NCBI GenBank assembly: GCA_015058845.1
Contig: SVBO01000003.1
Span: 1 to 64,000, forward strand
Direction of reading: 5' to 3'
Origin: Erysipelotrichaceae bacterium
GTDB taxonomy: Bacteria; Bacillota_I; Bacilli_A; Erysipelotrichales; Erysipelotrichaceae
Length of the DNA: 64,000 nucleotides
The position numbers were made by a program, and so were the translations under genes. Of the stretch, positions 1 through 64,000 are shown piece after piece. Under the pieces are notes generated by a model that saw nothing but the letters and a program-made list of their open reading frames with translations, did no database searches and was not told the origin of the DNA. Each line of letters starts with the position of its first letter. Within the stretch, counting starts at the first letter, position 1.

Positions 1-21
1 AGTATTAGAAAGGAAGTAACT

Positions 22-1392
22 ATGAAACTAGGTGTCAATACACAGGCCATGGGAAGTGAGAGAGTATCTACCTTACTTGCTAAACTAGCCATCCCTGCTG
101 TGATCGCACAAGTGATCAACTTATTATATAACATCGTAGACCGTATCTATATTGGTCATATTCCAGAGATAGGCTCTTCTGCCTTAACAGGAGTAGGTCT
201 CTTCATGCCGATCCTAATGCTCATCAATGCCTTTGCTATGTTAGCAGGAGCAGGAGGAGCCCCAAGAGCAGCTATTGCCATGGGGAAGGGAGAGCATGAG
301 TCTGCTGAGAAGATCATGGGAAATTGTTTTTCCTTATTACTGATCTTAGCAGTGATCTTAACAGTCGTATTCTATATCACAGCTTCAGATCTACTTATGC
401 TATTTGGAGCCAGTGAAGTAACACTCCCTTATGCTCTATCCTATGCTAGGATCTATATCCTAGGAAGTATCTTCGTATTGATCGTACTAGGTATGAACCC
501 ATTCATCACTACCCAAGGCTTTGCTAAGATCAGTATGCTTACGACAGTCATTGGAGCTATCATCAACATCGTCCTAGATCCGATCTTCATCTTCTTACTA
601 GATATGGGAGTAGAAGGAGCGGCACTAGCTACTATCCTCTCTCAAGCAGTAGGAGCTATCTGGATCCTACGTTTTATTACAAGTGATAAGAGTCATTTAA
701 AGTTAAAGAAAGAAAACCTAGTATTAGATATCAAAGTTGTTTTACCTATATTAGCACTAGGGATCTCTACCTTCGTAATGCTTTCTACAGAAAGTATCTT
801 ATCTATTAGCTTTACAGCAAGTTTACAAGAATATGGAGGAGATATAGCAGTAGGTGCTATGACGATCATTACGAGTGTGTCTTCATTAGTCACTATGCCT
901 TTACAAGGGATCTGTCAGGGAGGACAACCGATCATTAGTTATAACTTCGGTGCTCATAATAATGATAGAGTTAAAGAAGCCTTCTTTACTATGTTTAAAG
1001 TATGTTCTATATTCAGTATCTTAACTTGGGCTACGTTATTACTTCTACCACAACTATTTGCTAGTCTATTTACAAGTGATGTAGCATTGATCGAATACAC
1101 TGTATGGACACTAAGGATCTATATGGCAGGGATCTTTGCACTAGGACTACAGATCTGTTGTCAACAAAGTTTCATGGCACTAGGACAAGCTAAAGTAAGC
1201 TTATTTCTAGCAGTATTACGTAAAGTAATATTACTGATCCCATTGATCTTTATTCTCCCTCGATTCATGAGTAATCAGGTATTCGCAGTCTTCTTAGCAG
1301 AACCGATCAGTGATCTAACGGCTGCCCTTGTTACAACGATTACTTTCTTTGCAAGATTCAATACGATCTTACAGAAAGGTCCCTCTAGATAA
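22..1392 (+). CDS. MATE family efflux transporter (first copy)
   Basis: Multidrug/toxin extrusion carrier of the MATE (MOP superfamily) type, expected to export cationic compounds across the cytoplasmic membrane using a Na+ or H+ gradient. The 456-residue protein is almost entirely hydrophobic with about 12 membrane segments in two similar halves. Family signatures are visible: an early PAVIAQVINLLYNIVDRIYIG-like segment, GAGGAPRAAIAMG after TM2, and GICQGGQPIISYNFGA opening the second half. Length is normal for the family. The ATG has AAGGAAG about 6 nt upstream. Its own promoter lies outside the window or in the first 20 bases. A bidirectional terminator separates it from the convergent coaX. 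Substrate cannot be told from sequence. Confidence 0.9.
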   Translation: MKLGVNTQAMGSERVSTLLAKLAIPAVIAQVINLLYNIVDRIYIGHIPEIGSSALTGVGLFMPILMLINAFAMLAGAGGAPRAAIAMGKGEHESAEKIMGNCFSLLLILAVILTVVFYITASDLLMLFGASEVTLPYALSYARIYILGSIFVLIVLGMNPFITTQGFAKISMLTTVIGAIINIVLDPIFIFLLDMGVEGAALATILSQAVGAIWILRFITSDKSHLKLKKENLVLDIKVVLPILALGISTFVMLSTESILSISFTASLQEYGGDIAVGAMTIITSVSSLVTMPLQGICQGGQPIISYNFGAHNNDRVKEAFFTMFKVCSIFSILTWATLLLLPQLFASLFTSDVALIEYTVWTLRIYMAGIFALGLQICCQQSFMALGQAKVSLFLAVLRKVILLIPLIFILPRFMSNQVFAVFLAEPISDLTAALVTTITFFARFNTILQKGPSR

Positions 1393-1396
1393 CTAA

Positions 1397-1430
1397 AATA
1401 GGTCAGTTCAAACGAACTGGCCTATTCTTT
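1397..1430. terminator. Bidirectional terminator between MATE gene and coaX
   Basis: A 13-bp stem, AATAGGTCAGTTC against GAACTGGCCTATT, with a 4-nt loop and one G-U pair. It has T-rich flanks on both strands and lies exactly between two convergent genes. Confidence 0.85.
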
Positions 1431-2187
1431 ACTTATTCCTATCGTAAATGATCTTCATACCCTTAAACATCAGATCCTCATCATACACATCGATCAACGT
1501 ACTCTCTTGAGAGATCAATCTACCAAGACCTCCCGTAGCGATCACTCTAATGTCATCTCTCTTTAATTCACTCATGAATCTCTTAATAATATATTCCACA
1601 GAACCAATATATCCATACATCACACCAGAGCGCATACAATCGATCGTATTCGTAGCTAGTATAGTATTAGGTACTTGTAACTCTATATCTGGTAACAATG
1701 AAGCCATAGAACTAAGAGCCTTAGCAGAGATCTCTAGTCCTGGTAGTATTACACAATATAGAAAGGCTCCTTCCTCATCAATATACTGGAAAGTAGTAGC
1801 CGTACCAAAGTCTGCGACTAAGATATTCCCTCCATACAAAGCATATCCAGCGGTGGCATCCGCGATCAGATCAGCTCCCACTTCCTCAGCACGATCCGTC
1901 TTGATCAAGATCCCACTGTCTAATGTATGATCGATCAGCATCACTTCTTTATTCAGATACTTATAAATAGCCTCTTTAAATGGAACAAGCACCTCAGGAA
2001 CTACACAAGAAACGATCACATCTTCGATCTTTATTTCTCCTATAAACTTCTTAAGAATACTTTCAAACTCCTCACAACTACGCTCTACCTTCGTTACGAA
2101 ACGAAATGTATCTTCTATCTCTCCACTCTCATTCATAAGACTTAGTACAATATTCGTATTTCCAATATCTACTGCCAGTAGTTTCAT
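1429..2187 (-). CDS. coaX: Type III pantothenate kinase
   Basis: Catalyses the first step of coenzyme A synthesis, phosphorylation of pantothenate to 4'-phosphopantothenate, in the cytoplasm. The 252-residue length is typical of CoaX. The N-terminal phosphate-binding motif AVDIGNTN (residues 5-12), the central GADLIADA motif (about residue 104) and the C-terminal ATGGLG motif are all present, placing it in the ASKHA-fold type III class rather than the CoaA or PanK-II classes. ATG start is preceded by GAAGG. It lies 5 nt downstream of the coaBC-like gene on the same strand, so the two are probably cotranscribed, linking consecutive CoA steps. Confidence 0.93.
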   Translation of the reverse strand: MKLLAVDIGNTNIVLSLMNESGEIEDTFRFVTKVERSCEEFESILKKFIGEIKIEDVIVSCVVPEVLVPFKEAIYKYLNKEVMLIDHTLDSGILIKTDRAEEVGADLIADATAGYALYGGNILVADFGTATTFQYIDEEGAFLYCVILPGLEISAKALSSMASLLPDIELQVPNTILATNTIDCMRSGVMYGYIGSVEYIIKRFMSELKRDDIRVIATGGLGRLISQESTLIDVYDEDLMFKGMKIIYDRNK

Positions 2188-2192
2188 ATTCT

Positions 2193-3248
2193 CTACCTTC
2201 TTTCTATACTTATTAACTTGTAGAATATAGTATATGCGCTCCTCTCTAAACTCATTACTGGTAATACTAATTCCTCTCCATGACTTAATACCACCACATG
2301 ATCATTTCTTTGCTGGATCACTAGATCACATCCCTTACTAAGGATCATTCTATTATCTTCATCCTCTAAAGCAAGACCACATAACAATTGACCCTCTTCC
2401 TTGATAAGACCTAATGAAAGGAGTATATCCTTACCCTGTTCTACCTCTAAAGAGAACTCTCCATCCTTTTCTTTGAAGTGCGAGATAGGTACATATCTAC
2501 ATACATTCGCAGCATGGATCACAATATCTTGCTCTACCGAGAATAAAGTCATCATCTTCTCCATCTCTTCCCTAGTACGCACACAAATCCCTACGATACC
2601 ATAAGGGACCTTACACATAGCAGGATCGTATATAAGAGTTACACTAGCGCCTAAGGCTTTTGCTGCCTTAGCTAGGATCACACCCATTTGGCTATGACTA
2701 GGAGATAGATAGGTAACATCATCGATCTTCTCCTGGATACATCCAGCACTGATCAATACACACTTATTATATAAAGGCTTATCTAGATGTAGGGCATACT
2801 CGATCACACACTCCACATCTTCTATATCTGCCATACTACCTTCCTTATTCCCATCCCATACTACATACATATCATTCTTCTTTAAAGAAGCAATTGTATC
2901 CTTTAGATCTTGGGTGATCACAGGGACTATGATCTTAGGTTTGTTACATAATAAGAAAGAAGAAGACACTACATCTCTTCCCTTCTTAGAAGCGATCCTA
3001 TGAATGATCTTCTCATTAGAGGGAACTACTACCATAGCATCCACTCTTGCAAGTAACTCCTCATCCACATGAGTTAGTACAGGATTGTTAGAAAGCATTT
3101 GGAATGTACGAGAGGACACATACCTTCTAGCCGCATGATCCATCAACACATGTACCTCATACTTCTCACATAGCTTACTTACTAAAGAAGCCACCTGATA
3201 CACATCTCTACCACCATCGATCCCTACTAAAATAGTCTTCTTAAACAT
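2193..3248 (-). CDS. Divergent CoaBC-like flavoprotein
   Basis: Resembles bifunctional CoaBC (phosphopantothenoylcysteine synthetase/decarboxylase) in layout. An N-terminal flavoprotein (CoaC-like) half contains a THVDEELLARVDAMVVVPS stretch, which keeps the His that precedes the ADL(V)ILAPAT segment in CoaC. A C-terminal CoaB-like half starts near VLISAGCIQEKIDDVTYLSP. At 351 residues it is shorter than the usual ~400. The PA(S/T)AN motif reads PSNEK, the CoaC active-site Cys segment (ACG in E. coli) has no Cys, the PxMN motif reads PVITQ, and the CoaB KIKK lysines are not recognisable. It may be a fast-evolving functional CoaBC or a paralogue with another role. ATG at 3248 is preferred over the GTG at 3257 because AAGGAG sits 8 nt before the ATG. 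Adjacent coaX supports a CoA connection. Confidence 0.65.
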   Translation of the reverse strand: MFKKTILVGIDGGRDVYQVASLVSKLCEKYEVHVLMDHAARRYVSSRTFQMLSNNPVLTHVDEELLARVDAMVVVPSNEKIIHRIASKKGRDVVSSSFLLCNKPKIIVPVITQDLKDTIASLKKNDMYVVWDGNKEGSMADIEDVECVIEYALHLDKPLYNKCVLISAGCIQEKIDDVTYLSPSHSQMGVILAKAAKALGASVTLIYDPAMCKVPYGIVGICVRTREEMEKMMTLFSVEQDIVIHAANVCRYVPISHFKEKDGEFSLEVEQGKDILLSLGLIKEEGQLLCGLALEDEDNRMILSKGCDLVIQQRNDHVVVLSHGEELVLPVMSLERSAYTIFYKLISIERR

Positions 3249-3291
3249 CCCACTCACTCCTTATAATTCCCATTGACTCTATTAAGTCTGC

Positions 3292-3318
3292 TTGATTATT
3301 CCCTAATGTCATTATAAA
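3292..3318. promoter_or_regulatory. Divergent promoter region, coaBC-like / dnaE
   Basis: The same AT-rich stretch offers a minus-strand TATAAT (reverse complement of 3311-3316), well placed for the coaBC-like gene. It also offers a plus-strand TTGATT (3292-3297) and TATAAA (3313-3318) pair with a short 15-nt spacer for dnaE. The overlapping -10 boxes are suggestive only. Confidence 0.35.
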
Positions 3319-3389
3319 ATAGAAGTAACTAAAAGAAAAGAAATTTACCTTTAGAAAATAAGATACACAACAGGAAAGGAGGAATAGCT

Positions 3390-6300
3390 ATGGTACATCT
3401 ACATGTACGTTCACAATTCTCATTACTGAATGGGGTTATGAGTCTTCAAACCATTATTGATAATGCTTTGGAGAAAGAGATAGAGGCAGTGTGTCTATCA
3501 GACTTTCATAGTATGCATGGGGCGTATAATTTCTATAAGTTATGTGTGAAGAATGCTATTAAGCCTTTACTGGGATTAGAAGTTAGAGTGTTAGAAGAGG
3601 ATGAGGAATTATCCTTTATATGTATTGCGGTAGATTATACGGGATATCAAGATCTATTACGATTATGTAGTGATATTTCTTTAAAAGATCTTCGTGGGGT
3701 ACAGTTAGAAGAACTTTCTTTGTATACAGAGCATTGTTATGTGATCCTTTTGAATGGAGGAAGATATGAGGAAGCTTTGATCAAGGAAGAAGTAGAAGTG
3801 TTACAAAGTTATGTAGAGAAGATGACTAGGTTTAAATATAGTGCTATTGGTCTGATCCATGGAGATTCTCCTTTACATCGTAAGCGTCATCAGTTATTGA
3901 TGGAGTTATGTAAGAATACAGGGGTATTGACGCCTGCTGTGTCTAGAATATTATATGAAAGAGCAGGGGAAGAGGAACTGTTACAGATCCTAAGAGCCAT
4001 TGATAAGGGAGTATCTGCTGCTACTTTAGGAGCTCCTAAGGAGAGAGGTAGATACTTTAGAAGTAAGCAAGAGATGGTAGCGTTATATGCTAGTAAGGCC
4101 ATCGAGGATGCGGATACGATCGCTAATGTTTGTCATGTGGAATTAAGACCGCATGTGAATACATTACCGAAGTTCCCACTAGCTAATAATGTAAGTAGTG
4201 AGGAATACTTACGTCAGTTATGTTATGTAGGATTACAGAAACGTATGAATGGTAAGATCCCAAAGGTATATGAGGAACGTTTAAAGTATGAGTTATCCGT
4301 GATCATTGATATGCACTTTGCAGACTACTTCCTGATCGTATATGACTATGTACGCTATGCGAAGACAGCAAATATCTTAGTAGGAGTTGGAAGAGGAAGT
4401 GCAGCTGGTTCTTTAGTAGCCTATGTACTAGGGATCACACACGTAGATCCGATCAAGTATGATCTACTATTTGAACGCTTCCTGAATCCACAACGTGTTA
4501 CGATGCCAGATATCGACTTAGACTTCCCTGATATGAGAAGAGAAGAGATCATCTCGTATGTGAAAGAAAAGTATGGACAAGATCGAGTAGCCCATATTGC
4601 TACATTTGGTACATTGAAAGCAAAACAAGTGTTAAGAGATGTGGGTAGAGTCATGGAACTACCCGTCTATGAGATCGAGTTATTAACTAAGAAGATCCCG
4701 AATGTTCCTAATATCAAACTACAAGATGTATATCGTAGTAATGCCTTATTTGCCCAAGCAGTCGAAAGTAAACAAACTCTCAAGAAGCTTTATACCACTG
4801 CTCTTAGATTAGAAGGACTACCAAGACATTTATCTACTCATGCAGCAGGAATCATTATTTCTAATAAACCATTAGTAGAAAGCACTCCACTCGTACAGAT
4901 CGAGCAAGGTATCAGTGCTACTCAATATCCAGTAGATAACCTAGAGGAACTAGGTCTTTTAAAGATGGATATCTTAGGACTTAGAAATCTAAGTATTATT
5001 GATGGGGTACTACAAAGGATCAAGAGTTTATATAACATTGATGTAGATATTATGCGATTACCATTAGATGATCCTAAGACAATACGATTATTATACAATG
5101 TAGATACGATCGGTGTATTCCAGTTAGAATCTGATGGAATGAAGAACTTACTGAAGAAGATGAAAGTAAAGTCATTCGATGATATTGTCATCAGTATCGC
5201 ATTGTTTAGACCAGGTCCGATGGAGAATATTCCCGAGTATCTAGAGCGTCGTAAGAATGATTCTTATGTGTCTCTACATCCATCCCTAGATGAGATCTTG
5301 AAGCCTACCTATGGGATCATTGTATACCAAGAACAGATCATGATGATCGCGCAGAAGATGGCTGGTTTCTCACTTGCTAAAGCAGATGTGATGCGTAGAG
5401 CAATGAGTAAGAAGAAAGAACAAGAATTGATCACGATGAAGGATGAGTTCGTAGAGGGGGCTATTGGTAAGGGATATTCTAAGGAATTAGCTTCTATGGT
5501 ATATGATCTGATCTTACGCTTTGCGAACTACGGATTCAATAAGTCACACTCTGTAGCCTATGGTATGATCGCTTATCAAATGGCTTATCTGAAAGCGAAT
5601 TATCCATTAGTATACTTTGAATCTCTTCTCAATAGTGTGATCGGTAGTGAGTTCAAGACATATGAGTATATGGAAGAGGCTAGAAGGATCGGGATCAAGT
5701 TCTTACCATTTGATATCAATCGATCTCAAGCTACCTATAGTATCGAATCAGAAGGCTTGAGACCTCCATTGTCTATGATCAAGAATGTAGGAAGTGTAGC
5801 TACGATGGAGATCATTCAAGAAGTAGAAATGAATGGTCCATTCCAGAATTACTTTGATTTCATAGCCCGTATCAATTCTAGAAAAGTAAATCGTAAGGTA
5901 GTTGAGTCTTTGATCGATGCAGGGGCTTTGGATAGTTTTAAGTTATCTAGAGCTACTTTATTAGAGAACCTAGATGAAGTGTTACAGTATGGTGATCTAG
6001 TACGGATCGAGGAAGAAGATCAAGTACGTTTGAACTTTGATCTAGTCAGTGAACCAGTATTAGTCAGTGTTCCTGATAAGATCGAGATGCGCTGTGAGAG
6101 AGAGAAGGCAGTACTTGGCTTCTATTACAGTACCCATCCATTACAAAGTAAACGTAAGGCATTAGAGATCCCAGGGAATATTCTGCAAGTAAAGCAGACT
6201 AAGGGAAATGTACGTTTCTTAGCTCTGATCCAAAGAGTCAAGGAACATCGCACTAAGAAGGGGGATCTGATGGCTTTCATGAATGTATCGGATGAGGTGG

Positions 6301-6437
6301 ATAATGTGGATATCGTAGTGATGCCGAATTTATACCAAAGGATACAAGGGATCAAGCGTGGTTCTTATGTAGTGGTAAGTGGTACTATGGAAGAGCGTGG
6401 TAGTGTGCTTGTAAAGGATCTGAATGTGTTAGAATAA
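3390..6437 (+). CDS. dnaE: DNA polymerase III alpha subunit, DnaE type
   Basis: Replicative C-family DNA polymerase acting at the fork; in low-GC Gram-positives DnaE usually extends primers before PolC takes over. Order of domains over 1015 residues: PHP domain starting HLHVRSQFSLLNG, polymerase palm with GVGRGSAAGSLVAY and the catalytic PDIDLDF pair of aspartates (about residue 375), fingers with GIIVYQEQIM and RRAMSKKK, tandem HhH, and a C-terminal OB fold (about residues 935-1015). It is about 100 residues shorter than Bacillus DnaE. It has no exonuclease insertion, so it is not PolC. ATG has an ideal AAAGGAGG 8 nt upstream. It is transcribed divergently from the coaBC-like gene and ends at a hairpin terminator. 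Confidence 0.95.
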   Translation: MVHLHVRSQFSLLNGVMSLQTIIDNALEKEIEAVCLSDFHSMHGAYNFYKLCVKNAIKPLLGLEVRVLEEDEELSFICIAVDYTGYQDLLRLCSDISLKDLRGVQLEELSLYTEHCYVILLNGGRYEEALIKEEVEVLQSYVEKMTRFKYSAIGLIHGDSPLHRKRHQLLMELCKNTGVLTPAVSRILYERAGEEELLQILRAIDKGVSAATLGAPKERGRYFRSKQEMVALYASKAIEDADTIANVCHVELRPHVNTLPKFPLANNVSSEEYLRQLCYVGLQKRMNGKIPKVYEERLKYELSVIIDMHFADYFLIVYDYVRYAKTANILVGVGRGSAAGSLVAYVLGITHVDPIKYDLLFERFLNPQRVTMPDIDLDFPDMRREEIISYVKEKYGQDRVAHIATFGTLKAKQVLRDVGRVMELPVYEIELLTKKIPNVPNIKLQDVYRSNALFAQAVESKQTLKKLYTTALRLEGLPRHLSTHAAGIIISNKPLVESTPLVQIEQGISATQYPVDNLEELGLLKMDILGLRNLSIIDGVLQRIKSLYNIDVDIMRLPLDDPKTIRLLYNVDTIGVFQLESDGMKNLLKKMKVKSFDDIVISIALFRPGPMENIPEYLERRKNDSYVSLHPSLDEILKPTYGIIVYQEQIMMIAQKMAGFSLAKADVMRRAMSKKKEQELITMKDEFVEGAIGKGYSKELASMVYDLILRFANYGFNKSHSVAYGMIAYQMAYLKANYPLVYFESLLNSVIGSEFKTYEYMEEARRIGIKFLPFDINRSQATYSIESEGLRPPLSMIKNVGSVATMEIIQEVEMNGPFQNYFDFIARINSRKVNRKVVESLIDAGALDSFKLSRATLLENLDEVLQYGDLVRIEEEDQVRLNFDLVSEPVLVSVPDKIEMRCEREKAVLGFYYSTHPLQSKRKALEIPGNILQVKQTKGNVRFLALIQRVKEHRTKKGDLMAFMNVSDEVDNVDIVVMPNLYQRIQGIKRGSYVVVSGTMEERGSVLVKDLNVLE

Positions 6438-6444
6438 GAGAAAT

Positions 6445-6473
6445 AGGTATGGTAGAGATACTATGCCTTTTTT
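6445..6473 (+). terminator. Terminator after dnaE
   Basis: A 10-bp stem AGGTATGGTA/TACTATGCCT (two G-U pairs) with loop GAGA, followed by a run of T. Confidence 0.85.
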
Positions 6474-6495
6474 GGTGTATTCTTATTTGGTTGAA

Positions 6496-6524
6496 TTGAA
6501 GTGACTATGGTTTAGGTGTATAAT
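6496..6524 (+). promoter_or_regulatory. Sigma-A-type promoter of the M24 peptidase gene
   Basis: TTGAAG (6496-6501) and a perfect TATAAT (6519-6524) with a 17-nt spacer, 32 nt before the start codon. Confidence 0.75.
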
Positions 6525-6555
6525 TTAATTAGATATATTCAAGGAGGTTAATGAT

Positions 6556-7716
6556 ATGATTATTACTCAAAGAAGAGAAAAGTGTCTGAATGAATTTAAG
6601 AAAACGGGGTTAGATGGTCTATTGTTTGCATCATGTGCTAATTTCCAATATCTAACTGAAACAAAGAGTTATATGTGGCAAAGATTCTGTTTTAATTTAG
6701 ATGTGGAAGTATCTGGGGCTCGTATCATTCCTGAGGCATTAGTATTTATGGATCAAGAGGGTAGAACTACGATTCTTACTACACCTGCTCTTAAGGATCA
6801 TTTTGATACGAATAAGAATGATGTAGTCGTGAGTTATATGGATCAGTTTGAAGATGAGCTAAAGCATATTGTTAAGGGAAAGAAGATCGGTATTGGTAGA
6901 GATTGTGATCAATGGATCATGAATACTTTGAAGATGGTAGATCCAGAGATCGAAACAGTGAATATCGAGACTGTCTTTGATGATATTCGTCGTATTAAGG
7001 ATGCGTATGAGATCGATCAGATGACTAAGTTAGCGAAGTTTACAGATGATGCTGTGATGTATGTTTGTAAGCATTTAAAGAAGGGGATGACGATGTTTGA
7101 GGCTGAAAGGATGATCGTGGATTATGGTCTTCTTAATGGCATCCAAGATCTATCCTTTGCTCCTACATGTGGATTCAAGACTAGAAATACAGAGAATGCA
7201 CAGGCTATTGAACCATTTGAAGATGAGAGAGTGTTAGAAGAGGGTACTATGATCGCTTTTGATATTGGATATATGGATCAAGGCTATTGTTCTGACTGGG
7301 GTAGAACTGTGTATTGTGGTAAGGCTCCTGAGTTAGTGAAGAAGGGGTATGAGGCATTACAAGCGGCTCAGTGTTATATGGTAGAGAGAATAAAGCCAGG
7401 GGTAACTCGTTTTGGGGATCTATATGGCTATATTTGTGATAAGGCTGAAGAGCTTGGTTATTATGAATATCTACGTTTTAAGAGAGAAGAACTGGGTGGT
7501 AATGGACATCATATTGGGGTAGAAGTCCATGAAGTACCTTTCTTGAAGTATACTTCAGATCTAATTCTACAATCTGGTATGATCTTCTGTAGTGAACCTA
7601 AGATGTTCTTTAAGAATGAGGGGTATATGCGTGTAGAGGATATGATCTTGGTCACTGAGGATGGTGCTAAGTTCTTAACTAATTTTCCACGTGATCTATT
7701 CGAGATCGACTTTTAG
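6556..7716 (+). CDS. M24 family metallopeptidase (Xaa-Pro peptidase-like)
   Basis: Predicted cytoplasmic aminopeptidase of the pita-bread (creatinase/prolidase) fold, 386 residues. The N-terminal creatinase-like domain (1-150) is followed by the catalytic domain. The five expected metal ligands can be read: Asp in AFDIGY and Asp in CSDWGRT, His in GHHIGVEVHE, Glu in CSEPKMF and Glu in MRVEDM. A second His in VHEVP fits the substrate site. Start ATG has AAGGAGG 8 nt upstream and a consensus promoter ahead. It is monocistronic between terminators. Substrate is probably X-Pro dipeptides, but creatinase-like specificities share this fold. Confidence 0.85.
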   Translation: MIITQRREKCLNEFKKTGLDGLLFASCANFQYLTETKSYMWQRFCFNLDVEVSGARIIPEALVFMDQEGRTTILTTPALKDHFDTNKNDVVVSYMDQFEDELKHIVKGKKIGIGRDCDQWIMNTLKMVDPEIETVNIETVFDDIRRIKDAYEIDQMTKLAKFTDDAVMYVCKHLKKGMTMFEAERMIVDYGLLNGIQDLSFAPTCGFKTRNTENAQAIEPFEDERVLEEGTMIAFDIGYMDQGYCSDWGRTVYCGKAPELVKKGYEALQAAQCYMVERIKPGVTRFGDLYGYICDKAEELGYYEYLRFKREELGGNGHHIGVEVHEVPFLKYTSDLILQSGMIFCSEPKMFFKNEGYMRVEDMILVTEDGAKFLTNFPRDLFEIDF

Positions 7717-7793
7717 GTCAGTAGGTATAAATATAGTATAAACTATGTCATCTGATAACTTTTAAAGTATGTATAGAAAGATGAGGTGAGAAT

Positions 7794-8507
7794 ATGGCAA
7801 TGTGGGATCCATGGCGCGGTTGTAAGAAATATAGTGATGGATGTCTACATTGCTATATTCATAAAGGAGATAGTAAGCGTGGTGTGGATACTAGTAACAT
7901 AGTACAGACCAAAGATTTCAAGAAACCCATAGAGCGTTTAAAGAATGGTAACTACAAGATGAGATCAGGTCTAGTATATACTTGCTTTTCTACAGACTTT
8001 CTGATCGAGGAAGCTGATCCATGGCGTAATGAATGTTGGGAAATGATTAAGGAAAGGCAGGATTGCACATTTCTATTTCTGACAAAGCGGATCGAACGTT
8101 TCATGAAATGTATTCCCACTGATTGGGGGCAAGGATATGAGAATGTAGTAATCTGCTGTACCATCGAGGATCAAAAGAATGCCGATAAAAGACTATCTAT
8201 ATTTCACTCATTGCCTATCAAACACAAATGTATTACCGCTCAACCATTGCTTGAGAATGTGGATATAGAGAAATATCTAGATGATATTGAATTAGTGGTA
8301 GTTGGAGGAGAATCAGATCATTACGCTAGACCTCTTGATTATGATTGGGTCTTACATATTCGTGAGCAATGTATTAAGAAGAATGTTAGCTTTGAGTTTA
8401 GACAATGTGGAACACATTTCATTAAAGAGGGTAAAGTATATACATTGAAAACAAAGGATCTTTGTAGCCAAGCTAGGAAGGCTGATATTAATTTTAAAAC
8501 AAAATAA
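7794..8507 (+). CDS. DUF5131 family protein (phage Gp37/Gp68-like)
   Basis: The 237-residue protein opens with WDPWRGCKKYSDGCLHCY and contains FLTKRIERF and VVGGESDHYARPLDYDWV, the recognisable signature of DUF5131, a family common in phages and mobile DNA. Three clustered cysteines (C-x6-C-x2-C) resemble an iron-sulfur site, and relatives have been suggested to be radical-SAM-like; the function is unknown. It stands alone with its own SD (GAGGTGAG) and a long terminator behind. Codon use differs slightly from the neighbours, with fewer GATC sites and more AGG and TTT, which could mean acquisition by transfer. Confidence 0.75.
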   Translation: MAMWDPWRGCKKYSDGCLHCYIHKGDSKRGVDTSNIVQTKDFKKPIERLKNGNYKMRSGLVYTCFSTDFLIEEADPWRNECWEMIKERQDCTFLFLTKRIERFMKCIPTDWGQGYENVVICCTIEDQKNADKRLSIFHSLPIKHKCITAQPLLENVDIEKYLDDIELVVVGGESDHYARPLDYDWVLHIREQCIKKNVSFEFRQCGTHFIKEGKVYTLKTKDLCSQARKADINFKTK

Positions 8508-8556
8508 TAAAGGATCTGTATTGTTAAGGTAGAGCCTAACAACATAGATCCTTTTT
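8508..8556. terminator. Bidirectional terminator after DUF5131 gene
   Basis: Long hairpin with outer stem AAGGATCT/AGATCCTT and inner stem TTGTTA/TAACAA. It has T runs on both sides and lies between convergent genes. Confidence 0.8.
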
Positions 8557-8568
8557 ATACATCAACTA

Positions 8569-9252
8569 TTATTTTCCACTATCTTTAGAAGATCCCTTGA
8601 TCTTATTTCCTTGATCTTCCTTATAGATCTCTAATGCTTCAAACTCTTGCTTACGGATCAGTAATGGCTTAACAAAGAACACTTCTACACTACCATAGAT
8701 AGGAGTATTTCCTGCCTTGTTATACTCATAGAAATCCTTAGCATATTCTACAGCATCCTCATAATTCTTAGTGAACCCATTCGCATGTTGTAAAGACACG
8801 AAAGTGACTACTAGACCCGCATTCTCTTCCCCACGAACATGAGCAAACTTGATCTCATCCTTGATCAAATAAGCTGGTAGATACACCGCTTGATATAGAT
8901 CAGTATCATAGAACATATGAGATACAGTCTCATTTACATAATTTAAATAATGCTTAAGATGACCCTTCTCACGCATATTCGCGATCTCATCTTTCGAGAT
9001 CTTACCACTTAAGAACTTCAACATCACTTGATCATCTACAGTAGCAAACGTAGCAATAAATTCAATATACTTCTCAATATCCTCATCTACAAACTGTTGC
9101 ATCAAGAATAATAACAAAGAACCTCCATGAACACTAAGATCTTTCTGATATAACTCACGACATACAGCTAAGATATCTTTCATACTATAAGCACAATCTT
9201 TATTCGCATATAATTGACGGATCAATCTAATTAAAATCTCTTGAGAACTCAT
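8569..9252 (-). CDS. Protein of unknown function, 227 aa
   Basis: I do not recognise this family. The protein is soluble, with no signal peptide or membrane segment. It appears alpha-helical in its first 130 residues and mixed alpha/beta afterwards. It ends in a charged, Lys/Ser-rich tail (NKIKGSSKDSGK). Normal codon use with many GATC sites argues for a real resident gene. The ATG at 9252 is chosen over a GTG at 9273 because GGGAG lies 11 nt ahead of the ATG, within what would be the longer form. It is divergent from ruvAB and convergent with the DUF5131 gene, so context gives no functional hint. Confidence 0.7.
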   Translation of the reverse strand: MSSQEILIRLIRQLYANKDCAYSMKDILAVCRELYQKDLSVHGGSLLLFLMQQFVDEDIEKYIEFIATFATVDDQVMLKFLSGKISKDEIANMREKGHLKHYLNYVNETVSHMFYDTDLYQAVYLPAYLIKDEIKFAHVRGEENAGLVVTFVSLQHANGFTKNYEDAVEYAKDFYEYNKAGNTPIYGSVEVFFVKPLLIRKQEFEALEIYKEDQGNKIKGSSKDSGK

Positions 9253-9329
9253 TTTCAAAACAACTCCCTTCACTCTTTCTCTATTTTACCAATTTTTTGA
9301 ACTTTATGCCATATAAACAATTAAAAACA

Positions 9330-9338
9330 TGCTATAAT
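9330..9338 (+). promoter_or_regulatory. Extended -10 promoter of ruvAB
   Basis: TGCTATAAT (extended -10) about 45 nt before the ruvA start. No good -35 box is seen, as is usual for extended -10 promoters. Confidence 0.65.
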
Positions 9339-9382
9339 ACATAAGATAGAGCAAAATATTAGTGAAGTAGGTGAATAAAAAT

Positions 9383-9958
9383 ATGTATGCATTTATTTCT
9401 GGTAAAGTATATAGTGTGAAAAGTGATGAAGTGATCGTGGATAATCATGGGATCGGATATCGTATCCATATGAGTGATACACGCAAGATAAAGCGTGATA
9501 GTGAGGTATTCTTATATATCTATGAACAGATCAGTGAGGATGCGCATACTTTATATGGTTTCTTATCTAATGAGGAATATGATCTATTTACCCAATTGAT
9601 CAAGGTAAAGGGAGTAGGGTGTAAGAGCGCTATTACAGCAATGTCTATGGCAGCAGCTAGTGATATCATTGGCGCGATCGAGAAGTCTGATGTAGCCTTC
9701 ATGAAGAGATTACCTGGAATTGGAGCTAAGACTGCTTCTCAGATCATTCTAGATCTAAAGGGTAAGTTAGTGCATAGTGATGAGGTGAGTAAGAATACTT
9801 CTCCTCTATTAACAGAAGTAGAACAAGCATTGAAGTCACTGGGATATAAGAATAGTGAAATCAATCCGATCTTGAAACAATTAGAGATCAAGGATAAGAC
9901 TGTGGATCAATTGATCAAACAGGCATTAAGTTTAATGTTGAAGGCGAAGGGAGGATAA
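9383..9958 (+). CDS. ruvA: Holliday junction DNA helicase subunit RuvA
   Basis: RuvA tetramers bind Holliday junctions and load the RuvB motor for branch migration. The 191-residue protein shows the three expected domains: N-terminal OB fold ([10 protein letters not shown] start, residues 1-62), the HhH pair (KGVGCKSAI and [19 protein letters not shown], residues 70-135), and a C-terminal three-helix domain that contacts RuvB (145-191). ATG at 9383 matches the family start MYA(F/Y)I; the upstream in-frame GTG at 9371 overlaps the SD-like AGGTG. It is the first gene of ruvAB, with ruvB 4 nt later. Confidence 0.95.
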
Positions 9959-9962
9959 TACT

Positions 9963-10967
9963 TTGAAAGAGCGTATTATGAGTAATGAAGAGTTAGTATG
10001 TGATGAGGAAGAGACTCTACGTCCCTCTAGTCTAAAAGATTACGTAGGACAAAGTGCGATCAAAGAGAACTTATCGATCTTCATTCAAGCTGCTAGAGGT
10101 AGAGATGAAGCACTAGATCATGTATTGCTATATGGCCCTCCAGGATTAGGTAAGACTACGTTATCCTATATTATTGCCAATGAGATGCATGGGAATATCA
10201 AAACAACTAGTGGACCTAGTATTGAAAGAAGTGGAGATCTAGCTTCGATCCTATCTTCCTTAGAAGCAGGAGATGTATTATTCATTGATGAGATCCATCG
10301 ATTACCTAAAATGGTAGAGGAAGTATTATATCCAGCAATGGAAGACTATTGTATCGATGTAGTAGTCGGGAAAGATGCTTCTACAAGATCTATTCGCTTA
10401 GACTTACCTCCATTCACATTAGTAGGAGCTACCACAAGAGCAGGAGATCTAAGTGCTCCCCTACGTGATCGATTCGGGATCATTAATAAGTTAGAATACT
10501 ATACCAATGAGGAACTAGGACAGATCATTACTAGATCGGCTAGAGTATTAGGCAGTAAGATCGAACCAGAAGCTGTATTAGAGTTAGCTAAAAGAAGTCG
10601 TGGTACACCACGTATTGCTAATAGATTACTAAGAAGAGTCCGTGACTTTGCCCAAGTACTCAATGATGGAAACATTACCCTAGAGATCACACAGAAGTCA
10701 TTAGATAAGTTAAAGGTAGATGCTCTAGGTCTAGATGATGTAGACCATAAGTATCTAAGAGGTATTATTGAGAGATATAATGGAGGTCCAGTAGGCGTAG
10801 AATCTATTGCAGCTAGTATTGGAGAAGAGCCAATGACTTTAGAGGATGTATATGAGCCTTATCTATTACAGATCGGTTTCATTAATCGTACTCCTAGAGG
10901 TAGAGTAGTAACACCTAAGGCATATGAGCATCTAGGTATATCTTATCAAAATAGCTTGTTTGAATAA
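9963..10967 (+). CDS. ruvB: Holliday junction branch-migration ATPase RuvB
   Basis: AAA+ hexameric motor of the RuvAB complex, 334 residues. Walker [10 protein letters not shown] (about 58-66), Walker [10 protein letters not shown] (about 105-113), sensor 1 GATTRAG, and the arginine-finger segment APLRDRFG are intact, followed by the winged-helix C-terminus (FINRTPRGR). The start is a TTG: GGGAGG lies 8 nt before it, and the resulting N-terminus MKERIMS aligns with Bacillus RuvB MDERLVS. The next ATG (9978) would cut off this conserved segment. In Bacillus queA, tgt and yajC follow ruvB; none is here. Confidence 0.96.
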
Positions 10968-10990
10968 GAGAGGCATGACCTCTCTTTTCT
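10966..10990. terminator. Bidirectional terminator after ruvB
   Basis: An 8-bp stem AAGAGAGG/CCTCTCTT, loop CATGA, T run following, between convergent genes. Confidence 0.85.
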
Positions 10991-11343
10991 TATCTCCTCA
11001 TTGCCACTCTAGTACATATCCCAAACCCTACTATTCTAGCTAATACAAGATATAGATCACTCATATTCAAACTATTCCCCATCAAGAACATAACAAGCAC
11101 TATCGCTACATACACCCCGATCACAGGAAGAGCACATAGCAAAGCCTTCTTATATACGAACCTACCCAACAAAACACCAGCCCCACTCCAAAGGATCACA
11201 CTTAAAACATTCGCAATCATTTCATAAGTATCGAAACTTAGGATAGAATAAAACATAAGAAGTGCAAAGAAGATAGAGACCATGCAGTACGTAGTACATA
11301 AGAATACTAAGGTATATACATATCTAGAAATTTGATGATTCAT
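10990..11343 (-). CDS. Small four-TM membrane protein, TIGR04086/YrzE-like
   Basis: The 117-residue protein has four hydrophobic helices with short loops, as in the TIGR04086 (Bacillus YrzE) family of unknown function. The position supports this: in Bacillus yrzE lies between the ruvAB-queA-tgt-yajC block and spoVB, and here it sits between ruvB and a spoVB-like gene. ATG at 11343 is chosen because GAGGTGAT precedes it by 7 nt. Divergent from the yetF-like gene, with the two starts 61 nt apart. Sequence similarity alone is weak, so synteny carries much of the call. Confidence 0.6.
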   Translation of the reverse strand: MNHQISRYVYTLVFLCTTYCMVSIFFALLMFYSILSFDTYEMIANVLSVILWSGAGVLLGRFVYKKALLCALPVIGVYVAIVLVMFLMGNSLNMSDLYLVLARIVGFGICTRVAMRR

Positions 11344-11404
11344 CACTATCACCTCATATTCACTATATGTGAACACTATACTTTCTAGTACGAAAGGAGC
11401 TAAA

Positions 11405-12151
11405 ATGGAATATCTAAACTTGATCTTAAGAAGTTTCTTCTTTTATTTCCTGATCATTTTATACTTACGATTAATGGGGAAAAGAGAAGTAGGAGAATTA
11501 TCTGTATTCGATCTTGTATTATATTTTCTAATGACTGAACTATTAGCGATCTCTATTTCTTCAGTGGATGAGAGTATCTGGAAGACGATCTTTCCCGTGA
11601 CGACACTTGCTTTCTTACAAATAGCACTTTCTTGGTTCTTGCTAAAGAAAAAGAAGTATCGAGATATCATAGAAGGAAAACCAGCTTTGTTGATCTGTAA
11701 TGGCAAGATCATGCAAGAGGAGATGAAGAGGCAGAGGTATACGATCGATGATCTATTGTATCAGATCCGAGATAAGGATGTGGGGAGTGTTTCTGAGGTA
11801 GAGTTTGCGATCTTAGAGAATAGTGGGGTATTAAGTGTGTTGAAGAAAGGGCAGACTCCTTTACTATTCCCTTTTCCTTTGATTAGTGATGGAGAGATCC
11901 AAGTAGATATGTTATATCGATGTGGGTTGAATCAGAAGTGGTTATTAGAGAAGTTACGCAAGTTAGGATACAATGATCCTAAGGATATCTTCATATGTCT
12001 ATGGGAGAAGGGTGGTCTACATATTACTCTTAAGGAAGGCGTGATGAAGGCGCAAGGCATGGAGAAATGTCGTCAGAAGATATCCTGCCAACAAGCTAAT
12101 AAACAACGCATACTCTCTAAAAATAGGGATCAGAAGGATCAAGCAAAGTAA
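11405..12151 (+). CDS. DUF421 (YetF-like) membrane protein
   Basis: A 248-residue protein with three N-terminal membrane helices containing LRLMGKREVGELSVFDLV, the hallmark of the YetF/DUF421 family. A cytoplasmic alpha/beta domain follows with GKPALLICNGKI and a YTIDDLLYQIRDKDV segment. Function is not settled; relatives are linked to envelope or spore properties in Bacillus. ATG at 11405 has AAAGGAG 5 nt ahead. The recognisable domain ends near residue 216 (GGLHITLK). The last ~30 residues are charged, look like read-through, and overlap the tail of the convergent spoVB-like gene by 135 bp. Confidence 0.85.
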   Translation: MEYLNLILRSFFFYFLIILYLRLMGKREVGELSVFDLVLYFLMTELLAISISSVDESIWKTIFPVTTLAFLQIALSWFLLKKKKYRDIIEGKPALLICNGKIMQEEMKRQRYTIDDLLYQIRDKDVGSVSEVEFAILENSGVLSVLKKGQTPLLFPFPLISDGEIQVDMLYRCGLNQKWLLEKLRKLGYNDPKDIFICLWEKGGLHITLKEGVMKAQGMEKCRQKISCQQANKQRILSKNRDQKDQAK

Positions 12152-13321
12152 TCGTAAGATACTGCCTATAAGAGAATCTATGAATGATAGATGCGTCTGA
12201 TCCAGGGCTGTTAAACAAACAGATAATACAGATTGAATAGAACCAATAGCAAAAGGAAACACCATCCATCGCACAGCATTCAAAGAAGTATTCGATAAAG
12301 TCTTATGATATAACAATACACATAATTCTTGTGGAAACATATAGATCGTAAGAGCTACACAACTAGCTATACTGATACATAGTATACATACATGCTTTAG
12401 AAGAATTTTAGCTTGGTGGATATTCCCATTGGTATAATATCTAGTAAAGGTAGGTAATAAATACGTAGAAAGGGAAAAGGAAAGAAAAGCAGAAAGAGAT
12501 ATTAAAGGTAATATGTATCCATGTAATTCCCCATAACTCTCTTGTAATATAGGTAATATCTCTACTCCGATCCATGCTATGATCAAAGGTTCTAAGAACA
12601 TGGTTAGAGTACCTGTGAAACGAGCAGCACTAAGTGGTAGGGCAATGGAGAGTACATATTTTAGAGCTTGTTTGGTGGTATGGGTGAATAAGACTGTGAT
12701 CTTCTTGGAAGAGAAGGGAAGGAATATAGTAAGGAATAAGATAGTACCCACTTCTCCAGCACTGATCGATAACATGGAGATCACTGCTAAGTCGATACTA
12801 TCTTGTATTGGGTATATACTTAATATGATCATTAGAAATAAGATCCTAGCGATCTCCTCGATCACACTAGAAGCACTCGAAGCAATATGTCTAGCTTTCC
12901 CATTATAGTATCCCTTCAACATACCGCTTACAGTCACTAGTGGAAGAAGAGGAATGATCGCATATAATACCTCTTTCATATCAGGGGAAGAGAATAAGAG
13001 AGAAGAGAGTAAAGGAATACATAAGAATAGTAATACTACTAATAATAGATTATTGATAGTAGCTATTAGAATAGCAGCTATGATAGGTCTTCTTCGAGCA
13101 ATACTTTGATCTGCTACGATCCTAGAGATCGTACTAGGTAGACCCAATTGCGCAATAGTTATAAAGAATAACATCGTAGGAACTGCTAGAGAATATAAAG
13201 TCATAGCGTCTTTTGTAAGCAGGCGTGCTAATAAGATTTTGATGAACATAGATAATATCTTGGCAATAAATGAAAGAGATAATAAGATAAATGCCATCAT
13301 TAGTAATCTTTTTTTTCGCAT
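12017..13321 (-). CDS. SpoVB/MVF-type lipid or polysaccharide flippase
   Basis: Polytopic membrane protein of the MOP superfamily, 434 residues with about 12-14 helices. It has the family features of SpoVB/YtgP proteins: GLPSTISRIVADQ near residue 60 and GMLKGYYNGKARHIASSASSVIEEI near 135. Members flip lipid-linked sugars or peptidoglycan precursors. It is slightly short compared with the usual ~500 residues. Placement next to a TIGR04086-like gene and upstream of comN-secDF mirrors Bacillus spoVB. Its final helix (LISLLAGYLLTTFLHAL) lies in the 135-bp overlap with the yetF-like gene, which argues that this reading frame is the genuine one there. Sporulation itself is not implied. Confidence 0.8.
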   Translation of the reverse strand: MRKKRLLMMAFILLSLSFIAKILSMFIKILLARLLTKDAMTLYSLAVPTMLFFITIAQLGLPSTISRIVADQSIARRRPIIAAILIATINNLLLVVLLFLCIPLLSSLLFSSPDMKEVLYAIIPLLPLVTVSGMLKGYYNGKARHIASSASSVIEEIARILFLMIILSIYPIQDSIDLAVISMLSISAGEVGTILFLTIFLPFSSKKITVLFTHTTKQALKYVLSIALPLSAARFTGTLTMFLEPLIIAWIGVEILPILQESYGELHGYILPLISLSAFLSFSLSTYLLPTFTRYYTNGNIHQAKILLKHVCILCISIASCVALTIYMFPQELCVLLYHKTLSNTSLNAVRWMVFPFAIGSIQSVLSVCLTALDQTHLSFIDSLIGSILRLLCLILLIPIFREYALFISLLAGYLLTTFLHALRLHHAFLKSNM

Positions 13322-13371
13322 TTTCCTTAATTCACCTCTTCCCTCATGTTAGTTTATGCTTTATAATATTG

Positions 13372-13380
13372 TGGTATGAT
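13372..13380 (+). promoter_or_regulatory. Extended -10 promoter of comN-secDF
   Basis: TGGTATGAT, an extended -10 element 30 nt before the comN-like start, with no clear -35. Confidence 0.5.
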
Positions 13381-13409
13381 AATTTAGAGAGGTAGTGAAG
13401 GGGAACTGT

Positions 13410-13697
13410 ATGGAAGCAAAGGATTCTAGTATATCCATGCAAACTCAAATTGCACTGCAAGTCAAACTCTTTCAACTACATAGGGAAGGCCTTGAAAGAT
13501 TGACACTTACGCAGTTAATTGATACAATGAATGGGTTACGTTGGAGAAAAGGTCAACCTAAGTCTTTAAATGCTTGTGTAGATGATATCTTTTCGATTTC
13601 TAAGGAAGAGATCGTGATCTATTTGAGTAAGAAAGCAATTATTGATGGGTACTCTTCAAAGTTAAGTGATTTTGAAGATTTAATAGGAGGGAATTAG
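13410..13697 (+). CDS. ComN-like post-transcriptional regulator
   Basis: A 95-residue soluble protein resembling the Post_transc_reg family (Bacillus ComN/YrzD): helical N-terminus, LTLTQLIDTMNGLRWRKGQPKSLNACVDDIFSIS core and a short tail. ComN in Bacillus modulates comE mRNA and associates with the division site. The gene lies directly upstream of secDF, exactly as yrzD does in Bacillus, with a 1-nt gap suggesting coupled translation. ATG at 13410 is chosen for the AAGGGG 6 nt upstream; an in-frame GTG at 13395 lies too close to any SD. Function here is by analogy. Confidence 0.7.
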   Translation: MEAKDSSISMQTQIALQVKLFQLHREGLERLTLTQLIDTMNGLRWRKGQPKSLNACVDDIFSISKEEIVIYLSKKAIIDGYSSKLSDFEDLIGGN

Positions 13698-13698
13698 A

Positions 13699-15993
13699 AT
13701 GAGAAAGTCAAAGTTAATGGTCTTCATCATTTCAGTGGTAGTTATGTCGCTGTTAATGGTATGGGACATGCCAAAGGTATTCGATAATATCAACCTTGGT
13801 CTAGATCTACAAGGTGGATTCGAAATCGTGTATGAGGTTAGTCCGCTAGATGGGAAATCAGAGATCCCAGAAATGAGTGCGGTATCTAAGTCTATTTCTA
13901 AGCGTATCGACGTATTAGGGGTAAATGAACCATCTATTATGATCGAGGGCGAAAATCGTATTCGTGTGCAACTAGCTGGTGTACAAGACCAAGACCAAGC
14001 TAGAAGAATTTTATCTTCTACTGCGAATATGTCATTTAGAGATGTAAATGATAACTTATTGATGGATGCTACTGTTATCAAAGAGGGTGGTGCTACATTA
14101 GCGTTCCAAAATGGTATTCCAGTAGTTAGTTTAAAGATCGCTGATCAAGATAAGTTCTATGAAGTTACTAAGGAGCTTGCTACTAGAGGTGAAGGCAAGA
14201 ACTTGATCGTAACTTGGTTGGACTTTGAAGAAGGTGTAGATTCTTATGCTAAGGAAATGGAAAAGGTAGCTAAGGGAGAAGAACCTGCTTATGTTTCTGC
14301 CGCTTCTGTTAGAGAGGGTATCAATGGAGATGCGGTTATTTCTGGTAACTTTACAGATGAAAGTGCTAGAGAATTAGCGGATCTTATCAACTCTGGTTCT
14401 CTTCCTGTTAAGATGAATGAATTATATTCTAATGTTGTAAGTGCTGAACTTGGTGAAGGTGCATATGAGAAGACTATGATTGCTGGTATCATTGGGTATA
14501 TCGCTGTTGTTATCTTCATGATCGCTATGTATCGTTTACCTGGTGTTATCTCAGCTTTCATGTTATTTATCTATTTATGGGCAGTTCTAAAGGTATATAA
14601 CTTAATGGGTGGTGTATTCACACTTCCTGGTATCGCAGCGCTAGTAATGGGTGCTGGTATGACAGTAGATGCTAACGTTATTACTTTCGAACGTATCAAG
14701 GATGAATTATATAAAGGACGTAGTGTTAAGAAGGCATTTGAAGAAGGTTCTCAAATGGCATTCTCTTCTATCTTCGACTCTCAATTCACTACACTTATCG
14801 CAGCTCTTGTTATGTACTGGTTAGGTACTGGTTCTGTTAAGGGATTCGCAACTATGTTAATGATCACTATTGTAGGTACATTATTGATCACTGTACAAGT
14901 TGTTAAGTTCTTACTTGGTCTACTTGTAAGCTCTGGTTGGTTAGACAACAAGAAGACTTGGTTTGGTGTAAGTGCTAAGCATCTTCCTGATGTAGCTAAG
15001 GGTGAAGAGCGTAAGTATTTTGGTAAGTTCCATAATGTGGATTTCATGGCGATCTTCAAGAAGGTATCATTATTACCAGTGGCTATCCTAGTGATCGCTG
15101 TAGCTATGGGTGTGTTCAATAGTGTAAGTGGAAATGGTTTCTTGAACCTTGGTATCGACTTTGCTTCTGGTACTAAGATCACTGTTCAATCAGATGCTCC
15201 ATTAACTGTAGATGCTATCGAAGATAAGTTCGAAGAATTTGGATATCAAGTAAGCCGTGTTCAATTATCAGGGGATAATAATGAAATGGCATCTGTTTCT
15301 ATCAAAGAAGTTATCGAAACAGAAGATATGTATGAATTAAAAGAGGCTCTAGAAGCTGAATATGGATATGAACCAAGTGACTCTGTCGTTACTCCAGTAG
15401 TAGGACGTGAGTTAGTTCGTAATGCATTGATGGCTTGTGCTGTAGCATGGGTAGCTATGTTAGCGTATATCTCATTCCGCTTCAAGTTCGACTATGCGAT
15501 CAGCTGTATCATAACATTGATGCATGACGTATTGCTTATCTTAGCGATCTATGCGATCTTCCGTATCGAAGTTGAGTCTACATTAGTAGCTGTTGTTCTA
15601 TCAATCATCGGTTACTCAATCAACTCATCAATCGTTACATTCGACCGTGTACGTGAGATCTTAGATGGTAAAGAAAATGCTAAGAATCCTAAGGAATACT
15701 ATAAGACAGTTGTTAATGAAGCATTACGCAATACTGGTGAACGTTCATTGATCACTACTATTACAACTGCATTACCATTGATCGCATTGATCTTCTTAGG
15801 TTCTCCTTCTATCACTGGATTCAATACATCTATGTTAGTGGGTATTCTAGCTGGTGCATTCTCTTCTCTATTCTTAGCTGCTCCTATCTGGTATACATTC
15901 CGTGTGAATAAAAAGCCTACTCAAAAGAAGCAAAAGAATGTGAAGAAGTTAGATGAACCAACAGAGATCAACGTACCTGGTATCAACTCTTAA
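13699..15993 (+). CDS. secDF: Fused protein-export membrane protein SecDF
   Basis: Accessory subunit of the Sec translocon that uses ion flow to pull exported proteins outward; 764 residues, 12 TM helices in two halves. The SecD half has LGLDLQGGFEIVYEV near the start, the periplasmic P1 domain, and GMTVDANVITFERI in TM4 with the ion-path Asp324. The SecF half has LGIDFASGTKI and GYSINSSIVTFDR. In SecF families the latter normally reads IND(T/S)IV; here Asp is replaced by Ser643. Codon use is rich in preferred codons, as for a highly expressed gene. SD GGAGGG and 1-nt spacing from comN. Ends at a terminator before recJ. Confidence 0.96.
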   Translation: MRKSKLMVFIISVVVMSLLMVWDMPKVFDNINLGLDLQGGFEIVYEVSPLDGKSEIPEMSAVSKSISKRIDVLGVNEPSIMIEGENRIRVQLAGVQDQDQARRILSSTANMSFRDVNDNLLMDATVIKEGGATLAFQNGIPVVSLKIADQDKFYEVTKELATRGEGKNLIVTWLDFEEGVDSYAKEMEKVAKGEEPAYVSAASVREGINGDAVISGNFTDESARELADLINSGSLPVKMNELYSNVVSAELGEGAYEKTMIAGIIGYIAVVIFMIAMYRLPGVISAFMLFIYLWAVLKVYNLMGGVFTLPGIAALVMGAGMTVDANVITFERIKDELYKGRSVKKAFEEGSQMAFSSIFDSQFTTLIAALVMYWLGTGSVKGFATMLMITIVGTLLITVQVVKFLLGLLVSSGWLDNKKTWFGVSAKHLPDVAKGEERKYFGKFHNVDFMAIFKKVSLLPVAILVIAVAMGVFNSVSGNGFLNLGIDFASGTKITVQSDAPLTVDAIEDKFEEFGYQVSRVQLSGDNNEMASVSIKEVIETEDMYELKEALEAEYGYEPSDSVVTPVVGRELVRNALMACAVAWVAMLAYISFRFKFDYAISCIITLMHDVLLILAIYAIFRIEVESTLVAVVLSIIGYSINSSIVTFDRVREILDGKENAKNPKEYYKTVVNEALRNTGERSLITTITTALPLIALIFLGSPSITGFNTSMLVGILAGAFSSLFLAAPIWYTFRVNKKPTQKKQKNVKKLDEPTEINVPGINS

Positions 15994-15999
15994 TCAAAC

Positions 16000-16025
16000 A
16001 AGGACAGTTCATACTGTCCTTTTCT
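16000..16025 (+). terminator. Terminator after secDF
   Basis: A 9-bp stem AAGGACAGT/ACTGTCCTT with loop TCAT and trailing T-rich tract. Confidence 0.85.
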
Positions 16026-16063
16026 ATTCGTTCCATGATATACTTATGAAGTAGGTGAGAAAT

Positions 16064-17641
16064 ATGAGATATGTAGAACAAAAATGCCCAAGTGATTATT
16101 TAAATGATATCAATTGCTCTAACTTAGTGAGAGAGACTTTGTATTGGGTGTGTAAAGAGGGGTATGATCCCTATGGTTTCTTTATGGAAGATGATCTATA
16201 TCCGATCAGTACGAGTGAACATTATGTAAGAGTAGTATCTTATTTACAAGAGTGTATAAATGCGCATAGAAAGATCGTGATCTGTGGAGACTATGATTGT
16301 GATGGGATCTGCTCGACTACTTTGTTAGTTATGGGTCTACAAGAGTGTGGTATTACACCTGGATATTATATTCCAAATCGTAATAAGGATGGATATGGGT
16401 TAAGTACTAAGTTAGTACAACAATTCTATACTAAGGGATATGAAGTGATTATTTGTGTAGATAATGGAGTAGTAGCACACGATGCGATCGATCTAGCATA
16501 TCAATTAGGCATAGAAGTAGTGATCCTAGATCATCATGAAATGGATCATAAGACGATGCAGTATCCATATCTTCTCCATCCTCTTCTTATGGAAGAAGAG
16601 TATCATTACTTATGTGGAAGTGGTGTTGTATTTGAGGTATTACGTTCTATTACCAAACTATCTCCTTATAAAGTCATGTTAGCAGCCCTAGCAGCGATCT
16701 CTGATATGATGTTGCTTTGGGGACAAAATAGAAGAGTTGTGCGAATTGGGCTAAGAGTGATGAGAGAGTATATTACTCCTCTTAGATATCTAGTAGAAGG
16801 AGAAGAAATCGATGAAATGACACTTGCTTTGAAACTAGCTCCTAAGATCAATGCAGTAGGTAGAATGTATGATCGTGCGAATCCTAATCAATTAGTGAAG
16901 TACTTATTAAGTGAAGATGCTAGTGTGTTATCGACTGTAGCTAAACAAATAGACAAGATCAATGAGGATCGAAGATGTGTGAGTCAAACGATCCAACAGC
17001 AAGTAATAGAAAAGATCGATCCTAGTAAAGAGTATATCTTATCTTATGGAGATTATCATGAAGGCGTAGTAGGGCTAGTAGCTTCCCACTTGGTACATAC
17101 ATATCATAAGCCAGTATTTGTGTTAGCTAATGAGAATGGGAAACTAAAAGGAAGTTGTCGAAGTGTATCTTCGATCGATCTTATTGATATGCTAAGAGAA
17201 TGTCCTCATCTAGATACTTTTGGTGGACATAAAGCAGCTGGAGGATTATCACTCACAGAGGATAAGTTAGAAGCATTTGAAAGATATATCCAAGAGTATA
17301 TGAATACTCATGTGATCCAAGAAGATCTGCAGGAATATATTGCATTGCCTGAGGAAGACTTTACCTTACCCAATCTCCATGAACTATCTCTATTAAGACC
17401 TTACTTACGGATCCAAGAAGAACCACTGTATAGATTAGATCACTTAAAGATGAGTAAAGCAGTATTCATGAGTGAGGGGAAACATGCTAAGTGGACATTG
17501 AATCAAACCAGTGAAGTAGTGTATTTCCAAATACCAAAAGAGGTATTAGAGAGAGAGTCTATTTCAGTAGTGGGGACTCTTAAGATCAGTGTATATAAAG
17601 GGAGAAGTAAAGCAGTATTTACTGTAAAAGAGGCTATTTAA
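16064..17641 (+). CDS. recJ: Single-stranded-DNA 5'-3' exonuclease RecJ-like
   Basis: DHH/DHHA1 phosphoesterase acting in recombination and repair. The DHH domain shows motif [12 protein letters not shown] (about residues 75-85), motif II DNG, and motif [10 protein letters not shown]. The C-terminal DHHA1 domain has [10 protein letters not shown], followed by an OB-like tail. At 525 residues it is close to Gram-negative RecJ and much shorter than the ~780-residue Bacillus RecJ. ATG at 16064 is favoured over GTG at 16055, which sits within the SD AGGTGAG. The secDF-recJ-apt-rel order is the conserved Firmicutes order. A short RecJ paralogue cannot be excluded, but synteny supports true RecJ. 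Confidence 0.88.
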
Positions 17642-17711
17642 CTGTTATTCTTGCTATATTTATAGTATAATACCAGTGTATATAAGTTATCTTATAGGAG
17701 GGTGTGTAGAA

Positions 17712-18224
17712 ATGAATTTAAAAGATTATATTGCAGCAGTTCCTAATTTTCCTAAAGAAGGGATCTTATTCCGTGATATTACTCCATTAATGGCAAATGG
17801 AGAAGCATTCCATGAAGCATGTAACAAAATGGTAGAGTTTGCGAAAGAAATTGAGGCTACAGTCGTTGTAGGGCCAGAATCAAGAGGCTTTATCTTTGGT
17901 TGTCCAGTAGCACATGAATTAAAGATCGGTTTCGTACCAGTACGTAAGCCTGGTAAATTACCTCGTGAAACAGTTAGTTTGAAATATGATCTAGAATATG
18001 GTAGTAATGAACTACATATGCATAAGGATTCTATCAAGCCTGGTGATAAGGTATTGATCATTGATGACCTTCTTGCAACAGGTGGTACAGTAGATGCTAC
18101 GATCAAACTTGTTGAAGGTATGGGTGGAGAAGTAGTTGGCTGTGGATTCTTGATCGAGTTAGAAGGATTAAAGGGTCGTGATCTATTAAAAGGATATCGC
18201 GTTGAAACATTAATGAAGTATTAG
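17712..18224 (+). CDS. apt: Adenine phosphoribosyltransferase
   Basis: Purine salvage enzyme converting adenine and PRPP to AMP. The 170-residue protein has the family N-terminus ([15 protein letters not shown]), the adenine-binding ESRGF segment and the PRPP loop [13 protein letters not shown] (about residues 115-127). ATG at 17712 follows GGAGGG with good spacing; the longer form from 17676 would include the promoter region. A TATAAT at 17666-17671 suggests its own promoter. Sits between recJ and rel as in Bacillus, linking purine salvage and (p)ppGpp metabolism. Confidence 0.96.
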
Positions 18225-18232
18225 TCAAAATG

Positions 18233-18273
18233 GTATAGAAAGTAAGAATATCCTCTTATTTTCTATACTTTTT
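18233..18273 (+). terminator. Terminator after apt
   Basis: Long stem of about 15 bp, GTATAGAAA(G)TAAGA against TCTTA(T)TTTCTATAC, then five T. Confidence 0.85.
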
Positions 18274-18370
18274 ATATACTTTTCGAAGTATCTATAGGTA
18301 TATTCTCTAGAAATTAGTGATACTTTGTAGTATAATCTACTTATTACAATCAGTAGTAGGAGTGGATCAT

Positions 18371-20584
18371 ATGAAACAGAAGAAAAATGTAACAGAAGCC
18401 GATATTCTGGAACAAGTCAAAACATACATTCACGCAGAAGATAGTATTGCTTTGATCGAAAAGGCAATCAATACAGCAAAGCGTATGCATGAAGGACAAT
18501 TCCGTAAGAGCGGAGAACCTTATATCATTCATCCTTTTCAAGTTGGTTATATCCTAGCTCAACTACAAACAGGGCCTTCTACTATTTGTGCTGGACTTCT
18601 TCATGATGTTTTAGAAGACTGTGATTGTACAAGAGAAGAAATGGTAGCTGAATTTGGAGAAGAGATCATTACTCTTGTTGAAGCAGTAACGAATGTTGGT
18701 AAATTGAACTTTACAGATGAAAAAGAATATGAAGCAGTGAATCATCGTCGTATCTTCATTGCTATGGCAAAAGATGTACGTGTTATCTTAGTTAAATTAG
18801 TAGACCGTCTACATAATATGCGTACACTAGAATTCCAACCACCACATAAACAAAAGAAAAAAGCAGAAGAAACAATGGCAGTCTACGCACCGATCGCACA
18901 TAGACTTGGTATCAGTGAGATCAAGAATGAATTAGAAGATATCTGTTTCTATTATCTAAATCGTGAGAAATATTATGAGATCGCTCGTTTGGTAGATAAG
19001 AAACAAAGTATTCGTAATGCGCAAGTAAATCAAATGATCGAAGATATCAAAGGATATCTAGAAGTCGAAGGTATCGAAGCTAGAGTCTTTGGTAGAAGTA
19101 AACACTTATATAGTATCTATAAGAAAATGACTACTAAGAATAAGCGTTTCGATGAGATCTTAGACTTATTAGCGATCCGTATCGTTACGAAGAATGAAAC
19201 GAATTGTTATGAGATCCTAGGTATCATCCATGCTGCCTATAAACCTATTCCAGGACGTTTCAAAGACTATATCGCAATGCCTAAGGCAAACATGTATCAA
19301 TCCCTACATACTACTATCGTAGGAGAAGAAGGAAATATCTTTGAAGTACAGATCCGTACAGAAGAAATGGACAGTGTTGCTGAACTAGGTATCGCATCCC
19401 ACTGGAGTTATAAAGAAGGAAAGAGTCTTCCTAGTAAAGAAGAACAAAAACAGATCGAAGATAAACTAGCTTGGTTCAGAGATATCTTAGATTTCTCTGA
19501 AGATGATAGTGATGCTGTCGGATATATGGATACATTGAAACATGATATCTTTGAAGCCAACGTATATGTTATGTCACCTATGGGAAGAGTTATCGATCTA
19601 CCAAATGGATCTACTCCATTAGACTTCGCTTATCGTATCCATACAGATGTTGGACATCAAACGATCGGAGCTACTGTCAATGGTATCTTAGTGCCACTAA
19701 ATACTACTCTAAAGACAGGGGATGTCGTAAATATCCGTACATCTAAACAAAGTAATGGACCAAGTGAAGACTGGTTAAAGATCGTTAAGTCTAATCAAGC
19801 AAAGAATAAGATCCGTTCTTTCTTAGCTAAGAAAGATGCGGAATTAAAGAGTAAATACACGGACAAAGGGGAAGAAATGTTGATCGCAGAGCTTAAGAAA
19901 AGAGGCTTTGATGAGAAAGAATACATGGATCCTAAGAAGTTCGAACATATTTATGGACAATTTGCTGTAAGTAATTACCAAGACTTTATGTATGCCATTG
20001 CTGTAAAGTCATTATCTACGCAATCTGTTATTGATAAGCTTACGAATACTACTGCTAAGAAACCAATGGATGCGGATTCTATTCAAAAGTATTATGAAGA
20101 TAGAAAGAATGCCTTCCAGAATAAAAAGAAGTATTCTAAGTCTGGTATCATGGTAAGTGGTGTAGATTCTATGATGATCGAATTAGCTGGCTGCTGTTCT
20201 CCTATTCCAGGAGATGATATTGCTGGGTATATTAGTAAAGGAAAAGGTGTTAAGGTACATCGTAAATCATGTCCTAATATTGCAAATGAGAAAGCTCGTT
20301 TGATCGATGTAGAATGGGATGAGAGTTATTCAAGTACAGAGAAGTATAGAGCAGATCTATTGATCGAAGCCAGTGATCGTAACTTGTTATTATCGGATAT
20401 TATTACTATGACTAGCCAATGTAAGACTGGTATTCAATCTGTTACTGCACAAGTAGCAGAAGATAAGATCACAGCACTTGTGAAATTAACGATCACTGTA
20501 GATAACCTAGCACATTTAAATAACACGATCGCTAACTTAAAGAAAGTAGAAAGTGTCATTGGAGTTCAACGTGTAATTCACTAA
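18371..20584 (+). CDS. rel: Bifunctional (p)ppGpp synthetase/hydrolase Rel
   Basis: Stringent-response enzyme that makes and degrades (p)ppGpp on amino-acid starvation. Domains over 737 residues: HD hydrolase with LLHDVLED and the DRLHNMRTL motif (both intact, so hydrolysis is likely active), synthetase with GRFKDYIAMPKANMYQSLHT, where the RFKD charge motif marks a bifunctional rather than mono-functional enzyme, then TGS (VYVMSPMGRVIDLP), zinc-finger-like region and C-terminal ACT. ATG at 18371 has GGAG 8 nt upstream; an upstream in-frame start at 18317 would translate the promoter (TATAAT at 18331-18336). Located after apt as in Bacillus. Confidence 0.97.
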   Translation: MKQKKNVTEADILEQVKTYIHAEDSIALIEKAINTAKRMHEGQFRKSGEPYIIHPFQVGYILAQLQTGPSTICAGLLHDVLEDCDCTREEMVAEFGEEIITLVEAVTNVGKLNFTDEKEYEAVNHRRIFIAMAKDVRVILVKLVDRLHNMRTLEFQPPHKQKKKAEETMAVYAPIAHRLGISEIKNELEDICFYYLNREKYYEIARLVDKKQSIRNAQVNQMIEDIKGYLEVEGIEARVFGRSKHLYSIYKKMTTKNKRFDEILDLLAIRIVTKNETNCYEILGIIHAAYKPIPGRFKDYIAMPKANMYQSLHTTIVGEEGNIFEVQIRTEEMDSVAELGIASHWSYKEGKSLPSKEEQKQIEDKLAWFRDILDFSEDDSDAVGYMDTLKHDIFEANVYVMSPMGRVIDLPNGSTPLDFAYRIHTDVGHQTIGATVNGILVPLNTTLKTGDVVNIRTSKQSNGPSEDWLKIVKSNQAKNKIRSFLAKKDAELKSKYTDKGEEMLIAELKKRGFDEKEYMDPKKFEHIYGQFAVSNYQDFMYAIAVKSLSTQSVIDKLTNTTAKKPMDADSIQKYYEDRKNAFQNKKKYSKSGIMVSGVDSMMIELAGCCSPIPGDDIAGYISKGKGVKVHRKSCPNIANEKARLIDVEWDESYSSTEKYRADLLIEASDRNLLLSDIITMTSQCKTGIQSVTAQVAEDKITALVKLTITVDNLAHLNNTIANLKKVESVIGVQRVIH

Positions 20585-20609
20585 GCAGAGGAAACTCTGC
20601 TTTTCTTTT
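20583..20609 (+). terminator. Terminator after rel
   Basis: Stem GCAGAG/CTCTGC with loop GAAA followed by TTTTCTTTT. Confidence 0.8.
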
Positions 20610-20656
20610 GTAGTATTTAGGGGTATAATAATAAAAGTAGTTTCAGGAGGTTATGT

Positions 20657-22189
20657 ATGGTTTTCAGAAATAAAGACGTATATCGCTACACACAGTGTCC
20701 TAAACTGTTCTATAAAGAATATAAAGATCCTCAACAAGGATTCCCTTTCATATATTTCTCAACCCCTTTAGTAGAACTAGCTAAAGAATATCTACACATC
20801 CAAGAAGAAGATTGTTATGTAGGAGTACCCTCTTCTACTACAGAAGAAACACTAGCAGGCTGGAATGGGAAAACATGGTGTATCAGTGGTAGATTTGAAG
20901 CATTCAACTATCGCGAGAAACCATCAATCTTGAAAAGAGAAGAAGATGGGATCCATTACATCATGCTATGTACTACCTGTCATCCTAAGGAAGATAAAGT
21001 AGCCCAAGCCTATCGTGTTAAATGGTTACTAGAACAATGTGGTGTTCAGATCACACATGTATCTTTACTACATCTTAATGGCGAATATGTACGTCAAGGA
21101 GAATTAGATATCGAGCAATTATTCGTATTATCTGATCATTACTATAAAGATAACAATCGTCCAGGAAAACTCATGGATGAAGCGATCAGTCACTATACAT
21201 TAGACATGATCTCTACATTAGAAAACATGACTGCTTTAGTAGAACAAGAAGAAATAGAAGAGAATTACTCTCTATCTTGCACACGTACAGGAAAGTGTAA
21301 GTATTATAAAGAATGCTTCCAAGAAGACTTATTACCAGATGATAGTATCTTATTCTTGAATGGGTCTCGTAAGAAGTATGAAATGTTCCGTAATGGTATT
21401 ACTAGTATCAAGGAACTAACCTTTAATGAAGTAGATGGTAGTTATATCCAATGGGCCCAATATCGCTCTAGTGTACTAGACTCTGATCACATTGAATATA
21501 ACTCGCTATCCAGTTTCATGAATACATATTTACAAGATGATCTGATCTACGTAGACTTTGAATGGGATACGATCGGAATACCTATGTATGATGGAATGAA
21601 GCCTTATGATGTACTACCATTCCAATACTCTGTTCATATTGAGAATCATGATGGGGAATTAGAACACAGAGAATATCTCTCTAGAGGAGGAGAAGATTGC
21701 CGCGAGGAGTTCATTCAACGTTTACTAGCAGATATTCCAGAGAAAGGTACCTTAGTAGCCTATAACGCAGATGGTGCAGAGGTCATTCGTCTACAAGAGT
21801 TAGCTAGACAATTTCCACAGTATGAGGAAGCTTTACGAGGCCTATGGGAGCGTTTCGTAGACCTTTCCTATCCTATTATGCAAGGGATCGTATATCTAAA
21901 GAAGATGCGTAATACATACTCCTTAAAGAAGTTATTATCGATCATTGACCCAAGTGATAACTATGGAACACTAGATATCGACCATGGATTAAAAGCCGTA
22001 GAAGCATATCGTCAATTACCTACATTATCTTTAGAAGAACAAGAAAAGGTAAGAGAAGAGTTATTCGCGTATTGTGGTATGGATACACTAGCCATGGTGA
22101 AGTTAGTACATTTCTTGAAGGATAAGATGAATCAATACCAAAAGGAGATCAAAGATACATATGAAAGAATTGATGAAGGGGATCGCTAA
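20657..22189 (+). CDS. DUF2779 protein: Cas4-like PD-(D/E)XK fold plus DnaQ-like exonuclease
   Basis: Two-part nuclease-like protein of 510 residues. The N-terminal ~225 residues resemble Cas4/RecB-type domains: a leading YTQCPKLFY motif and a later C-x5-C-x5-C cluster (about residues 207-219) could together hold a 4Fe-4S cluster. The C-terminal part (from about 290) is DnaQ-like DUF2779 with DFEWDT, YNADGAEV and AYCGMDT, a DEDD-type acidic set. The usual PD-(D/E)XK catalytic signature is not evident: the D position reads GRFEA and the E-x-K strand reads YIMLCTTC. So only the exonuclease half may be active. Its 3' end overlaps tex by 29 nt, implying coupled expression. The substrate and role are unknown. 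Confidence 0.75.
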   Translation: MVFRNKDVYRYTQCPKLFYKEYKDPQQGFPFIYFSTPLVELAKEYLHIQEEDCYVGVPSSTTEETLAGWNGKTWCISGRFEAFNYREKPSILKREEDGIHYIMLCTTCHPKEDKVAQAYRVKWLLEQCGVQITHVSLLHLNGEYVRQGELDIEQLFVLSDHYYKDNNRPGKLMDEAISHYTLDMISTLENMTALVEQEEIEENYSLSCTRTGKCKYYKECFQEDLLPDDSILFLNGSRKKYEMFRNGITSIKELTFNEVDGSYIQWAQYRSSVLDSDHIEYNSLSSFMNTYLQDDLIYVDFEWDTIGIPMYDGMKPYDVLPFQYSVHIENHDGELEHREYLSRGGEDCREEFIQRLLADIPEKGTLVAYNADGAEVIRLQELARQFPQYEEALRGLWERFVDLSYPIMQGIVYLKKMRNTYSLKKLLSIIDPSDNYGTLDIDHGLKAVEAYRQLPTLSLEEQEKVREELFAYCGMDTLAMVKLVHFLKDKMNQYQKEIKDTYERIDEGDR

Positions 22190-24296
22190 GGAACTATCTA
22201 TATCCACATCCCAAGTAGAAGCAGTACTTTCTTTGTTAGAAGAAGGGAATACTGTTCCTTTCATTGCCCGTTATCGTAAAGAGATGACGAAGGGATTAGA
22301 TGAAGATGCGATCCGACATATTGAAGAAGGATATAAATATCAAGTCAATCTAAAGACTCGAAAAGAAGACGTCATTCGATTGATCGCAGCCCAAGATAAA
22401 CTAACACCTCAGTTAGAACAAGAGATCTTAGCCTGTGAGAAATTATCTCAAGTAGAAGATATCTATCGACCATATCAGCAAAAAAAGAAAACAAGAGCAG
22501 CGGCAGCTATAGCAGCAGGCTTAGAACCACTAGCAGACTATATGGTCAATAAGAAAGGCACTGAGTCATTAGAGAAGTATGCAAGTACATTCTTGAATGA
22601 TAAGATCACTACAATGAAAGAGGCATTACAAGGAGCTTGTGATATTCTAGCAGAAAGATTCAGTGATGATCTGAAATTACGTAATTATACGCGTAAGTTA
22701 TTTAGAAGTGGTGTTGTATATACGAAGATCAAGAAGAATGCAGTAGATGAGAAGAAAGTATATCAAATGTACTATGACTATAATGAAAGAGTCTCTACAT
22801 TAGCGAATCATCGTGTTCTAGCAATAGATCGTGCTGAGAAAGAGAAAGTGATCAGTGTAGAGATCACTATTGATCAAGAGAAGTTAGAAGATTATGGGGT
22901 ACGCAATGTGATCTGGCATGCTCGTGAAGATAGTAAAGAGTATGTGAGAAGTGCGTATGCTGATAGTTTAAAGAGATTATTACTACCTAGTGTAGAGCGC
23001 GAGATCAGAAATGAATTATCACAAAGAGCACAAGATGCTTCTATTCTATTATTCTCAGGGAATGTAGAGAAACTATTACTACAAGCTCCTCTAAAGAATA
23101 AAACAGTCCTAGGATTTGACCCAGCTTTCCGTACAGGGTGTAAGTTAGCAGTCATTGATCCTACTGGTAAACTATTACAGATCGATGTGATCTATCCAAA
23201 TGAACCACATAACAAGAAAGAAGAATCTAAGAAGAAGATCCTTGCATTACTAGATAAGTATCCGATCGATATCATTGCTATCGGAAATGGAACAGCCTCT
23301 AGAGAATCACAGAACTTTGTAGCTAGTGTTCTAAAGGACTATAAGAGAAACGTGCAATTCACATTAGTCTCTGAAGCAGGGGCTTCTGTATATTCCGCAT
23401 CAGTACTAGCTAAGAAAGAATTCCCAGATCTTCAAGTAGAACAAAGAAGTGCCGTATCTATTGCTAGACGTATCATCGACCCACTAGCAGAACTCATCAA
23501 GATCGATCCTCAAAGCATTGGCGTAGGACAATACCAACATGACCTACCACAAGCTAAACTAAGTGAGCAATTAGATTTCGTAGTCTTGAAAGCAGTAAAT
23601 AGAGTAGGAGTAGATGTCAATACAGCCTCTGCTTCTCTATTATCCCATGTAGCAGGACTAAGTAGTGCTGTTGCCAAGGAGATCGTAGAACATCGTAATA
23701 AAGAAGGTAGATTCACAAATCGTAAAGAACTACTAGATGTTAAGAAGATGGGACCTAAATCCTTCCAACAATCAGCAGGATTCTTACGTATCATGGATGG
23801 GGAAGAGGTACTAGATAGTAGCAGTATCCATCCAGAGAGTTATGCTATTGCTTATAAGATCATGGAGAAACTATCTATTCAAGGCAATGAATTGGGTAGT
23901 GAGTCAGTGATCGAGAAGATCAAGAAGGTAGATCTATCAGCACTTTCTAAAGAAGTAGAATGTGATGAATATACACTAAAAGATATCCTAGATGCCTTTA
24001 CTCAACCTAAACGAGATTATCGTGATCAATATGAAGCCCCGTTACTACGTAGTGATGTATTAGAGATCACTGATCTAAAGGTAGGAGATGAATTAGAAGG
24101 CGTTGTCCGTAATGTAGTAGACTTTGGAGCCTTTGTAGATATTGGTCTACATGAGGATGGCTTGATCCATATCTCTAAACTATCTCGTAGCCGTGTGTCT
24201 CATCCAAGTGAAGTAGTATCGATCGGAGATATCTTGAAAGTAAAGGTATTCTCTATTGATGAGCAACGTGGAAAGGTTGGTTTAAGTTTACTATAA
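22161..24296 (+). CDS. tex: Tex family RNA-binding transcription/translation factor
   Basis: Cytoplasmic nucleic-acid-binding protein (Bacillus YdcI, Bordetella Tex), 711 residues. Domain order: helical N-terminus with LLEEGNTVPFIARYRKEMT, a YqgF-like RNase H fold with FDPAFRTGCKLAVID (about 320-335), a helix-hairpin-helix unit (NTASASLLSHVAGLS and KKMGPKSFQQSAGFLR), and a C-terminal S1 domain (GVVRNVVDFGAFVDIGLHEDG, about 640-711). Start ATG lies inside the end of the DUF2779 gene; an alternative ATG is 12 nt later. Family function is general transcriptional support; the precise role is not established. Confidence 0.95.
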   Translation: MKELMKGIAKELSISTSQVEAVLSLLEEGNTVPFIARYRKEMTKGLDEDAIRHIEEGYKYQVNLKTRKEDVIRLIAAQDKLTPQLEQEILACEKLSQVEDIYRPYQQKKKTRAAAAIAAGLEPLADYMVNKKGTESLEKYASTFLNDKITTMKEALQGACDILAERFSDDLKLRNYTRKLFRSGVVYTKIKKNAVDEKKVYQMYYDYNERVSTLANHRVLAIDRAEKEKVISVEITIDQEKLEDYGVRNVIWHAREDSKEYVRSAYADSLKRLLLPSVEREIRNELSQRAQDASILLFSGNVEKLLLQAPLKNKTVLGFDPAFRTGCKLAVIDPTGKLLQIDVIYPNEPHNKKEESKKKILALLDKYPIDIIAIGNGTASRESQNFVASVLKDYKRNVQFTLVSEAGASVYSASVLAKKEFPDLQVEQRSAVSIARRIIDPLAELIKIDPQSIGVGQYQHDLPQAKLSEQLDFVVLKAVNRVGVDVNTASASLLSHVAGLSSAVAKEIVEHRNKEGRFTNRKELLDVKKMGPKSFQQSAGFLRIMDGEEVLDSSSIHPESYAIAYKIMEKLSIQGNELGSESVIEKIKKVDLSALSKEVECDEYTLKDILDAFTQPKRDYRDQYEAPLLRSDVLEITDLKVGDELEGVVRNVVDFGAFVDIGLHEDGLIHISKLSRSRVSHPSEVVSIGDILKVKVFSIDEQRGKVGLSLL

Positions 24297-24297
24297 T

Positions 24298-24990
24298 ATG
24301 AAGACATTACGTTCCATTATGTATACGGGTATATTACTATTATCTCTTGTATCCGTATTGATCACTGTGATCGAATATAGAGCCTATGATCTTAGTTATT
24401 ATGAAGAGACGTATGGTGAGTTAGAGATTTATGAGGATATTGGGATCAGTGAAGAGGATCTTATGAATACGACTACGGTATTACTTTCTTATATGCAAGG
24501 TAAGAGAGCGGATATGGTGGTATATGCGAATATCAGGGGTATTGATAGAGAGGTATTCAATGAGAAGGAAAAGTTACATATGATCGATGTGAATGCTTTG
24601 ATCCATATGGGGGAGAGTATTATGTATGTGGGATATGCTCTTTTGATCGCTATGTTTGGATATCTTCTGTATAAGAGAGATAGAAGTGAATGGGTCAGAG
24701 TAGGTAAGGCAGGTCTAGTAGCTATTGCAGTGTTTATTGGTGTGGTAGGAGCTTTACTAGCCTATATGTTGATCGATTTCAATTCATTCTGGACTTCTTT
24801 CCATCATGTATTCTTTACAAATGATCTATGGTTACTAGATCCACGTACGGATGTAATGATCCAGATGTTCCCATTAGAATTCTTTGAGAAGATCGTATTA
24901 CAGATCACTTTTATGTATGTAGGGTTCTTAGTGATATTTGCACTTGGTTGTATATACATGAGTAAAGAGAGAGTAAGTGTTAAGGGATAA
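24298..24990 (+). CDS. DUF1461/TIGR01906 integral membrane protein
   Basis: A 230-residue protein with an N-terminal membrane helix, a ~90-residue external loop, three more helices, and the family signature FFTNDLWLLDPRTDVMI followed by FPLEFF. This places it in DUF1461 (TIGR01906), common in Firmicutes and of unknown function. The ATG is one base after the tex stop with no strong SD of its own, so translation is probably coupled to tex. It ends at a palindromic terminator shared with the convergent gene. Confidence 0.8.
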   Translation: MKTLRSIMYTGILLLSLVSVLITVIEYRAYDLSYYEETYGELEIYEDIGISEEDLMNTTTVLLSYMQGKRADMVVYANIRGIDREVFNEKEKLHMIDVNALIHMGESIMYVGYALLIAMFGYLLYKRDRSEWVRVGKAGLVAIAVFIGVVGALLAYMLIDFNSFWTSFHHVFFTNDLWLLDPRTDVMIQMFPLEFFEKIVLQITFMYVGFLVIFALGCIYMSKERVSVKG

Positions 24991-24991
24991 T

Positions 24992-25015
24992 AAAAGAGGC
25001 ATATGCCTCTTTTTA
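24992..25015. terminator. Perfectly palindromic bidirectional terminator
   Basis: AAAAGAGGCAT immediately followed by its reverse complement, with A and T runs at the ends, serving both convergent genes. Confidence 0.85.
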
Positions 25016-25447
25016 GTTCATTAGGGTATGTAGTTGCTTATCCATGTGAGAATAATCATTTCGTAATTGTTGGATCAGATCTTCGGTAAGTCTTGGAAGA
25101 TCCTCTTGTTCTGTTAGAAACTTATTACAAGCAGTTACTCCCATCTCCATAGCCTCTATAGCCTTATGGATCAATTCACTGTCCTCATGTACAGCCAGTA
25201 ACATTAACTTCTCCATATACTTCGCCATGATCATTCGCCAAGATAGTGTTTCATTAGGTTTCCCATGAAGAAAACGTATATGCATCTCTAATGCTGTTTG
25301 ATGAGTCTTCAATACTTCACATAGATCATGGAAACAAGTTTGTGTTTTCTTATCATCGATTTTTCTAGCATATTCTACTAACATATCATGTCCTAAGTAA
25401 GAACCTGCTAATATCTCATTCAATCCTTCTATTAAATTATATGTCAT
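25013..25447 (-). CDS. Ferritin-like/DUF2383-like helical protein
   Basis: A 144-residue, almost fully helical protein with regularly spaced Glu, His and Asp residues, suggesting a four-helix bundle of the ferritin-like/DUF2383 type. No clear paired ExxH di-iron motif is visible, so metal binding is uncertain. ATG at 25447 is chosen because GAGGTGAT lies 6 nt upstream; a longer in-frame start at 25495 lacks an SD. Divergent from the DUF5661 gene with 90 nt between starts. Function unknown. Confidence 0.5.
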   Translation of the reverse strand: MTYNLIEGLNEILAGSYLGHDMLVEYARKIDDKKTQTCFHDLCEVLKTHQTALEMHIRFLHGKPNETLSWRMIMAKYMEKLMLLAVHEDSELIHKAIEAMEMGVTACNKFLTEQEDLPRLTEDLIQQLRNDYSHMDKQLHTLMN

Positions 25448-25537
25448 CGTGATCACCTCTTGGATAGTATTTGATATATTAGGTAGATTATACATATTCT
25501 GCTATATACTTGCGTATAGTGTAATTGAGGTGAGGAT

Positions 25538-25798
25538 ATGATCAATGAAGAGATGGCTTGGTATGCTGCTAGGGTGTTAGGAGTGAGATTCGATAAGTTT
25601 CCTTTTCAGGATTTTGTAGTGGGTTGTAACATTGAATTAGAACATGGGAGTATGAGTCCTGCAACAAATGTGACTAATGATGATCTGATATTGACTGCTA
25701 AGATCGCATTAGCGCATTTAAATGAGCATCCTAAGTATTATGATCGTGAGATCGGTCTGCCTGCTATGGAGGCATATTTAAAGAGTTTAGGGGTATAA
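25538..25798 (+). CDS. DUF5661 small protein
   Basis: An 86-residue soluble protein with VVGCNIELEHGSMSPATNVTNDDLILTAKIALAHLNEHP, split here by families as the GxNxELEHG and AHLNE(F/H)P motifs of DUF5661, of unknown function. His and Glu in these motifs could bind metal (inference). SD GAGGTGAGG is directly ahead of the ATG. Monocistronic, followed by a long hairpin and then the tRNA-Lys gene. Confidence 0.7.
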   Translation: MINEEMAWYAARVLGVRFDKFPFQDFVVGCNIELEHGSMSPATNVTNDDLILTAKIALAHLNEHPKYYDREIGLPAMEAYLKSLGV

Positions 25799-25803
25799 TA
25801 GTA

Positions 25804-25855
25804 GGGAATACTCCTAGAAAGTGATCAGTAGGATCATGTTTTAAGGAGTGTTCTT
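25804..25855 (+). other. Long two-stem RNA hairpin after DUF5661 gene
   Basis: Outer 12-bp stem GGGAATACTCCT/AGGAGTGTTCTT and inner 6-bp stem GTGATC/GATCAT, separated by an internal loop. The tail after it is only mildly U-rich, so it may be a weak terminator, a stabilising 3' structure, or part of a small RNA. The remainder of 25856-25959 is AT-rich with nothing else recognisable. Confidence 0.4.
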
Positions 25856-25959
25856 ATACATAGGTATTATTAGAAAGAGTGAATATGTAATAGAATGTGT
25901 GAATGAAGGTATAAAATAGCGAAAATAATTAAAAAAGTAAAAATATTTTAAAAATATTG

Positions 25960-25988
25960 TTGACATTTAGTGAAAGTGGATATATAAT
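25960..25988 (+). promoter_or_regulatory. Consensus promoter of tRNA-Lys
   Basis: Perfect TTGACA (25960-25965), 17-nt spacer and perfect TATAAT (25983-25988), 22 nt upstream of the mature tRNA 5' end. This is the strongest consensus promoter in the window. Confidence 0.92.
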
Positions 25989-26010
25989 AAATGAGCATTA
26001 AGCGAGAGAT

Positions 26011-26086
26011 GATCTGTTAGCTCAGTTGGTAGAGCAACTGACTCTTAATCAGTGGGTCTAGGGTTCGAGTCCCTAACGGATCACCA
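26011..26086 (+). tRNA. tRNA-Lys (anticodon CTT)
   Basis: A full cloverleaf of 76 nt. Acceptor stem GATCTGT/ACGGATC (one G-U), D stem GCTC/GAGC, anticodon stem ACTGA/TCAGT with loop CTCTTAA (anticodon CTT reading AAG), T stem with GGTTCGAGTCC, discriminator A and encoded CCA. It is a single-gene unit with its own promoter and terminator. Confidence 0.97.
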
Positions 26087-26099
26087 TTTGAATAAAATA

Positions 26100-26123
26100 G
26101 GAAGTCTAAGGACTTCCTTTTTT
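26100..26123 (+). terminator. Terminator after tRNA-Lys
   Basis: A 7-bp stem GGAAGTC/GACTTCC, loop TAAG, and six T. The stretch from here to 26253 holds only an AT-rich leader with a TATACT (26211-26216) that could be the -10 of the next operon. Confidence 0.9.
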
Positions 26124-26253
26124 GTTGTTTCTTGCTTTCATCGTAGAATTATTTGAAAATAAAAGAGAATATCTTCACTTTTCACTACTTTTCCTGTAAA
26201 CTTAAAACGGTATACTGTAAACAATCACTAAAAATCATATATAGGAGAAAACC

Positions 26254-27129
26254 ATGAAGAGACAATTAACATATGTAGAAACTGTAGAAAGAAGCTTAAT
26301 GAAGACATATCGCAAGGAGATCTATTCGCCCTTCATGAAAGCTCTAAGAGACTTTCAAATGATCGAAGAGAATGATCATATTGCTGTATGTATCTCAGGT
26401 GGGAAAGATTCTTTCCTATTAGCAAAATGCTTTCAATTGATCCAACGCTATGGAAACATCCCATTTCAACTATCCTTTATCTCCATGGATCCAGGATATG
26501 AGGAAGCAAACTACAACAAGATCGTAGAGAATGCTAAGAAACTAGAGATCCCACTACATATCTTTAAAGCACCGATCTTTGATTACGTAACAACCATCGA
26601 AGATTCTCCCTGCTATCTATGTGCCAGAATGCGTAGAGGCTACTTATATAAAGAAGCCAAAGCACTAGGCTGTAACAAGATCGCCCTAGGCCATCACTTC
26701 AATGATGTAATCGAAACGAATCTGATGGGTATGATCTATGGTGCACAGATCCAAACTATGATGCCGAAACTTCACAGTACACACTTTGAAGGAATGGAAC
26801 TGATCAGACCTTTATACTATGTACGTGAACATCATATTCAATGTTGGGTAAGGCATAACGAATTAGAATTCATTGCTTGTGCTTGTGCGCTTACTAAGAA
26901 ACAAAATGAGGAAGAGAAGGCTGTTGGGAAACGAGCTAAGATGAAGGAACTGGTGAAAGAGTTGATGAAGGAGAACCAACATGTAGAAGATAATATCTTC
27001 CGTAGTATGTTCGATATCAATTTAAATACCGTGATCGGATATCATGATGATCAAGGTAGTCATAACTTCTTAGATACATATAAAGACAAGGAGATCATCC
27101 TTAGAGGAGAAAGTAAATGGAAGAACTAA
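26254..27129 (+). CDS. TtcA-like PP-loop ATPase (tRNA 2-thiolation family)
   Basis: A 291-residue N-type ATP pyrophosphatase. The P-loop ISGGKDSF (about residues 48-55), the PCYLCARMRRG Cys pair (C-x2-C) and the GHHFNDVIETNLMG segment match the TtcA/TtuA family, which adds sulfur to tRNA (C32 in TtcA) using an Fe-S cluster. A second CAC cluster near residue 210 could provide the third cluster ligand. It is the first gene of a five-gene operon and overlaps tcdA by 13 nt; its partner is also a tRNA modification gene, which supports the call. The exact thiolated position is not determined. Confidence 0.8.
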   Translation: MKRQLTYVETVERSLMKTYRKEIYSPFMKALRDFQMIEENDHIAVCISGGKDSFLLAKCFQLIQRYGNIPFQLSFISMDPGYEEANYNKIVENAKKLEIPLHIFKAPIFDYVTTIEDSPCYLCARMRRGYLYKEAKALGCNKIALGHHFNDVIETNLMGMIYGAQIQTMMPKLHSTHFEGMELIRPLYYVREHHIQCWVRHNELEFIACACALTKKQNEEEKAVGKRAKMKELVKELMKENQHVEDNIFRSMFDINLNTVIGYHDDQGSHNFLDTYKDKEIILRGESKWKN

Positions 27130-27830
27130 AACGTCTTGCTATGTTAGTAGGATGGGAGAATATTGAGAAATTACGTAATACGAATATTGCTGTATTTGGA
27201 ATTGGTGGTGTAGGGGGATATGTGTGTGAAGCACTCTCTCGTAGTGGAGTAGGACACTTTACACTAGTCGACCATGATACAGTCTCTCTTTCTAATATCA
27301 ATCGTCAGATCATTGCGCTACATTCTACAGTCGGTAGAGTTAAGGTAGAAGTAATGAAGGAGAGAATGTTAGATATTGATCCAAGTCTAGAGATCAAGAC
27401 ATATCCAATATTTGTCAATGAGGAAACGATCTCTCAATTTGATTTCAGTGAGTATGACTATGTTATTGATTGTATCGACACAGTTAGTGCGAAACTACAA
27501 CTTATTGAGGAGTGTCACAAAGTAGGAACACCGATCATCTGTAGCATGGGAACAGGTAATAAACTAGATCCTAAGGGCTTAGAGATCACAGTATTAGAGA
27601 AAACACAGAATTGTCCTCTAGCGAAGATCATGCGTAGTGAATGTCGTAAGAGAGGATTCCATAAAGTAGAAGTACTATATTCACCAGCATCAGCTATCAA
27701 ACCATTATTCGATGATAGTGATAGTGGTAAGAGAGGACCTCTGGGAAGCAGTGCCTTTGTACCTTCTAGTGCAGGGTTGATGTTGGCTTCCTATGTGGTC
27801 AGAAATATCGTAAGAGAGGAAGTGAAGTAA
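27117..27830 (+). CDS. tcdA: tRNA threonylcarbamoyladenosine dehydratase (ThiF/E1-like)
   Basis: E1-like ATP-dependent enzyme that converts t6A37 in tRNA to the cyclic form ct6A. The 237-residue protein has the nucleotide-binding [17 protein letters not shown] (about residues 23-39), [14 protein letters not shown], and the family tail [20 protein letters not shown] CxxC zinc site as in ThiF/MoeB is absent, consistent with TcdA/CsdL. SD GGAG lies in the end of the TtcA-like gene. The last base of its stop is the first base of the next ATG (TAATG). Confidence 0.9.
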
Positions 27831-29674
27831 TGCCATTCTTAATTACAACGAAAGAAGAAATGCAAGCAGCAGGGATCGAACAATTTGACTTTGTCTATAT
27901 TTGTGGAGATGCGTACGTAGATCATCCATCCTTTGGTTGTGCGATCATTACGAGAACATTAGAAGCACATGGATATACTGTAGGTATCATTTCCCAACCT
28001 GATTGGCATAAGGAAGAAGAATTCTTAGAATTAGGGATCCCTAAGCTAGCATTCCTAGTATCTTCTGGGAATATCGATTCCATGGTGAATCATTATACAG
28101 TGGCTAAGAAACGACGTTCTAAGGATATGTATAGTGATAATGGAGAGATGGGGAAAAGACCAGATCGTGCTGTGATCGTATATTGTCAGATCTTGCGTAG
28201 AATTACTAAGGATGTACCTATTTTAATTGGAGGTATCGAAGCTTCTCTACGTCGTTTCGCCCATTATGATTATTGGGATAACAAGGTACGTCATTCTATC
28301 TTGATCGATTCTCAAGCAGACTTATTAATGTATGGTATGAGTGAGAATTGTATCGTAGAGATCGCTGAGGCATTAAGTGGGGGACTACCAGTACAAGATA
28401 TCATTTATATTCGTGGTACTTGTTGGAAGACGCGTGATATTACTTATGTCAATGATGCGATCCAGATCCCTAGTTATACAGAGGTATGTGAAGATAAGCG
28501 TAAGTATTGTGAAGCCTATTGTATCCAACATGAGAATATCTCAGCGATCACTGCTAAGACATTGATCGAGAAACAAGAGGGTGGTGTGTATGTAGTACAG
28601 AATCCACCAGCATTCCCACTTACACAACAAGAAATGGACTTTACGTATTCTCTACCTTATATGAGAACATTTCATCCGAAGTATAAATATGTTCCAGCAA
28701 TCGAAGAGGTACGCTTCTCTCTTGTTTCTAATAGAGGATGCTTCGGATCTTGTTCTTTCTGTGCGATCACTCATCACCAAGGGAGAGCTATTTCTACTAG
28801 AAGTGAAGATAATATCGTAGAAGAAGCGATCAAGATGACTCAGGATAAGCATTTTAAGGGCTATATCCATGATGTAGGAGGACCAACAGCGAACTTCCAA
28901 CAACCAAGCTGTAAACGTCAAAAGGAACATGGAACATGTCCTAAGAGAGAGTGTCTACATCCAACACCATGTCGTAATCTAGAGGTATCTCATAAGAAAT
29001 ATGTATCATTACTAAGAAGACTTCGTAAGATCCCTAAGGTCAAGAAGGTATTCATTCGTAGTGGTATTCGATATGATTATCTAATGTATGATAAGGATCC
29101 AACATTCTTTGAAGAACTAGTGAAGTATCATGTATCAGGGCAATTAAAAGTAGCTCCAGAGCATGTTTCCCCTAAGGTATTAGATAAGATGGGGAAACCT
29201 AATCGTGAGTTATACGATGCCTTCTGTGAGGAATATGAGAGACTAAATAAGAAGTTCAATATGAATCAATTCTTAGTGCCATATCTAATTAGTTCTCATC
29301 CAGGAAGTACCCTAACAGAAGCCATCGAATTAGCACAATATCTAAAGAAGATCCATCATACCCCAGAACAAGTACAAGACTTCTATCCGACTCCAATGAC
29401 TCGTTCTACTTGTATGTATTATACAGGGATCGATCCAATGACGATGGAAGAAGTATATGTAGCAAGAGATCCAGAAGAAAAAGCAATGCAGAGAGCCTTG
29501 ATGCAATTTACATATCCGCAAAACTATGACAAGGTATATAAAGCATTACAAAAGGCTGGTAGATTAGATCTAGTAGGATATGGAGAAGAATGTTTGATCA
29601 AACCACGTAAGAGTGGTACACACCATGATCGTGTACGTAGTAATCATACTAGACGTGGGGAGAAGAAGAGATGA
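27830..29674 (+). CDS. YgiQ family radical SAM protein
   Basis: A 614-residue radical SAM enzyme. The N-terminal half has [18 protein letters not shown] typical of YgiQ, a cobalamin-binding-like region, and the radical-SAM motif [14 protein letters not shown] (C-x3-C-x2-C, about residues 300-310). A second Cys-rich segment ([16 protein letters not shown] near 365-385) and a positively charged C-terminus follow. Substrate is unknown for the family. It is in the middle of the tRNA-modification operon and overlaps the neighbours by 1 and 4 nt, so strongly coupled. Confidence 0.9.
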
Positions 29675-30450
29675 TCCAGGCAGTATTCTTTGATGTAGAT
29701 GGTACTTTGTATGATTCTAATAGTGAATACGTGAATTATAAGAGTTTAGAAGCTATTAAGCAGTTACATGAGCAAGGATATATCTTAGGGCTTTGTACTG
29801 GGAGAACTAGAGATCAGTTATTAGGGGTTCCTAAGGAGATCCTAGAACTACCCTTCGATGTATTTCTGACTTGTGGTGGGGGAGAAGGTTTCTTGCACAG
29901 TGGAGAGGCTTTATTCCATATGTACTTTAGTAGTGAGGAAGTAGCTAGGATCATGAAGTTAGAAGAGATCCGATATGAGAATGAGTTAGATCTGATCTGT
30001 ATCGATAGTGAGGGTACAGCTATTCTATGGGAATGTGGAGAACAAGGTATGATCAACTTCACATGGTTCAAGATCCCTGTAGCAGAGATCCGTGATATTG
30101 ATCCATATACCCTATCCCATGTATTGATCTCTTGTGATGCTTCTAGGCATGAGAGTGTGAAGCCTTATTTAAATGAATTAAATTACTTTGTATCTTCCGC
30201 AAGTTCTATCGATATTCTACCTGCTGGTGTGAATAAAGCGACTGCTATTGCTAAGGCAGTAGCACACTTTGGATTCACAATGGAGAATGTCATGGTCTTT
30301 GGAGATAGTTATAACGATATTGAAATGTTGAGAGAAGCTAAGATCGGTGTTTGTATGGGCAATGGTAGTGATGATGCTAAGGAAGCTGCTGACTATGTAT
30401 GTGAGAGTATGTGGGAAGATGGTATTGCCAAGTTCTTAGCGAAGATGTAG
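29671..30450 (+). CDS. Cof-type HAD-IIB phosphatase
   Basis: Haloacid-dehalogenase phosphatase of 259 residues with motif [12 protein letters not shown], motif II LCTGRT, and motifs [15 protein letters not shown], plus a C2-type cap (about 80-180). Such enzymes dephosphorylate sugar phosphates, nucleotides or cofactors such as pyridoxal or FMN; the substrate cannot be predicted. ATGA overlap with the ygiQ-like gene. Confidence 0.85.
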
Positions 30451-30462
30451 GAGTTAGTTTAG

Positions 30463-31368
30463 ATGAGTAAGTATGTATTTATAGTAAATCCTAAGAGTGG
30501 TAATGGAGTAGGAGAGTCTTATGGGAAGAAGTTAGAGGCTATGCTTCCTGGTATGGGTGTTTCGTATGAGGTAGTCTATACTAGTGCTCCTAAAGATGCT
30601 ACTTTGATCGCTAGTAGATATACGAAAGAGGATGATTGTATTCTAGTGGCTGCTGGTGGAGATGGTACTATGAATGAGGTCCTTAATGGAATACAAGAGG
30701 GTGTTACTATGGCGATCCTTCCTTGTGGTAGTGGGAATGATTTTTATCGTTTGATAGATTCTCATGCGACTGATTTTAAGGGAATGGTAGAGGATACGAT
30801 CTATGGAAATACAGAGTTAGTAGACTATGGCATCTTGAATGGATATAAGTTCTTAGGTTCTTTCTCGATCGGTATGGATGCGAATGTAGTAGATCGTAAG
30901 GTAAAGATTCAAGAAAAGAATAAGAAGGCTCGTAAGTCTGCGTATCTATTAGCAGTAGCTCAAGAGGTGTTTGCTAGAAAGGGTAGTAATATCGTTCTAG
31001 AAACAAATGGAACTACTATTAGTAAGAGTGTATTGTTTGTATCTGCTTTAAATGCTCGTTATTATGGAGGTGGATTCAAGGCTGCTCCGAATGCGGATAT
31101 TCAAGATGGTAAGTTCGATGTGACTTTAGTAGATTCTGTGGGACTATTAAAGATCGCTGAGTTATTACCTAAATATATGAAGGGTACTCATTTAGGTTGT
31201 AAGGAAGTTACAACACTATTATGTGATCACTTTGTACTCACTTGTGATCATGAGATCGTTGCGCAATGTGATGGGGAATTATTCAGTGGTTCTACGTTTG
31301 AACTTACTGTGATGCATCATGGTGTATCGGTAGTGATTCCAAGAGGTAGTTCATATAGTACTCATTAG
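30463..31368 (+). CDS. Diacylglycerol kinase/YegS family lipid kinase
   Basis: A 301-residue DAGK-catalytic-domain protein with FIVNPKSGNG near the start, the nucleotide-binding GGDGTMNEVLNG (about 66-77) and LPCGSGNDF (about 87-95). In Firmicutes, DgkB of this family recycles diacylglycerol from lipoteichoic acid synthesis to phosphatidic acid. Here the later GtcA/CsbB/YfhO set suggests a teichoic-acid-type envelope, compatible with that role. It is the last gene of the operon, ending at a short terminator. Confidence 0.85.
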   Translation: MSKYVFIVNPKSGNGVGESYGKKLEAMLPGMGVSYEVVYTSAPKDATLIASRYTKEDDCILVAAGGDGTMNEVLNGIQEGVTMAILPCGSGNDFYRLIDSHATDFKGMVEDTIYGNTELVDYGILNGYKFLGSFSIGMDANVVDRKVKIQEKNKKARKSAYLLAVAQEVFARKGSNIVLETNGTTISKSVLFVSALNARYYGGGFKAAPNADIQDGKFDVTLVDSVGLLKIAELLPKYMKGTHLGCKEVTTLLCDHFVLTCDHEIVAQCDGELFSGSTFELTVMHHGVSVVIPRGSSYSTH

Positions 31369-31377
31369 TAAGGAAGT

Positions 31378-31400
31378 GGAGCTATGCTCCTTTTTCTTTT
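31378..31400 (+). terminator. Terminator before smc
   Basis: Short stem GGAGC/GCTCC, loop TAT, followed by TTTTTCTTTT. Confidence 0.7.
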
Positions 31401-31420
31401 CGCCATACGACCGATATTTC

Positions 31421-31449
31421 TATACAAATCTTAAGAATTTATGTATAAT
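31421..31449 (+). promoter_or_regulatory. Promoter of smc-ftsY-ylxM
   Basis: TATACA (31421-31426), 17-nt spacer, and a perfect TATAAT (31444-31449), 28 nt before the smc start. Confidence 0.6.
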
Positions 31450-31476
31450 AGATAAGATAAGGAAGGGGTTTTCGTA

Positions 31477-34431
31477 ATGTTTCTGAAGAGGATAGAGGTA
31501 AGTGGATTTAAATCATTTGCCGATAAGACTACGATCACATTTGACCAAGATATTACTGGTATCGTGGGTCCTAATGGTTGTGGTAAATCAAATATTTCAG
31601 ATGCTATTCGTTGGGTACTAGGTGAACAATCACCTAAATCACTTCGTGGTAGTAATATGTCTGATGTTATCTTCAATGGTTCTACTAAGCGTAAAGCATT
31701 GCATAAAGCAGAGGTAACATTAGTATTCGATAATAGTTCCCATATCCTGCCAATTGATTATGAGGAAGTAGAGATCACTCGTATCTTATATCGTAGTGGA
31801 CAAAGTGATTATCTATTGAATAAAGAAAGTTGTCGTTTAAAGGATATTACAAATCTGATCATGGATACAGGTCTTGGAAAAGACTCATTATCTATCATCT
31901 CACAAGGGAATATAACAAGTTTCGCAGAGGCTAAACCAGAAGAACGTCGTGCGATCTTTGAAGAAGCAGCAGGTGTCGCTAAGTATAAGAAACGTAAGAG
32001 TGAGTCTATTAGTAAATTAGATCGAACACAAGATAATCTATCTCGTCTATCAGATATCATTCTAGAGTTAGAGAAGCGTGTCAATCCATTGCGTAAACAA
32101 GCTGAGAAAGCTAAGAAATACATTGGGATCAAGCAACAATTAGAAGAAGTAGAAGTAGCTGTAATCGTTGATGAGATCACAACAGTACAACAACAAATGG
32201 AGAATATGCATAAGACATTAGCAGACTTTGAAGCAGATAAACTTAAGAATGAAGCTAATATCAATGTGAATGATGCCAAGATCTTAGAAATGCGTCAAGA
32301 GATCACGAAGCTAGATCATGAAGTAACTCAATTACAAGAGAAATATGCGAAGATCATTGATACGATCAAGGGCTTAGAGAACCGTAAGTTTGAATTAGAT
32401 GAGAAACGTCGTCATTGGTTAGAGTCTCAAGTAGAGATCTCTCCAGAGAAGATCACTCAAATGCAAGCTATGTGTGAAGAAGCTAAGTTAGAGTATCTAG
32501 ATCGTAAGAAACGTTATGAAGCATTGCTACAAGAGATCGAAGATTCAAGAGCTACATTAGCTAAGAAAGAAGAAATGAAGCGTCATGGAGAGAATGAACT
32601 GAGTAATGCATTAGGTAAATTAAACAGAGCTAAGAATCGTAGAGAAGTCGTTCAATCTCTGATCAATCAACCTCTACATGGACAAGCAGGTGTACGCTCT
32701 ATCATGGAGGCTCGTAAAGGGCTACATGGTATTGAGGGGGTTATCGTAGATCTAGTAAAACCTGAAGAAGGATATGAGAGTGCTATTTCTACGGCTCTTG
32801 GGGGAGCTTTATATAACGTAGTAACTAGAGATAGTGATTGTGCTAGATATGCAATCGAATTCTTGAAGAGAAATGAAAGTGGTAGAGCTACTTTCTTACC
32901 ATTAACAGTATTACAAAGAAGAACATTTAATAAAGAACATGAGATCGCTGCTAATACTGTCAAAGGATTCTTAGGAGTGGCTAGTAGCCATGCTAATATC
33001 GATCCAAAGTATCAGATCGTAGTAGATTCATTACTTGGTCAAGTGTTAGTATGTGATACACTACAAGCAGCTAATGAAGTAAGTAGCTTATTGAAGTATG
33101 GATATAAAGTAGTAACTCTAGATGGCGATGTAGTCAATCGTGGTGGTTCTATGACGGGTGGTAAAGTCCGCAATCAAGAAACACCCATGACACTAAGAAG
33201 AGAAGCAGAGGTATTAGAAAGAGATATCGATAGCTTCACGATCAATGTGAATACATGGCAAGAACAGATCAGTATTCTAAGTAGAGACTTAGTACTTCTC
33301 AATGATCAAGTCATGAGTCGTAGATTGACACTTGCTCAATTAGAACCATTAGTCGCATTGAAGAAAGAAAAGTATGAGAAGCTAAGTGATGAATTAAAGG
33401 CACTTGGTCAGAAGGAAAAAGAAGAACAAACAGTACAAAGTGATGATACATATCTGATCACTCGTTTAAACGAAGCATACCAAACTAGAGATACACTAGA
33501 GATGGAGATGAAGAGTAAACGAGAACGTCGTGTGGTCATGAGTCAAGAGTGTGATCGTATGGATGATGAGATCAGAACTGTTAGAAGAGCTTTATCTGGG
33601 GCGAATGCTCAAATGAAGGATATTGAGATCTCTATGGCTCGTTTAGAGGGTAAGTTAGACAATGGTCTAAATCGTTTAAATAGTGAGTATAAGATGACGT
33701 TTGAGTATGCGCAAGTGCATTGTAAGAAAGAGATCAATATCTTAGAAGCACGTACAGAGGTAGAACTATTACGTCAGCAAATTGCTTCTCTTGGCTATAT
33801 CAACATGGAAGCTCCAGCTGAGTATGAGGAAGTAAATACTCGTTATCAAGAGTATTGTAAGCAAAGAGGAGATCTAGAAGAGGCTCGTAATAAGATCTTA
33901 AGTGCTATTAAAGAGATGGATGAAGTGATGGCGAATGATTTCGCAACTAGTTTCCATGCAATCAATGCGGAACTAGAGGGTGTGTTTACTTCTTTATTTG
34001 GAGGAGGACATGCTCGTTTAGTGATGGTTGATCCAAACAATATCTTAGAAACTGGTATTGATATCGACGTACAACCTCCAGGAAAAGCTGTACAGAATAT
34101 GCGTTTATTCTCTGGGGGAGAAAAGAGTTTGATCGCTCTGGCTGTATTATTTGCGATCATGAAGTGTCGTCGTATTCCACTATGTATTCTAGATGAATGT
34201 GAATCAGCGCTAGATCCAGCCAATGTAGAGCGTTTCGCAAGGTATTTAAAGCAATTCAGTGGACAAACACAGTTCATTGTTGTAACACATCGTCCTGGTA
34301 CTATGGAACAATGTGATATGTTGTATGGAGTTACTATGCAACAAAAGGGTATTACCCAAATGATTCAAGTCAAATTAGCAGAAGCAGTTGCTTTTGGTAA
34401 GAAGGAGGAACAAGATGGGGTTCTGGGATAA
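31477..34431 (+). CDS. smc: Chromosome segregation SMC ATPase
   Basis: Dimeric SMC motor that compacts and aligns chromosomes with ScpA and ScpB (not in this window). N-terminal head with Walker A GPNGCGKSN (residues 32-40), first coiled coil (about 170-395), hinge (about 397-560, including GSMTGGKV), second coiled coil, and C-terminal head with signature FSGGEKS (about 878) and Walker B CILDECESALD (Asp906, Glu907). At 984 residues it is about 200 shorter than Bacillus SMC, the loss being shared by both coiled-coil arms. SD GGAAGGGG upstream; its last 17 nt overlap ftsY. The usual upstream rnc is not here. Confidence 0.96.
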   Translation: MFLKRIEVSGFKSFADKTTITFDQDITGIVGPNGCGKSNISDAIRWVLGEQSPKSLRGSNMSDVIFNGSTKRKALHKAEVTLVFDNSSHILPIDYEEVEITRILYRSGQSDYLLNKESCRLKDITNLIMDTGLGKDSLSIISQGNITSFAEAKPEERRAIFEEAAGVAKYKKRKSESISKLDRTQDNLSRLSDIILELEKRVNPLRKQAEKAKKYIGIKQQLEEVEVAVIVDEITTVQQQMENMHKTLADFEADKLKNEANINVNDAKILEMRQEITKLDHEVTQLQEKYAKIIDTIKGLENRKFELDEKRRHWLESQVEISPEKITQMQAMCEEAKLEYLDRKKRYEALLQEIEDSRATLAKKEEMKRHGENELSNALGKLNRAKNRREVVQSLINQPLHGQAGVRSIMEARKGLHGIEGVIVDLVKPEEGYESAISTALGGALYNVVTRDSDCARYAIEFLKRNESGRATFLPLTVLQRRTFNKEHEIAANTVKGFLGVASSHANIDPKYQIVVDSLLGQVLVCDTLQAANEVSSLLKYGYKVVTLDGDVVNRGGSMTGGKVRNQETPMTLRREAEVLERDIDSFTINVNTWQEQISILSRDLVLLNDQVMSRRLTLAQLEPLVALKKEKYEKLSDELKALGQKEKEEQTVQSDDTYLITRLNEAYQTRDTLEMEMKSKRERRVVMSQECDRMDDEIRTVRRALSGANAQMKDIEISMARLEGKLDNGLNRLNSEYKMTFEYAQVHCKKEINILEARTEVELLRQQIASLGYINMEAPAEYEEVNTRYQEYCKQRGDLEEARNKILSAIKEMDEVMANDFATSFHAINAELEGVFTSLFGGGHARLVMVDPNNILETGIDIDVQPPGKAVQNMRLFSGGEKSLIALAVLFAIMKCRRIPLCILDECESALDPANVERFARYLKQFSGQTQFIVVTHRPGTMEQCDMLYGVTMQQKGITQMIQVKLAEAVAFGKKEEQDGVLG

Positions 34432-35362
34432 TCTAAAGAAAGGGATCTTTAAGGAACAAAAGGATGTATATCTAGAGGGACTTGGAAGATCTAGAAATAG
34501 TTTCGCAAGTAAGTTACGTGGATTGTCATTGTCTTTTAAGGGATTAGATGAGGATTTCTTAGAGGAGTTGATGGTGATCTTACTAGAAGCGGATGTTGGG
34601 ATCCATACTGCGAATAAGATCTTAGCACAGTTCGAGAAGAATTCTGGGAAATATGGGAAAGATTTCAATTCTCAGATCGAATGTTTGATCGAAGTCATGG
34701 CTAAGATGTATGGAGAGAATGAGACATTAACTCCTACTTATCCGAAAGTCATCTTATTAGTAGGTGTCAATGGAAATGGTAAGACTACTACTGCTGCTAA
34801 GTTAGCGAATAACTTCAAGAAAGAAGGCAAGAGTTTAGTATTAGGGGCTGCCGATACCTTTAGAGCAGGAGCTATGGAACAGTTACAAATGTGGGCAGAT
34901 CGCTTAGATGTACCATGTGTTAAGGGAAAAGAGAATGGAGATCCTAGTAGTGTTCTAGTAGATGCTTGTCGTTATATGAAAGAACATGAGATCGAAGTAT
35001 TGATCGGAGATACAGCGGGTAGATTACAGAATAAAGTCAATCTTATGAATGAGTTGAATAAGATGAAGAGAGTGGTATCTCGTGAGATCGAGGGGGCTCC
35101 CCATGATGTCTTATTAGTACTAGATGCTACTACTGGTCAAAATGGTATCGAGCAAGCGAGAGTATTCTTAGAAAGTGCTGCTGTTAATGGGATCGTTCTA
35201 ACTAAGATGGATGGTACTGCTAAGGGTGGTGTCGTATTGGCGATCAAGGATCAGTTAGGGATTCCTGTGAAGTATATTGGCTTTGGTGAGTCTATGGAAG
35301 ACTTACGTCCATTTGATATCAATGCTTACTTAGTAGGTCTGTTTGAAGGAGTTCTACAATGA
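34415..35362 (+). CDS. ftsY: Signal recognition particle receptor FtsY
   Basis: SRP-receptor GTPase that hands ribosome-nascent chains from SRP to the translocon. The 315-residue protein has an N domain and NG GTPase with G1 GVNGNGKTTT (about 118-127), ADTFRAGAMEQL, G3 DTAGRLQN and G4 TKMDGTAKGG. The acidic A domain found in E. coli is absent, as in many Gram-positives. ATG at 34415 has AAGGAGG 6 nt upstream and lies inside the end of smc; the in-frame start at 34388 is rejected for lack of an SD. Confidence 0.96.
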   Translation: MGFWDNLKKGIFKEQKDVYLEGLGRSRNSFASKLRGLSLSFKGLDEDFLEELMVILLEADVGIHTANKILAQFEKNSGKYGKDFNSQIECLIEVMAKMYGENETLTPTYPKVILLVGVNGNGKTTTAAKLANNFKKEGKSLVLGAADTFRAGAMEQLQMWADRLDVPCVKGKENGDPSSVLVDACRYMKEHEIEVLIGDTAGRLQNKVNLMNELNKMKRVVSREIEGAPHDVLLVLDATTGQNGIEQARVFLESAAVNGIVLTKMDGTAKGGVVLAIKDQLGIPVKYIGFGESMEDLRPFDINAYLVGLFEGVLQ

Positions 35363-35679
35363 GTGAGTCATTAGAACAACGTAATCGTTTAGTACAACTC
35401 TATGATTGTTATGGAGGGTTACTAACAGCTAAGCAGAAAGAGGTTTTTGAAGATGTCTATGAGGATGATCTTTCTTTCTCAGAGATCAGTGAGAATCGTG
35501 GTATTTCTAGAGCGGCTGTGAGTGATAGTATCAAACGTACTTGTGCTTTCTTAGAAGAGTATGAGGAACAATTAGGGTTGGTATATAAACGCAAGGAAAT
35601 CGAACGTTTATGTTCTTTACTAGAGAATAAAGAGGTAGATCTAGAGACATTCCTTGCAAAGATCAAAGAAGTTATGTAG
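35359..35679 (+). CDS. ylxM: YlxM (UPF0122) SRP-associated helix-turn-helix protein
   Basis: A 106-residue protein with a sigma-factor region-4-like HTH: LVQLYDCYGGLLTAKQKEV, then LSFSEISENRGISRAAVSD. In streptococci YlxM interacts with the SRP and stimulates its GTPase cycle. ATGA overlap with ftsY shows translational coupling. In most Firmicutes ffh follows ylxM; here ackA follows, so the ylxM-ffh pair has been split. Confidence 0.9.
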   Translation: MSESLEQRNRLVQLYDCYGGLLTAKQKEVFEDVYEDDLSFSEISENRGISRAAVSDSIKRTCAFLEEYEEQLGLVYKRKEIERLCSLLENKEVDLETFLAKIKEVM

Positions 35680-35708
35680 AATATAAACAAAAAGAAAAGG
35701 AGTATAAC

Positions 35709-36905
35709 ATGTCAAAAGTTATTTCAGTAAATGCAGGTAGTTCATCTTTAAAATTCCAATTATTCAATATGCCTGAAGAAGAAGTAGTATGCTCTGGTGT
35801 GATTGAGAGAATCGGTCAAGCAGAGGGTATCTTCACGATCAAGTGTAATGGGGAAAAGCATGTGATCAATCAACCATTTCCTTCTCATGATGAAGCAGTT
35901 GCTAAGTTGATGGAAGCATTAATCGAGTATAAAGTAGTTGAAAGTTTAGAAGAGATCAAGGGAGCAGGACATCGTATCGTACAAGGTGGTGCTTACTTCA
36001 GTGATTCAGCGATCGTAGATGAAGATTCTACAGCTAAGGTATTAGAATTAGCTGAACTTGCTCCATTACATAACTTACCAGAAGTTCGTTGTTGTCAAGC
36101 TTTCCAAAAGGCATTACCTGAACTAGGAAATATCTATGTATTTGATACAGCATTCCATCAAACAATGAAACCTGCTAGTTATATGTATGCTCTACCATAT
36201 GAATGGTATACAGATTATAAGGTACGTCGTTATGGAGCACATGGTACTTCCCATATGTATGTAGCAAATCGTACTGCTGAGTTGATGGGTAAGGATGTTA
36301 AGGATCTTAAGATCATTACTTGTCACTTAGGAAATGGGGCTTCTATTACTGCAGTGGATGGAGGCGTATGTGTTAATACTTCTATGGGATTCACTCCTCT
36401 TGGTGGTATTATGATGGGAACACGTTGTGGAGATATCGACCCAGCGATCGTTCCATATATGATGAAGAAGACTGGCATGACTCCAGATGAAATGGATGCT
36501 GCTTTAAATAAGAAATCAGGTATGCTTGGTGTATCTGGTATCTCAAGTGATGCTCGTGATGTAGAGATCGCAGCTATTGAAGGTGATCCACGTGCTAGAT
36601 TAACACAAGAGATCTATGTAAACCGTATCGTTAATGTAGTAGGCGGTTACTATATGCAAATGGGTGGTTGTGATGCTCTTGCATTTACAGCTGGTCTAGG
36701 AGAAAATAACCAATACTTCCGTCGTAAGATCTGTGAAGGATTAGAGAAGGGTATGGGTCTAAGAGTAAACTATGAATTAAATGCTTCTTTCCGTGCAGAA
36801 GAGGTGAAGATCTCTACTGAGGAATCTAAGGTATCTGCATGGGTAGTTCCTACAAATGAGGAATTAATGATCGCTCGTGATGTAGTAAGACTATTGGGGT
36901 TATAA
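35709..36905 (+). CDS. ackA: Acetate kinase
   Basis: Converts acetyl phosphate and ADP to acetate and ATP, the energy-yielding end of fermentation. The 398-residue protein has the N-terminal VNAGSSSLKFQLF (about 6-18), DTAFHQTM, the TCHLGNGASITAVDGG nucleotide-binding region (about 203-218) and FTAGLGENN. SD AAAAGGAG. No pta is adjacent. The NrnA-like gene follows with a 1-nt gap and they share a terminator. Confidence 0.97.
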   Translation: MSKVISVNAGSSSLKFQLFNMPEEEVVCSGVIERIGQAEGIFTIKCNGEKHVINQPFPSHDEAVAKLMEALIEYKVVESLEEIKGAGHRIVQGGAYFSDSAIVDEDSTAKVLELAELAPLHNLPEVRCCQAFQKALPELGNIYVFDTAFHQTMKPASYMYALPYEWYTDYKVRRYGAHGTSHMYVANRTAELMGKDVKDLKIITCHLGNGASITAVDGGVCVNTSMGFTPLGGIMMGTRCGDIDPAIVPYMMKKTGMTPDEMDAALNKKSGMLGVSGISSDARDVEIAAIEGDPRARLTQEIYVNRIVNVVGGYYMQMGGCDALAFTAGLGENNQYFRRKICEGLEKGMGLRVNYELNASFRAEEVKISTEESKVSAWVVPTNEELMIARDVVRLLGL

Positions 36906-36906
36906 G

Positions 36907-37848
36907 ATGTTTGATGATGTTTTGAAAAGAATAGAGGAATGGGATACGATTACGATCTATCCCCATTCTTCTCCAGATGGAGATGCTTTAGGTAGTTGCT
37001 TTGGTCTAAAGGAATTATTAGTCAATAAGTATCCTAACAAGAAGATCTATGTAGTAGGAACGGATTGTAGCTTAAATCAGGTCTTTTTCCCATCCTTTGA
37101 TGTAGTAAGTGATGAGGAGATCAAACAAAGTCTTGCGATCTCATTAGATACTGCGAATACAGCTAGAGTATATGATCAAAGATATACCCTAGCCCCTTAT
37201 CTGATTAAGATCGATCATCATCCAAATCTAGAACCATTTGGAGATATTTGTATCGTAGAAGATCAAATGGGAGCTACTTGTGAGTTAGTGACTATGCTTG
37301 GTCAAGAACTATACCAAGAAGAACCATTTCCAGCGTTAGCTGCTAGATACTTATATGCAGGTATCATGACAGATACTATGGGCTTTACAACATCTTCTAC
37401 CAATGCACATAGTTTACAAATGGCCGCTTACTTATCACAGTTTGGAGTAGATCACAATGAGATCTCTTATCTATTAACTGCTAAGGAAGTACCGATGTTT
37501 AGATTTATCTCTAAGTTACGTGAGATCGCTGTATTTGAAGAAGGTTTCTTGTATATCGTAGTACCAGCTAGTTTATACCAAGAATATGGAATCAGCTATG
37601 CAGATGCTCGTAATCAAGTAAGTAATTTTGCTGGGATCAAGGGGATCAAGGTATGGTGTCTATTCACAGAGAGTGATGGTAGTGATAATGTGCGTTATAG
37701 TTGCTCATTACGCTCACGTGGGATCATCATTAATGATGTAGCTAGAGATTTCCATGGTGGTGGTCATGATGTGGCTGCTGGGGCTAAGATATTAAGTGAT
37801 GAGGAACTTCCTGCTATTCTAGAGGCATTACGTAAGAAAGTAAGATAA
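36907..37848 (+). CDS. nrnA: DHH/DHHA1 phosphoesterase, NrnA-like
   Basis: A 313-residue DHH-family enzyme. Motifs: YPHSSPDGDALGS (about 19-31), SLDTA, KIDHHPN (DHH, about 103-109) and the C-terminal GGGHDVAAGA (DHHA1). NrnA degrades nanoRNA oligonucleotides and dephosphorylates pAp; related GdpP-type or c-di-NMP enzymes have extra domains not seen here. Cotranscribed with ackA, ends at a strong terminator. Confidence 0.87.
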   Translation: MFDDVLKRIEEWDTITIYPHSSPDGDALGSCFGLKELLVNKYPNKKIYVVGTDCSLNQVFFPSFDVVSDEEIKQSLAISLDTANTARVYDQRYTLAPYLIKIDHHPNLEPFGDICIVEDQMGATCELVTMLGQELYQEEPFPALAARYLYAGIMTDTMGFTTSSTNAHSLQMAAYLSQFGVDHNEISYLLTAKEVPMFRFISKLREIAVFEEGFLYIVVPASLYQEYGISYADARNQVSNFAGIKGIKVWCLFTESDGSDNVRYSCSLRSRGIIINDVARDFHGGGHDVAAGAKILSDEELPAILEALRKKVR

Positions 37849-37872
37849 GCAGAACGATATGTTCTGCTTTTT
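37847..37872 (+). terminator. Terminator after nrnA
   Basis: A 9-bp stem AAGCAGAAC/GTTCTGCTT with loop GATAT and T tract; it begins at the nrnA stop codon. Confidence 0.87.
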
Positions 37873-37929
37873 AATTTCCCATTTATGTGATACAATTACA
37901 AAGTATATTGGTAGTAAGGAGATAAGTAT

Positions 37930-39156
37930 ATGGAACTAATTGAGCAAATGAGAGAATATGCCCTAGCACATGGTATCCCTATTATGCAAGATGAAGGGAT
38001 CACATTTATGCTTGAGTTCATTAAGGATACAGAGTGTAAGAATATCTTAGAGATCGGTACAGCTATTGGTTATTCTGCTATATTGATGTGTGGATGTCAT
38101 GAAGATATCCATGTCACTACGATCGAAAGAGATGAGGAACGTTATCAAGAAGCAGTCCGTAATGTGAAGGCAGCTGGACTAGAAGATCGTATCACTTTGA
38201 TCTTTGCTGATGCTTTAGAATGTGAGATCACTGGTTCTTATGACTTTATCTTCATTGATGCTGCCAAGGCTCAATATCGTAAGTTCTTTGAGAAGTATTC
38301 TCCATTATTAATACAGAATGGATATATCTTTACAGATAATCTAGCATTCCATGGTTTAGTAGAGAATCCTGAGTTAGCCCAAAGTAGAGGTGTTAGAGCA
38401 TTAGTTCGTAAGATCAAGGCCTATAATGATTGGTTAAGTGAGAATGAAGAGTATCGTACACAGTTCTTAGATCTAGGAGATGGTGTGGCTATTTCTCAGC
38501 GAAATAGATTAGATGTGAAGGGTATGATCTTTGATATGGATGGTCTATTACTAGATACTGAGACTATTGCGGGTAAGGGAATGGAACATGCCTCTAAGGC
38601 ATTGAATGTACCATTACCTGAGAATTTCCATGAGATGATCTTAGGTAAAGCAGTTCCTTTGATCAAGGAAATATATGAGACACATACAGATGGTAGAGTA
38701 AGTTATGAGGAGTTCAAAGACTGTGCGCAAGCGTATGAGAAGATCTATCAAGAAGAAAATGGTGTAAATACCATGAAGGGTGTCGTAGAATTATTAGAAC
38801 ACTGTAAGCAAAGAGATATCAAGGTGATCGTAGCTACTTCTAGTTATTTAGAAAAAGCAGTAGTTCGTATGAAACTTGCTGGTATATATAAATACTTTGA
38901 TACAGTGATCAGTGGAGATATGGTCCAAAGATCTAAACCTAATCCTGATATCTTCTTGAAAGCACAAGAAACATTAGGTTTAGCTAAGAATGATTGTATC
39001 ATCTTTGAAGATAGTAATGCAGGTGTAGAAGCAGGGGTACGTGCTGGTATGCGTGTCTGTATGGTACCTGGTATGGTAGGACCTGAAAAGTTAGCACAAG
39101 AGAGAGCTTTCCAGATCTTTGATTCTTTACAAGATGCGGTAGAATTTTTTCAATAA
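37930..39156 (+). CDS. TrmR-like tRNA wobble-uridine methyltransferase fused to HAD phosphatase
   Basis: Two enzymes in one 408-residue chain. Residues 1-198 align from memory with Bacillus TrmR (YrrM), which O-methylates 5-hydroxyuridine at tRNA position 34: shared features are HGIPIMQDEG, ILEIGTAIGYSAILM (SAM site), FIFIDAAKAQYRKFF and DNLAFHGLV. Residues 199-408 are a complete beta-phosphoglucomutase-type HAD hydrolase: FDMDGLLLDTE, ATSSYLEKAV, KPNPDIFLKA and EDSNAGVEAG. The join is a short NRLDVKG linker with no stop or frameshift. SD AAGGAG. The TrhP-like hydroxylation genes lie 3 kb downstream. The HAD substrate is unknown. Confidence 0.82.
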   Translation: MELIEQMREYALAHGIPIMQDEGITFMLEFIKDTECKNILEIGTAIGYSAILMCGCHEDIHVTTIERDEERYQEAVRNVKAAGLEDRITLIFADALECEITGSYDFIFIDAAKAQYRKFFEKYSPLLIQNGYIFTDNLAFHGLVENPELAQSRGVRALVRKIKAYNDWLSENEEYRTQFLDLGDGVAISQRNRLDVKGMIFDMDGLLLDTETIAGKGMEHASKALNVPLPENFHEMILGKAVPLIKEIYETHTDGRVSYEEFKDCAQAYEKIYQEENGVNTMKGVVELLEHCKQRDIKVIVATSSYLEKAVVRMKLAGIYKYFDTVISGDMVQRSKPNPDIFLKAQETLGLAKNDCIIFEDSNAGVEAGVRAGMRVCMVPGMVGPEKLAQERAFQIFDSLQDAVEFFQ

Positions 39157-39166
39157 GAGTATAAGA

Positions 39167-39198
39167 AAAGAGGAAATGATGATCATTTCCTCTTTGTG
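39167..39198. terminator. Bidirectional terminator after trmR-HAD
   Basis: Stem AAGAGGAAATGAT/ATCATTTCCTCTT with A and T runs at the ends, between convergent genes. Confidence 0.82.
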
Positions 39199-39200
39199 TT

Positions 39201-39998
39201 TTAATCTAATAAACCTAATTGCTCACAAGCATAGTAGATACCATTCTTATCTACATCTAATGTAATATAATCCGCCATATCCTTTAAAGCCTGAGAACCA
39301 TTTCCCATAGCAATACCTGTACCCGCATATTCGATCATACTCATATCATTACTCTGATCTCCAAAGGCTAATAACTCTTCTCTCTTAAATCCAAACTTCT
39401 CAGCGATCATCTCTAATCCTACTTTCTTAGAAACTTCCGCTAAGCAAACATCTGCATAAGTAGAACGATTTGGAAAGGCTTGTAGACCCTCTACATCACT
39501 GACAGAAGCATAATTATAATCCATAGGAGCATAGATTAAAGCCATCATGATATTTTCTTCTCCATTATAGGGATGTACATAAGGAGGAAGAGGTTCATCA
39601 AAGAAAGTATGTGCTTCGATCATATAATGATCGATTCCTAAAGGAGCAAACCCATAATCTCCACAACGAAGATATACAGTTAGACCTTCCTTCTCACATT
39701 TCTGAACTAGCCCTTCTACTTGTTCCTTCTTAAAGTATTTCGCATTGATCAAGTTTCTATTATGATCATAGACAGCAGCCCCATTACAGCACACATAACC
39801 ATCCCACACAATAGCATCTAGACCCTCTACAATATCAAGATCAGAAGCCTGTCTACCACTCGCTACAAACACCTTGATACCTTTCTCTTGGATCTTCTTG
39901 ATCGCTTCAATAGCACTACTTGGGATCTTATGATCCCCCGGATCGATCAATGTACCATCTATATCAAAGAATGCTGCCTTTATACTTACATCACACAT
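39201..39998 (-). CDS. Cof-type HAD-IIB phosphatase
   Basis: A 265-residue HAD hydrolase: motif I FFDIDGTLIDPG, motif II VASGRQ, motif IV GDQSNDMSMIEYA, with a C2 cap between. SD GAGGAGGG before the ATG. It is the third HAD phosphatase domain within 10 kb. Substrate unknown. It is convergent with the trmR-HAD gene and divergent from the DUF1287 gene. Confidence 0.85.
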   Translation of the reverse strand: MCDVSIKAAFFDIDGTLIDPGDHKIPSSAIEAIKKIQEKGIKVFVASGRQASDLDIVEGLDAIVWDGYVCCNGAAVYDHNRNLINAKYFKKEQVEGLVQKCEKEGLTVYLRCGDYGFAPLGIDHYMIEAHTFFDEPLPPYVHPYNGEENIMMALIYAPMDYNYASVSDVEGLQAFPNRSTYADVCLAEVSKKVGLEMIAEKFGFKREELLAFGDQSNDMSMIEYAGTGIAMGNGSQALKDMADYITLDVDKNGIYYACEQLGLLD

Positions 39999-40109
39999 AC
40001 TATAACCCTCCTATACGTGAATACATTATACAAGAAATTATACAATAATGCTATGTCTAAAAGATCACTAATTCTTCATAATCCCTTAAGATAATACTTC
40101 TAGATAATA

Positions 40110-40118
40110 TGGTATAAT
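40110..40118 (+). promoter_or_regulatory. Extended -10 promoter of the DUF1287 gene
   Basis: TGGTATAAT located 21 nt before the start codon; the SD AAAGGAGG falls in the short leader. Confidence 0.6.
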
Positions 40119-40139
40119 ACCTTTAAAGGAGGAAGGATT

Positions 40140-40829
40140 ATGAAACTGATCAGGAAGGTATTGAAATTAGTGGTATTAACGGGATTGGTATTTGGTCTAT
40201 ATCTAGCAGATCATTATAATCTATTTCCTCAAAGGTATTATACAAATGAGGAATTAGGAATAGATACGATACTGAGTCATCATGATTTCAATGAGAATGG
40301 GGTAGATGATTCTTTGGATCTATTATTAGGTGCTAGAGCAGATGCTTTACAACATCCTACTTATGATGATGCGTATTATGAAGGGGGCTTTCCTCCTAGT
40401 GATATCGGTGTTTGTACAGATGTGATCTGGCGAGCTTTTAGGGAAGCTGGATATGATCTTAGAGAGATGGTGGATCTAGATATTCGTAATCGTAGTGATG
40501 CGTATGAGATAGAGATCAGAGATAAGAATATTGACTTTAGAAGAGTGACTAATCTACGTGTATTCTTGGATACGTATGCGTATCATCTAACAACGAATCC
40601 TGAATATACTTCCCAGTGGCAACCAGGAGATATCGTGATCTTTGGGGATAATACCCATATTGGGATCGTTTCTGATCGTAGAACTAAAGATGGTAGAGTG
40701 TATATTATTCATAATGGGGGTCAACCTATTCGAGAAGAAGATTACTTGAAGAGAGCGAAAGTGAGTGCGCATTATAGGTTTAATGCTACTTTATTGCCTG
40801 ATGAGTATTTGATTAGATGGAGTGAGTGA
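40140..40829 (+). CDS. DUF1287 exported or membrane-anchored protein
   Basis: A 229-residue protein with one N-terminal hydrophobic segment (about 8-24), probably a signal anchor facing outward. The body carries the DUF1287 (YijF-like) features: ARADALQHPTYDDAYY, SDIGVCTDVIWRAFREAGYDL, PGDIVIFGDNTHIGIVSDR and IIHNGG. The Cys of GVCTD and the His of THIGIVS recall NlpC/P60-type cysteine hydrolases, so a cell-wall or amide hydrolase role is possible but unproven. Monocistronic. Confidence 0.8.
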   Translation: MKLIRKVLKLVVLTGLVFGLYLADHYNLFPQRYYTNEELGIDTILSHHDFNENGVDDSLDLLLGARADALQHPTYDDAYYEGGFPPSDIGVCTDVIWRAFREAGYDLREMVDLDIRNRSDAYEIEIRDKNIDFRRVTNLRVFLDTYAYHLTTNPEYTSQWQPGDIVIFGDNTHIGIVSDRRTKDGRVYIIHNGGQPIREEDYLKRAKVSAHYRFNATLLPDEYLIRWSE

Positions 40830-40847
40830 AATTTGTGTAAATAATCC

Positions 40848-40876
40848 TTGCTTTTTTATTTGATATATGGTATATA
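40848..40876 (+). promoter_or_regulatory. Promoter upstream of the SAM riboswitch
   Basis: TTGCTT (40848-40853) and TATATA (40871-40876) with a 17-nt spacer, immediately before the riboswitch aptamer. Confidence 0.55.
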
Positions 40877-40889
40877 TTTAATGCTTAAA

Positions 40890-40975
40890 TTTTATCAAGA
40901 ATGGGGAAGAGGGTTAGCTCGATGATCCCATGCCAACCTGCTATAGTAAGGTGGTAAAGCTAACAGCGATAAGGA
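40890..40975 (+). promoter_or_regulatory. SAM-clan riboswitch aptamer (S-box-like, no P4) controlling metK
   Basis: S-box landmarks are present: TTTATCAAGA at the 5' end, TGCCAACC and GGTGGTAAAGC further on. Helices I can pair by eye: P1 TTTATC/GATAAG (40891-40896 with 40968-40973), P2a ATGGG/CCCAT (40901-40905 with 40927-40931), a k-turn-like asymmetric loop with GATGA, P2b GAG/CTC, P3 ACCT/AGGT, and a pseudoknot GTTAGC (40913-40918) with GCTAAC (40959-40964). The P4 helix of SAM-I RNAs is missing: the pseudoknot strand runs almost straight into P1. An intrinsic terminator follows. SAM binding should stop metK transcription. Confidence 0.82.
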
Positions 40976-40999
40976 AGCGACTAGTATAAGAAATGTACA

Positions 41000-41023
41000 A
41001 ACGTCTCTTCTGGGACGTTTTTA
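41000..41023 (+). terminator. Riboswitch expression-platform terminator
   Basis: A 7-bp stem ACGTCTC/GGGACGT, loop TTCT and five T, 45 nt before metK and after the aptamer. Presumably the SAM-controlled attenuator. Confidence 0.8.
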
Positions 41024-41067
41024 TTTATGTTGATCGATTTAAGTAAGTAACATTAGGAGGAAAAGAA

Positions 41068-42171
41068 ATGAGCAAACATTATTATACATCAGAATCAGTA
41101 ACAGTAGGACATCCTGATAAGATCTGTGACACAGTAGCAGATAGTATCGTAGACTATGCATTATCTCAAGATCCAAACAGCAAAATGGCTGTAGAATGTA
41201 CAATCAAAGATGATTTTATCTTGATCTATGGAGAATGTAACACTAAGGCTAATATTCCATTTGAAGAGATCGCTCTTAATACAGTAAAAGAGATCGGATA
41301 TACAGAAGAATTCCATGTACTTGTGAAAGTAGGCCAACAATCTCCTGAAATCAACCAAGCAGTTGTTAAGGAAGATGAAGTGGGGGCTGGTGACCAAGGA
41401 ATCATGTATGGATATGCATGTGATGAAACACCTAACTATATGCCATTATCAATCGACCTAGCACACCGTCTAGCTAAGCAATTACAACATGTAAGAGAAA
41501 CAGATCCTGAAACGATCCTTAAACCAGATGGAAAGACTCAAGTAACAGTAGAATATGAAGGTGACAAGATCACTCGTATCGATACTATCGTAGTATCTAC
41601 GCAACACTGTGCTTGCGCATCACTTGAAGATGTTCAAAAGTATGTTATGGAGAAGGTAGTAACTCCAATCTGTGCGAATGAATTAGTAGATGAGAATACT
41701 AAGTATTTGATCAATCCAAGTGGTTCATTCATCGTAGGTGGTAGCTTTGGAGATAGTGGTACTACAGGACGTAAGATCGTTGTTGATACATATGGTGGAC
41801 ATGGTCGTATTGGAGGAGGATGCTTCTCTAGTAAGGACCCTAGTAAAGTAGACCGTAGTGCTGCTTACTATGCACGTTATGTAGCTAAGAACGTAGTAGC
41901 ACATGGTTTCGCAAAGAAGTGTGAGATCCAAGTATCTTATGCGATCGGTGTTGTTAAGCCAATTAGTGTTTATGTAGATACATATGGTACAAATACAGTA
42001 AGTGAAGAACAGATCCAAGACTTCGTGAACAAGAACTTCGACTTCACTGTAACAAATATTATCCGTGAACTTGATCTAAGAAGACCTATTTATAAGAAAT
42101 TAGCTGCTTATGGTCATTTCGGACGTACTGATCTAAATGCTCCTTGGGAAGCTATTAAAGATATTCAGTAA
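41068..42171 (+). CDS. metK: S-adenosylmethionine synthetase
   Basis: Makes SAM from methionine and ATP. The 367-residue protein carries the family motifs SVTVGHPDKICD (about 10-21), the GAGDQGIMYGYA hexapeptide region (about 110-121), GGSFGDSGTTGRKIVVD and the phosphate-binding KDPSKVDRSAAY. It is slightly shorter than the usual ~390-400. SD AGGAGG. Regulated by the upstream SAM-sensing RNA. SAM feeds methylation, including the TrmR-type enzyme encoded 2 kb upstream. Followed by a terminator before the U32 genes. Confidence 0.97.
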   Translation: MSKHYYTSESVTVGHPDKICDTVADSIVDYALSQDPNSKMAVECTIKDDFILIYGECNTKANIPFEEIALNTVKEIGYTEEFHVLVKVGQQSPEINQAVVKEDEVGAGDQGIMYGYACDETPNYMPLSIDLAHRLAKQLQHVRETDPETILKPDGKTQVTVEYEGDKITRIDTIVVSTQHCACASLEDVQKYVMEKVVTPICANELVDENTKYLINPSGSFIVGGSFGDSGTTGRKIVVDTYGGHGRIGGGCFSSKDPSKVDRSAAYYARYVAKNVVAHGFAKKCEIQVSYAIGVVKPISVYVDTYGTNTVSEEQIQDFVNKNFDFTVTNIIRELDLRRPIYKKLAAYGHFGRTDLNAPWEAIKDIQ

Positions 42172-42179
42172 GAGTGATA

Positions 42180-42211
42180 AAGCAAGTAATATTGAAAATA
42201 CTTGCTTTTTT
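42180..42211 (+). terminator. Terminator after metK
   Basis: A 9-bp stem AAGCAAGTA/TACTTGCTT with an 11-nt loop and six T. Confidence 0.8.
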
Positions 42212-42257
42212 CTTGCGTATGGGTCAAAAAACAAGTACAATCTTAGAGAAAGGTGGA

Positions 42258-43148
42258 ATGAACTTGAAATTCTTAGTAGAAACATATAATCCTCAAGAAG
42301 TACTTGAGGCAATTTCACATAAAGCAGATGGTATTATTGTAAGTATAGAATTCTTTAGTGCTCGTTGTTTACATGCTACTGATTTTGAAGGATTAGTACA
42401 GATGTATAATGTCGCGAAGGAAGTTGGTCTAGAGGTATATATTGATGTAACACGTATGTTTACGGATGAAGAATTACTTCGATTAGAAGGTTTCTTGAAG
42501 CAGTGTCAAGAGTTACAATTAGATGGTATTTATTTCTCAGATATGAGTGTATTTGAGGTATGTAATGAATTAGGTATGGGTAAGAGTACGATCTATCAAC
42601 CTGATACAATGATCGTGAATACATGGGATGCGAAGGTGTTCTTAGAGGATATGAAGAGAGTTGTATTGGCTAAGGAACTGACTCTAGAGGAATGTTGCCA
42701 GATCGGTAGTGATATTCCTGGGTGTGTAGAGATGTTCTTACATGGTAGAGAGTTGATGTCTATTTCTAAGAGAGCGTTAGTGACTAACTATTTTGAAGAG
42801 ATCTCTTATTCTGGTAAGATGGAACCATACTATTATTTAGTAGAAGAGAAGCGTGATGAGAAGATGATCGTGATGGAGAATGAGCAGGGGACTCATTTCT
42901 TTAGTGGTTTCACGTTATGTTCTTTTAAGGAGTTATCTAGTTTGATCTCTTCGCATATTTCTCATGGACGTATTTCTCATATGTTCTTAGAGTTTGATGA
43001 GATGATGGATGCCTTGGATGGATATGTAGCGATCCGTGAGGGTGCGGATGCTTGTGCGATCCATGATAATTTTGTAGAGAAGTACTCTGGTAATAATTAT
43101 CAAAGTGGTTTCTATTATCAGAAGACTAGTGTTAGAAAGGAGTACTAA
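42258..43148 (+). CDS. U32-family protein, TrhP1/YrrN-like
   Basis: A 296-residue protein of the U32 peptidase-like TIM-barrel family. It begins LKFLVETYNPQEVLEAISHKADGIIVSIE, the divergent first member of the two-gene TrhP set (Bacillus yrrN-yrrO) that hydroxylates tRNA U34 to ho5U using prephenate. Similarity is modest and the Cys motif of the larger partner is absent; the gene pair arrangement supports the call. Start is uncertain: ATG at 42258 is close to AAAGGTGG, while the in-frame TTG at 42264 has better spacing. An earlier in-frame GTG at 42174 is impossible because it lies in the metK terminator. The partner gene follows by 1 nt. Confidence 0.7.
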   Translation: MNLKFLVETYNPQEVLEAISHKADGIIVSIEFFSARCLHATDFEGLVQMYNVAKEVGLEVYIDVTRMFTDEELLRLEGFLKQCQELQLDGIYFSDMSVFEVCNELGMGKSTIYQPDTMIVNTWDAKVFLEDMKRVVLAKELTLEECCQIGSDIPGCVEMFLHGRELMSISKRALVTNYFEEISYSGKMEPYYYLVEEKRDEKMIVMENEQGTHFFSGFTLCSFKELSSLISSHISHGRISHMFLEFDEMMDALDGYVAIREGADACAIHDNFVEKYSGNNYQSGFYYQKTSVRKEY

Positions 43149-43149
43149 T

Positions 43150-44349
43150 ATGAAGAAAGATATTGAATTATTAGCTCCTGCTGGGGATCTAGAGAGATTA
43201 AAGTGTGCTGTTCGTTTTGGAGCAGATGCTGTGTATATTGGTGGTAAGAAGTTCTCTTTACGTTCTCGTGCTAGTAACTTTGATCTAGAGGATATTCGCG
43301 AGGGTGTTGAGTTTGCTCATGCGCATGGGTCTCGTGTGCATGTTACTTGTAACATGGTATTACATAATGAAGATTTTGAAGGGGCTAGAGAATATCTAAC
43401 TGCTCTTGGTGAGATCGGAGTAGATGCGATCATTTGTGAGTCTATGGCATTTGCTCGTATTTCTAAGGAAGTGGCTCCTAATATGGAAGTACATCTTAGT
43501 ACACAGTGTTCTACATTGAATCTAAAGAGTATTCAGTACTATCAAAGACATGGGATCGATCGTGTGGTATTAGCAAGAGAAGTAGATCTTAAGCAAATGG
43601 AGTATATCGTTAAGAACTCACCATTACCGATCGAAGTATTTATCCATGGTGCTATGTGTATGGCATATTCTGGTAGATGTATGTTATCGAATCATATGAC
43701 ATTACGTGATGCGAATCGTGGTGGTTGTGCACAGTCTTGTCGATGGAAGTATCATTTACTGAATACTGCGTTAGAGGAAGTGTCTAAAGAGGATTGCTTG
43801 TTCTCTATGAGTTCTAAGGATATGATGGCTGCTAGATATATTCCTTCTTTAATGGAAATGGGAGTAACTAGCTTAAAGATCGAAGGTCGTATGAAGACTG
43901 CTTACTATATCTCATGTGTTGTAAGAGCGTATCGTAAACTGATCGATGCGTATGCCAATGGAGAAGAACTGGATTGGGAGTATTATGTTAAGGAACTTGC
44001 AAAGGCAGAGAACCGTCCTACTTGTATTGGGTTCTATGAAGGTGTTCCTGGTGTGAAGGATCATTTATATGGTGTAAATGGAGCGGGTGTTATTCAAGAC
44101 TTTGTAGCGACTGTGATCGATTATGATACAGACAGAAAAGAAGCTATCATCGAGGTCAAGAATCACTTTGTAGCTGGTACTGTACTAGAAGCCTTTGGGC
44201 CACATTTAGAAAATACAGTATTTACAGTGAATGAGATGTATGATGAGAGTGGTGAATTAGTAGAGATTGCTAATAAGCCAACTCAGATCTTACGTGTTCC
44301 TATTCCTTTTGAAGTAAAGAAATTCGATCTAATTAGAAAGTATCGATAA
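43150..44349 (+). CDS. U32-family tRNA hydroxylation protein, TrhP2/YrrO-like
   Basis: A 399-residue U32 family member. Motifs: ELLAPAGDLERLKCAVRFGADAVYIG split as ELLAPAGD and GADAVYIGG, the family signature EVFIHGAMCMAYSGRCMLS, and RGGCAQSCRW, whose cysteines likely hold an Fe-S cluster, followed by the U32 C-terminal barrel. In Bacillus and E. coli such proteins (TrhP) form 5-hydroxyuridine at tRNA position 34, which TrmR then methylates. The trmR-HAD gene 3 kb upstream makes this pathway complete locally. ATG at 43150 has AAAGGAG 8 nt ahead. Confidence 0.88.
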   Translation: MKKDIELLAPAGDLERLKCAVRFGADAVYIGGKKFSLRSRASNFDLEDIREGVEFAHAHGSRVHVTCNMVLHNEDFEGAREYLTALGEIGVDAIICESMAFARISKEVAPNMEVHLSTQCSTLNLKSIQYYQRHGIDRVVLAREVDLKQMEYIVKNSPLPIEVFIHGAMCMAYSGRCMLSNHMTLRDANRGGCAQSCRWKYHLLNTALEEVSKEDCLFSMSSKDMMAARYIPSLMEMGVTSLKIEGRMKTAYYISCVVRAYRKLIDAYANGEELDWEYYVKELAKAENRPTCIGFYEGVPGVKDHLYGVNGAGVIQDFVATVIDYDTDRKEAIIEVKNHFVAGTVLEAFGPHLENTVFTVNEMYDESGELVEIANKPTQILRVPIPFEVKKFDLIRKYR

Positions 44350-44354
44350 TATAG

Positions 44355-44385
44355 AGCGTTCTTGTTGTATACAAGAGCGCTTTTT
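44355..44385 (+). terminator. Terminator after the trhP pair
   Basis: An 11-bp stem AGCGTTCTTGT/ACAAGAGCGCT (one G-U), loop TGTAT, T run. Confidence 0.87.
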
Positions 44386-44489
44386 ACTTCTATTCCTCAT
44401 AGACTTACTACTATATTTCCATTAAAATTAAATTAAACTGTAACGAAACACTTACCAATATTCACTAATATAATGAAAGGAGGAGTAAC

Positions 44490-44984
44490 ATGCGGGAATT
44501 GTTAAGCGAACTATTCGATCGCTATTATAAAGATGTGTATGTATATGTATATAGTCTATGTCATGATACTTCTCTTTCAGAAGATCTTACTTCCGAGGTA
44601 TTCTTAGAAGTCGTTAGATCGATCGCTACTTTCAGAAGAGAATCAGATATCAAGACTTGGTTGTTCTCGATCGCTAGGCATAAGTGGTATGCGTATCTAA
44701 GGAGTAAGTCTAAAGAGGTAAAGACAATGAGCATCGATGATCTATATGAAAGTAGTTTGGTAAAGAGTAGTACGCAAGAGAATATAGGTGGTTTAGAGGA
44801 TGTGATACAGAGTTTAGTGTCTAGTGAATCTAAGATCACACAGGAGGTATTCCAGATGCGGTTAGAGGGATATTCGTATTATGAGATCGGTAATAAACTA
44901 GGGATCTCAGAGAGTTCAGCAAGAGTAGTGTATTTCCGGATTAAGAATAAGATCAAGAAGTATTTAGAAAAGGAGGGTTTCTAG
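44490..44984 (+). CDS. ECF-type RNA polymerase sigma factor
   Basis: A 164-residue extracytoplasmic-function sigma factor. Region 2 contains FDRYYKDVYVYVYSLC, LSEDLTSEVFLEV and IKTWLFSIARHKWYAYLR; region 4 contains FQMRLEGYSYYEIGNKLGISESSARVVYFR. It is the first gene of a three-gene unit with an anti-sigma factor 1 nt downstream. Upstream, a TATAAT (44469-44474) is too close to the start to be useful, while an AACTGTAACGAAACAC stretch (44437-44452) could be an ECF-type -35 for autoregulation (speculative). The signal sensed is unknown. Confidence 0.9.
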   Translation: MRELLSELFDRYYKDVYVYVYSLCHDTSLSEDLTSEVFLEVVRSIATFRRESDIKTWLFSIARHKWYAYLRSKSKEVKTMSIDDLYESSLVKSSTQENIGGLEDVIQSLVSSESKITQEVFQMRLEGYSYYEIGNKLGISESSARVVYFRIKNKIKKYLEKEGF

Positions 44985-44985
44985 C

Positions 44986-45498
44986 ATGAGAGAGATTACT
45001 TGTGATATGTGTATGGATCTAATGCCATTGGTACAAGATGGCGTAGCTAGTGAAGATAGTGTATTAGCAGTAGAAGAGCATATTCAAAAGTGTCCTAAGT
45101 GTAAGGCTATGTTTGAAGGAGAATTACATGTACCTTCTTCTCAAGACTTACTGAATAAGATCCAGCGTAAGACACATACATTTATGGCTATGGTACTTAT
45201 GTTTGGTGTATTCTTTGGATTAAGTCTTACTGCTACTAGTGAGTTATTCTTGAATGCTTTGATCATGCCTTTTATAGGAGCTATATGTTATTATTTATAT
45301 AAGTGGAAAGCGATGTATATCACTGTGATCGTGATATTTGTAACACACTTTGTATTGAATCTTTTGGGTATTATAGTAGGGGTTGAGAAATTAGATCTTT
45401 TATCTTTATTAATGTGGTCTAGTATATATTCTGCTTTTGCAATATTAGGGGTAGTGATCGCTGGCTTGATCCATTTCGGAGTTAGAAGGGAGAAATAA
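44986..45498 (+). CDS. Zinc-finger anti-sigma factor, membrane-bound
   Basis: A 170-residue protein with an N-terminal zf-HC2 anti-sigma domain (EEHIQKCPKC giving H-x3-C-x2-C, plus CDMC near the start) and about four membrane helices (60-165). It should hold the neighbouring ECF sigma factor inactive at the membrane until an envelope signal arrives. Spaced 1 nt after the sigma gene and 1 nt before the next gene, so one operon. Confidence 0.85.
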   Translation: MREITCDMCMDLMPLVQDGVASEDSVLAVEEHIQKCPKCKAMFEGELHVPSSQDLLNKIQRKTHTFMAMVLMFGVFFGLSLTATSELFLNALIMPFIGAICYYLYKWKAMYITVIVIFVTHFVLNLLGIIVGVEKLDLLSLLMWSSIYSAFAILGVVIAGLIHFGVRREK

Positions 45499-45499
45499 T

Positions 45500-46321
45500 A
45501 TGAAGAGATATATAAAGATGATTGCTTTAGGTATTGCTTTGGTATTGATCTGTGGTCTAGGATGGTTTGCGAATGCTTTACTAGGTAATCCGATATCTAA
45601 GATGTTAGCTACTAATACAGCTAAGGAACACTTGGTAGAAGTGTATCCTGATACAGATTATTATATAGAAAGAGTGAATTATAACTTTAAAGATGGGAAT
45701 TATTATGCTCGTATCAAGTCTCCATCTAGTATCGATACAGAGTTTACTTTGTATATCACGATGCTAGGAGAATTAAAGTTAGATACGTATGAGGATGTTG
45801 TGAATGGTTCTAATACGGCTCGTAGGTTAGACACAGAGTATCGAAATGTAGTAGAGCCGATCTTTACTAATCCATCTTTCCCATATATGTTACATATCGA
45901 TTATGGGACATTAGAGATCATTCCTAGTGAATATATCAACGAAGAGAATAGTCATGATGTACCCAAGTATTCTATCCCACAAGAAGAACTAGTATTAGAT
46001 AAGATCTATAATATTCAAGAACTAGGAGCAAGAGCTGGTCATCTTGTGATCTATGTGGATAATGAGGTAGTGAGTTTTGAAGAGGCTGCTAGGATCATGG
46101 TGGATATTAAGAGGATCTTTGATGAGGCTGGGGTATCATTTAAGGCCATGGATTTTAATCTATGGTATCCTAAGAGAGAGGATGGTAGTAGAGAAGATGG
46201 TAGAGTAAATGTTCATGACTTTATGTATGAGGATATTTATGAAGAGGGTATGGTAGAGAGAGTAATAGAGGCACATAATGCTTTAGAAGAGTATTATGCT
46301 ATCCAAGATAGTAAGAAATAA
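45500..46321 (+). CDS. YfjL-like membrane-anchored protein in ECF operon
   Basis: A 273-residue protein with one N-terminal membrane helix (about 5-27) and an external domain (YPDTDYYIERVNYNFKDGNYY and FDEAGVSFKAMDFNLWYP). It resembles Bacillus YfjL-type proteins of unknown function. As third gene of the sigma/anti-sigma unit it may sense the signal or help the anti-sigma factor (inference). Ends at a hairpin shared with the convergent thioredoxin-fold gene. Confidence 0.6.
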   Translation: MKRYIKMIALGIALVLICGLGWFANALLGNPISKMLATNTAKEHLVEVYPDTDYYIERVNYNFKDGNYYARIKSPSSIDTEFTLYITMLGELKLDTYEDVVNGSNTARRLDTEYRNVVEPIFTNPSFPYMLHIDYGTLEIIPSEYINEENSHDVPKYSIPQEELVLDKIYNIQELGARAGHLVIYVDNEVVSFEEAARIMVDIKRIFDEAGVSFKAMDFNLWYPKREDGSREDGRVNVHDFMYEDIYEEGMVERVIEAHNALEEYYAIQDSKK

Positions 46322-46325
46322 AAAC

Positions 46326-46360
46326 GAAAAAGGTCATGTATCTTATGATACATGGCCCTT
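46326..46360. terminator. Terminator between convergent genes
   Basis: Stem AAGGTCATGTATC/GATACATGGCCCTT with loop TTAT. The stronger U-run is on the minus-strand side, so it serves mainly the thioredoxin-fold gene. Confidence 0.75.
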
Positions 46361-46374
46361 ATGTGTAAGTACCC

Positions 46375-46884
46375 TTACTTGATCACTTTGATCCCTGCGT
46401 TATCATTCAACCATTCTTCTAGTTGTGCTAATGTAAATGGAGCATTTTCGTTATATTCTAAAGAAGCCACAGGAGTACGAACTCCTTCTTTATTCTCCTC
46501 ATAGATCACGAAAGCAGGATAGGTAGCAAATCCATATTCATTCTTACGACGTAATGCTGTCTCAGCATCCAATGATGTAACATCCACATATTGAATATCA
46601 GTAATACGATCCGTATTCAGATCCTTAGCAAGTTGAGATAAGATCTGGTCAGATACATACTGACAATTCACATCCTCTTCACTACAATAGAAATATACCT
46701 TAGGCTCAGCAATCTCTTCTACAGTACGAACATCTTGTTGAGGCTTACTGACCATCATAATATCTTCAATGGATGTAACATTATTGATAGCAATAGTCTT
46801 AGGTTGGAAGAACTTATAAGAAGCATATCCCCAACTAATGATAGTAATTGCTGCCATAAATGAAATAATCACCTTTTTGAACAT
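46375..46884 (-). CDS. Membrane-anchored thioredoxin-fold protein
   Basis: A 169-residue protein with an N-terminal signal anchor (about 5-24) and an extracellular thioredoxin-like domain: strand VYFYCSEEDVNCQYV, then TYPAFVIYEE with the cis-Pro typical of the fold. The usual CxxC is replaced by C-x6-C, so classical disulfide exchange is doubtful; it might form a structural or regulatory disulfide. No partner gene is adjacent. ATG has AAGGAG upstream on the minus strand. Confidence 0.65.
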   Translation of the reverse strand: MFKKVIISFMAAITIISWGYASYKFFQPKTIAINNVTSIEDIMMVSKPQQDVRTVEEIAEPKVYFYCSEEDVNCQYVSDQILSQLAKDLNTDRITDIQYVDVTSLDAETALRRKNEYGFATYPAFVIYEENKEGVRTPVASLEYNENAPFTLAQLEEWLNDNAGIKVIK

Positions 46885-47054
46885 GACAAATCTCCTTGAT
46901 ATAAATAAATCATATCATAGATCATATAGGTAGGCAAGATTTTTTTGACTTCCCATTTCCTCGATCCACTGATTGATCTTACCCAAGGATTGTAATATAT
47001 TCTTAAAGAATATGTGTAATTAGTCAATTTCAGATGGTCAAAAGAGTAGGAGTT

Positions 47055-47063
47055 TGGTACAAT
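47055..47063 (+). promoter_or_regulatory. Extended -10 promoter of ypmB-like operon
   Basis: TGGTACAAT, 21 nt before the first start codon. The preceding 170 nt (46885-47054) is AT-rich with no other feature recognised. Confidence 0.5.
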
Positions 47064-47083
47064 ATTAAAAGGAGCGTGATAGG

Positions 47084-47557
47084 ATGAATCATATGAGATT
47101 AAAGCGTATGGCGATAAATGTGCTATTGGTATTGATCTGTTTACTATTGTTGTTCTTTATGTATTTCCGTTTCATGGCTTCGTATTACTATGATGATGAG
47201 AGAGTGACTGTGAAGACTTGTAGAGCGTATGCTGCTAGTGAGGATGTCACATTACTAGAGTCTTTGAATTCATTGATGTATAAAGATGTGAAGATCTATG
47301 CTTGTGCACTAAGAGAGCAAGAGGATAGCTTAGTGATCGTTACAGAAGATCTAAGAGTGATCATTGAGAGTGAATATGATGTTATACAGGATACTATGGA
47401 GAGATTACAATTAGAAGAGATAGGTCTATATCAAGATAAGATCGTGTTAGTGTCTAGAGAGATCAAAGATGTACTTGAGATCAAGTACTATGATGCAGTA
47501 AGTGGAGAGTTGTTGTTTTCTTTACAAGAGGGAGGAAGGATCATAGATGAAGAGTGA
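47084..47557 (+). CDS. YpmB-like (DUF5590) membrane-anchored protein
   Basis: A 157-residue protein with an N-terminal membrane helix (about 10-30) and an external part. Direct similarity to YpmB is slight, but in Bacillus ypmB heads the ypmB-aspB-dnaD-nth cluster, and here the gene heads dnaD-nth with aspB missing. YpmB-type proteins are of unknown function. It overlaps dnaD by 11 nt. Treat as hypothetical with synteny support. Confidence 0.5.
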   Translation: MNHMRLKRMAINVLLVLICLLLLFFMYFRFMASYYYDDERVTVKTCRAYAASEDVTLLESLNSLMYKDVKIYACALREQEDSLVIVTEDLRVIIESEYDVIQDTMERLQLEEIGLYQDKIVLVSREIKDVLEIKYYDAVSGELLFSLQEGGRIIDEE

Positions 47558-48083
47558 ATGGAATAAGAAGTATTTTGATCGTAGGTCTTATTTGTTAGAA
47601 CATTTCCATGAGTTATCTTTAAGTGGGAATGATCTATTATTTATTCTTATGTTAGATTATCTAAATGAGGGGAAGAGTGATTCTGAAAGTTTAGATATCC
47701 AGGAACTAGCGAAGTGTTTAAAACGTAGTGAGATGGATGTGATGAATACACTAGCTAGATTAGTAGATGATCAGAAGTTAGAATTGATCAATACAGGGCG
47801 TAGTGTAAGCTATTCTCTTAGACCCTTGTTTGAAGATGATTTCACTGCAGATGAGATCCCTCAATCTCTATTTGATCTATTCTTAGAACAATTTAAACGC
47901 CCTCTATCCTCTACAGAAATGGATAAGTTATGTAACTGGATGAAGGAATATGAGCAAGAGTTCATTATCTGTGCTTTACGTGAGGCAGTGGTGTATAAGA
48001 AGTTGAACTTTAACTATATTGATAAGATCTTAGTAACATGGAAGGCTAATGGTAAAACATTAGAAGAATTAAATGGCAAGTAG
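47547..48083 (+). CDS. dnaD: DnaD-domain replication initiation protein
   Basis: Primosomal protein that acts with DnaA and DnaB at replication initiation and restart. The 178-residue protein has an N-terminal winged-helix part (LDIQELAKCLKRSEMDVMNTLARL) and a C-terminal DnaB_2 domain ending in NFNYIDKILVTWKANG, the YxxxIL-xxW motif of the family. It overlaps its neighbours by 11 nt on both sides, indicating a tight operon with nth, as in Bacillus. Confidence 0.88.
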   Translation: MKSEWNKKYFDRRSYLLEHFHELSLSGNDLLFILMLDYLNEGKSDSESLDIQELAKCLKRSEMDVMNTLARLVDDQKLELINTGRSVSYSLRPLFEDDFTADEIPQSLFDLFLEQFKRPLSSTEMDKLCNWMKEYEQEFIICALREAVVYKKLNFNYIDKILVTWKANGKTLEELNGK

Positions 48084-48726
48084 AAAAGAGAAAGCCTTAG
48101 AGATCTATCACCAATTAGAGATCCTGTTTCCTGATGCCCATTGTGAACTAGACCATACAACACCATTTCAATTAGCAGTAGCAGTCTTACTATCTGCCCA
48201 AACAACCGATGTATCCGTGAATAAAGTAACACCTGCATTATTTGCAAAGTATCCAGATGCATTTGCTATGAGTCAAGCTGAAATAGGGGATATAGAGTCT
48301 TATATACGTACCTTAGGATTATATCGTAATAAAGCTAAGAATATTAAAGAAATGTCTCAACGCTTAGTAGAAGTCTATCATGGGGAAATGCCTCGTACTA
48401 GAGAAGAACTCATGACATTAGCTGGGATCGGTAGAAAGAGTGCGAATGTGATCTTAAGTGTATGCTTCGATGTACCTTCCTTAGCCGTAGATACGCATGT
48501 GGAAAGAGTGAGTAAAAGACTAGGACTATGTCTTCAAAAGAGTACAGTATTAGAGGTAGAGAAGAGAGTGACCTCTCTATTACCAATAGAGTACTGGAAT
48601 AAGGCACATCACTTACTGATCTTCTTTGGTAGATACTTATGTAAAGCTCAAAGACCTATGTGTGACACATGTCCTCTCACACACTATTGCAAAGAATATC
48701 CCAAGAGAGTTAACAAACAAGTTTAG
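48073..48726 (+). CDS. nth: Endonuclease III (base-excision repair glycosylase)
   Basis: DNA glycosylase/AP lyase removing oxidised pyrimidines. The 217-residue protein has the HhH motif LAGIGRKSANVIL with catalytic Lys (about residue 120), the catalytic Asp in VDTHVERVSKRLG, and the four-Cys Fe-S loop CKAQRPMCDTCPLTHYC (C-x6-C-x2-C-x5-C) at the end. The stop codon is part of the stem of the following terminator. Confidence 0.95.
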   Translation: MASRKEKALEIYHQLEILFPDAHCELDHTTPFQLAVAVLLSAQTTDVSVNKVTPALFAKYPDAFAMSQAEIGDIESYIRTLGLYRNKAKNIKEMSQRLVEVYHGEMPRTREELMTLAGIGRKSANVILSVCFDVPSLAVDTHVERVSKRLGLCLQKSTVLEVEKRVTSLLPIEYWNKAHHLLIFFGRYLCKAQRPMCDTCPLTHYCKEYPKRVNKQV

Positions 48727-48745
48727 AGAACTAGACTTGTTTTCT
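48715..48745 (+). terminator. Terminator overlapping the nth stop codon
   Basis: A 12-bp stem AAACAAGTTTAG/CTAGACTTGTTT (one G-U), loop AGAA, T-rich tail. The TAG stop of nth closes the upper stem. Confidence 0.87.
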
Positions 48746-48790
48746 TTATATATTCTCTATATCAAGCCAAGATAATAAAGAGGACTACAT

Positions 48791-49240
48791 ATGAAAACAC
48801 AAACTAAATACTTTCATACTCACTATGCAGGCTATACTTGCATCATACCCACTCTTACATTCAATACACATCCCATTATGCCAGAAGGAACTACCATAGA
48901 AACATACTATACCTATGCCCATATCAACATGATCCTATGTGCTTTTGGTAGTGATATAGGGATCGTAGTATGTATTACACACGGCAAAGCAACATTACAT
49001 TACTATGATATAGATACTAAGGAAAAGATCTATCCAGTACGCATCAAAACACTATCCATATATGCCCATGAAGTATACCTCCAGTTAGAACATCGTACGA
49101 CTCTTTGGATCCTTCGAGTACTAGGAAGTGAGAAGATGTTTGGGAAATATAGAATAGCAGAGGTATACTTACGAAAAGATCATTTACTGAAGAAAGATCA
49201 ACGCTATGAGTTCTCAGTGGCATTATTCCAGATCCTTTGA
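48791..49240 (+). CDS. Hypothetical soluble protein, 149 aa
   Basis: I do not recognise a family. Predicted mostly beta-stranded, rich in Tyr, His and Thr, without signal peptide or membrane helix. SD-like AAAGAGG 7 nt before the ATG and a terminator on its upstream side. Codon use is richer in CCC, CAC and ATA than in the neighbours, so recent acquisition or relaxed selection is possible. No partner genes. Confidence 0.55.
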   Translation: MKTQTKYFHTHYAGYTCIIPTLTFNTHPIMPEGTTIETYYTYAHINMILCAFGSDIGIVVCITHGKATLHYYDIDTKEKIYPVRIKTLSIYAHEVYLQLEHRTTLWILRVLGSEKMFGKYRIAEVYLRKDHLLKKDQRYEFSVALFQIL

Positions 49241-49247
49241 TAATTAT

Positions 49248-49276
49248 TTGTATATTCTCTTTCTTTGGTGTAGAAT
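49248..49276 (+). promoter_or_regulatory. Promoter of gtcA-csbB-yfhO-like operon
   Basis: TTGTAT (49248-49253), 17-nt spacer, TAGAAT (49271-49276) preceded by TG; 16 nt before the first start codon. Confidence 0.5.
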
Positions 49277-49292
49277 TATATAAGGTGATAGT

Positions 49293-49709
49293 ATGAAATT
49301 ATTAAAGAAACTAAATCGTGAGATCATTGCGTATTTGATCTGTGGCGTTATCACAACTCTTGTGAATTATGTTGTATTCTTTGTAGCAAGAAAGTACTTT
49401 GCTATGCCATTAGTATTAGCAAACGTAGTAGCCTTTATAGTGGCTGTTATAGAAGCCTATGTGACAAATAAGTATTTCGTATACCAACAATATTCATTAC
49501 ATCCTAAAGTAGTTTTGAAAGAATTCACTTCTTTCGTATCTCTACGGATCGTATCCATGTTGATCGAAACAGGTTTACTATATGTCTTAGTAGAATATCT
49601 ACATCTATCAGAATATATCGTTAAGATCGGTGTTAGTTTCTTGATCGTGATATTGAATTATGTATTTGGGAAGTTTATTACTTTTAGAAGGGAGAATGCA
49701 GATGCTTAG
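49293..49709 (+). CDS. GtrA/GtcA family flippase-like membrane protein
   Basis: A 138-residue, four-TM protein with ICGVITTLVNYVVFF and EAYVTNKYFVYQ, the GtrA signature. Family members are thought to flip undecaprenyl-phosphate-linked sugars outward. It overlaps by 8 nt the glycosyltransferase that makes such lipid-linked sugars, and a YfhO-type transferase follows, reproducing the Bacillus GtcA-CsbB-YfhO set for teichoic-acid glycosylation. Confidence 0.88.
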   Translation: MKLLKKLNREIIAYLICGVITTLVNYVVFFVARKYFAMPLVLANVVAFIVAVIEAYVTNKYFVYQQYSLHPKVVLKEFTSFVSLRIVSMLIETGLLYVLVEYLHLSEYIVKIGVSFLIVILNYVFGKFITFRRENADA

Positions 49710-50616
49710 TATTATTATTCCATGTTTTAATGAAGAGGGAAATGTTGCTGAGGCAGCAGAGGTATTGAAGGATACATTAACTAGTGCTGATATTGAGTAT
49801 GAGTTAGTATTCATTGATGATGGTTCTAAGGATAGAACTAGACAAAAGGTCGAAGAACTTCATGCTACGCATCCAGTATCTTTATACTCTTTCTCTCGTA
49901 ACTTTGGGAAAGAGGCTACGATCTTCTGTGGTCTAAAGCATTGTACAGGAGATTGTGCTGTGATCTATGACTGTGATATGCAATTCCCTGCTAGTACGAT
50001 CGTGGAGATGTATCGTAAGTGGTGTGAGGGATATTTAGTAGTAGAGGGGATCAAGAAGGAATGTCAAAGAGAGTCTGCTATTAAGAAGTGGGGTGCCAAT
50101 GGGTTCTATTCTTTACTGAAGAAGAGTGGTAAGATCGATCTTCGTAATGCCACTGACTTTAAACTAATGGATCGTAAGGTCATCGATACTTTAAATAGTA
50201 TGCCAGAGAGAGAAACATTCTTTAGAGCTTTAAGTAGTTGGGTAGGCTTTACTTCTTGTCGTATTGAATTTGAAGTAGAAGATCGTAAGAATGGTGTTTC
50301 TAAATGGAGCTTTATCTCTCTAGTACGTTATGCGATCACTAATCTAACATCATATACATTCTTACCATTACAAGCTACTACAGTATGTGGTATCATCTTC
50401 TTGGTATTAGCTATGTGTACTGCTATCTACTTAGTATATCAATTACTAATGGGACAAGTGATTAATGGGTATACTCTAGTAGTATTTACAATTCTAATGT
50501 CTAGTAGTATCTTAATGATCGCATTAGGAGTGATCGGATTATATTTAGCAAAGATCTATCGTGAATTACAACAAAGACCTAGATTCATTGTTGAGAAGGA
50601 AGTTATTCGTAAATAG
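49702..50616 (+). CDS. GT2 undecaprenyl-phosphate glycosyltransferase (CsbB-like)
   Basis: A 304-residue family-2 glycosyltransferase: SIIIPCFNEEGN (N-terminus), FIDDGSKDRT with the DxD-like acidic pair, YDCDMQFP, and FFRALSSWVGF, then two C-terminal membrane helices (about 230-290) and a basic tail. It is expected to transfer a sugar from UDP-sugar to undecaprenyl phosphate, as CsbB does with GlcNAc. ATG at 49702 is chosen because AGAAGGGAG lies 7 nt upstream. Middle gene of the three-part glycosylation set. Confidence 0.9.
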   Translation: MLSIIIPCFNEEGNVAEAAEVLKDTLTSADIEYELVFIDDGSKDRTRQKVEELHATHPVSLYSFSRNFGKEATIFCGLKHCTGDCAVIYDCDMQFPASTIVEMYRKWCEGYLVVEGIKKECQRESAIKKWGANGFYSLLKKSGKIDLRNATDFKLMDRKVIDTLNSMPERETFFRALSSWVGFTSCRIEFEVEDRKNGVSKWSFISLVRYAITNLTSYTFLPLQATTVCGIIFLVLAMCTAIYLVYQLLMGQVINGYTLVVFTILMSSSILMIALGVIGLYLAKIYRELQQRPRFIVEKEVIRK

Positions 50617-50627
50617 GAGAAATAGTA

Positions 50628-53213
50628 ATGAAATTAAAACTCAGATCTAATAGTTATCTATTATTAGCATTTCTATTACCCATGGTGATCTTAATGGGGG
50701 TATACATTACGTTCTATGTATATCCTTTTGGTGATGGATCTGTATTAGTCTTAGATCTAAATGGTCAATATGTATCCTACTTTGAAGCATTCAGACAAGC
50801 TTTCTTAGAAGAAGGTAGTTTATTCTATTCTTGGAATACTACACTAGGCAGTGATATGTTAGGTCTATCTGCCTACTATATCTTATCCCCATTCAGCTTC
50901 TTAACATTATTATTTCCTAAAGAACATATCACAGAAGCACTATTACTCATGACACTTATGAAACTAGGAGCAGCTTCAGCTACCATGAGTTACTATACTG
51001 TAAAACATGGTTGTTCTAAAGAGCGATCTGTTCTATTTGGACTAGCATATGGTCTATGTGGATATGCAGTCGTGCAAGTGATGAATCTCATGTGGATCGA
51101 TGCTGTGATCTTGTTACCATTATGGGTACTTGGAATCGAGAAGTTATTAGAAGAAGATAAGAGGGGGTTATTCTTATTCTCTTTAGTAGCTCTATTCATT
51201 ACGAACTACTATATTGCCTATATGATCGGTCTATTTGGAGGACTATATTTTATCTACTATAGTATCAAGATGAAGTATGATCGTAAGAGGATCCTAAGAG
51301 CACTAGGTTGGTTCATTGTTTATACCATCATAGCGATCTTATTATGTGCTTGGTTACTGATCCCAACAGCCTATTCTCTAACACTAGGAAAGACTACTTT
51401 CACAAGTCCAGACTATTCCTTTAGATCTAAATTCGATATCCTAGACTTCTTTACGAAACTATTACCATCTACCTATGACTCTGTAGATGTGCAAGGATTA
51501 CCATTCATCTATGCCTCTGTATTTGGCTTATATGTATGTGTACTATACTTCCTGAATCATTCTATCAGTCATCATCAAAAGGTATGTAGTGCCTTACTAT
51601 TAGTGACGATCTTCTTCTGTATGAATCTCTCTACCGTAGATCTAGTACTCCATGGATTTCAGAATCCTAACTGGCTAAACTATCGCTATGCCTTCGTATG
51701 GCCATTCTTAATGTTATCTTTAGGTAGTGAATGTTTGGTACAAAGAGAGGGTCTAGGTACTAGAGAATATGGTATAGGTACTATCTCTCTAGTAGTACTA
51801 TTTGCTATGATCCAGAAGTTTGACTATTCTTATGTCAGTGATATGAATTCTATTACAGTAGGGATCTTGGTATTATTAGCATACATGGTATTACTCATGA
51901 ATCATCGTAAGAGATGGTCATTATTCTTGATATTAATGGTACTTTGTGCGGAGTTATTTGGAAACTCTTATACTTCCTTACATGCTCTAGATAAAGAGGT
52001 GTTATACTCTACTAGAGAGAGCTATATTCCTTATATGGAAGAAACTAGAACGATTTTAAGTATGATTGACTACAATGATCCTGGATTCTATCGGATCGAG
52101 AAGAACTATCATCGTACAGTCAATGACCCATTATCTTTAAATATGATGGGCATCTCTCATTCTACCTCTACCCTAAATGCCAAGGCTATTCGTCTGCTAG
52201 CTCAAATGGGATATAGTTCTAGAGATCATTGGAGTAAGTATCTAGGGGGTACTTTAGTAAGTGATTCTTTACTAGGGATCCAGTATGTACTTCATAAGGA
52301 TGATGAGATCCCATATGGCTATGCCTTAGATTTCTCTTATGAATATATCTCAGTATATGAGAATCCATATGCACTAGGGATCCTTAATGGAGTATATGAT
52401 AGTATCTTAGAGACAGATATGGAAGAATTAAGTCCATTTGTACAGTTAAATACGATCTTATCTGATATGTATGGAATTCGATATACCGAGTTCTTTAAGC
52501 CACTAGAACCCCTAGCGATCAATCTAGAAAACGTAGAAGAATCTAGTATTGCTTCTCATACTTGTTATAGCGAGAGAGATAGTAGTTTAAATGCGCAAGT
52601 AGAATTCATACTTCCTGATAGTGATGGTATGCCTGTATATGCCTATTTCCCATCTGAATATCCAAGAGAAGTTAATCTTTGGTTAGATACGAATTGGGTA
52701 GATACATTCTTTGGCAATGAATCTACGAGAGTACAAAGTCTAGGAGTTCTACACGGTGCCTCTTCTCTGATCATGACGGTAGTGAACTCTGAGGTATATC
52801 TAAGAGAGAATGAACCATATTTCTATTACTTAGATGAGGAACTATTTACAAATGTGATCCTAGATCTACAACAGTATAAAGCAGAAGTAAGTGAGTATAC
52901 ATCTACTTCTTTAAAGGCTAGTATTACTGTAGAAGATGATATGATCTGTTATACTTCTATTCCTTATCAAAAGGGATGGAGCATTTATGTAGATGGGGAA
53001 AAGGTCGAATACTATGAGATCATGTCTGCCTTGATCGGCTTTGATCTAAGTGAAGGTACTCATGAGATCGAAATGAAGTATACGCCATATGGCTTTACAC
53101 TAGGCGTGGGTCTTGGAGTGGTAGGCGTAGTATTGCTACTAGTACTAATGTATCAAGAAGATCCTAAGAGATTTATGGAATTCAAGAATAAGATCATTAG
53201 AAAGAACATATAA
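50628..53213 (+). CDS. YfhO family membrane glycosyltransferase
   Basis: An 861-residue polytopic protein with about 12-14 helices and a large external C-terminal domain closed by a final helix (about 830-850). Signatures: LVLDLNGQYVSYFEAFR, FYSWNTTLGSDMLGLSAYY and LMWIDAVILLPLW, characteristic of YfhO (GT-C-like). In Bacillus YfhO moves the sugar from the lipid carrier onto lipoteichoic acid outside the cell. The adjacency of GtrA- and CsbB-like genes supports the same task here. The acceptor polymer is inferred, not seen. Confidence 0.9.
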   Translation: MKLKLRSNSYLLLAFLLPMVILMGVYITFYVYPFGDGSVLVLDLNGQYVSYFEAFRQAFLEEGSLFYSWNTTLGSDMLGLSAYYILSPFSFLTLLFPKEHITEALLLMTLMKLGAASATMSYYTVKHGCSKERSVLFGLAYGLCGYAVVQVMNLMWIDAVILLPLWVLGIEKLLEEDKRGLFLFSLVALFITNYYIAYMIGLFGGLYFIYYSIKMKYDRKRILRALGWFIVYTIIAILLCAWLLIPTAYSLTLGKTTFTSPDYSFRSKFDILDFFTKLLPSTYDSVDVQGLPFIYASVFGLYVCVLYFLNHSISHHQKVCSALLLVTIFFCMNLSTVDLVLHGFQNPNWLNYRYAFVWPFLMLSLGSECLVQREGLGTREYGIGTISLVVLFAMIQKFDYSYVSDMNSITVGILVLLAYMVLLMNHRKRWSLFLILMVLCAELFGNSYTSLHALDKEVLYSTRESYIPYMEETRTILSMIDYNDPGFYRIEKNYHRTVNDPLSLNMMGISHSTSTLNAKAIRLLAQMGYSSRDHWSKYLGGTLVSDSLLGIQYVLHKDDEIPYGYALDFSYEYISVYENPYALGILNGVYDSILETDMEELSPFVQLNTILSDMYGIRYTEFFKPLEPLAINLENVEESSIASHTCYSERDSSLNAQVEFILPDSDGMPVYAYFPSEYPREVNLWLDTNWVDTFFGNESTRVQSLGVLHGASSLIMTVVNSEVYLRENEPYFYYLDEELFTNVILDLQQYKAEVSEYTSTSLKASITVEDDMICYTSIPYQKGWSIYVDGEKVEYYEIMSALIGFDLSEGTHEIEMKYTPYGFTLGVGLGVVGVVLLLVLMYQEDPKRFMEFKNKIIRKNI

Positions 53214-53245
53214 TACATAAGACATCCCTGGGATGTTTAGGATAG

Positions 53246-53269
53246 GAGAGTGTATATCACTCTCTTTTT
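53246..53269 (+). terminator. Terminator after yfhO-like gene
   Basis: A 7-bp stem GAGAGTG/CACTCTC, loop TATAT, five T. A second hairpin (GACATCC/GGATGTT) lies just upstream at 53221-53237. Confidence 0.85.
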
Positions 53270-53318
53270 CGTGTATAAGCTATATAACTATTGGATAGAC
53301 TAGATATGAGGTGATCAT

Positions 53319-53843
53319 ATGAAACTCTTGAAATGGTGTTTCACTCTAGTCTTAGCATTGGCCATAGTAGAATGGGGACTACCCCTAGCTACCACGTATC
53401 TCAAACCACTCATCCAATTTCCCACGCAACCAGACCAAGTAGACAATGAGCAAACAGTACCAGTCACTAGTATTCCCACTAGTAGACTACAAACCATCCT
53501 AATGTATCTACCATTCCTAGGGATCCAAATAGAAGATGTATCCACCATCTCTTCTCCCAAACTCCCAAGTATCGATAGTGTCTCATTCACATATCACTCT
53601 AACAGCTTCTCCGTATATCAAATAGATCCTACTCAAGAAGAGATCCAAACATATATCGAAGCATTAGAAGCAAACAATATGTTAGAACTACCAGATGGTA
53701 CGTATGTAGGCATCAGTACCTCTGATTATGTATTGCTAGTAGAAGAGATCCATGATCTAGCCTCTTTTATAGAAAGTGTTAAGGAAGTCAATGGGATCTT
53801 AGAGAGTATGGGGATGGAGAAAGTATCATTGAAATTTGAATAA
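53319..53843 (+). CDS. Hypothetical exported protein, 174 aa
   Basis: No family recognised. Residues 5-25 form a hydrophobic signal or anchor; the rest is a Thr/Ser/Pro-rich linker (about 35-50) and a small external domain (80-174) ending VNGILESMGMEKVSLKFE. SD GAGGTGATC just before the ATG. It lies between the envelope glycosylation operon and a lipoprotein gene 41 nt downstream, which may be in the same transcript. More C-rich codons than the operon before it. Confidence 0.6.
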   Translation: MKLLKWCFTLVLALAIVEWGLPLATTYLKPLIQFPTQPDQVDNEQTVPVTSIPTSRLQTILMYLPFLGIQIEDVSTISSPKLPSIDSVSFTYHSNSFSVYQIDPTQEEIQTYIEALEANNMLELPDGTYVGISTSDYVLLVEEIHDLASFIESVKEVNGILESMGMEKVSLKFE

Positions 53844-53884
53844 AACATATGAATAGAATCAAACTAAAGACAGGAGGTATTCTT

Positions 53885-54340
53885 ATGCGTATACTTTTAA
53901 AAGCTTTCATTGTATGTATGTTATTAACAGGTTGTGCAAGTCAAAGTGGTATGGGTGGTACTACTAGCAGTAGTTCCTCATCATCTTCCTCATCTTCTTC
54001 TAGTAGTTATCAAGAGGATATGAGTAGTATGAGTGGGATGATGGAGTCTTTGAAGAGGAAGGGTCTACAGTATGAGAATGAGATGGAGATCGTAGAGTTA
54101 GAGGAGGGTTTTGAAGAGGGTAGAAGATTTACTTCTAATGGTGTGACATATGGTCTATATCGCTATGATGAGAACAATGAAGCATTCCAATCTACCATAG
54201 AGGAAGCTAAGAGTACAGGATATATGTATATGAATGTAAATGGGCAAAGAGAACAAGTACCTGTACATGTCTATAAGAACTACATATTAGCGTATCCAAA
54301 GGATGCTGATGTAACAGATATGATGAATTACTTTAGATAA
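53885..54340 (+). CDS. Small lipoprotein with poly-Ser linker
   Basis: A 151-residue lipoprotein. The signal peptide ends in the lipobox LLTGC (Cys at about residue 17), so it should be anchored to the outer face of the membrane. A run of about 14 serines (encoded by mixed TCA, TCT, TCC, AGT and AGC codons) forms a flexible spacer. The external domain (60-151) has no recognised family. ATG at 53885 has AGGAGG upstream; the in-frame start at 53849 would put basic residues before the signal peptide. Stop codon adjoins a terminator. Confidence 0.75.
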   Translation: MRILLKAFIVCMLLTGCASQSGMGGTTSSSSSSSSSSSSSSYQEDMSSMSGMMESLKRKGLQYENEMEIVELEEGFEEGRRFTSNGVTYGLYRYDENNEAFQSTIEEAKSTGYMYMNVNGQREQVPVHVYKNYILAYPKDADVTDMMNYFR

Positions 54341-54361
54341 TCTCTTAGGGATTATCTTTTT
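54335..54361 (+). terminator. Terminator overlapping the lipoprotein stop codon
   Basis: An 8-bp stem AGATAATC/GATTATCT with T run; the TAA stop lies in the 5' arm. Confidence 0.8.
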
Positions 54362-54437
54362 ATATCTCTTGAATTCCTACTACTTCTTTGCTACACTTAG
54401 AAGAAAGAATACTGAAATAAAGGAAGGAAATAATTAT

Positions 54438-55400
54438 ATGAAGATCGTAGCAATCGAAAGAAATAGTGTTGGAATAGATATTCCAGTAGAATGTTGGAAT
54501 GAATTAGGAGAAGTTACTTTATATGAGAATTTAACTGATATTGAAGCTATCAAAGAAGCTATTAAAGATGCTGATATCGTAATTGCCAATAAGTCACCTA
54601 TGAATGAGAGTACATTGAAAGATGCTCCAAATGTTAAGCTGATCTGCCAATTAGCCACAGGATTTGATAACTGTGATCTAGCGTATTGTTCTTCTAGAGG
54701 GATCAAAGTAGCAAACGTAAGGAATTATTCTACTGACATGGTAGCACAACATACTCTTACATTAGCCTTAGCATTAAGTCAAAAGTTATCTTACTATGAT
54801 CATTATGTGAAGTCTGGTGCCTATAGTGCTCAAAATAAGTTTACTCACTTTGAACAAACATTCTTTGAATTAACTGGTAAGACATGGGGGATCGTTGGTA
54901 TGGGTAACATTGGTAAGAAAGTAGCTAAGTTAGCTTCTGCCTTTGGTTGTAAAGTCATCTTCCACTCTATTACAGGAAAGAGTACTTGTACAGAGTATCC
55001 TCAAGTAGATAAGGAAACATTATTAAAAGAATCTGACTTCTTATCATTACACTGTCCTCTAAGTGATCTATCTAGAAATTTCATTGATGCTGAGGCGCTA
55101 AAGATGATGAAGAAGAGTGCCTTCTTGATCAATGTAGCAAGAGGACCAGTGGTAAATACACAAGATCTATATGATGCATTAGTAGCTGGAGAGATCCAAG
55201 CAGCAGGGCTAGATGTATTAGAGAAAGAACCTATGACTCTAGATAATCCTCTAGGTAAATTACAAGATAGCAAACAGATCATTATTACGCCACATGTAGC
55301 ATGGGCTAGTGTAGAAGCTCGTACTCGTTGTGTAGAGGGTGTATATCTAAATATCAAGGCTTTCTTGAATGGAGAAGAGAGAAGTATCGTTAATAAGTAA
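54438..55400 (+). CDS. D-2-hydroxyacid dehydrogenase (HprA-like)
   Basis: NAD(H)-dependent oxidoreductase of 320 residues. Rossmann motif GIVGMGNIGKKVAKLA (about 149-164), catalytic Arg in NVARGPVVN, Glu in VLEKEPM and His in ITPHVAWAS. The pattern CQLATGFDNCDL suits glycerate/hydroxypyruvate dehydrogenases (HprA, LdhA-type). Exact substrate is unknown. ATG at 54438 has AAGGAAGG upstream and matches the family start; the longer in-frame form is rejected. Monocistronic. Confidence 0.88.
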   Translation: MKIVAIERNSVGIDIPVECWNELGEVTLYENLTDIEAIKEAIKDADIVIANKSPMNESTLKDAPNVKLICQLATGFDNCDLAYCSSRGIKVANVRNYSTDMVAQHTLTLALALSQKLSYYDHYVKSGAYSAQNKFTHFEQTFFELTGKTWGIVGMGNIGKKVAKLASAFGCKVIFHSITGKSTCTEYPQVDKETLLKESDFLSLHCPLSDLSRNFIDAEALKMMKKSAFLINVARGPVVNTQDLYDALVAGEIQAAGLDVLEKEPMTLDNPLGKLQDSKQIIITPHVAWASVEARTRCVEGVYLNIKAFLNGEERSIVNK

Positions 55401-55402
55401 TT

Positions 55403-55430
55403 AATAGCCAGGGATATCCCTGGCTATTTT
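55403..55430. terminator. Bidirectional terminator
   Basis: Stem AATAGCCAGGGA/TCCCTGGCTATT with T runs on both strands, between convergent genes. Confidence 0.87.
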
Positions 55431-55431
55431 C

Positions 55432-55761
55432 TTATTCTTGATTCTTAATAAACTCTTCTAAGTTGATACTATGTCCATACTTAATAGAAGCACGTTTATC
55501 TTTAGAAAGTATCATCTCATTTAGATCTATCTCATTGATCGCAGCAATCGCCACAATATAATGGATCATATCCACTAACTCTTCCCCTAAATGGATCAAA
55601 GAATCATCCTCATCATTGAACTTCCTACCACTTCTCTTATTCAAGACCTCGGCAACTTCACCTAACTCTTCCACAAGCTTCATGAATAGACCTTGCTCAT
55701 TAGCCTTACCCTGATATCTTACTGCTAGATATTTCTCTAGATCTCTTATACTCACATTCAT
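55432..55761 (-). CDS. MazG-like nucleotide pyrophosphohydrolase
   Basis: A 109-residue all-alpha NTP-pyrophosphatase: KLVEELGEVAEVLNKR supplies the first EExxE-type metal motif and LGEELVDMIHYIVAIAAINEIDL the second. Such proteins hydrolyse abnormal or excess dNTPs (house-cleaning). It is upstream of nothing on its strand; deoC ends 52 nt before it, so the two could be cotranscribed, joining deoxynucleotide functions. Confidence 0.82.
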   Translation of the reverse strand: MNVSIRDLEKYLAVRYQGKANEQGLFMKLVEELGEVAEVLNKRSGRKFNDEDDSLIHLGEELVDMIHYIVAIAAINEIDLNEMILSKDKRASIKYGHSINLEEFIKNQE

Positions 55762-55813
55762 ATTATGTCTCCATTAGAAAACCGCTGTGGTATTCCAAAA
55801 CGGTATATTTCTA

Positions 55814-56479
55814 TTAGTAACCCTTAGACTCTTGGCCCTTCACTAACTTAATAGCACCACTAGTACCCAAACGATCTACACCAACCGCTAAGAAATTCTC
55901 CATATCCTCTACCGTACGGATTCCGCCAGCAGCCTTCATCTTCACATTAGGTCCAATATGCTCCTTGAATAACAGAATATCATCCATCGTAGCCCCAGCA
56001 GTCCCAAAACCAGTACTAGTCTTAATATAGTCAGCCTTAGCATTTGTAACAGCATGACACATAGCGATCTTCTCTTCTTGTGTTAAATAACAAGTCTCAA
56101 TGATCACCTTAAGGATCTTATTTCCACAAACTTCCTTCAAAGTAGCGATCTCTTTCTCGACCTTATCATAATCCCCATTCTTCACATCGGAAATATTCAC
56201 TACCATATCGATCTCATTAGCCCCATCGGCTAAAGCTTGCTTGACCTCAGTGATCTTACTCTCAGTAGAATTATATCCAAGAGGGAATCCAACCACAGTA
56301 CAAATATTCAACTTATCTCCATACTTCTCATGTAATCTAGCAATATATGTCTGAGGAATACAAATAGACGCTGTATTATATTCTAGTGCATCCTCAGCAA
56401 TCTGTACGATATCCTCCCAAGTAGCAAAAGCCTTTAATAATGTATGGTCAACATGACTTAAAATTTCTGAAGTATTCAT
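55814..56479 (-). CDS. deoC: Deoxyribose-phosphate aldolase
   Basis: Splits 2-deoxyribose-5-phosphate to glyceraldehyde-3-phosphate and acetaldehyde in nucleoside catabolism. The 221-residue TIM barrel has DHTLLKAFAT at the start, the VVGFPLGYN and DGANEIDMVVNI segments, the Schiff-base Lys in YIKTSTGF and the proton-relay Lys in VKMKAAGGIRT. ATG at 56479 with AAGGAG upstream is preferred over a longer form at 56533. Upstream lie a promoter and a palindrome that could be an operator. Confidence 0.95.
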   Translation of the reverse strand: MNTSEILSHVDHTLLKAFATWEDIVQIAEDALEYNTASICIPQTYIARLHEKYGDKLNICTVVGFPLGYNSTESKITEVKQALADGANEIDMVVNISDVKNGDYDKVEKEIATLKEVCGNKILKVIIETCYLTQEEKIAMCHAVTNAKADYIKTSTGFGTAGATMDDILLFKEHIGPNVKMKAAGGIRTVEDMENFLAVGVDRLGTSGAIKLVKGQESKGY

Positions 56480-56504
56480 AATATCAATCTCCTTATCTAT
56501 CAAC

Positions 56505-56533
56505 ATTGTACATGATTCTAACTCAATCATCAA
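56505..56533 (-). promoter_or_regulatory. Promoter of deoC
   Basis: On the minus strand TTGATG (complement of 56528-56533), 17-nt spacer, TACAAT (complement of 56505-56510) preceded by TG, 25 nt before the deoC start. Confidence 0.6.
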
Positions 56534-56553
56534 TACTTTCCCCCTAGATTTCC

Positions 56554-56570
56554 CTATTCCTAGGAAATAG
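56554..56570. promoter_or_regulatory. Palindrome upstream of deoC promoter (possible operator)
   Basis: Imperfect inverted repeat with core TTCCTAGGAA and flanking CTA/TAG, about 20 bp upstream of the deoC -35 box. It could bind a regulator of nucleoside catabolism, or be incidental. Confidence 0.35.
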
Positions 56571-56610
56571 ACAAATAATTACATAATAATACATAATAAC
56601 TATACATAAA

Positions 56611-56630
56611 GAAAAGGCGCCTATAGCGCC
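56611..56630 (-). terminator. Terminator overlapping aminopeptidase stop codon
   Basis: On the minus strand GGCGC/GCGCC stem with a 5-nt loop that contains the TAG stop, then TTTTC. The remaining 56571-56610 is AT-rich without features. Confidence 0.75.
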
Positions 56631-57847
56631 CATTTCCCATTCTCAAACACAATAACTTCCTCACCAGTACTCTTAATACCAATAATAGATAGATCCTCAG
56701 ATCCGATCATGAAGTCTACATGATTCACACTCTCATTCACATCCATAGCCTTAAGATCTTCTTCAGTATAATTCTCATATCCTTCTAGATTATTCTTGAA
56801 TGCTTCACCAAAAGCCAAGTGACAACAAGCATTCTCATCAAATAGAGTATTCAAGAATAAGAACTTCAACTCATTAATAGGAGAATCAAATGGTACTAAA
56901 GCCACCTCTCCTAAATAACGACTAGACTCATCCATATTCAACATATCCTCTAGCACATCTTGATTCTTACGAGCCTCTACAGCTACAGCCTTACCATTCT
57001 CGAAAGTAACCTTGAAATCTTCGATCAACTTACCGTTATATGATAAAGGCTTAGTAGAAACTACAGTACCCTGTGCAGTATATTTCGCAGGCATAGTGAA
57101 TACTTCCTCAGTAGGCATATTCGCACAGAAATCAATATTCTGTAATGATCTCTCACGAGCACTTAACCATACATGTTTCGGATGTAGTCCTACAGTAAAG
57201 TCTGTACCATTAGCTGATTTATAACGAAGAGATGTAAAGTGGTGTGCATTCATCTTCTCTGCTTTCTCAGCTAGATAAGCGATATGATCTTCCCATGCTT
57301 TAAATGGATCTGCTTGATCTAATCTCATAGTATGTAGGATCGCATTCTCTAACTTCACTAGAGCTTCTTCTTCAGATAATTTTGGGAATACTGCTTTAGC
57401 CCACGCAGGAGATGGTAATGCTACGATCACCCACTGATCCTTACAATCTGCTTCATCTAGATATTTCTTTACTAGACCATAACGCTTGATACGATATTGA
57501 ATGAACTTATCCATATCTAATCCAGCAAACTTATCTGGATCAGAGTCTTCTACATAAATACGGCATGGTAGTGTGTTACAAACATATTTAGTCTTCTCGA
57601 TCTGCCAATCAGGAATATCTAGTAGAGCTTCTTGAGAAATATATTGAAGATTTAAACGATCTGTGATGTCATTAGACCATTCGATCGTTACTCTTCTAGC
57701 TCCTTCTAGATAACATTCTTCCATCAACATAGCTCCAAATTCATGATTATACGTACTACAGTAAATAATAACATCTTGTCCCTTTTGAAGATTGATACCC
57801 ATTCTTACTGTTAACTTAGCATATTGCTTCATTGTTTCATTTGTCAT
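56621..57847 (-). CDS. M29 family aminopeptidase
   Basis: Thermophilic-type (AmpS/PepS) metalloaminopeptidase of 408 residues. Features include VRMGINLQKGQDVIIY at the N-terminus, the central TDFTVGLHPKHVWL, the NMPTEEVFTMP metal-site segment, EVALVPFDSPIN, and the C-terminal HLAFGEAF and NHVDFMIGSEDLSI, which carry the conserved Glu, His and Asp metal ligands of M29 enzymes. Releases N-terminal amino acids from peptides in the cytoplasm. It is divergent from the AGCS amino acid symporter, fitting amino acid nutrition. Confidence 0.93.
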   Translation of the reverse strand: MTNETMKQYAKLTVRMGINLQKGQDVIIYCSTYNHEFGAMLMEECYLEGARRVTIEWSNDITDRLNLQYISQEALLDIPDWQIEKTKYVCNTLPCRIYVEDSDPDKFAGLDMDKFIQYRIKRYGLVKKYLDEADCKDQWVIVALPSPAWAKAVFPKLSEEEALVKLENAILHTMRLDQADPFKAWEDHIAYLAEKAEKMNAHHFTSLRYKSANGTDFTVGLHPKHVWLSARERSLQNIDFCANMPTEEVFTMPAKYTAQGTVVSTKPLSYNGKLIEDFKVTFENGKAVAVEARKNQDVLEDMLNMDESSRYLGEVALVPFDSPINELKFLFLNTLFDENACCHLAFGEAFKNNLEGYENYTEEDLKAMDVNESVNHVDFMIGSEDLSIIGIKSTGEEVIVFENGKWAL

Positions 57848-57958
57848 AATAGTAGTCCTCCTAGCTATTAAGTATAATACTTTTCGCTCACTTAATCAAT
57901 TTCTTTATACAGGTATTCCTGAAGTAGTCTTCTCATACACTGTAGTTGAGGTGGGTCT

Positions 57959-59209
57959 ATGGAATGGTTACATAGGGTAGTGTGGAGTCCTGTTTCATTA
58001 GTGGTATTACTGTTACTTTCTTTGTATTGTCATGGGTATACAAGGGGTAAGATCTTTACCAGTATTCCTAGTAGTCTTTATGCATTGAAGGAGGAATTCA
58101 AAGATCCTACTCAATTACAGATCTTCACGACTTCACTGGGTGCAGTGATGGGGATCGGGAATATTGTGGGAGTGGCTACGGCGATCTTGAGTGGGGGACC
58201 TGGTTCGATCTTCTGGATGGTCATTTCTTCTTTATTGATCACGTCTTTAAAGTATATAGAGATCTACTTAGGAATGGTATTTCGAAGAAGGGATGGGAGT
58301 GGTGGTACTTATGTGTATATGAAGGAGGGGATCGGGAGTTCTTGGTTAAGTGTTCTCTACTTGCTATGTTTACTGGTAGCTTGCTTAACGATGGGTAACT
58401 TGATCGTGTCTAGTACACTGAGTGAAGTGTTCGTACAGTTATATGATATACCTGTATCATTGTTTGGAATAGGTTTCACAATGATCATATGTGTCATGGT
58501 AATGCGTGGACAAAAGGGAGCTATGGTGTTGAATTCCTACCTAGTACCGTATATGTTAGTGATCTATTTGGTAGTGTGTATAGGGATCTTAGTGATGTAT
58601 CCTAGCATATTATGGAATACATTGGTATTGATCGGAAAGTCTGCCTTTGATATACGGGCAGTACTTGGAGGTGGCATAGGAAGTGCTATCAAGTATGGTG
58701 TTACAAGAGGACTGTTCTCTAATGAAGCAGGAATGGGGAGTAGTACAATGATCCATGCACGAAGTCATCATACACCCCATAAGGAGGCTATGTTAGGGGT
58801 AGTAGAAGTGATCATAGATAGTGTAGTCATGTGTTGTTTAAGTGGGATCGTGTTAGTAATGAGTGGTATTCCTGTGTCGTTACAGAATGCAACTTTATTC
58901 TTATTTGAAGCATTTACCGTATTCTTAGGACCATTCGCTATCCCCTTCATTACACTATCCTTATTGTTATTTGGAACTAGTAGTATTATAGGATGGTATG
59001 TATTTGGATGTGAATGTTTAAGGCATGTTAGTAGGAATCAGTGTACACAAGTACTGTTCACGATAGTATTCTTAGGATGTATATTTCTAGGAAGTATAGG
59101 GAATGTCTTAGAGTTATTTCTAGTCAGTGATATCTTGAATGGCGTATTAGTGATCTTGAATATGTATGCCTGTATGAAACTGATCAGATTTGTGAGAAGG
59201 GAGTATTGA
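57959..59209 (+). CDS. AGCS family amino acid:sodium symporter
   Basis: Alanine/glycine:cation symporter-type permease, 416 residues with about ten or eleven membrane helices, shorter than the usual 450-480. Signatures: LGAVMGIGNIVGVATAILSGGPGSIFWM, split by families into the GxGNIxGV and GGPGSIFWM motifs, RRDGSGGTYVYM, and RGLFSNEAGMGSSTMIHA. Imports small amino acids with Na+. SD GAGGTGGG just before the ATG. There is no terminator before arsR: the -35 box of the next promoter overlaps its stop codon. Confidence 0.9.
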   Translation: MEWLHRVVWSPVSLVVLLLLSLYCHGYTRGKIFTSIPSSLYALKEEFKDPTQLQIFTTSLGAVMGIGNIVGVATAILSGGPGSIFWMVISSLLITSLKYIEIYLGMVFRRRDGSGGTYVYMKEGIGSSWLSVLYLLCLLVACLTMGNLIVSSTLSEVFVQLYDIPVSLFGIGFTMIICVMVMRGQKGAMVLNSYLVPYMLVIYLVVCIGILVMYPSILWNTLVLIGKSAFDIRAVLGGGIGSAIKYGVTRGLFSNEAGMGSSTMIHARSHHTPHKEAMLGVVEVIIDSVVMCCLSGIVLVMSGIPVSLQNATLFLFEAFTVFLGPFAIPFITLSLLLFGTSSIIGWYVFGCECLRHVSRNQCTQVLFTIVFLGCIFLGSIGNVLELFLVSDILNGVLVILNMYACMKLIRFVRREY

Positions 59210-59233
59210 CATTCTATAGATATGTTCTATACT
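59206..59233 (+). promoter_or_regulatory. Promoter of arsR-metal ATPase operon
   Basis: Perfect TTGACA (59206-59211), 16-nt spacer and TATACT (59228-59233). The operator begins at the last base of the -10 box. Confidence 0.85.
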
Positions 59234-59258
59234 ATATATGAACAGTTGTTCATATATA
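59233..59258 (+). promoter_or_regulatory. 12-2-12 operator of ArsR/SmtB-family repressor
   Basis: Perfect inverted repeat: arm TATATATGAACA, 2-nt spacer GT, and its exact reverse complement. This is the 12-2-12 layout of SmtB/ArsR-family metal repressors (ZiaR, CzrA, CadC) and covers the transcription start, so bound repressor should block RNA polymerase. Confidence 0.88.
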
Positions 59259-59271
59259 AGGAGATTCTATT

Positions 59272-59592
59272 ATGGAAACATTAGAGTTACAAGAATTGAT
59301 CGATCAGATGCCGTTAGAAGATGATATCTATCTAGTAGCGGAGTTATATAAGAATTTTGGAGATTTCACAAGAGTAAAGATCTTGTATGCGCTGACTGTG
59401 CAGGAGATGTGTGTGAATGATCTTGCTACCATGTTGAATATGAGTCAATCTTCTATATCACATCAATTAAGAGTGTTGAAGCAAGCACGTTTAATTAAGT
59501 ATGTGAAGAAGGGTAAGAATGTGATCTATTCTCTTGCAGATAGTCATGTGAAGACTTTGTTAGATCAAGCGTATGAACATATTAAGGAGTAG
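59272..59592 (+). CDS. ArsR/SmtB family metal-sensing repressor
   Basis: A 106-residue winged-helix repressor: FGDFTRVKILYAL, VNDLATMLNMSQSSISHQLRVLKQARLIKYVKKGKNVIYSLAD containing the recognition helix SSISHQLRVLK, and a C-terminal alpha5 helix with DSHVKTLLDQAYEH, matching the alpha5 metal site (Asp/His ... His/Glu) of SmtB/CzrA-type zinc sensors. The CxC motif of arsenic or cadmium alpha3 sites is absent; C-V is seen at MCVND only. Autoregulated through the 12-2-12 operator and cotranscribed with the zinc/cadmium-type ATPase 5 nt downstream. Confidence 0.92.
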   Translation: METLELQELIDQMPLEDDIYLVAELYKNFGDFTRVKILYALTVQEMCVNDLATMLNMSQSSISHQLRVLKQARLIKYVKKGKNVIYSLADSHVKTLLDQAYEHIKE

Positions 59593-59597
59593 TAATT

Positions 59598-62303
59598 ATG
59601 AGTGAAGTAGAGAAAGTTAAGAACCAAGAGGAATCTTGTTGTCATCATCATGAAGAAGTGTGTGAATGTCATCATGAGCATCATCATGAACATAAGCATC
59701 ATGAAGAACATTGTTGCTGTCATGAACATGAGGAAGAGTGCTGTACTCACGAAGGACATGAACATCACCATGAGGAATGCCATTGCCACGAACACCATGA
59801 GCATAATCACCACCATGGAGAAGAGTGTGGTTGCCATCACGAACATCATCATGCACATAAGCATCATGCAGAACACTGTTGCTGTCATGAACATGAGGAA
59901 GAATGCTGTACTCACGAAGGACATGAACATCACCATGAGGAATGCCATTGTCATGACCATCATGAACATCATCATACTCATAAAGAACTACACGACAAAG
60001 ATGAACATAGCAAACGTGTCGTATTCTCTATTACAGGTCTAGATTGCGCAAACTGTGCGCAGAAACTAGAAGATTTTGTGAATGGTCTACCATACGTTAC
60101 CCAAGCAAACATGCGCTTTGATCTAGGTAGATTTACAGTAGATTATAAAGAAGATGCATTAGACCATATCATAGAACATATCAAAGAGAAGGAACCAGAA
60201 GTACAACTAACGATCCTGAATGAGAAGAAATATAAGAAAGTATATAGGATCGAAGGATTAGACTGTGCGCATTGTGCCCAAAAAGTAGAAGATACATTGA
60301 ATAAAGAGTCTTACCTAGAAGCTTCTTTACGCTTTGAATTAGGCAAACTTACTATCTCATCTGAATATGACATCATGGATGAACAGATCCAATCGATCAT
60401 TGATCGAGTTGAAAAGGGAGTACATATTTATGTAGAAGATATTACCTCACCATCACAAGAGACAAGTGAAGAGAATGATCATGAGAAGTGGGTATTACTA
60501 GGTAGCGTACTAGTATTCCTGTTCACTATGTTTGTTTGGAAAGAGGGTATGATCCAAAGTATTCTATTCCTGATCATTTATATAGTAGTAGGGAAAGAAG
60601 TGATAAGTAAAGCACTGCATAATATGAAACGAGGAGAGATCTTTGATGAGAACTTCCTAATGATGGTAGCATCTATTGGAGCGATCTTGATCGGGGATCT
60701 CGATGAAGCAGTAGCGGTTATGTTATTCTACCGTGTAGGAGAATATTTCCAATCTATTGCTGTAAATAATTCCCGTAAGTCTATTAAAGATCTCATGAAG
60801 ATCCGTCCTGATAGTGCTAACTTACTATTAGGAGATAGTCTTCAAGTAGTACATCCAGCTACATTGCAGATCCATGATATCGTAGTAGTCCATCCGGGAG
60901 AAAGGATCCCGATCGATGGTATCGTGGTTAAGGGAGAAAGTATGGTAGATACTTCTGCCCTAACAGGAGAATCATTACCAGTAAATGTAAGTGTAGAGAG
61001 TGAAGTGTTGAGTGGTAGTGTGAACTTGAATGGAGAGCTTCATGTACGTGTGAGTAAAGAGTTTGGGGAATCTACTGCTAGTAAGATCTTACGTTTAGTG
61101 GAAGAAGCTGGAAATTATAAGGCGGATACTGAGAAGTTCATTACGAAGTTTGCTCGTGTATATACACCAACTGTATGTTTCGGAGCTGTTGTATTAGCGA
61201 TCTTACCACCATTACTACAAATGGGAGAGTGGATCATGTGGATCGAAAGAGCCCTAACATTCCTAGTGATCTCTTGTCCATGTGCCGTAGTGATCAGTAT
61301 TCCTATGAGTTACTTTGGAGGCATTGGTGCAGCTAGTAAGCAAGGGATCTTGATCAAAGGAAGTCAATACCTAGAAGAGATTTTGACTACGAAAGTCATT
61401 GCCATGGATAAAACAGGAACATTAACTCAAGGAAGATTCATGGTAAATGAAGTAGTAAGTGACTACATGGATGTAGAAGAGTTAATATATGTAGCAGCAC
61501 TACTAGAAAATGCCTCATCTCATCCGATCGCTAAGGCTATCTGTGAAAGAAATACAAGAGAATTACACGTACATACAGTAGAACACTTAGAAGAAATTGC
61601 TGGGAAGGGTATGAAAGCCTTGATCGAAGAAGATACCTACTATGTAGGCAATGAGAAGATGATGGAACTAGCTCATATCTCTTATCCAATAGTAGAGAGT
61701 GAAGGCTCTATCGTATATGTAGCCAAGAATACACAGTATCTAGGATATATCTCAGTTAGTGATACAGAGAAAAAGAATGCTCTATCTACTGTAGATACAT
61801 TAACTCACAAGTATCACAAAGATATCGTAATGTTATCAGGAGATCAGCCAAAGGTAGTTGAAAGAGTAGCACAACGACTACACATTTCACGATATTTTGG
61901 AGGATTACTTCCACAGAATAAACTAGAGATCGTGAAGGAACTACAAGCCAATAATAGCCATGTAGTCTTTGTAGGAGATGGTATCAATGATGCTCCCGTA
62001 TTAACTGTTGCCAATGTAGGGATCGCTATGGGGGGTATTGGTTCTGATGCGGCTATTGAAGCGAGTGATATCGTATTTATGGAAGATGATATTGGAAAGT
62101 TAGTGACAGTATTCGATATTGCTTTATTTACGAAGAAGATCGTAGTACAGAACTTAGTATTCGTATTTATGATCAAGGCTATTACATTAGTACTAGGCGC
62201 ATTAGGATATGCTTCCATGTGGATGGCAGTGTTTGCCGATGTGGGAGTAAGTATCTTAGCGATCTTGAATGCTATGCGAATTTTAACTAGAAAATATGAG
62301 TGA
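59598..62303 (+). CDS. Zn/Cd/Pb-type P1B-ATPase with duplicated His/Cys-rich N-terminus
   Basis: Metal-exporting ATPase of 901 residues. Residues 1-135 are almost only His, Glu, Cys and Lys, including two tandem 55-residue repeats (25-79, 80-134). Two HMA domains follow, each with a GLDCAxCAQK metal motif (Cys150/153 and Cys223/226). Core: TGES (about 455), CPC (560-562) in the ion channel, DKTGTLT with phosphorylated Asp604, HP motif SSHPIAKAI, GDGINDAP (about 794) and ADVGVSILAILN in the last helix, whose Asp marks the Zn/Cd/Pb class (ZntA/CadA). Controlled by the upstream ArsR repressor. Confidence 0.95.
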   Translation: MSEVEKVKNQEESCCHHHEEVCECHHEHHHEHKHHEEHCCCHEHEEECCTHEGHEHHHEECHCHEHHEHNHHHGEECGCHHEHHHAHKHHAEHCCCHEHEEECCTHEGHEHHHEECHCHDHHEHHHTHKELHDKDEHSKRVVFSITGLDCANCAQKLEDFVNGLPYVTQANMRFDLGRFTVDYKEDALDHIIEHIKEKEPEVQLTILNEKKYKKVYRIEGLDCAHCAQKVEDTLNKESYLEASLRFELGKLTISSEYDIMDEQIQSIIDRVEKGVHIYVEDITSPSQETSEENDHEKWVLLGSVLVFLFTMFVWKEGMIQSILFLIIYIVVGKEVISKALHNMKRGEIFDENFLMMVASIGAILIGDLDEAVAVMLFYRVGEYFQSIAVNNSRKSIKDLMKIRPDSANLLLGDSLQVVHPATLQIHDIVVVHPGERIPIDGIVVKGESMVDTSALTGESLPVNVSVESEVLSGSVNLNGELHVRVSKEFGESTASKILRLVEEAGNYKADTEKFITKFARVYTPTVCFGAVVLAILPPLLQMGEWIMWIERALTFLVISCPCAVVISIPMSYFGGIGAASKQGILIKGSQYLEEILTTKVIAMDKTGTLTQGRFMVNEVVSDYMDVEELIYVAALLENASSHPIAKAICERNTRELHVHTVEHLEEIAGKGMKALIEEDTYYVGNEKMMELAHISYPIVESEGSIVYVAKNTQYLGYISVSDTEKKNALSTVDTLTHKYHKDIVMLSGDQPKVVERVAQRLHISRYFGGLLPQNKLEIVKELQANNSHVVFVGDGINDAPVLTVANVGIAMGGIGSDAAIEASDIVFMEDDIGKLVTVFDIALFTKKIVVQNLVFVFMIKAITLVLGALGYASMWMAVFADVGVSILAILNAMRILTRKYE
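59670..59999 (+). repeat. Two tandem 165-bp repeats in the metal ATPase gene
   Basis: Copies at 59670-59834 and 59835-59999, in frame (55 codons each). Protein copies differ at only a few positions in the first 40 residues (Glu to Ala twice, Glu to Asp) and diverge at the end. The DNA is also close to identical, so the duplication looks recent. Confidence 0.9.
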
Positions 62304-62323
62304 TAGAAATATCACTCTTTTTA
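62298..62323 (+). terminator. Terminator overlapping ATPase stop codon
   Basis: An 8-bp stem GAGTGATA/TATCACTC, loop GAAA, five T. The TGA stop lies in the 5' arm. Confidence 0.85.
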
Positions 62324-62334
62324 TGTAAGTTATA

Positions 62335-62363
62335 TTTTACAATCTTATAAACTACGATATAAT
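62335..62363 (+). promoter_or_regulatory. Candidate promoter of second MATE gene
   Basis: TTTTAC, 17-nt spacer, perfect TATAAT (62358-62363), leaving a leader of about 60 nt that is AT-rich without clear structure. Confidence 0.5.
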
Positions 62364-62430
62364 ATAAACTATAAGAATTGTTTTTGTGTGTAGTAAGCAT
62401 GTAAATATATATTTGAAAGAAGGTTGATGT

Positions 62431-63828
62431 ATGAGTAGCAAGGCTTATCAGATCGATATGGCAAATGGAAGTTTGTTAGATAAGATCATTTTGTTCTCTA
62501 TTCCATTAATGCTATCAGGCATATTACAATTATTATTCAATGCAGCAGATATCGTGGTAGTAGGTAGATTTGCAGGTTCTACTTCACTCGCAGCAGTAGG
62601 GGCTACTAGTACATTGATCAATCTTTTAGTAAATCTATTTATTGGTCTATCTGTTGGGGCCAATGTAGTGGTGGCGAAACATCTTGGAGCACATAATGAT
62701 GAAAAGGTAGTAAGTGCTGTTCATACAGCGATCTTTATTGCACTTGTAGCCGGTGCTTATTTAACTGTATTTGGCGTATTAGCATGTCGTACTTTACTAG
62801 AATGGATGTCTACTCCTTATGATGTGATCGATTTATCTACGATCTATTTACGTATCTATTTCCTGGGAATGCCTGCTACTATGGTGTATAACTTTGGAGC
62901 AGCGATCTTACGTGCGCAAGGGGATACGAAGAGACCTTTATATTACTTATCATTAGCAGGTGTTGTGAATGTTCTTCTAAATCTATTCTTTGTAATTGTG
63001 TTACATATGGATGTAGCGGGCGTAGCTCTTGCAACTATTGCTTCTCAATATATCTCTGCGTTTTTAGTAGTGGTATGTTTACGTAATGAGGAAGGTGCCC
63101 TACATCTAGATCTTAAGAAGGTAAGATTCAATAAGTCTATGTTCTTCGAGATCGCTAAGATCGGTCTTCCTGCAGGTCTACAAAGCTCTGTGTTTGCGAT
63201 CAGTAATGTTGTAATCCAATCTACAGTCAATACCTTTGGTTCGATCGTAGTGGCTGGTAATTCGGCTGCTTCTAATATCGAAGGTTTCGTGTATACTGCT
63301 ATGAATACGTTCTATCAAGCTGCTCTATCATTTACTGGGCAAAGTGTAGGAGCTAAGAATTATAAGCGTATTAATAAGATCATGTTTACTTGTCTTGGAC
63401 TAGTGACTATTACTGGTCTGATCACGGGTGTAGGTGCTTATAGGCTTGGTGAGTTCTTGGTGGGGATCTATTCAACTGATCCTGCTGTAGTAGCTGCTGG
63501 TTGTGTGCGTTTGAAGTATGTGAGTCAAGTGTATTTCTTGTGTGGTATTATGGATGTTATGGTAGGTATGCTTCGTGGTATTGGGTATTCAGTGATGCCT
63601 ATGATCGTAGCATTACTAGGTGTATGTGGATTCCGTCTGGCTTGGATCTATACGATCTTCCCATTGAATCCGATCGTAGATAGTATTTATATTTCGTATC
63701 CGATCTCTTGGATCTTAGCATTTACTGTGCATACGGTTTGTTATGTGGTTTTAAAGGGTAGATGGCAAAGAAAGAGAGAAGAAGCAGATCGATTAGAAGA
63801 AGAAAGAGCATTATTAGAGAATGAATAA
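62431..63828 (+). CDS. MATE family efflux transporter (second copy)
   Basis: A 465-residue MATE exporter with about 12 helices. Signatures: SIPLMLSGILQLLFNAADIVVVGRFAG, given in parts as MLSGILQLLFNAADI and VVGRFAGS, GLSVGANVVVAKHLGA, RAQGDTKRPL, and NTFYQAALSFTGQSVGA in the second half. It belongs to a different MATE subgroup from the copy at the start of the window: little residue identity outside family motifs. Charged helical tail (about 440-465). SD GAAGG upstream; terminator follows. Substrate unknown. Confidence 0.92.
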   Translation: MSSKAYQIDMANGSLLDKIILFSIPLMLSGILQLLFNAADIVVVGRFAGSTSLAAVGATSTLINLLVNLFIGLSVGANVVVAKHLGAHNDEKVVSAVHTAIFIALVAGAYLTVFGVLACRTLLEWMSTPYDVIDLSTIYLRIYFLGMPATMVYNFGAAILRAQGDTKRPLYYLSLAGVVNVLLNLFFVIVLHMDVAGVALATIASQYISAFLVVVCLRNEEGALHLDLKKVRFNKSMFFEIAKIGLPAGLQSSVFAISNVVIQSTVNTFGSIVVAGNSAASNIEGFVYTAMNTFYQAALSFTGQSVGAKNYKRINKIMFTCLGLVTITGLITGVGAYRLGEFLVGIYSTDPAVVAAGCVRLKYVSQVYFLCGIMDVMVGMLRGIGYSVMPMIVALLGVCGFRLAWIYTIFPLNPIVDSIYISYPISWILAFTVHTVCYVVLKGRWQRKREEADRLEEERALLENE

Positions 63829-63829
63829 G

Positions 63830-63857
63830 ACCTCAGTATATACTGAGGTTTCTTGTT
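63830..63857 (+). terminator. Terminator after second MATE gene
   Basis: A 9-bp stem ACCTCAGTA/TACTGAGGT, 2-nt centre, T-rich tail. Confidence 0.82.
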
Positions 63858-63881
63858 TTCAAATGCTTTATGGAGTATAAT
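63853..63881 (+). promoter_or_regulatory. Promoter of the last, partial gene
   Basis: TTGTTT (63853-63858), 17-nt spacer, perfect TATAAT (63876-63881), 24 nt before the start codon; it overlaps the tail of the preceding terminator. Confidence 0.65.
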
Positions 63882-63904
63882 CTGTATAGATAGGAGGAGA
63901 AGAT

Positions 63905-64000
63905 ATGATCGAGAAGATATATGAAACATCTTGTGGAAATATTCATTATTGGATAGATATAGTAGATCTTGAAACAATTACGTTAGTCTTTCTTCCTGGA
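63905..64000 (+). CDS. Alpha/beta hydrolase, N-terminal fragment (runs off the window)
   Basis: The first 32 codons of a gene that continues past the end. SD TAGGAGGAG precedes the ATG by about 5 nt. The sequence SCGNIHYWIDI followed by TLVFLPG matches the first two strands and the oxyanion-hole loop of alpha/beta-fold hydrolases. The nucleophile and family cannot be seen. Confidence 0.6.
   Translation, partial: MIEKIYETSCGNIHYWIDIVDLETITLVFLPG

Follow-up and report, generated by a model that had tools for sequence, protein, structure and literature searches.

Very-short-patch (VSP) repair, known from Dcm/Vsr in Escherichia coli, makes one short word commoner at the expense of its C-to-T neighbours. 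HIP1 of cyanobacteria, GCGATCGC, is another over-represented palindrome; in excerpts of PMC4390886 its central AT is the part that deviates least, it goes with GATC/CGATCG methylases, and the author proposes it as a by-product of repair. According to an excerpt of PMC13250602, Dam-methylated GATC is a mutation hotspot in E. coli, at which the inner A:T to T:A change is raised. Sections of PMC4687349 deal with GATC avoidance by restriction-modification (R-M) and also discuss VSP repair and altered word abundance together.

Here we analysed a window, meaning one whole 64-kb stretch of DNA, from the 1.75 Mb genome of a gut-type bacterium (G000; 64 contigs, 97% complete), together with relatives of this genome. 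GATC is 2 to 4 times commoner than expected in G000 and in some of the relatives. We consider it about evenly balanced whether this is because C.G to T.A change at the outer C/G of GATC is prevented, or afterwards reversed, much more often than at other sites in these genomes. As with Dcm/Vsr VSP repair, GATC is enriched, GATT and AATC are depleted, and C<->T change at the target C is suppressed between the relatives G090 and G118. On the other hand, the word is GATC, and among the ten most biased genomes Vsr (PF03852) was matched in only one (G033) and C5 methylases (PF00145) in three (G000, G033 and G062); since these gene tests fail, we did not file the case as a member of VSP repair. Like HIP1, as far as the excerpts cited describe it, the pattern is a genome-wide over-represented palindrome built on GATC. 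Unlike HIP1, it is indifferent to flanks, with no longer fixed palindrome (16 of 16 flank pairs were biased), its inner AT changes freely (inner T<->C odds ratio, OR, 1.49 in G090-G118), and no methylase of the families searched is common to the GATC-rich genomes. As at the Dam hotspot outlined above, GATC alters local mutation sequence-specifically; unlike there, T to A change at the third base of GATC was 0.015 in G090-G118 against 0.017 in both G025-G095 and G023-G144, and it is the outer C to T change that falls. GATC avoidance of the R-M type treated in those sections was itself seen in relatives: a negative GATC index (the ln OR of GATC:GATT against [CT]ATC:[CT]ATT) accompanies either strong D12 genes or genes of the MutH/Sau3AI type next to C5 methylases. 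The GATC-rich genomes have the opposite sign; in the avoiders the inner bases respond, and transversions weigh as much as transitions. No description of this signature was found in the literature searched, at the level of titles and the starts of abstracts and with subscription journals and preprints outside the scope.

The initial annotation had claimed from counts by eye that GATC is strongly over-represented, and all of its counts were reproduced exactly (Table 1), including those for Ile after bases other than G in 43150-44349 (ATC 5, ATT 11). The density in the window was 13.2 GATC per kb, while base composition predicts 3.34 per kb, and by z GATC ranked first of the 256 tetranucleotides, with an observed/expected ratio of 1.64 under a maximal-order Markov null. 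The ORFs of the window (n = 57) hold 810 GATC, a count that 500 synonymous shuffles never reached (mean 361.8, sd 13.3, maximum 414). A larger sample of G000, made up of the window and 20 other stretches (272 kb, 247 ORFs), had 2906 GATC against 1319 under synonymous shuffles (ratio 2.20). The 20 stretches outside the window had 11.2 GATC per kb and matched the window in their Markov ratio, six of the first stretches having no readable bases in the Markov sample. No other tetranucleotide rises as far, so the claim withstood the refutation that the initial annotation had itself set out; the runner-up by synonymous shuffles in the 272 kb was CTTC (1.45), though several words were strongly avoided in the coding sample, namely CCGG (0.24), TTTT (0.35), CGCG (0.42), AATC (0.46) and AAAA (0.50). 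The ORF at 7794 showed a sub-threshold NCBIfam match to rSAM_mob_pairA (31.9 bits of 355).

Table 1 Coordinates of the features considered in the 64-kb window
Feature	Position	Strand	Remarks
Window-wide GATC excess	1..64000	.	843 sites, 18-40 per 2 kb, every part affected
ORF labelled DUF5131 in the initial annotation (putative name)	7794..8507	+	8 GATC in 714 bp
smc	31477..34431	+	served to locate homologous stretches in relatives and to build the tree
ftsY	34388..35362	+	TIGR00064, 323.9 bits; 15 GATC in 34441-35340
SAM riboswitch	40889..40975	+	RF00162, 51.1 bits; upstream of ORF at 41068
ORF labelled TrhP2-like in the initial annotation (putative name)	43105..44349	+	Ile after G: ATC 8, ATT 1

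The excess is frame-dependent, since the ratios in G000 were 3.31 for the codon phase ..G-ATC, 1.25 for GAT-C and 0.53 for.GA-TC. respectively. Compared with independence, NATN words in G000 showed GATC at 1.64, GATT and AATC both at 0.54, GATA at 1.04 and GATG at 0.95, so that what GATC gains is offset by the deficit in GATT and AATC (sum 10136 against 9932 expected). Ile after G was encoded by ATC 2135 times, by ATT 148 times and by ATA 142 times, and the codon before ATC overwhelmingly ended in G (TTG in 253 of 260 TTR, CAG in 120 of 133, AAG in 287 of 294 and GAG in 327 of 355), while Leu after GAT was CTN in 278 of 300 cases. Of the four purine-ATY states, GATC (2135) far exceeded AATC (182), GATT (148) and AATT (205), and the latter three were lowered to a similar degree when estimated by hand from neighbouring contexts, as should be the case close to mutational equilibrium. 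The C share of NGATYN lay between 0.55 and 0.86 across all flank pairs. The ATA share of Ile was 0.111 after purine and 0.131 after pyrimidine, thus ATA was hardly drained, and Arg CGR:AGR after GAT was unchanged (ln OR -0.14). A preference for GGA before TC or for TCN after xGA was looked for and not found. Asp GAT:GAC before C was ordinary in the GATC-rich genomes, whereas GATC-avoiding relatives showed the inner response. GATC is not quite alone, as Val GTC was favoured over GTT after G (ln OR +1.45 in G000, +1.09 in the other rich genomes and -0.02 in neutral ones), which indicates a second, weaker context effect.

The index was obtained for 69 genomes (65 of the family and 4 of the order), after 7 of 76 with fewer than 8000 readable bases were dropped, and it ranged from +1.56 to -1.26. 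It exceeded 0.55 in ten of them (G018, G000, G118, G069, G090, G011, G158, G070, G033 and G062), and it was -1.26 in G001, the genus sister of G000. On a tree of 61 SMC proteins the ten strong genomes were scattered, requiring 7 changes, a number as low as which was reached in 11 of 500 shuffles; one cluster of strong genomes comprised G018, G090, G118, G158 and G069. Extreme avoidance was seen in the Mucispirillum MAG stretch L011, with zero GATC in 12.9 kb, and in those of Mucispirillum L009 and L015, with 0.1 per kb.

For codon readouts, we compared G000 with a rich group (G018, G118, G090, G069, G011 and G158), a neutral group (n = 11) and two groups of GATC avoiders, lowD12 (n = 6, carrying D12 genes) and lowOther (n = 10). 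At the outer transition, Ile ATC:ATT after G versus pyrimidine, the ln OR was +2.87, +1.76, +0.11, -1.69 and -0.89 in this order, an effect that is partly by construction because the groups were hand-picked from the ranking by GATC index; the inner and transversion comparisons are not affected by this choice. The outer transversion, ATC:ATA, gave +1.62, +0.26, +0.42, -1.55 and -1.04, and the inner contrast, that of Asp GAT:GAC before C after subtraction of its value before A/G, gave -0.19, -0.27, +0.02, -0.65 and -0.81. At the 5′ outer base before ATC, the transversion effect in G000 was +2.25 for G:T and +1.88 for G:C (neutral +0.61 and +0.39). The rich genomes thus respond only at the outer bases and mainly by transitions, with G000 responding at its 5′ outer base also by transversions; we say 'mainly', and not purely transition-specific, because of this component at four-fold sites before ATC. 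The avoiders respond at inner and outer bases, with transitions about equal to transversions, as selection should, and restriction is the likely cause; their His:Tyr after GAT was also lowered (-1.01 and -0.80, against +0.36, se 0.19, in G000). An amino-acid imprint was present in the six rich genomes in phase.GA-TC. (AGA:AAA +1.38) and was near nil in G000. The initial annotation had listed release from a past GATC restriction among its possible causes; such a release should stop at neutral, whereas G000, at its ln OR of 2.87, stands about 17-fold up and the neutral relatives remain at 0.11.

Divergence between relatives was examined mainly in G090 and G118, two species of genus g18 that are both GATC-rich and share 80.5% nucleotide identity over 20 kb; each C of NATC was counted at aligned positions, and the p-values treat each C as independent. 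At GATC there were 7 C<->T changes, 39 transversions and 408 kept, compared with 49, 21 and 259 at CATC and TATC together. C<->T at GATC was therefore about 11-fold rarer (OR 0.09, p 8e-13), a result that rests on this one strongly biased pair and its 20 kb, while neither transversion at the same C (OR 1.18) nor the inner transition given above was suppressed. After a shared G, Ile codons in this pair were ATC/ATC in 100 cases, ATC/ATT in 1 and ATC/ATA in 4, as compared to 46, 17 and 2 after a shared pyrimidine. Two pairs of G018 within the same genus gave CC:CT ratios of 58:4 after G versus 20:7 after pyrimidine (p 0.016) and of 36:0 versus 14:3 (p 0.03), whereas a neutral pair gave 24:14 versus 23:24 (p 0.27). 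In G023-G144, with a weaker excess, the OR was 0.32 for C<->T (p 2.5e-4), 1.31 for transversion and 0.85 for the inner change, and in the low-excess pairs G025-G095 and G097-G124 C<->T showed no suppression (1.14 and 1.24). Among 35 testable upstream trinucleotides in G090-G118, GAT_ was the lowest (OR 0.07), followed by TCG_ (0.16); in G023-G144 it was not among the five lowest of 21 upstream contexts. Contexts followed by AG had very few C<->T changes too, which we take as avoidance of CAG to TAG stops.

Suppressed C<->T at the outer position with normal transversions and inner transitions thus characterises G090 and G118, and the codon choice of G000 shows a similar equilibrium pattern. Several other explanations have to be weighed against this. 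If GATC sites were selected for, as a methylation signal, a target of a binding protein or a repair nick site, any GATC-creating change would be favoured, which agrees with an excess that is genome-wide, palindromic and flank-independent, and with the fact that transversions contribute to some extent at the 5′ outer base in G000. However, such selection, as well as the GATC methylase or binding protein suggested by the initial annotation, should act on the inner A/T, and the inner synonymous bases are unresponsive in GATC-rich genomes while responsive in avoiders; neither GGA before TC nor TCN after xGA is preferred, and in G090-G118 GATC undergoes transversions and inner transitions without suppression. 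We regard it as very unlikely and rejected it as the main cause. The same was done for Dam-type methylation, as a profile search gave no D12/Dam-type match (PF02086) in G000, and strong D12 genes (E <1e-45), detected in 12 of 145 family genomes, came with a negative index in all 7 that have one (-0.34 to -1.25); among the ten most biased genomes, G070 had a near-full D12 match, and those in G069, G158 and G062 were weak and partial. A translational codon-pair preference for NNG-ATC and GAT-CTN, also rejected as the main cause, would fit the phase ..G-ATC having the largest effect and the almost missing amino-acid imprint in G000, and would be expected to be strongest in highly expressed genes. 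Instead, the ribosomal-protein operon (stretch L054, at which all 7 proteins tested were S10, L2, S3, L14, L6, SecY and RpoA) was among the weakest, its bias being nearly lost, with a GATC share among purine-ATY of 0.38 (69/180); the median per gene was 0.87 across the 149 genes that have 8 or more of these sites. The bias also extends to intergenic DNA of G000 (C share of GATY 0.65 versus 0.30-0.36 for other NATY), AATC and GATT are lost symmetrically, and ATC/ATA changes are not suppressed like ATC/ATT, so the bias depends on the type of mutation; this preference is in our judgement highly improbable. The intergenic bias falls short of the synonymous one (ln OR in the strict set +1.13, neutral +0.31), and for the other rich genomes the strict intergenic set, with 5 sites in 2.0 kb, showed no bias (+0.15, se 0.44). 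For G000, a simple mutation model would predict both a stronger strict intergenic bias and a stronger amino-acid imprint. The transversion effect at the 5′ outer base of G000, the depletion in phase.GA-TC., the Val GTC preference and the rank of GAT_ in G023-G144 likewise speak against prevention or reversal of C.G to T.A change. Of the causes listed by the initial annotation, neighbour-dependent mutation is the one supported, through the divergence test, while its codon-pair variant and the remaining causes are not.

Classical VSP repair, with a GATm5C methylase and Vsr present now or lost recently, predicts the very compositional pattern observed; both gene types are matched in G033, and G000 has four C5-methylase matches. 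On the other hand, G018, G118, G090, G069, G011, G158 and G070 have no match to either profile (PF00145, PF03852), no Vsr was matched in G000, and the three scored C5-methylase ORFs of G000 had GATC shares of 0, 0 and 0.07 (the fourth is a contig-end fragment) and, being almost without the bias, are therefore recent arrivals. It was rejected as the main cause, and we give it very little probability. In the whole family, C5 methylases were matched in 56 and Vsr in 24 of 145 genomes. Low GATC shares (0 to 0.29) were also found in the genes of an R-M island (L064, 7550-16160) and at the end of contig C7 (L053), which are thus recent arrivals and not the cause. Within this island, on contig C34 of G000, tandem C5 methylases at 7550-13164 lie with an AAA_5 protein of 719 aa and another protein of 413 aa, both matching PADLOC type II REase models; by its gene content this reads as a two-methylase R-M system almost without GATC bias, perhaps LlaJI-like. 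Adjoining the R-M genes, at 14571-16160 on the minus strand, a gene with a GATC share of 0 encodes a 529-aa protein that matches PADLOC PDC-S25 (E 4e-118), with weaker ThsA/SIR2-type matches. Passive protection, by which the C of GATC is modified (e.g. N4-methylated) or bound and deaminates less with no repair enzyme involved, predicts the strongly lowered loss of C to T per C that was seen. G018 and G090, however, have no match to the methylase profiles PF01555, PF00145 and PF02086, PF01555 being matched in 117 of 145 family genomes, and in G023-G144 none of 8 ATT after a shared G was conserved (after pyrimidine there were 23 ATT/ATT and 31 ATC/ATT pairs), bare counts that hint at active reversal; we hold passive protection to be unlikely. 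Single gene absences are weak evidence throughout, because MAGs can lose R-M islands (completeness 100% for G018, 88% for G090 and 85% for G118). Searches with PF02086, PF00145, PF03852, PF01555, PF00730, PF04480, PF02976 and PF03167 revealed no family common to the biased genomes yet missing from others. Among the 30 genomes searched for them, HhH-GPD (PF00730) and UDG (PF03167) were matched in all, DUF559 (PF04480) in two, namely G018 (weak, inside a 1546-aa frame) and G109, and MutH/Sau3AI-like genes (PF02976) in four, with none in the ten most biased. In G061, G122 and G031, all of negative GATC index, the MutH/Sau3AI-like gene adjoins a C5 methylase, and judging from these neighbours the pair is probably an R-M system of the Sau3AI type.

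Returning to prevention or reversal of C.G to T.A change, composition suggests that the same process acts in G000 as in G090 and G118. By this account, the outer C, and owing to the symmetry of the word also the outer G, would be kept from such change or restored after it, and synonymous sites passing through GATT, AATC or AATT would end as GATC and stay there. The process would correct T.G (or U.G) mismatches to C.G in a sequence-specific manner. It may work like VSP repair, because a T.G-to-C.G correction restricted to GAT(T.G) would produce just this pattern, and it would operate without known Vsr/C5-methylase genes in most carriers. More specifically, and only tentatively since we find it rather doubtful, an undescribed methylation-independent enzyme unrelated to Vsr may recognise T.G/U.G in GAT(T.G) and restore C.G, may have rewritten synonymous sites to GATC genome-wide, and may have arisen or spread several times in one family of Erysipelotrichales-like bacteria.

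A word that dominates a genome is usually read as adaptive, through methylation or restriction. The codon and divergence tests separate selection from mutation here and single out a particular class of mutation at a single base of one palindrome. The GATC-avoiding relatives serve as internal controls, and the three-way test of outer transition, outer transversion and inner transition is applicable to any over-represented palindrome, including HIP1. If an enzyme is behind the pattern, it would correct mismatches sequence-specifically without belonging to the known Vsr/C5-methylase pair, and it would show a repair activity setting codon choice across the genome.
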